NCBI GenBank assembly: GCA_038093515.1
Contig: JBBPSI010000219.1
Coordinates: 1-40,183, forward strand
DNA: 40,183 nt
Direction: 5' to 3'
From: Butyriboletus loyo
Taxonomy: Eukaryota > Basidiomycota > Agaricomycetes > Boletales > Boletaceae
Part shown: piece by piece, positions 1 through 40,183 of the stretch
Position numbering within the stretch: position 1 is the first letter of the stretch
How the letters are laid out: each line of letters opens with the position of its first letter
The notes under the pieces: model-generated
Database searches by the model: none
Told to the model about the DNA's origin: nothing
The model's input: the letters and a program-made list of their open reading frames with translations, nothing else
Made by a program: the position numbers and the translations under genes

Positions 1-923
1 TCTTTAACAAGGAAGGAAGTTGGACTGACCTCGAGGGCGATGAGAGTCGGCTCGATTGTCTCGGTAAAGGCGTCATTGCCCTGAGTGAGGTTTTTTAAGA
101 TATCGAGCCAGTTATCGTGACTAGCTTTGTCCAAACAGTCAGATTCGGGGAAAACGAATGTATGCACGAGAAATTTTGCTGAGTCGATGTTCGCCGCGCT
201 TCTCTCGAGGGTCCGTCCTGCGAGAACCATCTGAGGTGTGATAGGAATTCCAGCCACGGAAATAGCGTCATAATTCTTGAGAGTGCTCGGGATATTTATA
301 TCCGATCGAAGACGTGCTTCATCGCGATCCCAAAACGCAAGAGGGCTGAATACAAGACAGTCACTTGTACCTGACTCAAGACAAGGCACCCCCTGTGACT
401 TGACACGCTCTAATATTCGTCGTTCAAGTTGCAAAGCAGACACTAGCGTTTGGCTGGTCAAAGCACCAGCGTCGTCAGTGGCGTTGCTGTGTACCAGAAT
501 GCGTTCCACTCGAAGGGTGCGGTCGGAGCCGCAGCGTGCGCGGATCAGCTCATCGTCGAGCGTCTGAATGTTAGGTTGACCATGCCAAAAGTCCTGGAGG
601 TCTCGAAGGGCATCACTGCCGAAAGCGACGTAGTCGGCAAGAAATGAATCGACAATATTTGAGGTGGACGCAAGACGCGAATAGGATGGTGTGGACGAGT
701 AAATGGCCAGCGCAGGATATGACAGAGATGTGATGACCACCGCGGACACGAGAATAAGACGAATCTGATGAGTTGCGCAATGTCTGTTCCTCTGTTAGGA
801 AATCTGGCACTGGCAAGCATGCACGGTGAGCTGGACATACATTCCGAAAGACCGCAAAAATGTGTCTGCCAATGTCCGTATCCGTTGACAGGCAATGGCG
901 GTGGACGAGAACAAGCCTGCCAT
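1..923 (-). CDS. SCAP: SCAP-like sterol-sensor protein, N-terminal part, runs off left edge
   Basis: In fungi and animals SCAP escorts the membrane-bound transcription factor SREBP and responds to sterols in the ER/Golgi. I read exon 1 as 923-841 (ATG at 923), an intron 840-784 (57 nt, GTATGT...CAG), and exon 2 from 783 leftward. Exon 2 is open to at least 30, where GTCAGT at 29 looks like the next donor. The protein starts MAGLFSSTAIACQRIR, followed by HCATHQIRLIL, a hydrophobic first membrane segment ending YPALAIYSS, and then about 190 residues of a luminal-type loop including LQDFWHGQPN and ILVHSN. The HQIR...ALAIYSS block is typical of fungal SCAP as I remember it. No stop interrupts the frame. 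Only the region before the sterol-sensing domain is in the window. Another multi-pass sterol-sensing protein (Patched/NPC1 class) is the main alternative. Confidence 0.7.
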
Positions 924-1038
924 GTGCAAATAAGGTGTTCGACGGCTGTTCAAGTTGGTGAGAGCATGCTATGGTTGTGGTTGACCGTCACAAGCTTAAC
1001 TACCGGTTGGACATGACTCCTTAATGTATACTCTGCGC

Positions 1039-1053
1039 ATCACGTGATGCCAC
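1039..1053. promoter_or_regulatory. E-box palindrome overlapping an SRE-like site upstream of the SCAP-like gene
   Basis: The palindrome ATCACGTGAT (1039-1048) overlaps GTGATGCCAC (1044-1053), about 115 bp upstream of the proposed SCAP start codon. CACGTG is a bHLH site. The second string differs at one base from the fission-yeast Sre1 element as I recall it, (A/G)TCA(T/C/G)(C/G)CCA(T/C). An SREBP-family factor could therefore bind here, which would make feedback control of the escort gene possible. The rest of 924-1349 shows no recognisable gene; a 68-codon plus-strand frame overlapping it has no support. Confidence 0.35.
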
Positions 1054-1349
1054 TTAACCGACTATCTCTTCAAAGTACTCTTTGTCCTGCTTATTTCACC
1101 CCAGAGGTGCAAAATCTGAATCCATAGGATAGAGAGAGATAAAATATCAGACATGTGGTATATCGTTGTCCCCCAACCATGCTTTCAATTCGACCTTCAA
1201 CTACCCTCCCAAAAATCCCACGTCTGAATCATTCTCATCTCCGCGAAGCTTGCGAAAGTTGTACCAGGCCGTGGAATCGCGTACGGTAGCTATCTGCGTA
1301 AAGCAGGATGACAAGCCCACTGACAAAGTCCCTGAACAACCGGACCGTG

Positions 1350-2479
1350 TCAGAATCGATTCTGACAAGTAATAGAAAATCCGAACCAGCTTCGCACTAA
1401 TGAGCGGATGGGATAATCAAGAACCTTCGGAATGGATGTCTGAATGAGAGATGGCCATCTGTCCATCACGATTGCCTTTGCATTCGTAAGAGCGCGAAGA
1501 CCCTCGGGACCACCTGCCCTAGACAGTCAGAAATGCTACCCCATCCACACAGATTGCACCGACTCACCAAAGCGCCCATAACCACTCCCTTTCGTGCCCC
1601 CGAATGGAAGATCCTGGCTGTAAAGCAAAATTCATCTAAATGCCAATTTGAAACGACGGTTCGTCGACGTACTTCAACTGTGCATAATCATCAGAAACAT
1701 TGATCGGTAATCAGTGATTGAAACTCACGTAGAACACTCCGAAATCGTTGATGGAGACCATTCCACATTCCAACTCTCGAGCAACTTCTAAGCAGAGGTC
1801 TTGGTGTGGTCCGAAAACACTGGCTCCAAGACCGTATTTGGTACCGTTAGCGATCTTGATTGCTTCTTCAATATCATCATAGCGGATAAGCAAGGCAATT
1901 GGCGCAAATACTGAGTCAATTGTTAGTGTGGGGAATACACTCGAGCGATGAGCTCACGTTCTGTTTGCGCAATATTTGACTTGGGGTCGACATCACCGAG
2001 TACCGTTGCCGTAAAGTACGCGTTGCCAGCTGAAGAAGGATGGAGATACGTCTTCCCACCAACATCCATTTGAGCACCTGCTTCGTGAGCTTCGAAAATC
2101 AAGTTTTCGAGTGCGTCGAAGCGGTCATTCGTAATCATGCATCCGCAATCGACCGTATTGATGAATCCTTCTCTCGATGGTGCCAAAACGGAACCAACGC
2201 GCAACTTTTTGGCTCGCTCCGTCAAAATTTCGTAGAGTTCGTCATACTGCTGAGAGTGTACGATCAAGCGCTCAATACCGATGCAATTCTGACCAGCATT
2301 TTGGCTGACGAGGATCAAAAGAGAGATTAACGGGGCACAAGCGATCGAACTCACAAAATGCCACGCATCCAGATACTTGCCCACTTCTGGATGTCTGTGT
2401 CAGGGAGAATGATAGCCGGATCTTTGCCACCCAATTCTAGCGTTACAGGGGTAAGATGTTCTGTTGCAGCCATAGCTAC
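1350..2479 (-). pseudogene. Aldehyde dehydrogenase (fungal MSC7-like), 5' part lost at an LTR junction
   Basis: NAD(P)-dependent aldehyde oxidation is expected for this family. Readable exons are 2479-2355, 2304-1958, 1910-1729, 1677-1673, 1617-1568 and 1513-1350 (TGA at 1352-1350). Introns are 47-55 nt with GT...AG ends. The protein carries [10 protein letters not shown] (catalytic Glu region), FQNAGQNCIGIERL (catalytic Cys), QTELFAPIALL, and VSINDFGVFY continuing into NQDLPFGGTKGSGYGRFGG. The fourth exon is only 5 nt (TTGAA), but it supplies exactly the residues needed between FY and QDLPFGG. The frame is intact from the first visible codon to the stop. The N-terminal half, with most of the NAD-binding fold, is missing because homology ends at about 2479, where LTR A1 begins. 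The retained part is well preserved, so the break seems recent, or this may be an assembly or haplotype junction. Confidence 0.82.
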
Positions 2480-2850
2480 CTAGCCTTCTGCTAGTTCCCT
2501 TTGAATGGTAACAACTGTTCCAGATTAGTCATCCCTTCCTGCGCACGGATGCACTTTCCCTCATACTCCGGAAGCTTCTAGAGTATTCCGTCCTCATTTG
2601 TATCTTCGCTCGCACGACCCAATTGGGAGCATGGTCTGTGCGCAGACCCCACCAGTATATAAACCCAGTAGTTATACACTTGTAACTTATCTAGTTCTAC
2701 GCAGCAATCTGCTAGCAATTAGTTCACTTCCAGACTCTTAGTGTGCGCACTAAGACATAGTCTGAGACTTCGCCCAGAATCGTCTCTTGAGTCTCGAGGC
2801 CACTCCAGAGTGCCTCCTTGCTGTTCTGATTGTTAGCGCCCAGCATAACA
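2480..2850 (+). mobile_element. LTR family A, copy A1, truncated by about 55 bp at its 5' end
   Basis: It matches the complete family A LTRs at 8400-8824 and 36117-36542 in inverse orientation, but lacks their outer ~55 bp (the part ending in TAACA on the plus strand of those copies). The TATA box TATATAAA at 2656-2663 points right. A GGTCTGTGCGC motif sits 24 bp upstream of it, at 2632. The right end is GCGCCCAGCATAACA at 2850, followed directly by gypsy internal sequence, so this is a 5' LTR. Confidence 0.85.
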
Positions 2851-5800
2851 TTGTCCAACCAAAGGGACCCCAATGCCATGGACGTGGATGCCATCTGACT
2901 TACTCCTGTGCAATGTGCGGAGTACATGAAGCAGAACAAGTGCTTCATATGCCACCAAGTCGGCTGTCGTTCTACAAACCATCCCTGCCCCCCACACACA
3001 GAACTCCTGAGGACCGCCTCCTTGTCCCCCTCGCAACCCTCAGTGCACATGCGCCGCCGTCGTCACACCCCCTGAACCCAAGCCCTCCCCACTCATCGAC
3101 TACCTGTCTGAGTTGAAGGGTCAAGGCACCCAGCAGGACAACGTCCTGAACGTGCTTAAGGCATGTTTCAATGAAGATGAAGAAAGGCTGCCCGTCGCAG
3201 CAACCAAAGTGGCCAAAGGATTTTTAGAAGAGAGGGAAGTTTCGACATCTTCTCTTCTCCATACTCTTGCCCCTGTAGTTTTATCAAACCCACATGCGCA
3301 ATCAATTCGAGTTCCCGTGTCAATTTTCACGCATGAAGGAGGTCAAATTGTTGACACATTTGCCCTGGTAGACAGCGGTGCAAGCGGATGCTTCATAGAT
3401 CGCGATCTAGTGAAGTGAAAGAAATTACCAATGGAACGGCTACCCAAGCCACTCAGTGCTCAGAACATGGACGGGTCAAACAACCAAGGAGGAGTCATAC
3501 AACACAAGCTCACCATCTCCATCAGGATTGGAGAAACCAAGGAAGAACGGAGCTTTCTAGTCCTCAACATCGGCAAAGAAAATATGATTCTAGGCCTACC
3601 GTGGTTAAGAGAAGCAAACCTGGTAATAGATTGGGCCACTGGCCACATCGATCTCCCGGATCAAATAAAAAAGCCCCAACATGACTCTTCTTGGGCAATC
3701 GCACAGCATTACCTTGTACGGTACCTGGACTTGGACCCAGACTCCAAGATTGCCAAGCTCTGGAAGAAGCAAGTAGATGCTTCAGCATGGGAGGCTTACC
3801 CTGTTAGAAAAGCAACCATTGCCACCAAGATTGCTGCTCAAACTGTCAAGGAGAAAGCAGTTCTCCCAACCCCATTCAAGTCCTTCACAGACATTTTTGA
3901 CAAGAAAAACACTGAGGAACTACCCCCATCCAAGTCATTCGACCATGCCATTGACCTAGACAAAGACTTCATCCCAAAAGTCACCAAGGTCTACCCTCTG
4001 AACCCGAAGGAATCAGAAGCATGCAAGGCGTTCATTGAAGAACACCTCAAGTCTGGGAAGATCACCCCTTCCAAGTCTCCTCAAGCCGCCCCCTTCTTCT
4101 TTGTATCAAAGAAGGATGGCTCGTTATGCCCTTGCCAGGACTATTGATACCTAAACTCGCACACTGTCAAGAACGCCTACCCCCTCCCTCTCATCTCTGA
4201 CCTTGTTGATCGTCTCAAAGGCTCAAAAATCTTCACGAAGATGGATATCCACTGGGGATACAACAACGTCCTTATCAAACCGAACAACTGCTGGAAGGCG
4301 GCGTTCATCACCCCCCAAGGATTGTTCGAACCAATGGTGATGTTCTTTGGACTCTGCAACTCCCCCACTACGTTCCAGGCGTTGATGGACCACATCTTTG
4401 GTGATCTCATGGCCAAAGGATGGTTGATCATCTACATGGACGACCTCTTGATCCATTCCACCACCTCTGCCAAACATGAGGCTCAAACGATCCGTGTCTT
4501 GGAGAGACTCCGAGAGCACAAACTTTTCCTCAAACTCGAAAAGTGTTCATTCGACGCAGAAGAAGTGGAGTACCTCGAAATGATGGTCCGAGAAGGGCAG
4601 GTCAAGATGGACCCCACCAAGTTGAAGGTGATTCATGAGTGGAACCCTCCCACCTCAGTAAAGGCAGTCAGATCCTTCATTGGATTCTGCAATTTCTACT
4701 GAAGGTTTATACAAGACTTCTCCCACATCACGAAGCCACTACATGACTTGACTAAGAAAAACTCCCCCTGGGCTTGGATCCCTGCCTGTGAAGCTGCATT
4801 CCAGGCAATCAAACAGTCGTTCTTGAGGCAACCTGTCCTCTCTATGCCTGATGTCACGAAGCTGTTTGCTGTCATGACAGATGCCTCCCTCACTGCTACT
4901 GGAGCAGTCCTCATGCAAAAGGATGTTAACAGTGATCTACATCCTTGTGCCTACTTGTCCAAGACGCTCTTCCCGGCTGAGCGCAATTACGATATCTATG
5001 ATCGCGAGCTGCTCGTGGTCATCTACACCCTGGAAGAGTGGCGCCATTATCTTTGAGGAACGGGTCATCAGGTGGAGGTTCTCACCGACCATAAGAACTT
5101 CACCTACTTCCACCAACCAAACAAGCTGTCTCACCGGCAAGCACACTGGCTGATGTTTTTGCAGGATTTCAACCTGCATTTTGACCACATTCCCGGTACT
5201 CAGATGGGCCCTGCTGATGCCCTGTCCTGATGAGATGACATCGACACCTCCACCGACAACCAGGAAGTCACTCTCCTTCCCGAAAGCCTGTTCGCCAGGA
5301 AAATTGACTTAGCCCTTGTGGAAAAGATTGCCACTTCCTCCCCCACTGACCCCATGATCAAGCGCTGCATGCAGGCTCTTTATGAAGACTCTCCCCTCTT
5401 CCCCAAGATGAATGCTGGGGATTGGGATTTCAATGGCAAAGAACTGTACTTCTGGAAGAAGCATTACATCCCGGAGGCGGCTTGCGTCGATCTCATCCAG
5501 TCCCTACATGAGAGTCCTGCTGGAGATCACGGTGGAATCTTCCGCACCCAGAACCTGGTGCAAAGGGATTATTGGTGGCCAGGCATGGCTAATCTTGTCC
5601 ATTGATTCATCGCTGGTTGTGCCATTTGCCAGGCACATAAGGTTAATACCCATCCCACCATTCCCCCTCTTACCCCTCTGGCCAGTGTCGCCTCTTGCCC
5701 TTTCGAACAGGTCTCCGTCGACCTCATCACTGGCCTTCCCCCCTCTTTAGGATTTGATTCTGTCATGGTCGTGGTAGACCATGGGCTTATGAAGGGGGTA

Positions 5801-6265
5801 ATTTATTCCCCTTGCAACAAAGACATCGACGCAGCAGGAGTTGCCAAGTTGTTTTTCAAGACAGTCTTCCTTTGATTTGGCCTTCACTCTTGCTGCATCT
5901 CCGACAGAGGCCTTCAGTTTGCGTCTGCCTTTGCCAGAGAACTTGCAAGGCTCCTCAATTACAATCTCGCCCTCTCCTCTGCATATCACCCCCAGACTGA
6001 TGGAGAAACAGAGTGCATCAACCAAGAGCTAGAGACTTATCTAAGGATTTTCTGCAACGGTCACCCAGAACGATGGGCTGAACTACTTCCTATGGCCAAG
6101 TTTTCCCACAACTCGATGACCCATTCTTCAACCAACGTAACCCCCTTCTCGTTGATGGTTGGATATGAGCCGAGGTCTTATCCTCCAATTGGAAAGACTT
6201 TCCTCCCCACTCTCGAATCCAGACTCTTGGAACTAACAGGAGCCTGAACAGAGGCTCTCTATCCA
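2851..6265 (+). pseudogene. Ty3/gypsy internal region (gag end and pol), decayed, belonging to LTR A1
   Basis: The order is a zinc knuckle (CFICHQVGC, about 2930-2985), protease (VDSGASGCFID, about 3370), reverse transcriptase (YMDD at 4432-4443), RNase H (MTDASLTATG, about 4875), and integrase (zinc part about 5500-5640; SVDLITG, SDRG and DGETE as the D, D and E blocks). Most of gag is missing because the knuckle lies only ~80 bp after the LTR. From 3113 to 6247 pol stays in a single frame, interrupted only by TGA codons at 3416, 4145, 4700, 5054, 5228, 5231, 5603, 5873 and 6245. In each case arginine CGA is the likely ancestor. A further TGA lies at 2896 in the knuckle frame, and a one-base shift lies near 3000-3050. 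The copy ends near 6265 without its 3' LTR, abutting a copia relic. Confidence 0.88.
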
Positions 6266-8399
6266 ACGCCTGGATGATTGACAGTGGTTGTACAGACCAT
6301 GTCACACCACACATTAAAGACTTCATGGATCTCGGTGACACCGAGAGAATTGCGATCACTGCTAATGGTGCAACCATGAAGATGTTTGGACCTGGTACTG
6401 TGTTGTTATCACAGCGACTAGGGAAGGATAAGCCCATTCCTTTGGAGCTTACAGGAGTATGGTATGTGCCTCAAGCAGCCCATAGACTCTTATTGGTCAC
6501 CGCTCTAACCAAGGATGGTTATCGATGCGAAATAACCAATCAAACCAAGATTTGGAACCCTCAAGGACATTTGGTAGTGCAGGCTTCTGCCTTGCTACTG
6601 AACAATCCCCTCCACTGGTTTCAGGCTAAAATGCTAACTCCAGATGTTGGGATCCACTCCTTACAGGATGTCGGATCTTCTTCATTGTGGCACCACCATT
6701 TTGGTCATCCATCCAAAAATGTGTTATGCCATGCTTACAAGAATGTTAAGGGTATGCCGTTAATACCTGAACCTTCTGATGTCATTCCTTGTCAAGGCTG
6801 TGCCTTAGGCAAGATGCATGAATGTCCCTATGCACCTTCATCCAAATGCGCATCTCAGGTCCTTGGGCTAGTGCATTCCAACTTGGTCAAATTCCCCACA
6901 CACTCTAGGACTCAGAAGCACTACATTTTAACCTTTATCAATGACTTCTCTGCTTTTGCAGTTGTGCGGTTTTTATGCCTTAAATCTGAGGCAGCTGATG
7001 CTTTTAAGGAAGTGGTCATCTGGGCTGAATGTTACGCTGGAGTGCGAAACAACTAGCAGCGAGCACTTGAATAGGGGCTCGAGCCTTAATTGGGAAGTTG
7101 GCCGACTCGCGTAGACGATGCTATCGGGCTTCTGCAGAGCAAGTGTCGGTAAGATGTCGTATGGTGGCGACCAGACGAGATCGAGCTGAAGCTTATCGGC
7201 TCTATTGGCAGATGGGGTATAAGCTAGATTGCTAGGCACTTGGTAGATGCATAGAATTAGCTAGAGAAGCCGTACTATCCTAAGTACACTGGTATATATA
7301 CTAAATAGATATGGTGCACAGACCGAGCTGTGCGTGGCAGCGAGGGTGAAGGATTATGAGTCGTGTCGAGTCATAACCACAAAATGTGGAGCGGCAAAGT
7401 ACCGGTAACGAGGGAGTGATGCTCTGGGCAAGGTGGCGACATTGTCAACGAATAGAAAGATCAGAAGCTGAAGTGATGATGTCCTCGAGGTGTGGCCCAC
7501 AGGGCAAAGGGTGTGCGAATGGCGGAGCCCTTGGATATGGGTCTCGACGCAAAGGTACTGACACGTCGTAATCTAATCACATGCTAGTCACATGATGAAT
7601 CAAATGTCATTGGATAAAGAAAAGGAGGATGCGACAGCTCAGCTGAGGGCCCGGCCTGACAGGGCAAGAAGACAGGGGCTATCTCAGTGTAGCGACACTG
7701 AGACCTTACGGAACGACCAGGGAAGTGGATATTGTCCACTAGGCGACTAGGGAGTGGGCGATGGGCGGCATCGCAGGATGGCGGGGGCAGCAGGGACGCG
7801 TGAGCGTGGGAAAATGAGTGGCAGGGTACGCTTAGGGGTAAAACTGTAACACTGAACATCAGACCCAGTCTTCGCTTCTTGCTGTCCGTTCAGATTGTGG
7901 GGGGGAATACATGTCTAAAGACATTCAGATGTTCCTCTCATCCAGGGGCATTGAGCATCAGCTCTCTGTACCTCACACCCCTCAACAGAATGGATGTGCG
8001 GAGCAATTTAATAGGACCATCCTGGAAAAAGAAGAAGCCATGCACCACACTGCCTGTCTACCAAAAGTCTTCTGGCAGGACGCAACTGAAACCTCACTTC
8101 ATATCTACAATTGCCAACCAATGTGTCATCATAATTGGAAAACCCCCATTGAGATGTTCTCTGGGGAAAAACCGGATGTCTCTTACTTCCAGGTCTTTGG
8201 ATGCTGTGCGTACGTTTTCATAAAGAAGGAACTCAGGGAAAACAAGTTGTCTCCGAAATCAGAACAAGCCACTTTCATTGGATATGAATCTGGCACCAAA
8301 GGCTATCGCTTTTGGTCTCCAACCCGAAGACGAGTTCTAGTAGAGTCCATTGTGACTTTTGACGAAGAAAACTTCCCATACTGTTCCAAAGAACAGAAC
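6266..8399 (+). pseudogene. Ty1/copia pol relic (protease end, pre-integrase and integrase), split by a solo LTR
   Basis: The frame begins at IDSGCTDHVT (protease). It continues through the GAG-pre-integrase zinc region (LWHHHFGHPS ... CQGCALGK) into the integrase core (about 6870-7029, then 7857-8399), with SDCGGEY and TPQQNGCAEQFNR. Solo LTR B1 (7030-7851) lies inside it, flanked by CTGAA repeats. Subtracting the LTR and one repeat (827 bp) returns the same reading frame. The first catalytic Asp, expected after HS/HT in copia integrases, reads Asn (VHSNLVK). That is a G-to-A change in a former CpG context, so this integrase was probably dead. Reverse transcriptase and RNase H are absent: the right end meets LTR A2 at 8400, and the left end abuts the gypsy relic. 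Confidence 0.85.
7030..7851 (-). mobile_element. Solo LTR family B, copy B1, with CTGAA TSD
   Basis: The 822 bp copy runs from TGTTACGCTGG to ACTGTAACA. It is flanked by CTGAA at 7025-7029 and 7852-7856. It is the inverse of the copy at 12867-13685. The TATA box (GTATATATAC) and the upstream GGTCTGTGC motif point left, so it lies on the minus strand. No internal sequence remains, which is the usual result of recombination between the two LTRs of a full element. Confidence 0.93.
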
Positions 8400-8824
8400 T
8401 GTTACGCTGGGCGCTAACAATCGAACAGCGAGGAGGCACTCTGGAGTGGCCTCGAGACTCGGGAGACGATTCTGGGTGAGTCTCAGACTATGTCTTAGTG
8501 CGCACACTAAGAGTCTGGAATGATACTAATTGCTAGCAGTAGGCTGCGTAGAACTAGATAGTGTACATGGTGGAAAGGCCGAGCCTTTATACTACTGGGG
8601 GTCTGCGCACAGACCGTGTTCCTAATCGGGATGCGAGAAGGAAAGTACAAGTACGGAAGAAACATTCCAGAAGGTTCCGGAGTGTGGAGGAAAGTGCGTC
8701 CGTGCGCGGGAAGTGATGACTAAGTACGAACGGTTGTCACCGTTCAAGTGGAACTAGCAAAAGGCTAGGTGAATGTAGTAGTCCCAACAGTAATGGAGAG
8801 AAAAAGTAGACCACTACCGTAACA
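8400..8824 (-). mobile_element. LTR family A, copy A2, 3' LTR of a minus-strand element
   Basis: Complete 425 bp LTR (TGTTACGCTGG ... CCGTAACA on the plus strand). It lacks matching flanking repeats: AGAAC on the left, TTACC on the right. On the minus strand it is directly preceded by a purine tract (8825-8837) and a gag-like reading frame, as expected for a 3' LTR. Its own 5' LTR is not found to the right. Confidence 0.8.
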
Positions 8825-8837
8825 TTACCCCCTTCCC
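8825..8837 (-). other. Polypurine tract next to LTR A2
   Basis: Read on the minus strand it is GGGAAGGGGGTAA immediately before the TGTTACGG start of the LTR. A purine tract in this position primes plus-strand DNA synthesis in LTR retrotransposons. It supports a minus-strand element. Confidence 0.7.
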
Positions 8838-8875
8838 ATGGTGGAGACTCCGACTCCACAACTTGAATGCTCCCC

Positions 8876-9607
8876 TCATTGAGACTCCCCCTTGTTGACG
8901 TCGTAGTCGTAAGCGTCATTGGTATTGAAATCTGCCCAGACGTCATCCCGAAATGTACAGTTGGCGACGATATGCCCAACGGCACCACAGAGGCCGCATA
9001 CACGTTCTGGACAAAACTCCTGTATATGACCAGGGGCGATCTGATGACAGAAGGGGCAGGTGTAATTGGGGCACTCCCTACAGAAGTGGCCAACGGTCCC
9101 GCACTCAAAGCAGAGCTGTGGGCGGACGAGGCGAGGTCGAGTAGTGCCTGGGCTGGGACCAGGAGATCGGTCGTCGACGACGATAGGGGAATCACGAGTA
9201 CCCCGACCGGGGAGGTAGGGGGGCGGGGGTCCGTACGAAGAGTCGTTAGAGCCACCAGCTGCGGCGGCGGGGGAGGTGACACGGGGGATGAGCTGGATGG
9301 CGGGGGTGCCACGACGAGAGGACGGTTGGGGGGTGATGGAACGAAAGGCTCTGTTGGCGATCCTTCTTCCTGCGGCGGTGAGGGTGACTGATCCCGGGAC
9401 AGATCCAACCTGGAGAAGCATCTGGCGAGGTTGGCAATGCACAGTTCTAGGCGGTAGGTGGATGACAACCACACATCCGGGACATGTCGTTTTTCTAGGT
9501 AGGAGCCTCCGCCACAAACCCACGTCAGAGCGCCCAAACCTAAATTGCGTTCCCCCTGCAGTCAAACACATCATCATCCCCATGCGCCAACGCAGCGTTG
9601 TACCCAC
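8876..9607 (-). CDS. Gag-like protein with three CCHC-type zinc knuckles
   Basis: An open frame of up to 243 codons ends TGA at 8876-8878. The last third has three knuckles: CFECGTVGHFCREC (CX2CX4HX4C), CPFCHQIAPGHIQEFC (CX2CX6HX4C) and CGLCGAVGHIVANC (CX2CX4HX4C). It ends in an acidic tail (DDVWADFNTNDAYDYDV). The middle is rich in Pro and Ser. Such proteins package element RNA. No pol follows: the frame ends only ~40 bp before the polypurine tract and LTR A2, so this is either a gag-only non-autonomous element or a deleted copy. The start is uncertain and may lie further upstream. Other frames here are also open because the sequence is GC-rich, but only this frame has recognisable domains. 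Confidence 0.65.
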   Translation of the reverse strand: MGTTLRWRMGMMMCLTAGGTQFRFGRSDVGLWRRLLPRKTTCPGCVVVIHLPPRTVHCQPRQMLLQVGSVPGSVTLTAAGRRIANRAFRSITPQPSSRRGTPAIQLIPRVTSPAAAAGGSNDSSYGPPPPYLPGRGTRDSPIVVDDRSPGPSPGTTRPRLVRPQLCFECGTVGHFCRECPNYTCPFCHQIAPGHIQEFCPERVCGLCGAVGHIVANCTFRDDVWADFNTNDAYDYDVNKGESQ

Positions 9608-10969
9608 CAGCCACGACTTCAGGCTTCTCAGTTAATTCCAAGTCAGGGCTCAAATTTGGGCGTGTCTGGCGGTTCAACCTGCCGCTGCTCGTCATGCCAG
9701 AAGAATGATGAATGAAATTGGAGTGGGAAAAGCCTGCAGCGACGACCAAATTCCGGATTGCCTCCGCATCTCACCACTGGATGCGTGGTGACCAAGTAAT
9801 TTGTTGGTATCTGTCAACTCAACAATTTTGACTTGTCACGGAGTTACTGTGGCCCACTGCTGATGAAATCGTGGAGTGCTTCGACATTTCCTTACTTCCC
9901 ATGCCTTCAGAGTACAGCTGCATGCAATGATTCACTAACGTCTTCATTGATAAAATCGTTATAATGTATTACTACCTCCTACATATAACTGAATCATGAC
10001 ATATAACAGGCATGGTCCCCCCGGTGACCGTCGTATTGCAACTAAAAGGATAATGCGCAAGCAGAGGGCACTCGTAATGCCTGACCACCCTCTCAACCAG
10101 CACGTCCGTCCTTCATCGAGATCGACCTGCGAGGTCCCATACTTCGACTGTGTAAGGCCCCCCAAGTCAACAGGTATCTGCACGACTCGGACACGCCCCC
10201 AGATGTCGACGGAGCCACTAGCTTACGTAGGCAATCTAGCTACTGATTCAATTGATTTCAATTGTGACACCAAAACGGGTCCAAGGCCCCGCTGTCACGC
10301 GTCACGTCGGACCTTGACAAGTGACATCGGCGAATGCCAGCACCGTATATTATATATTAGTCACCGGCTTTGCCCACAGACTTTGACTACGTCCTCTTTA
10401 GGTCGAAGCCCGCGTCTGGCAAGAAAACACCTCAAGCGCACCCCGAATCGGCCACGAGAACATCTAGGGCTTTCCTTCTCGGACTTGCCCATTCAGCACA
10501 GAAGGTCTGTCGTATTGAAGTGCCCCAAAACGCCTCCCACTCATTCTGTATTGCGCTGTACAATCTGAGGTGGTGGTGACTCTCGCTGTCGTTCTCGATT
10601 ATCGCGATCACGTCGTCACCTGTCCGACCACTCCCCTGTCGTCAAAATCAGGCGTGACCACTGTGAAACAATGGGCAGATGAAGTCAACTACTTCGCAGA
10701 CGTCACGTGCACGATCACCCCTGTAAACTGCTGCTTGAGGGAATGGATAGTCGGTTGAATGATGTCTATGATAACAAAGTGTAGAGCTGTGGTGAGTGGT
10801 GTATCAGTGCGATGCGGCTGCATCTGCCAAAATCTAATCCGCGATCTGGGCCTGCTCACTCCCTTCGTCCAGGATTCGATTGGTTGCCAGGTCCGTACAC
10901 GATTACTCGACAGGAACTTCTTGCCACGTCATAAAACAGGCAGGTAGTAAGGGAGTTGAGCTGCACTCG
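9608..10969. other. No recognisable gene
   Basis: The upstream part of the minus-strand gag element may continue to about 9750. Beyond that I see no LTR, no terminal repeats and no conserved protein. Plus-strand frames at 9996-10568 and 10370-10579 are open, but they have low-complexity, Arg/Pro/Ser-rich products without family motifs. CpG is frequent here, unlike in the KDZ element, so this may be older host DNA. Confidence 0.5.
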
Positions 10970-11590
10970 GACCGCCCCTGGTGCCTGCTGCTGCTGGCGG
11001 ACCCACGCATGGATCCGATACCTGGTAGCATAAACGTGATACCGCTTCTCATATCCGTCATCCCCAGCCCCAACAACAGCTCAAGCTGTTTTTAGGCATT
11101 CCACGGACACGTTCAAGCTGTCCATGTCAGGGATGTCGCCTCTTATATGACCCGACGATAGAAGTTTCTGACTTATGGTTACGATCGTCAAATGAATCGA
11201 TGGATTCACAGGCTGGTCAGTGGTTCAGCAACTGCAAGACCCCAGGCGTTGTCCGTTTGCATCCGCGACAATTAACAGCACATCTTTCTCGCTGTTATGT
11301 CGTTCAAAAAGATTGTTCAGGTACGCCTTGTTCAGCTCGATTCATCGTAGGGGGAGCTGATAGGTCGTTTCTAGTATGATGTCAGTTTGGGCGAGATCAC
11401 GTCAAAATACGATCAACACTTGTGACCAGTGAACACGATCACGTTTGTCGACGAAAATCGCCAGTTTGTCACTACATCAGACGATAAAATCATGCGGGTG
11501 TGGGACTATGATATACCGGCTGTGATCACGTGCCTTGACTGCGGATGTCACTCTACATCCCTCGAGTTCGTATCACGTGCTTGACACGGC
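10970..11590 (+). pseudogene. PRP17: Relic of PRP17/CDC40 (WD40 pre-mRNA splicing factor)
   Basis: PRP17/CDC40 is a spliceosomal WD40 protein needed for the second splicing step. Recognisable blocks in order are GHVQAV...RDVA (about 11110-11140), RRFLTYGYDRQM (about 11155-11195), QHIFLAVMSFKKIVQ (about 11276-11320), YDVSLGEITSKYDQHL (11375-11422), [20 protein letters not shown] (about 11430-11490), VWDYDIP, and [11 protein letters not shown] (about 11540-11575). An intron at 11321-11374 (GTACGC...CTAG) is retained, so this is a DNA-level duplicate or the remains of the gene, not a retrocopy. Stops (TAA at 11273, TGA at 11423 where family members have Gly) and missing segments show it is dead. 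The left limit is soft: a match resembling LLLLA..MD at about 10980-11015 is weak. Confidence 0.72.
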
Positions 11591-12861
11591 TTTACCATTC
11601 GCACTCTGATGTGAATATAGAAGAGTAGTTTGTCACGTAGTCATTGGTCAACCAGGTTCTTGTATACAGCACGGTAATTTCTGTCAGAACAAGAGCTAGG
11701 GATGCCTGGCAGGTGACATTTTTCCCAGAGAAAAGTGACAGCAGCGGTGACGTGGTATTTTCGGACCAGAAAAAGTGCCCGGAACAATCCCGTTTGAAGG
11801 CCCATTCTAAAGTGGATTGCCCGAGTATCCTGTCATGTTGCAAAATCCATGCACTCTTTACAGTATTGGACCGGCACTTGTGCCAACATTGTACAATGCT
11901 CGAGTTTCGTACTGGAGGCACACTACAACAAATCAGAAAATGATATTGGATATCTTTGCATGTACTTGTAGATATTTTACCTAACCTCATGTGTCAGATC
12001 ATGAATAATACACACTTTACATGCAGAAAATGGTCATTTTGCAACCATTCAGTCATTGATGGACTGTGGTCATAGATTTTCACCATTTGAACCAGTACAT
12101 ATCGTATGGGTAATCCTTGGCCATATTATTACAATGTAAATCACTAGGATGCATGTTTTCATGTTGGTATCATTGCATTATCATCATTGAATCTCATCTA
12201 AGCAAGTAGCTATACTTAATGTGGACTCAGAGAATGAAGAGGTCATAGCACTACTGAGGATGCATTACATTGAAAAGATTAATATTCAGGACACCTCCAA
12301 GGCTCCCATCTCTTCAAAGTCTCACTTGCATTAGTACAGAAGATGCCTGGCCATCCAAAGTCTCAGACAAAAAAAAGTAGATTCAGTCAGACTTGGAGCA
12401 ACAAGAGGAGGCCATGACTGAGGTTGTCAAGCTATGCAGGGAGGATCCAAGAATGAGAGAAAGAGTTTGAGGGCCATATATCAAGAGGTTGAGGAAAAGA
12501 AAAAGGTGATGAACCTCAAGTTGAAAGTGTGCAGGAAAGTGTGTGAAGGCAGTTGAAAGGAGGAAGAAGTTCCCATCGCAGTGACCTGGTTGAAGCCAGC
12601 CCAGGCTGGGGAAACTTGAGCCATGGTTGCCTAAGCCTACATTTGAAGCAGCTAAGCCAGAGGTAATGAGGAGGAAGCAGCCAACAGGAACAATAATGAT
12701 TCTGACAGTGAGAGCGTAGATGTGATTGTTGAGATAATCTCATGATGTGATGGAATGATAACAGTTCTTTCAAATGTTTTTATGGCCTATTTTAATGTCA
12801 CATGGACACCACATAACCTTGTGCAGACCCTGGTCGGTCAGTCAGTCAGTTGCCATTTGCT
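11591..12861. other. No recognisable gene; decayed, low-CpG DNA
   Basis: The region is A+T richer than its left neighbour. From about 12370 to 12700 the plus strand has Lys/Glu-rich stretches (for example LEQQEEAMTEVVKLCRE), interrupted by stops. These resemble a broken coiled-coil segment of a transposon gene, but I cannot name it. A 132-codon minus-strand frame at 11592-11990 shows no known domain. Confidence 0.4.
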
Positions 12862-12866
12862 GTCTG

Positions 12867-13685
12867 TGTTACAGTTTTACCCCTAAGCGTACCCAGCCAC
12901 TCATTTTCCCATGCTCACGCGTCCCCGCCGCCCCCGCCGTCTCACGATGCCACCCATCGCCCGCTCCTTAGTCGCCTAGTGGACGTCACCCACTTCCCTG
13001 GTTGTTCCGCAAGTCTCAGTAACGCTACACTGAGATAGCCCCTGTCTCATCGCCCCGTCAGGCCGGACCCACAGCTGAGCTGTCGCGTCCTTCTTCCTTT
13101 ATCCAATGACATTTGTTACATCACGTGACTAGCACGTGACTAGATTACAACGCATCATACCTTCGCGTCGAGACCCGTATCCAAGGGCTCCGCTGTTCGC
13201 ATTCCCTTTGCCCTGTGGGGCTCGCCTCATGGACATCGTCACTTCGCCTTCTGCTCTTCCTATTCGTTGACGATGTCGCCATCTTACTTGGAGCTTCGCT
13301 CCCTCGTTACCGGCACTTTGCCGCCTCTTCATTTGCTGTTATGACTCGATGCGACTCATAACCCTTTGCCCCTCGCTGCCACACACAGCTCAGTCTGTGC
13401 ACAATATGTATTAGTATATATACTCGCACTTAGACTAGTACGAGTTCTCTAGCTAATTCTACGCATCTACCAAGTGCATAGTAATCTAGCAGTATACCCT
13501 CTTCTTGCCGATAAAGCCGATAAGAGTCTGCTCGATCTCGTCTGGTCGCCACCACTCAAGATCTCGCCAACACTTGCTTTGCAAGACACCTGATAGCGTC
13601 GTCTACACGAGTCGGCTAGTTTCCTCATTAGGCTCGAGCCCCTATAAGTGCTTGCTGCTAGCTATTGTGCGCTATCAGTGTAACA
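12867..13685 (+). mobile_element. Solo LTR family B, copy B2, with GTCTG TSD
   Basis: The 819 bp copy (TGTTACAG ... AGTGTAACA) is flanked by GTCTG at 12862-12866 and 13686-13690. It is inverse to copy B1 (7030-7851). The TATA region (TAGTATATATAC) is at about 13413, with the (C/T)(A/G)GTCTGTGC motif 24 bp upstream at 13391. No internal sequence remains. Confidence 0.93.
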
Positions 13686-13690
13686 GTCTG

Positions 13691-14122
13691 GACCAAACTT
13701 GACTCACTGAAGTGGGCTGGATGTGCATTGTAGGTGGCACAAACAAACAAACACAAGTGTGCCCAACAGACAAATGGAAAGGAGGGATACACAAAATGAC
13801 AACTATGAGGTATGGAATGAAGGAACAGAGTGCCATGTGACAACAGGGAGGGATGGGATGGAGATGGGGCATGCAGGGCAGTGTGGATAGCATGGTGTGT
13901 GTGTGTGTAGACAGGTCTGAAATGTGACAGGTCACTGCATGGCGAAGTGAGAGCTTGAAAACTTTGCATGGAGGTGCAAGGATTACACTGGGGTAAGCAT
14001 GGACCTGTTCAACTCCGGCATGGATGCTATTGTATTGCAGAGCCTGTTGACACACTATTAGTAGTGTGCTTGCTCAGCTTGCCATTCTTGCTCACAGAGC
14101 CCATGTAGTCACATTGTCACAT
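13691..14122. other. Spacer left of the KDZ element; short GT microsatellite
   Basis: No gene is recognised. A (GT)n run lies near 13892-13907. CpG is nearly absent. The stretch may be part of an older element into which the KDZ transposon and LTR B2 inserted. Confidence 0.4.
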
Positions 14123-14158
14123 AGCATATGGCCACCCCAGGTTGACAATATCACTTGT
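14123..14158. repeat. Left terminal inverted repeat of the KDZ element
   Basis: About 36 bp match the reverse complement of the right end with one or two transitions (for example AGCAT versus AGCAC, and CACTTG versus CACCTG). The match may begin a little before 14123, because the right-hand copy is cut by the window edge. Confidence 0.82.
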
Positions 14159-14199
14159 TATACAGCCACCCTGGGGTGGGCCCACATGTGCATCAGGAG

Positions 14200-14600
14200 T
14201 ATGTTGACAGGTAGGCCTATTGGGGGGCATATCCTATAGATAGGCAGGCCCACTAGGGATAAATCCCATGGTTGTATTGCAGATATACTGCCAATGAGTG
14301 GGCCTTCAGGGGGGTAGGTGGTATTAATGAGCAGGCCCTCAGGGGGCATATACTAGTAGCAGGTGGTCCCTCAGGGGGATAGGTGGTAGTAGCAAGCAGG
14401 CCCTCAGGGGGTGTATGCTAGTAGTGGGCAGGCCCTCAGGGGGGTAGGCAGTAGTAGCAAGCGGGCCCTCAGGGGGCATATGCTAGTAGTGAGTGGGCCC
14501 TCAAGGGGCATATGCTAGTAGCAGGTGGGCCCTCAAGGGGGTAGGCAGTAGTAACGAGTGGGCCCTCAGGGGGCATATGCTAGTAGCAGGTGGGTCAGGT
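14200..14600. repeat. Left subterminal tandem repeats of the KDZ element
   Basis: About nine units centred on GGCC(C/T)TCAGGGGG recur every 32-34 bp (near 14300, 14334, 14367, 14399, 14431, 14463, 14495, 14528 and 14560). GTAGG(C/T)(A/G)GTAGTA and CATATGCTAGTAG spacers alternate roughly. The right end of the element has a related inverted array. Subterminal repeats are often transposase-binding sites. Reading frames across this array are artefacts of the repeat. Confidence 0.85.
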
Positions 14601-14789
14601 GTGGGCCTGCAGTGGGGATGTGCTCTGTGCCAAATGGCCTGCTGGGATATGTGTGCTGTGGACATGTTGGATCGTGGGTGCCAAATACTGCTGAGAGGCA
14701 GGCCTACAGGGGTAGCATCCCACCCCTTGAGCAGCTCCTTTTGTCCCAAAGTGACATAAGCCTAATTGATCACTCTTCATCTTCCAGCA

Positions 14790-16035
14790 TGCATTCCAGA
14801 TCTGCATTAACAGAGGTGCCTGCTGGCTCACCGATATTGATGATGAATCACATCTCATGCTACATGTGATCAAGATTATCTGCTGAAATACAATTGCCCA
14901 CCAGTACATCCTGTGCTCTACCACATATCAACATTTCTGTTGAAGTAGTTTGCCAGGCAGATCAAATGGTGCATGCCCTAGTGCAAGCTCACAGGAACCC
15001 CTGTATGACCATGTTACATTACTGCGCAATGGCATTAATGTGCCCTTCAGTCAGGCTCCAGGGCTTTGATCCAATGTGGGAGGCAGATAGCATTTTGAGA
15101 TTTGAAGTGAAGCACAATGCGACGTTGGAGTCCATGGAAGGTGCTTCACAGCAACTATCAAGACCCACAATGATCGTCAATGAGCATGGATACATTATCA
15201 TGTGGTACCTCCTGTGGGCGCTCAGTATGGCAAGCCAGGTAAGCACAATGCTGAGCCTTTGGTCATATCCTCTGAGCCACCATATAGACTACCATATGGG
15301 AGTCATTTTGGCATCTCCACAGGACCCTTGCAGTGAGCATCACTGCATCTGACCTTGGGGTGAAATGGAGAACCCACAGGAGCTACTTCTGACAGGATGC
15401 TGAGCTGGCAGGCTGCATTAACATGTCCCTGGCATGGTATCAACAGGGGTGCAATGTAGGTCACATTTGCTAATATGGGCATCACACATTACATCTATTT
15501 ACAGCATACAAATGGTGAGCTAGAGATCTCTGCAATGTTAAAGGCAGGGCGCAATGATGATGAAGGAAGGAAGTGGCTCAGTGAGATTATGGGGGCGCAT
15601 TCAGTAATGTCCGCTGCCATGAGCATCATGCACCTGGAGATGTATGAGCTAGCATGGGAGGCGATGATTTGGCTTTGGCAGATCGCACCTGCAGATGACC
15701 TCACTGACCTGTGGAGCATCCTTCAACTTTGGCTCTCTGATTTCAACACCCTGTCCACAATTGTGAACAGGTCCGGCCACTGCCATCTGGACTGCAATGG
15801 GCTCCCACAATCATTTGACCAACTCCTCAGCATAGGGAATTATAGCAGCCTCGACCTGATATTCCCAAGACAGGACTTAAGGCTATGGTATCCCCCAGGG
15901 ACTGTAGTTGCATTCTCTGGGAGGCTTATTGTTCATGGGGCAGCTGAGATAGAGGGGGACTGGGCCTGCATTGCATGGTACATGCAGGACAAGGTCCACT
16001 GGATGCTAGGGGTCCCATGGTGGAATTATGCTGAG
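14790..16035 (+). pseudogene. TET/JBP-family 2-oxoglutarate/Fe(II) dioxygenase, decayed
   Basis: TET/JBP enzymes oxidise 5-methylcytosine or thymine in DNA. The readable parts are 14790-15238, an intron (GTAAGC...CCACAG), 15323-15455 (including LAGCINMSLAWYQQG), an intron 15456-15504, and 15505-16035. The last exon has the dioxygenase core: GHCHLDCNG with the Fe-binding HxD (His 15783, Asp 15789), LRLWYPPGTVVAFSGRLIVHG with the distal His (15934), then GDWACIAWYMQDKVH. Family members, as I remember them, have Arg after GD and in YMR. Here Trp and Gln replace them, both explicable by CpG transitions. The Arg after GD is probably the 2-oxoglutarate anchor. A TGA in the second exon and a one-base phase conflict at the first junction also argue against function. 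The start is uncertain. It converges with the minus-strand gene at 16540-17287. Confidence 0.78.
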
Positions 16036-16500
16036 GTAAGCAAGGTGGAAAGTTGGGAGTCGAACAAGGGCAGCACAATTCAATGATGTATATAAAATGT
16101 TAAATGAATGTTCCAGAATCGTGAATGCAAGCAGAGTTCCCATGCAGTCGAAAGGGAGCCCATCTGATTGGCAATGTGCCTGAGTGGTATATGGAGCACC
16201 CACCTGGTTGGCAGCAGACCTGCACAGTAGGCAACATACCCACCTGGCATTGTGGTTGTGCAGTAGGCAGTGCATCCACACAGTATGCAGAGCACCCACA
16301 CACCAGGCAGAATGGATGTGGGCAGACTGCTCCCATCACACAAGGCTTGTCAAACAAATTCATAGAGCATGGCTTAGTTCAGGCAGGTCTGTATGAGTAT
16401 GGTGGCATCAGATATGAGCTGGCAGGGGACAGCTTTGGTGGGCTGAATAACATGGTGCAGACCTGTGCAAGCATAATTGGATTGGCACAAATGATACATT
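16036..16500. other. Downstream of the TET/JBP core; imprecise minisatellite-like sequence
   Basis: Repeated GCAGTAGGCA and CACCCACAC-like words occur between 16190 and 16320, with no CpG. Open frames on both strands here (for example 16125-16508 plus, 16006-16363 minus) look like by-products of this composition. A further TET/JBP exon after the GTAAGC donor at 16036 cannot be excluded, because the reading is blocked by stops. Confidence 0.45.
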
Positions 16501-16539
16501 TCAATTAATTCCCTCTTCTCCCTCAGGCTCTGCATGCCC

Positions 16540-17287
16540 CAGCAGTGCATGGAGCTGTGCTCTGCAACTCCAGTAGTATCCCATCTAGGAGTCCAGCACT
16601 TCTATCCTCTCAAGGCCTTCCTGCAGCACCTTCATACACTCCTCCTCATGTTGATCCAGTGCCTGATTTTGCAGCTTGACCAATGGAGAGCTGTGGGAAC
16701 CCCACAGATTCTATCTGGATTTCAATGCAGCTAATTAACATATAATACCAATCACATACCTGGAAGTATTCATCTGAGGCCTGCAGAATGTTAGACATTG
16801 TGCCTGGCCAAACCTCCATGTCATCTGGCAGCCCCATGGCCCACCAGTTGCACATGAACTCTTGTGCATGATCTGCACTCCAGTCAGGAAGGAAGGTCTG
16901 GATGTTCTCTATCATTTTGTAGAGGTCAGGTTCCACATGGATAAGCGCCCCTTGCAGGTCATTACTCTGGCAGTGTTCATATGTGCTTTGACAGGCAGGA
17001 GTGGGGACTGGGACCATGAATCAGGTCATATATATATTCTGCAGACAGAATAAAGCAGCCTGTATCCAGCAATGATTCAGCTCGATAACAAGCAGCTCAA
17101 CTGAGGGGCTCACAAATTCCTGGTTGATGCCATAGCTCCATCCTTCAGGCCAGTTGGATCTCTCCAAGTGGGCTAAATGGCAGGCTGCCACCTTGATGCA
17201 GCAGCCTAGGTAATACATTACCCAGTGCACAATGCTTCGAGAAACATTGAGCATGCTGACATTTGAGGAGAGGACAAACAAAGACAT
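16540..17287 (-). pseudogene. Unrecognised KDZ-borne gene between TET/JBP and transposase
   Basis: Starting at 17287, the first stretch (to about 17030) includes MLNVSRSIVHW and then VAACHLAHLE, SNWPEGWSYGI and VELLVIELNHCW. An AT-dinucleotide run near 17030 shifts the frame. A second stretch (17017-16760) contains FLPDWSADHAQEFMCNWWAM and MEVWPGTMSNILQASDEYFQ, ending at a GTATGT donor. After a short intron, a third stretch (about 16735-16540) is coiled-coil-like (LDQHEEECMKVLQEGLERIE). I do not recognise the family. It lies on the same strand as the transposase and ~300 bp downstream of it, converging on TET/JBP. It has at least one stop and one frameshift, so it is decayed. Confidence 0.5.
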
Positions 17288-17581
17288 AGCAACAGCAGCT
17301 TGAAAGGAAGGGCAGTGGATGAACCACTGTTCAACAGAGTTACCCTTATAGGGAAATAGCAGGCCTATTATCTACCCATTCAAGACTAGTGCACAGCTGC
17401 ACTCCACCTTGTCTACACAATGGAGTTGGAAGTGTTAACTGCATAATTCTATGTATTGAAGCCTGACGCAGGCTAAAATGCTTCCAAGTATCCCACTGTA
17501 TATCCTGTGGCCTAGCAGGTGGTGCACTCCACTGGGCTTACTGTATGTGACTTGTCAGGTGGGTAGAGTGGGATAAATGTA

Positions 17582-20500
17582 CTAACATATCCTAAGAGAC
17601 TCCCAGGTGCCCTGGCACTGGTCCCAGAGCATGTGGTATGTGGCAGCCTGTCGGGCAGCATAGCAGGTGCGCCCATGCTCTCTGCTGGACCTGCTTTCCA
17701 CTGAGAGCTGCTTCCACTGCTGCACCTTCATGTTGAAGGAATTCATCATCCATTGAAACTCTGCTGAAATAAGTTCAACCTCTTCATTCCACCAATCACA
17801 TGCAGCCTTCGCATGCAGCCAATTGATGCGATAAACTGGGGGGGCTACTGATAAGCATTTAATATGAAGGTTAAAACTGGAGAAATACATTCAGACATCC
17901 AGTCATCCTCCTTGGCATCCTGCAGGATATCCAAAAGCCAAAACCATGCTAAGCTGTCATTGCAATGACCGCTTCCATTTGGATTGCACACTGCAGCAGT
18001 TACCTTGAGGTCTGCCTGCTCTAGCTGCTGATATCATTGAATGGTCTCCTCAGCTGCACCAAGGGAGTCCGTGACCTTGTAACATGTTCTGTAAATGGCA
18101 GCATGTTTTGTGAGGGCTGCATCCACCACGGTCACCTTTTCCCATGCACAGGTGTTAGTGGCCTGGCTTTTCACATGGTGGACCTCTGTCCTGAAAATAA
18201 CTGCCTTGTCTGCCAATGCCATTCAAATGGAGTGGAGCACATCATTTGCCTGCCCAATCTGCAGCTGCGGCTTCTGGTCTGCCAAGTCTTGGAGTCCAAG
18301 ATCATGGCATGCATTGCTCCCAACTTAGAGGAAAATGGGAGCGCTGAGCACCCAAGTGATGGAAGATGGATTTGATCAGGAGATTCATCCTGCCCATCCT
18401 CCCCATCACTATGTAGTCTGCCCATATCTGAAGATGTATTGTTTGACATTGCCTCCCCCAAATAGGCAGATGCATCTGAAAGAAAGTGGGATATATTGGC
18501 AGATAGTCTATCTGCCCAGCGGGCAATGGCTAGTTTCTGGATCTTCATTGCATGGGGCCTGTTATGATTCATTCATTTCATTTCTACTTAAGCATATCTC
18601 ACAATAGCTTATCCCTTAGCCGACTCAACTCGGAATATCTTTCTTTCTCTTCATAGATAGCGAGATCCAACCCTCAATCTATTGCTTCTCTTTAAGGTAG
18701 TCCCATGGAATATTCCATGACCTTCTATTGTACAACTTCCCTTCGCCCAATGGCAATTCTCTATATTGTATGATAGCCATCTTTCCTTTTCTATCTTTGG
18801 TCCATGCACATTCTCCTGTACTATAATATGATGAGATCTAGCTACATTGTACTCTAAGCTAGATCTACTTGGAATCACCATCAATATCCTCGTCTTCTCA
18901 TCTCTAGTAGCAAGTCGTCTTCCCTCAATCAGAACACTGGATAAATCCTTCATCTTGAAGGTTAGACTTAATGTCTAGAAGAACTCTTGAGTCCCAGAAC
19001 TACATCCAAGTTTACGCTCATACTTACCCAGTCCAAGTGTAACAGGGCCCATATGCCTACTTGTCTTTGATTAGAATAATTGATGACTCCTCAATCTGTA
19101 GCCCTTGCACCAATCAGGTTGCTCCACCATGTGGGGTGGCCACCTTATTCTCCTGATTAGCAAGAAGGTCTAATTCCACAGTGTGGACACTTGGGGCTAG
19201 CAGATCATGTATTATAAGAGGGTAAGATGCATGCATTGGCAGGAAAACACACCCTTGTTCATCTTTATTTGGAATATATCCATGGTGGAGGGATCATTTA
19301 CGCAGGAGCTTAATGCCTGCCGATATTGCTCCTGCCATACTGCACACTCTGCGTAAGTAATAGAATAACCCAGATTATCAAGTGTTTTGTTTGCTGCTGC
19401 AGAAGACCTTCTAGCCACCTTGAGCCTGCCTGCCAGCCCCTTGCCTAGCAGAGAATCAGTTATTTTCTATCAGGGATGGATGGTGTGTACTCATCCATAT
19501 CATCTTCATGAAGTTGGAATCTGAAAGTCAATGATCTCTTGCCGATGTGGGGATGACATTGTGCATGCAGATCTGAGGACTATATTAAGAATGGACCAGA
19601 GGGTTTCAATGATCTCCCCACCAATCCACCCCAAACCTTCAATGAACAACAGGGCATATTGCGAAAAGCACTGGGGCTGGTGACCATGGACATGCCATAT
19701 GCCTATTCCAGGGGTCATTTCCACATCTGCAGTAATATTGATGAATTCATTATTGCTGAGTCTCTGCCACAGCTTCTTCATGTAGGCACAATTTATGTCA
19801 TAGAAGCTGATCATGCAGTTCATCCCCTGCATGTTGTACTGAAGGGAATTTGAAAGTGCGTAATCCATATTTACCTGCCTGCATAGATGTCAGTGGGCGG
19901 AGGTATATGACAGATCACTTGCCTCTCTCCCTTTTGGAAATCTACTGCAGAATGTGGTATAAAGCAGCCATGCCATACACAGGCAGCAGCCCTAATTCCA
20001 GTTGATTCAAGGTTTCCATGATTTGTGTAAGATTGATTGACCACCCAATGATTATTACAAACTGAGCACTGTTTGCATTTTGGGCAGACATGTGAATAGG
20101 GGAGAATGCAACTAGATATACCTTATGTATACCTCTAATGGATGGTGTGTTGCCTGCAGATAATCTTGATATGGGGTGTGGGTGACCATAAAGCCATGCC
20201 CATCCATAAGCCAGACCTAATCATCCACCTGCCTGTCCTGCAAGTGCTCTGCCTTGAAGTTGCCATCCATAATGACCATTTAGCTATACTTCCAGCTATT
20301 ACAATGTGCAACTCAATGAATTGGAAGCATTAGTATGGAGAGCCTGGCTCACTCAGATAAATCATTCTCTGCAGTAGGATGGACACTTATCCCCGGCTAC
20401 AGACAGGTTGGACAGAAGAGAGCAAGGTCCCCAGGTTGCAGCAAATCTGTGGAATACCCAATGCCCCCCCACTTCATAAGCTTAAGAAGCCACCATTTGC

Positions 20501-21632
20501 AGGACACCTGCAACTGATCCCAATAGTGATCCTGGAGGGTCATGAGCAACCCACCCAGTCTGAGGCAACAGGACATAACTTACTGGGACAAGATGGGGAA
20601 ATATGCTGGAAGTGATCCTGCAGAGCTTACTATAATAGTTGCTTGCAGATGTGCCACATTCAAGATTATCTCTGATGAAGTCATCTAATACAGAGAATGT
20701 GAAGGCAGTCCTGGGGGTATTTATTGTAGATGGGAAAAGCCTTTCCTGGAGGAGATGGATGTGAGGCTCCATGGATTGTGGACATGCACAGTAGTTGAAG
20801 GAGATGAAATGTATTCCAGTGACATCTACAACTGTGATGTAGTTGGATCCTGGTGGATGCTGAAAATAGGTGGGAAGGTCTCTGGAGGGTTCATCCTCCC
20901 ATTCCCCATCATCCATGGGGAGTAGAAGGATATCCACAATATCTGCAGCAGGCCTGCCAATTGGGCAAGAATATCTGCCATGGCTGGGATGAAGCTCCAA
21001 GCCAGCCTGTGGTCATTAGCAGGTGAGGCAGAAACAGCGGAGATGATACTCACAAGGCAGAGCAATGAGGTTTCAAAGAATGACCTAGTCCACTATTTGA
21101 TTCTATGGAATGGAAGTTGGGAGTGTCTGGTTCTGCAGCAGTGAGTGCAATACAGAGGTTGTCCAAAGCAATTGGTGCATCTATATATGCCATCTCCCTC
21201 ACACATAGAGCATTTCCTTGGGTCTGGAGGGGCATCCATATCCAGCAGGATCTGCAGATATTGATCTTTATGATTAACCCACTGGCGGAGATAATCATTC
21301 TGGGTCTGTTAAAAGTGAGGGGACATAAAGATCTACATGAAATGGGAACCAAACCTTGGTAGGGAGCCTGTGCCTTGATATGAACTCAAATTCCTCAATC
21401 CCTACATTGAATTCCATGTTGCTTTCAGAAAAGGGGGCAATTGGGGTGGTGATGGATGTGGAGGTGGTAGCCTTTATCAGAGAAGAGATATGGTATGAGA
21501 TTTCTTTCTGGATGGTGTTTCTGTTTTATGCTTTATGGGAAGCAAAGAGCTTTTGGAGCCTCTAGTGGATTGCTTTGTATTCCAAGTGACCCAAGTGATC
21601 TTCTTGGGAACTTTGACTGGTCTCCCTTTCAT
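17582..21632 (-). pseudogene. KDZ transposase with CxC2 cysteine cluster, decayed and split by a solo LTR
   Basis: It should catalyse excision and integration of the element. The proposed start at 21632 has a basic N-terminus (MKGRPVKVPKK). A CxC2-type cysteine cluster lies at about 21240-21095 (KCSMCEGDGIYRCTNC ... CTHCCRTRHSQLPFHRI). Next come NYITVVDVTGIHFISFNYC and VLDDFIRDNLECGTSASNYY (about 20830-20630), MDGNFKAEHL (20270-20240), and CNNHWVVNQ and AAACVWHGCF (about 20070-19970). The core then has YDINCAYMKKL (about 19790), HVHGHQPQCFSQYA and GGEIIETLW (about 19620). The C-terminal region runs to 17582 with YRINWLHAKAACDWWNEE. The acidic residues of MDG, YDI and GEIIE are the likely catalytic set. 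Introns, TAG stops at 20217 and 21093, a frameshift near 21480, and solo LTR C show it is dead. Confidence 0.88.
18560..19044 (+). mobile_element. Solo LTR family C with GGGCC TSD
   Basis: The 485 bp copy runs from TGTTATGATTC to CAAGTGTAACA. It is flanked by GGGCC at 18555-18559 and 19045-19049. TGGTCCATGCAC at 18798 lies 24 bp before TATAAT at 18822, which sets the orientation. It interrupts the transposase between its HRQEIID/VARRSSAAANK region and its C-terminal region. Confidence 0.92.
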
Positions 21633-21962
21633 ATTGGCTGTGATTTGGTATCTAAGATGAAGTATTTACTCTGATCCACAAGGACTATTGTGAAGCTACT
21701 GTGCTATACTTGTGACCAACAGAATGTCATGACATGACATGACGTTTTGAGGGTTGGCTGTGTCAGCAAGGTGGCCTAGAGCCTTGGAACCGGCAGCTAT
21801 GATGTTCTAGATGGGATATATGTATTGAATTACCTAAAAAGACCACAGGGACAACAGTATGATATATGAGTGATGATGCTTCAGGATGGATAGTGTATTG
21901 AGGGGGAATGCAAGGGACTGTGTGCAACACTAAGAATTCCATCCACCACATCCAAGGTTGAA
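21633..21962. promoter_or_regulatory. Divergent promoter region between transposase and HMG-like gene
   Basis: The 330 bp separate the two proposed start codons (21632 minus, 21963 plus). The stretch includes the direct repeat CATGACATGACATGAC at about 21728-21743. I see no clear TATA box. Shared control of transposase and accessory gene is an inference from the arrangement. Confidence 0.4.
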
Positions 21963-23855
21963 ATGTCTACCAGCAGTAATGATGAACATTCAGTAATCTA
22001 CAAGTCCTTTGAGGAGGACAATTTACTGCAGGTCCAGGAGAACTCAAGCACATCAGAGAGCATTTCATCCAATTCCAATAGTGAAGTGGAGGGTAGGAAG
22101 GATCCCAGTGGGGCTGAGGGTGTGCCGCTCCCTCTCCCGCATGCAAGGTTTTCCAGGGAAGAGCTGCAAATCCTCACCAATGTGAAGGCTCAGTGGATGA
22201 GCAAGAAGAGGAGTGTGCAGACATGTCTGTTCACCTCAATATCCTGCCAGCTCCATCAGCTTCCAAGCTTGAAGAATGTAGAGGGTGTAGAATGGATTGC
22301 CCATGAAAAGGTGAGTTGCTCAAGTCGGGCTTCCTAGCCCTTTGCTCAACATTTTGTTAGGCATATAAAAGCTGGCTGTACAACCAATGTCGTGGTGGGG
22401 CAAATCATAGTTGCATCAAAGTCAGCCGATCATGGCAGGCAAAATCAGTAATTCAAGAGCTCCAAAAAGACGAAATAAACAACCTTATCAAAGGCAGCTA
22501 TGGGAAGGCAATGGGGTCCATGGGTGCCCTATCAGTATATCAGAAGGCTGTTGGTGATGTTATGAAGGGGCTAACAGAAGAGGAGTTGGCAGAGGTGGAA
22601 GTGACTCCAGCAGAATGGAATTTAGAGTGGGGCCCACCAGACAAGGTTAAAGCAAGGTGAGTCATACCCACTTCAACCTGCATTCAGGGGAGCTGAGTAC
22701 AGTCTAGGAATGCCACCAGATATGGGGGCACTGTCTTTCAGGAATTTGCACAGGAAATGTGGTGGGCATGTGGAATGAGGGTGGTATTGCTGGCAGGATG
22801 GAAGAATGAGAAGGGTCAGATGGTAACAACTGTGTATTTCACAGAAAACCATCTCCCTGCCTATATATGCTGAGGCATCTCAGCAGGGACTTTAATAAAG
22901 AGATCCACAGCAGAGAAGAGTTCACCCATATCAAGAAGGTCACCTCCAACTTGAAGGAGTTCATTGCTGTCAACTTCAATATTGTTGAGGATTTGCCCAA
23001 GGATGATGCCTCAGATGATGAGCCAAAGGAGAGGTGAATGAAGGTGCAGCAGGCAATGTCTCTGCCATAACCTGTGATGTTGGGTCTGCTTAGATCAGGC
23101 CCTTGGAGTCCACCTCCAGAGGGACTCTGCAGTCAATGGTCTGCAGGTTCCTCACTTATCATTACCATAAGCAAACCTCCTCATATATTATTAACCATTC
23201 CTTGATGATCCTTAGGAAGGGCCTGTGGGCATCCATGTGCACATGCACCATTCAAGAGGTTTCCAGTGCATGTGCATATGCTCATCTCTGCTGAACACTT
23301 CCCTCTTAACTTTGAATTCCCTGATGATCCCAGCCATATGAGGGTGGTGGATATTCTATGCCTCCTGAAATTCATCTGTGAGCACCAGGTGAACCATCCA
23401 GGAGACATCTTCCACTTTCACCATTGGCTGAATGATGCTGGGGAGCTGGAGGAGGCTGTGGCAGAGGATGGCTTGGAGGACAGTAGAGAGCAGTGGGGAG
23501 GACCCTCCAGGGCTGTTCAAAATGCTGGTGAAGGGGTGCGGAAGGCCTGCCATACCACCCAGCCCTCTTCCAGGGCTCTGGAGGATGATGGAGCAGACCA
23601 TGGGTGCGATGAGGAGCCACCCATAGTGGTGGTGGTGGCACCCCAGCAAATTCCTGAAGACCATCTCCACAGGACCAGGAGAGGAGGGGAAATGACCTGC
23701 CAATATGATGATGACAGGGAGAATAGTGTAACAAAAGCAACAACCAGTGATGCTAGGCTGAATACAATGTCACAGGCAGTTCCACTACTGTTGCAGGACT
23801 ACACAAAGTCCTGGCAAGTATAAGACAAGGAGCTTCAAGCTTAATCCTCAACTGT

Positions 23856-24353
23856 TGTTATAATTGTATCTCTTATAACCATCTTTTGTGTTTGGACTTT
23901 GTCATATTTCTCTTTCAAAGGTCACATGACTTAGCGCACATGATCGTGGGATTATACATGTGACCACAGGCTGACTAAGCATATGACGTCACGGTCCAGA
24001 CTGGCCCAGACTCTATGACGTCACACCTCATGTATTTAATCTCTGTTTGCTTCCCTTCTTTTTGATCACCATCAACTTCTATTTCTCATCATCGTCAACC
24101 CATGACTCTTCTCGTATATACATGTATAGTAACTAGTCTGATGCACTGCTTGGTCTGTGCGTGTTCCCTTGTAATATAAAAGGGCTCATGGTTGCAGCTA
24201 GGATTCCCTAGCTTTAACCACTTGTCTTATTCGCTGGCAACAGTTGAGAGATTAAGGTCTGAGCTATCCTCATTACACTTGCCAGTTATTGTGTTTAGCT
24301 GTGACAGTTGCGGAACCCCGTGTGCCACTTGATAACTCTGTTGTCTCGTAACA
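23856..24353 (+). repeat. 5' LTR of element D1
   Basis: 498 bp, TGTTATAATTG ... TCTCGTAACA. TGGTCTGTGC at 24151 lies 24 bp before TATAAA at 24175. Confidence 0.95.
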
Positions 24354-24966
24354 CTTGGTTAAAGCTTCTGATACACACCCGGTTCCCAGGGCAGGGATAG
24401 ACTCTAGTATGCTTCCGCTTGAAGGAGCAGTTATCTCACTGAAGAGAAATCCTGGTGCTCAGGGATAAGAGCCATCACTGCGTGTTCAGTAGTTTTCATT
24501 TTCTGATTGCCCCCGCACCTTTAGGGGATCCCCTTGGAAGGGACAATTTTGTGTCTTGGAGTAGCACCTGTAAAATTCATTCTCAGATGCTCCCTTTGGA
24601 GTTGTTAGTCCATGTCAGGGTCGAGCCTGATTTGCGAAGTGCGACTTAGGGACCCCCAAATCCCTTTGGCTGAGCAATTATCCGAGTAGTCCCTGTGGTA
24701 ACACAGGAGGTAGAAGAAAAAACCCTTCATCATCATTTGTCAAATAGTAGTAAAAAAGTTTTTACCTGTATCGGTTCATTACCGAACCAGACTTCGTCGG
24801 AGATACTACCTCTGTTTGAAAAAATATTTCCTTCATTCTACTTGCTGTAGAATTCCCCAGAGTTCCTTTGGAAGATAGGGGACAGTAAGGAAAACTATAG
24901 TTTGTAGCTTTTGTTTTTTGCCGAAGAAAACCGGTCTTTGCCGAAGAAAAAATAAAATATTTGCCG
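24354..24966 (+). other. Leader of element D1 (primer-binding region)
   Basis: It begins CTTGGTTAAAGCTTCTG directly after the LTR. A primer-binding site would start at TGG, two bases in, but I cannot assign the tRNA. The near repeat TTTGCCGAAGAAAA occurs twice at about 24918-24950, just before the first reading frame. No other gene is seen. Confidence 0.5.
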
Positions 24967-25206
24967 ATGAACACTTTGGAAATCACAATCCTTGCATCAA
25001 TCGCTGTCTACATCTTTTTTGTCACAATCCTCTTTTTTGGCCTAAAAATCTTTATGGCCATCATCACCAAACAAGAACAACCTTACACCATCACCCTCTC
25101 GTTTAACAAACACAAATTTACCACCAAGCTTTCCGTTCCCACTGATCAAAACCCTCAGGGTGACAGTGAATTTTCTGATCACGAGTGGGATCAACCAACC
25201 TGGTAA
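24967..25206 (+). CDS. Small single-span membrane protein upstream of gag
   Basis: ATG at 24967 gives 79 residues. A strongly hydrophobic segment (about residues 3-33, including ILASIAVYIFFVTILFFGL) is followed by a Lys-containing stretch and an acidic C-terminus (DSEFSDHEWDQPTW). It lies between the leader and gag, 55 bp before the gag ATG, and has no stop or frameshift although pol is broken. I do not know such a protein as a standard part of fungal Ty3 elements. It could be a chance frame, but the length of the hydrophobic run and its position make it worth noting. It is too short to be an envelope protein. Confidence 0.4.
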   Translation: MNTLEITILASIAVYIFFVTILFFGLKIFMAIITKQEQPYTITLSFNKHKFTTKLSVPTDQNPQGDSEFSDHEWDQPTW

Positions 25207-25260
25207 TTAAATCTGGGTTCAGAAACATCGGAGGATTTCCCGGTAGATGACGAGAAGAGA

Positions 25261-26460
25261 ATGTCAGATCCAGGGCCTTCCCACACTCCACATGCCCCTG
25301 CCCCAGGATTCGATGACCAAACCCTGCACGCCCTCTTCGCGCAGTGGTTGGAAAAAGATCAGCAAGGAGGAATTTCAAAGAAGGTTGCTGACCCAGGAGA
25401 ATGGGATGGCGATCAGGAAAAATTCCACCACTGGTGGACCTCCCTCAAGGTCTGGGTCTCCGTTAACACATGGAAGACTGACAAACTCCGTACTGTGGCA
25501 GTTCTTAGCCACATTAAGGGAAAAGGCCAAGACTTTTCTCAAATTCTCTTAGAAGACTACGTCACCGACGAGGAAAGATACATCGACCCCAAAGATAGAC
25601 CTAGGGGAAAAAAGGGAGATCTGGCATGGCCCGAATGGGACACCCTTCAGGACACCATATGGAGCCACTTCCAGATAGACGTCTTAGCACATCAGGCGTT
25701 AATCAAATTAACAGCCCTTACCCAGGGGCAACAACAAATCAATGTGTTCCTCAAGAGGTTCAAAGTCCTCTATCATCAATCTGAGTGCAAGCCAAAGCAC
25801 GCGCTCGAACTCATCAAATGTGCTGTAAAGTACGAAATCTACAAGCAGGTTTGCTTGTCTGTTGACAAAGAGACGTTAACAGATTTCTCCCTGCTTACGG
25901 AGGAAATTTGGAGGATGGGCCGTGTCTTCGAGCAGATGCAGGCCAAAAGAGGAAACAGGCAGACTTGTCAGTGGCGGCCTTACGCTCAGCAGCCGCAACG
26001 GAGTTACCCAGCTCCTAAAGGACCTCCTCCCGGCTATACCGCTGTCAGGACTCAACCAGGGTGTGGCGCCCCGATGGATCTTAGCGCCCAGCAACCAGGT
26101 CCCAAAACTAGGACTTGCTTTGGCTGTGGTAACATTGGGCATATCCGCCCCAATTGTCCCCAGAACCCTAACCGTCGGGATAAAGCTGGTTCCAACGCTC
26201 GCCCGAAAGTATGGCAGAAATGGATCCAGCAAGCTGACGGGACATACATACAAGGCTGGGTTCCAGTCAACACCGCGGAGGTAACCCCTCCAAATAATTT
26301 GCATCAGTCAAGGCTGTTACCAGCACCACCTGTGGTTGGAGCACCACAACAAGGAGAAACCTCCCAGCGTGCCGCATACATGGGAGAAGAAGCTAGAGCT
26401 TATTGGGCAGATACATTCGCCTGTGAGGCAAAGGAAAAGGCCACACGGTCTTTAAAATAG
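25261..26460 (+). CDS. Gag of Ty3/gypsy element D1, intact
   Basis: 399 residues, ATG 25261 to TAG 26458-26460. The N-terminal half has the helical retrotransposon Gag domain (about residues 20-225; YVTDEERYIDPKDR and FLKRFKVLYHQSECKPKHA are visible). The C-terminal part is Pro/Gln-rich with one knuckle, CFGCGNIGHIRPNC (CX2CX4HX4C, 26115-26156). It forms the particle that packages element RNA. It is free of stops, unlike pol, so the copy lost function recently. Confidence 0.92.
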   Translation: MSDPGPSHTPHAPAPGFDDQTLHALFAQWLEKDQQGGISKKVADPGEWDGDQEKFHHWWTSLKVWVSVNTWKTDKLRTVAVLSHIKGKGQDFSQILLEDYVTDEERYIDPKDRPRGKKGDLAWPEWDTLQDTIWSHFQIDVLAHQALIKLTALTQGQQQINVFLKRFKVLYHQSECKPKHALELIKCAVKYEIYKQVCLSVDKETLTDFSLLTEEIWRMGRVFEQMQAKRGNRQTCQWRPYAQQPQRSYPAPKGPPPGYTAVRTQPGCGAPMDLSAQQPGPKTRTCFGCGNIGHIRPNCPQNPNRRDKAGSNARPKVWQKWIQQADGTYIQGWVPVNTAEVTPPNNLHQSRLLPAPPVVGAPQQGETSQRAAYMGEEARAYWADTFACEAKEKATRSLK

Positions 26461-26815
26461 AGAAGTCGCTTAGTGCAGGGGTGTCTAAGGGACGGAACAA
26501 TATTTCTTCTTCTTTTCAAAATTCTTTCTCTTCACTATGTACATTTTTGGACTCTAACGTAGATGGAAATGAACTTTTAGATAAGGAACCTGAGTTGTCG
26601 ATTAGCTCGGTGTTTACGAATTCATCTTCGGATGTAAGCGTAGATCTTCCCGGGTTGATTGATTGTGAAGGGGATGATGACTCTCTCCCATGTATAACAA
26701 ATATCTTGGGAGCTCAGTGCCGGGAAAGAGCGTGCTTAATTCTCTTTTGAGACAAATGAACACGTGATCTTCGCTTTCTTCCTCTTCTAATTATAAAGCC
26801 CCTACAAAATCTTCT
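26461..26815 (+). other. Gag-pol spacer of element D1
   Basis: A third-frame stretch at 26481-26750 (90 codons, Ser/Asp-rich, with SISSVFTNSSSDVSVDLPG) is open but not recognisable. It could be the N-terminal extension of the protease read by frameshift, or non-coding. Pol proper is in another frame from about 26816. Confidence 0.4.
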
Positions 26816-29800
26816 TTGATGTTCGGTGGTGATTATTCCCCGGTGGTGAAAATCACTTACCAGTCAAACGCTACTTGGCGAACTCGTTCGCTTAAGGCTT
26901 TGCTGGATACAGGAGCAGTTAACACCTTCATCGACAAAAACTATTGCGATACACGCAAAATTGATTTGATTCTGTTGTCAAACTCCATGGAGGTTATCAA
27001 TGCCAACAGCTCTAAAGGAGCAATAGGTCGCATTATGCACAAAGCTTCCCTATTTATGGAAATTGATGGACATTACGAAGCCATTGAGGCTTACGTTTCT
27101 CTTCTTGGTTCTCATCAAATGATTATTGGCTACGATTGGTTCGCACGCCATAATCCAGACATTGATTGGCGTTTCAAATCTATTTCTTTCAATCATTGTT
27201 CCCCTTATTGTAAAGTTATCACAGATTCTATTTCTTCATTGAACCTTACTTCTTGCTGTACTATAGAGCCCGGAGTTGCTGAAAAGGTACCCGCGGTATT
27301 TCACGATTACTTAGATGTGTTCTCCAAGGACGAGGCAGCAAGAATGCCTGAGCAGAAACCTTGGGATCACGCAATAGATCTCAAGCCCGATTTCGTACCA
27401 AAAAAGGGCCGCATCATTCCCATGTCCGATGAAGAACAGGATCAAATCAGGAGTTTCATGGAAAAAGAACTAAAAAAGGGTTACATAAGACCATCATAAG
27501 ACCATCCAAGTCACCACAGACGGCCCCCGTGTTCTTTATTCCCAAGAAAACAGGAGACAAGCGATTGGTCACAGACTATCGGTATTTAAACAATGGAACC
27601 ATTAAAAACAGTTACCCGTTACCCCTTATCCCGCAGTTGATCGATAGGCTTAAAGGTGCTGATATCTTTACTGCGTTGGATCTCCAATGGGGATTTAATA
27701 ATATCTGTATTAAGGAAGGAGATGAGTGGAAAGCCATGTTTGTTACGCCAATTGGGGCTTATGAACCCACCGTCATGTACTTTGGGCTTACCAACTCTCT
27801 GCCCACCTTCCAAAATATGATGAACGACATCTTCAACGACATGTATGCATGCGTCATTATTTATATCGATGACGTTATGATATTCACAAAAGGGAAAACA
27901 AGGGCAGAGCATGAGGAAAAAGTAAAGGAAGTACTCCAACACCTTCGAGAAAATGATCTATATGTAAAACCAGAAAAATGTGTATTCTCTTCGGACAAAG
28001 TGGACTTTCTAGGTATGACAGTTTCCAGGAACGGTGTTGAAATGCAGTCGAAGAAGACAGATGCCATCTGAGACTGGCCAATGCCCTCGCATCTGAAGCA
28101 GGTTCAAGCATTCCTGGGACTATGGAACTATTATCGGAGATTCATCAAGGGCTTTTTGGAGATTGCCCGACCCCTCAATAACTTAACTAAAAAAGATACT
28201 CCTTTCAAATGGGGTAACAATGAACAAATGGCATTTGACACGCTGAAGAAGAAGTTTCACACAGTGCCCTTATTAGCCTACCCAGATCATGACAAGGAGA
28301 TGTGGGTAGAAACGGACGCTTCGGATATAGCAGTGGGCACTGTCCTTTCCGTAAAGGCAGTGGATGACCTTTGGCGGCCCTGCGCATTCCTTTCCCACTC
28401 TTTCGACTCTGCAGAATGGAATTATCCGATTTACAATAAAGAACTGCTGGCAGTAATACACGCCTTGGAAGAATGGCGACATTATTTAATCGGCAGGGAA
28501 GGGTTCGAGATCTGGATAGATCATAAGAACCTTGAGTACTGGAAGAAGCCGCAAACGCTGTCAGGAAGACAAGCATGATGGCATGTGCTTCTCCAGGAAT
28601 TCAATTATTTATTCGTTTACAAACCTGGCTCAACCAATGGCAGAGCAGATGCATTATCGCGTCGAGCAGACCACAGTGAAGCCGTTACGGACCATAATAC
28701 CAACATTACGGTACTTCCACCGAACCTTTTCCTTAATAAAGTTTCTCTTTCTTCTTCCTTTTACGATACCTTACAAAAAGAATCTGAAAAACAAAAACAA
28801 AAAGAAATACCAGGATTTTATTACAATACAGAACAATCTGTATTTATTAACGAAAAGAAAAAGGTCTTCGTGCCTAAGGCACTTAGGATACAATTACTTA
28901 ACATCTGCCACAATTCACCGATAGCCGGACATTCGGGTCAGGCCTGGACGGCTCATCTACTCACATGGCATTTCACATGGCCCAGTGTTACAAAGGACAT
29001 TAAAAATTATGTAGATAGCTGTCAAGCATGCACCCTCACGAAGGGTAAGCAAAAAGCACTGGCAGGAAAACTGTTACCACTTCCCACAGCTAGTCATCCA
29101 TGGGAAGACATTTCCGTTGATTTTGTTACTGGACTTCCTTCTTCGAACGGCTTCAATGCCATTTGTACGATAGTGGATCGCTTCTCCAAGGAAGTCGTTT
29201 ACGTCCCTTGTAAGATGACTACCTCTTCCAAGGAGCTAGCTGTTATTTTTAGAGACAATGTTTGGTGTGTTCATGGACTTCCTTGTACTATAGTTTCAGA
29301 TTGTGGACCTCAGTTTGTATCGGACTTTACCACAGAGCTTTGCAAGCTTCTCGGCATTTCCCAGAAGATCTCTACGGCGTACCATCCGCAATCTGATGGT
29401 CAAACCGAACGGATAAACAGGGAGATGGAACAATATTTATGTACCTACATGGCTAAAAAACAAGAAACGTGGGCTGATTGGATAAAGATCACCCAGTTTA
29501 ACCATAACAATTCTCTTACCACTGCCACGGGTACCATTCCATTCTCTATCACACGTAATTATTATCCTAGAGTCGGGTTTGAAAAGACTTCCAACACGCT
29601 AGCCGGAGATTTCACATGCAGTGCTGGGAAAGCACATGCCGAGGTTAAAGAAGCATTGGAAGAAGCTCGCAAGCGCATGGCATTGCAGGCCGACAATAGA
29701 CGATCAGATGCGCCCAATTACAAAGTGGGAGATAGTGTGTGGCTCAGTACGGAGAATCTGAAGTTGCTGTACACTGCAAAAAAACTCACGCAGCGTTGGA

Positions 29801-30243
29801 TCGGTCCTTATCTGATCAAGGCACTCAAGCCGAATGCTGTCGAACTTCAGCTGCCAAGCAGCATGCGAATTCATCCCATAGTCAACATTTCTCGAGTAAA
29901 ACCCTACCGGGAAACCCTTCCAGGACAGCCTGTTCTGCGTCCAGACCCAGTCAATGTCACGGACGAAGGATACTTGGAATTCGAGGTTGATTACATTGTT
30001 GCCTCCCGGATGAAGCGTAGGAAGTTGGAGTATTTAGTGCACTGATGAAACAGATCGCACATGGGAACCAGTATCCAATCTGGGAAATTCACAGGACGTA
30101 ATCACAGATTATCACCATGCCCACCCTTCTGCCCCTTGCCCCCTTTGTGGCCTATCACTTTCTGAGTTTTCTTCGCTGTTTAAAGAGTACGGTCCTGAGC
30201 ACGGAACTCCTTATCAAGGAACTCGCTTGGAATACGAGTCCTA
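26816..30243 (+). pseudogene. Pol of element D1: protease, RT, RNase H, integrase, chromodomain; four lesions
   Basis: Domains in order are protease (ALLDTGAVNTFID, about 26900), reverse transcriptase (27380-28020; YIDD at 27862-27873), RNase H (VETDASDIAVG, about 28310; IDHKNLEYW), integrase zinc region (HNSPIAGHSGQ ... CQACTLTKG, 28910-29045), and integrase core (DISVDFVTGLP, SDCGPQFVSDF, DGQTERINREME). A C-terminal chromodomain-like segment (LEYLVH ... TWEPVSNLG) ends at TAG 30241-30243, next to the polypurine tract. Lesions are an 11 bp tandem duplication at 27485-27506 that shifts the frame, TGA at 28069 and 28576 where family members have Arg (CGA to TGA), and a small deletion after 30041 in the chromodomain. 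Catalytic residues of RT and integrase are still present. Confidence 0.93.
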
Positions 30244-30255
30244 GGGGGGGGGAAG

Positions 30256-30753
30256 TGTTATAATTGTATCTCTTATAACCATCTTTTGCATTTGGACTTC
30301 GTCATATTTCTCTTTCAAAGGTCACATGACTTAGTGCACGTGATTGTGGGATTATACATGTGACCACAGGCTGACTAAGCATATGACATCATGGTCCAGA
30401 CTGGCCCAGACTCTATGACGTCACACCTCATGTATTTAATCTCTGTTTGCTTCCCTTCTTTTTGATCACCATCAACTTCTATTTCTCATCATCGTCAACC
30501 CGTGACTCTTCTCGTATATACATGTATAGTAACTAGTCTGATGCACTGCTTGGTCTGTGCGTGTTCCCTTGTAATATAAAAGGGCTCATGGTTGCAGCTA
30601 GGATTCCCTAGCTTTAACCACTTGTCTTATTCGCTGGCAACAGTTGAGAGATTAAGGTCTGAGCTATCCTCATTACACTTGCCAGTTATTGTGTTTAGCT
30701 GCAACAGTTGTGGAACCCCGTGTGCCACTTGATAACTCCATTGTCTCGTAACA
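30256..30753 (+). repeat. 3' LTR of element D1
   Basis: 498 bp, preceded by the G-rich purine tract at 30243-30255 and followed by the ACTGT TSD. It differs from the 5' LTR only at 11 sites that fit former CpG dinucleotides. Confidence 0.95.
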
Positions 30754-32080
30754 ACTGTTGCCAGCGAATAGACAAGTGGTTAAAGCTAGGGAATCCTAGC
30801 CCAAACCACAAGCCTTATATATTACAGGGAAATGCACACAGACCAAGCAGTGCGTGTGACTAATTACTATACAAGTATATACAAGTAGAAGTACAGGGTC
30901 AACAGAGATTAAATAGAAGCGATGGCGATCAGAAAGCAGAGAAGCCAAATGGAGATTAAATACATGAGGTGTGATGTCATAGAGTCTGGGCCAGTCTGAA
31001 CCATGATGTCATATGCATAGTCAGCCTATGGTCACATGTATAATCCCACAATCACATGCGCTAGGTCACATGACCTTTGGAAGAAATATGGTGAAGTCTG
31101 AAGAGCAAAAGTCTGTTATAAAGTATACAATTATAACAGATAGGCCCTCTAAGGTGCCAGAGGTAATGCATGAGGCTGGAGGAAAGGGCAAGGGTAAGGG
31201 TAAGCAGCATGCCAAGGAGCCCAATGTGGGCAAAGGTATGGGTGGTGCAAAGTCAGATGGGATTGCCTCCTCCTCTCAACCTCCTGCCCCACATGTTGAC
31301 CCAGGCACCTCAGGAGCTGCAGGTAGCGCTGCATGCCCTGCCTGCCATGTGGGAGGAGCTGTGGCAGGAAGGGCCTGTACAATATATCTGCCCACTCCAA
31401 AGAGGTCTGCCCTGAAGTGCCAACTAGAGCCATCTGCTGCCTCTGATCAGGCCCCAGCAACATCTACCTGCCCCCCAGATTCCCGGCCCATGTTCACTGC
31501 AGTGGCACCCACCCCCAATGCCTCTGCAGGGCACTCACCTTCACCAGCAACTCCTGTGCCAAGGGTTGCACATAGCCATCCCAATATACAGGGGCCACAG
31601 CAGAGTGAAATGGCAAGGGATCCAACCTCAAATCACCATTTCTCAATGGATCCCACAACACCACCAATCAGAAAGTGGCAGTGCATAGCAGATAACAAAG
31701 GCAGCAATGTCATCACAATGCTCCAGGAGGGAGGCTGTTAGTCATCACACACCCACAGACCAACCATACCAGCTGATGTGAATGTGGAGATGCTGGCAAA
31801 AAGGGGAGCAAGAAGGTGGCCAACACAGGGGACAATCCAACCGGGAGCTAAGAAACCAAGATGTGTAGCAGCATAGGGCTCCAAATGTACAGTAGCTTAG
31901 ATGCAAATACATGTCGTATCCCTTAAGGAATTACTCTGGTTGCATGTTGTGAATGGGGCTTCATTCTGATAGTTTGTGAGGGCACTTACATTTGTTTAAG
32001 TGGATACCTGTGTTTACATCGGGCCATTATTTGAGAAAATGAGTTATACAAAAATATACAGAATGACATTGCTAGGCTAT

Positions 32081-34161
32081 CTAATGAGGTGCCATGCTGC
32101 TTCCAATGTCCTGCATCTTCTCATCTTGCCCCCCCTGCTCTGCTTCATCCTCAGCTCCAATGCTCTCCACATCTGCATTAATTGGTGGCTCTACCTTGTC
32201 CATTTCCATCCCACCCCCTATACCACTGATCACCATTTCTCTATTGACCTCCATCAGAGCCGCATCGTCAGCTGCCATCACTGCAAGGATTTTGATTGGT
32301 GGATATGAGGCGGCACATTGCATTTGTGGTGCCACCCAGGGCAGGAAGGCCATCACATTGGTGGAGACAGTTTGCAATGATGCCACCAGCATGTGGGAGG
32401 TTAGCATCCCAACTGATGGAGCTGGGTGGGGTGTAGTGGTGGCCTGGCCAGAGCCTGATGAGTGTGGGGGCTGTGGGGATGCCATCCGCATGCCTGCGAT
32501 GGATGTGGATTCTGTGGGGAGCAGGTCCTGTGTGGCTGCCATAGTTTCAGATGGAGGTGGGGTAGCAGCCCCGATGTCAGAGGGTGCAGTCATTGTCCAG
32601 CGCCGGGCAGGCAGTTGTGAAGAGGTTGGGGGGTCTGATGGATAGTGGATGGAGGAAACTGGGGAACTGGGGATAGGTCAGCAACATGTTGTCAAGTTAC
32701 CTCAATGACCTGCCCCAGGAAGTTGACACCCTGCTCCAGTGTACCCACCCACTGGTTAAACTCATCCTGGAGGGCAACAAATGCCCCCTCTAGGCAAGAA
32801 AATGCCAGGCAGAGCTGCTCATACTCTGCCTGTGAAATGAGTGGAGTGCCATAGATACTGTAGGGTGGCCCAGGCTGAAGCTCTGAGCCTCCTGCAGCAT
32901 CTCAATGTGGGGCCCCTATGCAGTGACTGCATTGAAGAGGGTGTGGTTGGTGTATATGCTGCCTTTTTGAGTTGGCAATGAGGGGTGGGGTATTGGGAAG
33001 GCAGAGTTGATGTCCCTTGGCTCTAATGTTGGGGCTTGATGGGGAAGGGGATTCAGGACACTATGCTGTCATGGGTGGCTATTTCATGGGGCAGGACTGG
33101 GAGCATATTTGCATGTGCTTTGTTGGGCAATGGCCTTCAGGTAATGGTGATGCCTCCCTCCCTGTCCACTGGGTATCCTTGGAGGCTGCTGCAGGTGGTG
33201 GTGGTGGGCTGGACTCCAATCCTCCCCCCGCTTGTGGACACCTCTTCTTGTGTGCCCTGCATGTCTCGCATGCACACTGGGCCTTTGGGACGCATATTAC
33301 CCTAGCATGCATGCATGTTGAGCAAATGTCAGCAGGCTGCTCAGGCATCAGGAACACTGCCTTTACAATGCATGGGGGCAGGGTGGGGGTAATGGTAGGG
33401 GGGAGCTCATGTTAATGGAGGGTGAAGTGGTGGGGGGTGGTACATCCATGGTGGTGAAGGCACTGGGAGTGGGTGATGAGGTGGCTGTCAGCATGTTGTT
33501 GTTGCCAAAGCCCCCTTCATCTTCAACATCTGGAGGGGAGAGGTGGATGAGTGGGTGGCAGATGAAGCTCCGCCTGATGGGTCACCCACACTCCTCCTCC
33601 TGGGGCATTGATGAAACCCTCTGCTTTTCCTTTACTATCTCTCTTTGCCACTTTTCTTTCCTCTTCCTCCTCATCTTCTGCCTGACATTCCTTCCCCATC
33701 TCCTCCTGTTCTCCCTCCTCCTCATCTCCCCCTGCTTCTTCCTCCAATGCCTCTCTCTTCATGTCAACCTGACATTCTTTGCATGAGGAGGTACTGCTGA
33801 CAGTTTCTGCCACTACTACCCTGCTTACCCTCTGTCTCCATGGATGGCCCTCCAGCTTGTGCTCCTCACAGTGGATTATGTGGGTCCAGTCAGGCCAATC
33901 CGAAGGCATGCACCCCCAGAACCTATTGACCATGATGAGGAGAACTGGGACATGGTCAGCTTGATCAACCACTTCCCGCACCAGCACCTGGGGACCATTA
34001 GTTACAACATACCAGCTGTGATAACCATTGCCATGCACCATGCTTCCTTCAATCAGCTCCATTGACTTGCACCAGTTATCCTCCCCTCCTGCTATCACAT
34101 ACTTGCCAATCACAGCAGAGATCTATTTGTTTGCAGCTGTGAGGATTGCATTTGCAGCCAT
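32081..34161 (-). pseudogene. KDZ-borne gene with acidic region and zinc-cluster-like Cys motif
   Basis: Reading from 34161 (MAANAILTAANK, then TAG at 34125-34123), the first part includes KYVIAGGEDNWCKSMELIEG, WYVVTNGPQVLVREVVDQAD and WPDWTHIIHCEEHKLEGHPW. It is followed by a long Glu-rich region (about 33760-33620). A second block (33357-33080) has CSTCMHARVICVPKAQCACE then TCRAHKKRC, spaced like the fungal C6 binuclear zinc cluster (CX2CX6C...CX2CX6C), then Pro-rich sequence. The last block (32593-32081) is Ser/Pro-rich and ends acidic (DVESIGAEDEAEQGG). A DNA-binding regulator is a reasonable guess, not shown. Stops and frame changes between blocks partly reflect introns I could not place. 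It is divergent from the IPxxP-repeat gene, with 217 bp between starts. Confidence 0.5.
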
Positions 34162-34378
34162 GTTGTGTTTAAGCTGCTGTGGATGGTGTGGGATTGCATG
34201 GGTTGTGCATGTTGGTTGGAGTGAAGGGCTGAAAAGTTGAAAGACAGAGTTCCCACACACAGGTTGTTTTCATATGCATTAAGCACAATCCCATTTTAAT
34301 ACATTATGGGATGCACTGCTGCTTACATAAACCTGCTGCTCTATTTCTTTACTAGTATTTACCCAAACATCTTTCACA
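34162..34378. promoter_or_regulatory. Divergent promoter region between the two right-hand cargo genes
   Basis: 217 bp separate the start at 34161 (minus) from the start at 34379 (plus). There is no obvious TATA box. The arrangement parallels the transposase/HMG-like pair at 21633-21962. Confidence 0.35.
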
Positions 34379-35237
34379 ATGCTGCCGAGCCGCCGCCAAG
34401 TGCACATCACATCAACCAGTGAGTCCTATGCCCTACCTAGTTGTAAGGCCTCACATATTACAGCTGAGGCATTTGACCTCTCCAGTGAGCCAGATATGGA
34501 GCATGCTGAATTGGACAGAGCAGTGTCTGCTGCGGGCTTTATTGCTCCACACCCACCACCATCATTCACCAATCCATCCAATGAATCAGATGTCCATAGG
34601 CACCTGCAAGGCTTGAGGATTCCCTCACCTCCAATGATCACCACCCATTCAAAGCCACCAACTGGATCCATTCTGGACAATAGTGAAATGATGTACTTGC
34701 ACAGTCTCAGGATTCCCTCACTGCTGCCAACCACCTTTCTCCAAAGATCCAAGCCACCCCCATCCAGCTCAGATAACAGTGCCCTCACCCACCTGCAGGG
34801 CTTGACAATTCCATCACTGCCCAACACCACATGTCAGCCACCCATAACACCCATGCCCCTTCAGTATATCAGTGAGATGGGCAGCCCTTCCAAGCTCAAG
34901 GGACTGTGGGTTCCACCACCTCCAATGCTGGACAAACTAGAAGGCAACAAGGACACTATGGATGTAGACCTGCCTGGAATGTATCTCATTTAAAGCACCA
35001 ATCATAGCTACAATTGCACTTGTTACATTGATCCTGACCCAGGTGAAATTCCCACCCCTCCACCTGCCACTAAGGCCTGCTTTGACACAGCAACCCACGG
35101 TCGGACACTCACCATAGAGCTCCCCCCACATATTCTGGCTTTGTGAGGAGTGCATGAAAGGAGTTGTCAGTAGGCCCTGCTGCAGGCCCACTGCAGGCCC
35201 TTAGACGAGCTACCGCTCAGCCCCACAATATCACAAC

Positions 35238-35756
35238 TGTTACACTAGCAATGCACGGTTGAATGCCAGTACAAATACTTTGTCACACAGGGTCCACTAC
35301 AGTCGCAGGTATACACAAATACCTGGCAAGTATGAACTAGGAGCTTCAGCTTAGTCCTCAACTGTTACCAGCGAATAGACAAGTGGTTAAAACTAGGGAA
35401 TCCTAGTCTAACCACAAGCCTTTATATATTGTACAGAGATGCGCACAGACCATGCTGTGCATGAGATGAACTACTATACATGGCTAGACTAAAGAAGAGA
35501 AGCGCAACAGTGATTAACCACACGAGATGCAGGGATCAAAAAGAAGAGAAGTAAACAGAGATTAAATACATGTGTTGTGACATCATAGAGTCTAGGCCTG
35601 GTCTAGGCCATGACATCATATGCTTAGTCAGCAGGAGATCACATGTAAGTTCCCACGATCACATGCGCTATGTCACATGACCTTTGAAAGTGAAGTTTTT
35701 GAAGGAAAACTAAGTCCAGTGTTGAAAATGTACGAGTAAATGTTATGATTATAACA
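35238..35756 (-). mobile_element. Solo LTR D2 (family D), ACAAC TSD
   Basis: 519 bp on the minus strand (TGTTACACTAGC ... GATTATAACA). It is flanked by ACAAC at 35233-35237 and 35757-35761. It matches D0 and is more distant from the D1 LTRs. GGTCTGTGCGC lies 24 bp before TATATAAA on the minus strand. Confidence 0.93.
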
Positions 35757-36040
35757 ACAACTCACATGTGACCCTCCAGCCCCTGAGGAAACAGCAGCAG
35801 AGTTCTACCATCTACAGACTGACAGCTTCTCAGGAGCAGCAGGGCTCATGTTGGGTGAGTACCATCCATTGGATTCCAAAATGTGTGCTCACAGCATTCT
35901 GACTCAGAGACAATGGAAGCAAGGTCAACCATGTGCAAAGTAGGTTTGCCAACTAATACTGCAGACAGGCTTGAGCTGGATGGCCCAATTCAACATGCCA
36001 TAGAGAAATACAGTGGCTCAAAAAAGTATCTGCATGTTTG

Positions 36041-37400
36041 TGTTATGATGCTATCATATCATGAGAACTTTACAGACACTTTACAAACATTTTATTATAC
36101 TCTGTACCATATGAACTGTTATGCTGGGTGCTAACAACTAGAACAGCGAGGCGGCACTCTGGAGTAGCTGCAGGACTCGAGAGACGATTCTGGGAGAAGT
36201 CTCAGACTATGTCTTAGTGCTTGCACTAAGAGTCTGGAGTGAAGCTAATTGCTAGCAGGTATCTGCATAGAACTAGATAGTGTACATGGGAGTAACGACT
36301 GGATCTTTATACTACTGGGGTCTGCGCACAGACCATGTCCCTAATCGGGTCATAAGGGTAAAAGACAAAGGTGGAAGGAATACTCTAGAAGCTTCTGGAG
36401 TATGGGAGAAACGGTGTCCGTGCGTGGGAAGTGATGACTAAGCTAGAATGGTTGGTACTGTTCAAAGGGAACTAGCAATAGGCTAGGTGAATGTAGTAGT
36501 CCCAATGGTAATGGAGAGAAAAAGTAGACCACTACCATAACACGAACTCTACACTTGAACACTGGAGCCAGTCACATTGTTTAGACTTGGAGTCTTCTTC
36601 CTCTTTCCTTATGACGAGAGTCACGTGACCATTATCACATGATACCATGTGACCATGGGAAACCACATCATGTGATGTCCTATCCTGGGACAATTGTTGT
36701 GTACTAGTAGACTTCTTAGTTAGGGTTACTCCTATTGTTCCCCTAGCTCTACTAGCTACAATCCTCTCTCTACACAATTGTGGACTTAGACATTTCCTTT
36801 GTCTTCCTGATCTCATCTATCCCCATATGGTGAACCTCGTTGGTTCCGCTCTTCTTTAATCACCGTATACCTTCCATTCCTTTAATTACTGTTTTATAGA
36901 TCATGATCCTCAGATCTTGATCTCTGACGCTTTCGTACAGATTGTATCTTGATAGATCAATCTTGCTTCCTTTCATCTCTGCTATGTGAGAACTCTCTTA
37001 TGACAGCTTCCATTCTTTTAATCTCCACTGTGTGAGAACTCTCTCACAATAGCTTCTCTATTTAATATCCACTCCCTGAGAACTCCTCATGGGATGCACT
37101 CTGTACTTATATATTATAGTAGATAGATAAGGATGACACACAGCTTGGTCCATGTGCATTCTCTGTAATCTATAAGTACAAGGCTGGTGAAGCCTGGGTT
37201 TCCCCCAGTCTTTATCACTTGTATACTTTGCTACCCTTTGGTGGTGAGGTGGTATCGGTGGTTCTGGCTCACTGGTTAGAATTGCCAGGAGTAGTGTCCT
37301 GCGAGTACACGTCAGAACTGGGTATGGGCCCTGCAAGTGTTTTGGGTTGTCTCTTAGGAGATGGCTTGATGTGTGCGCCATTGAAAGATGGTGCACAACA
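36041..37400 (+). mobile_element. Solo LTR family E with GTTTG TSD, containing LTR A3
   Basis: It runs from TGTTATGATGC to GTGCACAACA and is flanked by GTTTG at 36036-36040 and 37401-37405. Without LTR A3 and one TSD copy it is about 929 bp. TGGTCCATGTGC at 37146 lies 25 bp before TATAAG at 37171. It interrupts the left terminal repeat of the Tc1 element. Confidence 0.88.
36117..36542 (-). mobile_element. Solo LTR family A, copy A3, inside LTR E
   Basis: 426 bp, closely matching A2 (8400-8824). Flanks are TGAAC (36112-36116) and CGAAC (36543-36547), a 5 bp duplication differing by one CpG-type transition. The TATA box points left. Confidence 0.9.
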
Positions 37401-37605
37401 GTTTGCATATTTTACATTAAATATCACTCAATGCAATAACCCCTTATCCTAACCCTAGGTGGTGGGTGTATGAAATAAGGTACACACCCTCAGCCTTCTA
37501 TTGGCCCAGGAATCAGGTAATATGGATAAGGTTTGATGGAATTTCAGCTATTTTAAAATGACAGGTTATGTGGACAGTTTTTTGACTTTACAAAAATCCA
37601 ACTAT

Positions 37606-38591
37606 CTAGTATTTGATATGAGCTCCCTTGGCCTTGATAACTGCTTCAACTCTTTTGGGCATGCTTTCTATCCATTTGTGACACTGTTCCACAGAAATAT
37701 TTCCCCACTCTACCACCACCCTTTTCCATAATTGATGAACTCCTGTAGGAGCACTATCATAAGCTGAGAGACATCTTTTGAGGTGATTCCAAGTGTGTTA
37801 AATGGGGTTGAGATCTGGAGATTGTGCAGGCCAATCCAGAAGCTTGATTCCTTGCTCCTCAAACCAAATCTGGGCTCTTTTGGAGGTATGTTTGGGTTCA
37901 TTATTCTGCTCAAAAATGATATCATGTTGAGAAATTCCAGATTTCTCCATGCATTATAGCAATTCTTCCTTTAGAATTTAAACATACTGTTCACCATCCA
38001 TCCTCCCCTCAACCTCACTTAAATCCCCCACTCCATTGAACCTTATACCATTAGGAAACTTGCTCCAAATTTGACTGTACCTTTAACCTCATTAGCAGTT
38101 AGACCCTCTCTCTTCTTTTTACACACATATACTCCTGTCCATCTGACCCAATTCTATTTATTTTCGTCTCATCTGACCAAATAATCCTCTTCTAGTCCTT
38201 ATTGATACTTGAGAGCAAAGGCAAATCATCTTTTTCTAAGGCTGATTGGAAGAAGACATTTCTTCTTCTTCATCACAGCCTTTAAATGCACCCTCTTTGA
38301 GGTCTTTTCTCACTGTATGTGAGGGCATGGGAGGTTCAGTGATGGAATAGCCTGGACTGCATTTTTAGCCTTGCCAGTAATGATTTGCTGGACAATAGCA
38401 CATTTGTTGATAGGAGTAAGCTTAGAAGGACAGTCAGCATGAAGGTTCTCCTTGTCAGGTTGGATCTCTTGGAGTACCCTGGCCACAGTAGATTTCCCTA
38501 GGCTAGTCTGGGAGGCAATCTTCCTAGTTGAAAGGCCAAGAGAGGAGAGAGAGATAATATTTTGTCTTAGAGAGGTGGAAATGGATTTCAT
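37606..38591 (-). pseudogene. Tc1-like transposase, decayed
   Basis: The N-terminus at 38591 (MKSISTSLRQNIISLSSLGL, then STRKIASQTSLGKSTVARVL) is a paired-like helix-turn-helix. The catalytic domain is traceable through stops: IIWSDETKINRIGSDG (about 38190-38145) for the first Asp, a block near 37905-37875 for the second, and SPDL near 37805. The C-terminus AKGAHIKY ends at TAG 37608-37606 and is typical of the family. Many stops (about a dozen) and shifts make it non-functional. Confidence 0.85.
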
Positions 38592-39199
38592 GGTGATGGT
38601 GAGAAAATAAACATGGGAAGATGGGGTTTTTATATGTTGGCTGACACTCAGTTACATAAAGGTGACATAATAGGACCCTTGATGGATGTATGTAATGATA
38701 TTACAGCATATAGGGTCTAATATATGTGATCAAAACTTAAAGTCAAAAAACTATCTGCATGACCTGTCATTTTAAAATAGCTGACATTCCATCAAACCTT
38801 ATCCATATTACCTGATTTTGGGCCAATAGAGGGCCAAGGGCATGTACTATATGTCGTACACCCACCGCCTAGGGTTAGGATCAGGGGTCATTGCATTAAG
38901 TGATATTTAATGTAAAATATGCAAACATGCAGACAGTTTTTTGAGCCACTGTACAAGGGGCTGTTTGTGCGAGCAGCTAAGCAGAGACAGAAGACAGCAG
39001 AGCAGGCCTTGAAGGATTTGGATGCGCTTGATAGGATTCAAGCAGAGTGACAAGGAATCAATAGGTAGATTGTGAATGCCATTATATAGATGCATCACCA
39101 TTTGCAGCCTATTTGGCTTCCAATTTATTACATGACATCCTGCTGACAATGAAGAATCCAGCTATCTAAGGCACCCTGAAAATCAGGATTGTATGGAAG

Positions 39200-39680
39200 C
39201 TATGGAGTGATATGACAGGGGCTGCTTGCAAATAGTGTACTAATCCTGGGCACCCACGGGTGCTTAGTACATGCCCCCTGGAGGGCCCATGTACCCAGTA
39301 TATCAACCCCACAGGCCTGCTTGTGCTTAGTACATACACCCCCCAGGGTGCCTGCATGTACTCCATGCACCCACCCCTATAGGCCTATGCATGCTTAGCA
39401 TTTACTCCCTTGTGGGCCCATGCATGCATGGTGTAGCAATCCTCTGGGTCTGCTGATACTTAGTATATACCCTGCTGCAGGCCTGTGCATGCTTAGTGGA
39501 TACTCCCCTGTGGGCCCACTCATCTCTAGCACCTACCCCCCTGCAGGCCCATTTGTCTATAATACAACCATAACATTTACCCTAGTGGGCCTGCCCATCT
39601 TTAGTATACACCCCCCTAGTACAGGCCCACCCATCAAAGCATTCCTAACTCACACACAGGCCTGCCAAGGGGTGGCATGT
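39200..39680. repeat. Right subterminal repeats of the KDZ element
   Basis: Units of roughly 30-43 bp carry GGGCCCA or AGGCCTG followed by TGCATGCTTAGTA and a C-rich run (near 39280, 39310, 39385, 39412, 39477, 39512, 39543, 39590 and 39625). On the reverse strand they resemble the left array. The 39051-39200 stretch before them holds no recognisable gene. Confidence 0.75.
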
Positions 39681-39682
39681 GT

Positions 39683-40183
39683 CAGGTGATATTGTCAACC
39701 TGGTTTCGGAATTGGTAAAGTCTGAGCAGGTGCACTGAGGGCAATGAAGAATGCAAGGGTGAACATATCAGTGGAAAGACTTACTGATAACATGAGAGTG
39801 AGAGTATCACAAACAGGTGTACTTGAAGAATATAAGAAGCAAGGCTCAACTTAGAGATATCACAGTAGTGGTGATAGAACTGAAAGATCTAAAGAAAAGT
39901 GACAAGCCATAAGGGCTGTCTTATATACAGTACATGAGTATTTGTACTTATGTTCTGTATAGTACCTATATAAGGTATAGTATAAAACATATGACAATAT
40001 GTTAGAGATAAGAGATGAGACTAAACATATCGTCCAATAGCATAATAAGAGCTATTTGTAATGAGACAAGCATGACAGAGTCTAGACAATGATGTCATAT
40101 AAACCAGTCTGGAAACATAGTGGCTGTAAGTGAAATACAGAAATAGAACACTACCATTTCAACACCTGGGGTGGCCATGTGCT
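39683..40183. repeat. Right terminal inverted repeat of the KDZ element, interrupted by LTR F
   Basis: The two parts are 39683-39703 (CAGGTGATATTGTCAACCTGG) and 40170-40183. Joined, they match the inverse of the left terminal repeat over its whole visible length. The sequence ends at the window edge, so the outermost bases and the target duplication are not seen. Confidence 0.82.
39704..40164 (-). mobile_element. Solo LTR family F with CCTGG TSD inside the KDZ end
   Basis: 461 bp, ending CATTTCAACA on the plus strand (TGTTGAAATG on the minus). It is flanked by CCTGG at 39699-39703 and 40165-40169. The other terminus reads TTTCGG instead of the expected TG, a probable point change. It lacks the GGTC motif shared by LTR families A-E. 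Confidence 0.8.

Follow-up and report, generated by a model that had tools for sequence, protein, structure and literature searches.

A degenerate five-gene KDZ transposon with a TET/JBP gene in Butyriboletus loyo, and a tentative link between its Zn2Cys6-type protein and its subterminal arrays

TET/JBP genes in fungal transposons are already known, and the question raised by the present locus is whether such a gene and its neighbours form one element with a fixed gene set and, if so, what the further genes might do. The window, that is the whole 40,183-nucleotide stretch of Butyriboletus loyo DNA that was analysed, contains a real KDZ transposon, which is old and riddled by insertions. The best explanation, to which we assign a probability of roughly 0.8, is that the element belongs, in degenerate form, to a multi-copy family of KDZ-superfamily DNA transposons with five genes in fixed order. 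A first-pass annotation of the sequence had set the left boundary at 14123, which was corrected to 14097, and had estimated 14-15 kb for the element without its insertions, which was borne out: subtraction returned about 14.5 kb, the insertion borders being only partly fixed. As the contig stops at 40183, about 26 bp before the right terminus, the target duplication of the window copy itself is unreadable. The features of the locus are listed below, with the strand where one is assigned.

14090-14096: candidate target-site copy GCTCACA, the 7 bases outside the left terminus; the contig holds no partner
14097-14189 (+): left terminus and terminal inverted repeat (GAGCCCATGTAGTCACATTGTCA...)
14190-14720 (+): left subterminal array with repeat units of about 32-33 bp, in which the core CGGGCC has mostly decayed to TGGGCC or CAGGCC
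14870-16083 (+): TET/JBP dioxygenase gene, of which two stretches have a match in C256; it possibly runs on to 16505
16649-21632 (-): gene of the CxC2-bearing KDZ transposase, divided in two by a solo LTR; start codon placed by eye
18560-19044: solo LTR in the transposase gene, with a 5-bp duplication GGGCC
21894-23787 (+): "HMG-like" gene, matched in C256 up to about 23480
23788-31140: insertion, a Gypsy-type LTR retrotransposon (23856-30755) in an older LTR remnant whose borders were set by eye
31141-31738 (+): possible C-terminal continuation of the HMG-like gene past the nested insertion, by eye only and with no C256 match
33082-34161 (-): Zn2Cys6-type gene; extent towards 32084 uncertain, start codon placed by eye
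34379-34993 (+): IPxxP-repeat gene, with MDVDLPG near its end
35359-38950: largely insertions, namely LTR remnants and a Tc1/mariner-like element (inverted ends 37401-37590 and 38738-38926); borders approximate
39220-39703 (-): right subterminal array and inner right inverted repeat
39704-40164: insertion of 461 bp inside the right terminal repeat, with a 5-bp duplication CCTGG
40165-40183 (-): outer part of the right terminal repeat, up to the contig end

The TET/JBP domain (15460-16083) was recognised by Pfam with an E-value of 3.1e-11. The window protein resembles the Coprinopsis cinerea enzyme CcTET (E 1e-21) and shows the AG-type signature, since the HxD motif, the Gly and Asp at CcTET positions 331 and 337 and the distal His are all aligned. 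Eleven TET copies were compared, of which four have Asp at the Asp337-equivalent position, four have Asn and three were unread by the pattern; five carry stops. The transposase contains a KDZ domain (PF18758, 19509-19889) with an E-value of 8.4e-23, above the cut-off, and is accompanied by a CxC cluster (CxC2, PF18803, 20485-21012, E 5.2e-22). It is closest to transposases of Boletales (Pisolithus, Imleria, Boletus), the best-scoring relative standing at 47%.

The reading frames at 16649-18572 had been taken for a separate unknown gene on the minus strand and for undescribed cargo, a candidate that we rejected. A single continuous frame of C256, a contig bearing a further copy, aligns on both sides of the solo LTR, and relatives of about 1,000 amino acids span the transposase plus part of this region. 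These frames belong to the KDZ transposase as its C-terminal part, and the element therefore has five genes and not the six first counted. The order of the five predicted genes, TET/JBP(+), CxC2-KDZ transposase(-), HMG-like(+), Zn2Cys6-type(-) and IPxxP(+), is fixed and recurs in other copies, and the two divergent gene pairs, from which a possible operon-like layout had been suggested, were confirmed.

A Pfam profile search of the HMG-like gene returned no HMG box, and the identity suggested by its name is not supported. Structure models of one of its exons (mean pLDDT 51.6) and of the N-terminal domain of the Zn protein (about 33823-34122, pLDDT 45.2) were too weak to use. The fungal Zn2Cys6 cluster follows the pattern C-x2-C-x6-C-x5-12-C-x2-C-x6-8-C. 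This pattern gave a single match across the six frames of the window; the cysteine cluster of the gene first called zinc-cluster-like lies at 33238-33324. If matches that contain KK are counted, 8 of 12 sequences show the spacing, and it is kept between divergent subfamilies. The PF00172 profile stayed below its cut-off in one C256 stretch (14.3 vs 21 bits, E 0.047) and had no match in the window or C3 Zn protein; visual inspection showed few of the basic residues that usually stand between cysteines 2 and 3. No homologue of the Zn protein was found at E <= 0.001 among the 7,989 candidates sharing most words, which low-complexity words may crowd, nor among a set of 153, and absence is unproven. 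This result agrees with the earlier view that the Zn and IPxxP genes are undescribed, as does the available part of Kojima 2025 (PMC12730594), in which neither gene is mentioned.

The matching inverted ends reported by the first-pass annotation were recovered, the left from 14097 and the right in two pieces, 39681-39703 and 40165-40183, split by the 461-bp insertion, as were the inverted subterminal arrays, tandem at 14293-14594 on the left and lying at 39505-39703 on the right. Read inward, the two ends are asymmetric, the left beginning GAGCCC (GAGCCCATG..) and the right CACATA (CACATAATG..); the end survey covered 10 left-type and 7 right-type ends, found in the fetched loci by a pattern with at most two mismatches. 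The terminal inverted repeats are imperfect, with 71% identity over 213 positions in the window and 78% over 121 bp in C256. The C256 copy is flanked by an exact 7-bp target duplication, AACTTTC. A second one, TGCCAAG, belongs to a small derivative on C64, where it was seen first at one end; the other end predicted from it had a single exact match in the genome, while the reversed control had none. A target duplication was looked for on C201 and not found, and a genome search with 0 or 1 mismatch for the GCTCACA partner or the right flank of the window returned no match.

Comparison of four arrays revealed a new feature, the common core CGGGCC, mostly decayed at its CpG. Its decay family ranked first of 604 CpG-containing hexamer families across the four arrays, with a least enrichment of 12.7, against 8.85 for the best of 60 shuffles, which do not preserve tandem structure; as members of tandem repeats, the sites within the arrays are not independent of one another. 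The arrays would also be compatible with a plain GGGCCC core. Within the gene-pair promoters, CGGGCC occurred once in the C256 Zn-IPxxP pair and not at all in four others. The window element retains only 6-12% of the expected CpG (observed/expected 0.06-0.12), vs 0.72 in the left flank.

A genome search for copies with the same genes and ends identified an independent one at C256:10424-27867, with both ends, all five genes in the same order and the target duplication; the claim that one KDZ element holds TET/JBP and further genes within matching ends is well supported. This copy measures 17,444 bp, longer than that of the window; about 0.8 kb of it looks inserted, and some of its genes contain stops. 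C185 is collinear with all five genes, with TET partly deleted and the right end lost, while in C77 the right end and four of the genes remain, and TET was not found; both align with C256 at 93-94%. C416 was rejected as another copy, as in the parts compared it agrees almost exactly with the final 11.17 kb of C219. Two subfamilies share the gene set, with about 40-80% identity in the protein stretches matched between them.

Order and strand agreed for TET-KDZ in 8/8 cases, KDZ-HMG in 11/11, HMG-Zn in 5/5, Zn-IPxxP in 17/18, END-TET in 10/11 and IPxxP-END in 13/14, in counts that include likely duplicate contigs, leave out second fragments of the same gene per contig and, for END, draw on 40 of 110 end rows. 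The Zn and IPxxP genes share a contig in 17 of 18 cases. None of the copies examined was seen to end between the genes. Whether the right-hand genes also occur without the ends received a mixed answer: nine of the 18 Zn contigs (C416, C339, C186, C400, C226, C370, C64, C3 and C404) lack a KDZ or TET match, but C3 and C64, the only two of the nine read more fully, begin with that same right end, after which a retrotransposon or another KDZ element breaks into them. Several of the nine are short, or are interrupted copies.

From family knowledge, the transposase would cut and paste the DNA between the ends and would mobilise the small derivatives in trans. As for the cargo, we suggest, at somewhat less than even odds and from sequence features, that the Zn2Cys6 protein may be the element's own array-binding factor, working with TET against silencing at both ends. 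It would read the CGGGCC cores in the arrays at both ends and, together with TET, would hold these CpG-bearing sites free of methylation and the ends thereby usable, while the IPxxP protein may be a disordered partner. On failure, copies would become methylated and their CpGs would decay, which is the state of the window copy. Counting against this scheme, the copies are CpG-decayed although they carry TET, the gene-pair promoters have almost no CGGGCC site, and the Zn2Cys6 profile match stays below its cut-off. The fuller version, a self-targeted demethylation in which the Zn2Cys6 protein guides or protects TET action at the arrays and IPxxP serves for docking, we regard as rather unlikely.

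The same five-gene element could instead employ its Zn2Cys6, HMG-like and IPxxP proteins as transposition accessories that bind subterminal repeats and assemble the transpososome, with no anti-silencing function and a broad, untargeted TET, and we give this account a little under an even chance. Arrays with one common core suit binding sites for accessory proteins just as well, and the CxC2 of the transposase is already a candidate for DNA binding. On the other side, the common core bears a CpG, and methylation is therefore expected to matter, and the TET-transposase order is kept throughout; neither point is decisive.

It is improbable that Zn and IPxxP are passengers, captured once by an ancestor and decaying without function. 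In favour of this reading, many copies contain stops, and with the CpG mutation spectrum modelled, copies of the young subfamily look neutral (IPxxP 1.04, Zn 0.89). The purifying selection first read from naive dN/dS values (0.30-0.79, all below 1) was withdrawn; a signal stayed only in the Zn gene taken as a whole, at changes outside CpG. These changes gave 0.54, whereas the remaining sense frames gave 1.15 and 1.38 and the antisense frames 0.73-1.36, which argues against passengers; the N-terminal domain taken separately gave 0.83 on 14 changes, with no signal. Frames, order and the six cysteines are moreover kept between subfamilies that share about 40% identity in the N-terminal domain of Zn, and IPxxP reaches full length with no internal stop in 6 of 18 rows, two of which (C256 and C3) have a stop just upstream. 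A chance joining or nested insertion of two adjoining elements, a TET-KDZ-HMG transposon and a Zn-IPxxP unit, might be read from the nine Zn contigs lacking KDZ and TET, several of them short or interrupted, but is very improbable given the single pair of ends and exact duplication around all five genes in C256, the collinearity of C185 and C77, the constant HMG-Zn order and the gene set common to both subfamilies.

Since it combines a probable DNA-binding protein with a CpG-bearing site common to the four arrays compared, the five-gene unit represents a testable candidate for TET targeting. Self-targeted demethylation, if true, would account for transposon TETs favouring the element that carries them, and a gene set with a DNA-demethylating enzyme may show how such elements evade silencing. 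In addition, this multi-copy system lets transposition (through the 7-bp duplications), non-autonomous derivatives and CpG decay be followed side by side in one genome.

Among known systems, CcTET (PDB 7vpn) belongs to the same oxygenase family, and its HxD, Gly331, Asp337 and distal His have equivalents in the window copy; unlike CcTET, the window TET sits in a broken multi-gene transposon. The TET-bearing Kyakuja elements of Agaricomycetes, as described in the available part of Kojima 2025 (PMC12730594), share the KDZ transposase, an AG-type TET/JBP, 7-bp duplications and one terminus that begins CA inward. Kyakuja-1_LB and -2_LB have CA..TG termini without terminal inverted repeats in that description, whereas the left terminus here is GA and imperfect terminal repeats and arrays are present. 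In section 4.2 of the same paper, AG-type TETs are speculated to lack target specificity. Zisupton and Dileera share the KDZ domain and, for Zisupton, terminal inverted repeats; 8-bp duplications are reported for Zisupton and Zisupton-1_PGr (Dileera), whereas the two found here are of 7 bp. The TnpA protein of the En/Spm system is encoded by the element and acts on that element's repeated sites, which are prone to methylation. A Vandal protein regulates its own silencing in a sequence-specific manner (PMC12730594, Introduction, in the part available). The present element would resemble En/Spm TnpA and the VANDAL anti-silencing proteins by analogy only, through an element protein on its own repeated methylation-prone sites; unlike them, it involves different superfamilies and proteins, and the proposed effector would be a TET dioxygenase.

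The contig under study (C219; other contigs of the assembly are numbered likewise) is complete at 40,183 bp in an assembly of 30.3 Mb and 420 contigs. The first-pass annotation had proposed a single KDZ element, to be checked by a search for copies with the same genes and ends. Such a copy is C256:10424-27867, which runs from the right end through the IPxxP-repeat gene, Zn2Cys6-type gene (Zn), HMG-like gene, CxC2-KDZ transposase and TET gene to the left end, a mirror image of the window's order, flanked on both sides by AACTTTC. On sequence comparison, we consider this anatomy of ends, gene set and gene order very probable (about 0.95). The following features were located in the window.

1926-2399 (-): aldehyde dehydrogenase fragment (Pfam E 3e-21), perhaps host gene remains
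3011-10568 and 7133-13583: retroelement remnants of the left flank (reverse transcriptase, Pol beta-barrel and integrase domains)
7133-7855 and 12863-13583: inverted arms in the left flank
14097: left terminus of the element
31141-31738: possible continuation of the HMG-like gene past a nested insertion, by eye only
37401-38926: Tc1/mariner-like element within the right part, with inverted ends and weak helix-turn-helix matches
39704-40164: 461-bp insertion with a 5-bp duplication (CCTGG), splitting the right end

C185 contains all five genes, collinear with C256 at about 93%, but its TET carries a partial deletion and its right end is missing; C77 showed 94% identity along 12.7 kb, beginning at the right end and including the transposase, and TET was not found in it; C3 matched at 92.9% over 5.9 kb, followed by a retrotransposon, and shares the right end, IPxxP and Zn with C64. 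Gene pairs were then scored for the window's order and strands.

Pairs of typed hits within set distances that keep the window's order and strands; END (element end or subterminal array) entries are a selection, 40 out of 110 END rows
END-TET: 10/11
TET-KDZ: 8/8
KDZ-HMG: 11/11
HMG-Zn: 5/5
Zn-IPxxP: 17/18
IPxxP-END: 13/14

The three exceptions are non-neighbouring pairs, two on C400 and one on C201. Since contigs that are likely duplicates (C416/C219, C129/C323) were counted, as were two KDZ pieces on C243 and two ends on C339, the independent cases are fewer. IPxxP was present on 17 of the 18 Zn contigs (C408 being without it), and nine of the 18 gave no KDZ or TET match. C416:1-11170 nearly repeats window 29012-40183, the last 11.17 kb, where compared (Zn 100%, IPxxP 98%, right array 100%); since both contigs end within the right terminal repeat, C416 is probably an allele or duplicate and not a new insertion. 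C201:31037-40745, a stretch of 9.7 kb, contains the left end, TET and an array of the right type, which suggests an internally deleted copy; no target duplication was found for it.

Among the fetched loci, GAGCCCATGTAGTCACATTGTCA.. occurred at 10 left-type ends, with different outside DNA at each, and the partner form CACATAATGTAGTCACATTGTCA.. at 7 right-type ends. Both sets were collected by pattern with up to 2 mismatches, so agreement within the pattern is by construction, and the switch to unrelated DNA outside is independent of it. The right terminus lies about 26 bp beyond the end of the contig, thus the window's own target duplication is not readable; searching the genome for the absent second copy of its target site returned 8 matches, all with at least 2 mismatches. 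Target duplications of 7 bp were read at two other copies, AACTTTC on C256 and TGCCAAG on C64. On C64 a left-type end within the Zn gene adjoins TGCCAAG, and a genome search for the right-type end plus this 7-mer gave one exact match (C64:87736-87757) and three more at 2-3 mismatches, its reversed control giving none. C64:87744-91376 is a derivative of 3,633 bp (size by arithmetic, inside partly fetched) with both ends and the 7-bp duplication; it interrupts another copy's Zn gene within the cysteine cluster.

Six genes had been claimed and five were found, as the "unknown (-)" gene belongs to the transposase. A single C256 open frame aligned through residues 13-64 with window 19200-19045 and through residues 64-174 with 18557-18226, two stretches separated by a solo LTR, which is flanked by a GGGCC duplication. 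When residues 300-930 of the C256 transposase, pieced together, were used as a protein query, 553 of 7,995 scored candidates reached E <= 0.001; the best among the 120 of 553 matches listed, a protein from Pisolithus albus (1,071 aa, carrying CxC2 and KDZ domains), spans the full query, about 240 residues of which (counted by hand) lie in the "unknown" part. A CxC2 region is also present in intact Pleurotus ostreatus KDZ elements, according to the available text of PMC7641404.

In the window, Pfam matches were obtained for TET/JBP (E 3.1e-11), KDZ (E 8.4e-23) and CxC2 (E 5.2e-22). The window TET matched CcTET (7vpn) at E 1e-21, aligning the HxD, the distal His and the Gly and Asp positions described for CcTET in the available text of PMC12730594. 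Across 11 sequences the Asp position held Asp in four and Asn in four, three being unread by the pattern, and stops occurred in 5 of the 11. Stops were also present in the C256 transposase frames. Some in-frame stops are common to the C256 and C77 transposases and to C256 and C3 IPxxP, in copies differing by 6-8%, and may reflect mobilisation of a broken master in trans or decay of the same CpG on two occasions.

No HMG box was detectable in the HMG-like gene, which leaves its HMG identity unsupported. The Zn spacing C-x2-C-x6-C-x7-C-x2-C-x6-C was found in 8 of 12 sequences (window, C256, C3, C77, C185, C339, C186 and C400; only matches holding KK counted) and not in the loci of C226, C370 and C408; in C64 the cluster is broken by another element (by eye). 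The unfiltered cysteine pattern occurred once in six frames of the whole window. In the window Zn gene a stop falls near codon 13 (by eye), and the part towards 32084 was unmatched in C256. Two protein database searches, scoring 7,989 and 153 candidates, found no relative of the Zn protein at E <= 0.001. The C256 IPxxP gene retains its repeats and an MDVDLPG motif; the window IPxxP query gave no match to it.

CpG observed/expected was 0.12, 0.08, 0.10 and 0.06 in the four KDZ stretches, with TpG and CpA raised, and 0.72 in the left flank (partly retroelement remnants) and 0.46 in C256. The insertions seem orderable by age from the KDZ values (0.06-0.12) through the right-end insert (0.15), Tc1-like region (0.20) and solo LTR (0.42) to the Gypsy insertion (0.67). 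In a comparison of five young copies, CpG contexts accounted for 146 of 184 IPxxP and 414 of 571 Zn differences. Naive dN/dS (IPxxP 0.44-0.79, Zn 0.30-0.46) would indicate purifying selection, but is low mostly because of these changes, as modelling the mutation spectrum returned 1.04 and 0.89. Outside CpG contexts a signal remained for the whole Zn gene only (0.54; other sense frames 1.15 and 1.38, antisense 0.73-1.36), and its N-terminal domain alone gave none (0.83, 14 changes). The decay of these young copies is thus nearly neutral and proceeds mainly by CpG loss, despite the TET gene in the family.

Eight stretches of array contained GGCC at 21-25 per kb, compared with 3.0 and 4.7 for two bodies that bear genes. 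With no hexamer preselected, 604 CpG-containing families, each with its TpG/CpA decay products on both strands, were ranked by least enrichment over the left and right arrays of the window and C256. CGGGCC ranked first (12.7-fold), followed by the overlapping GCCCGC (6.5) and a third at 2.0; 60 shuffles, which do not preserve tandem structure, gave a best value of 8.85 and a median of 4.3, and the CGGGCC idea itself arose from reading the arrays. CG, TG or CA preceded GGCC in 11/13 (window left), 8/10 (window right) and 20/21 (C202) cases, and in 16/33 and 13/29 in C256, where they followed it in 26/33 and 26/29, the same site on the opposite strand; they followed it in 3/13 (window left) and 3/21 (C202). 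Gene-pair promoters held one CGGGCC site in one of five stretches and none in the other four.

CGG is the triplet usually read by Zn2Cys6 proteins. From family knowledge, the KDZ transposase would cut and paste the element. The Zn2Cys6 protein would bind the subterminal arrays and, together with TET, would keep them unmethylated, with IPxxP as a putative disordered partner. We regard this predicted anti-silencing step as tentative, somewhat short of even odds, and a pure transposition role of the extra proteins as equally likely.

The available text of PMC12730594 describes no Zn2Cys6 or IPxxP gene in Kyakuja, and no further publication describing a comparable gene set was found among titles and abstract openings of a mostly non-subscription literature. 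The two 7-bp duplications of the window's family agree with the 7 bp that the same text gives for Kyakuja, and not with its 8 bp for Zisupton and one Dileera family. However, Kyakuja termini are given there as CA..TG without TIRs, while the window's family has GA at its left end and imperfect TIRs; on these grounds it would be filed as KDZ with an AG-type TET rather than as a proven Kyakuja.
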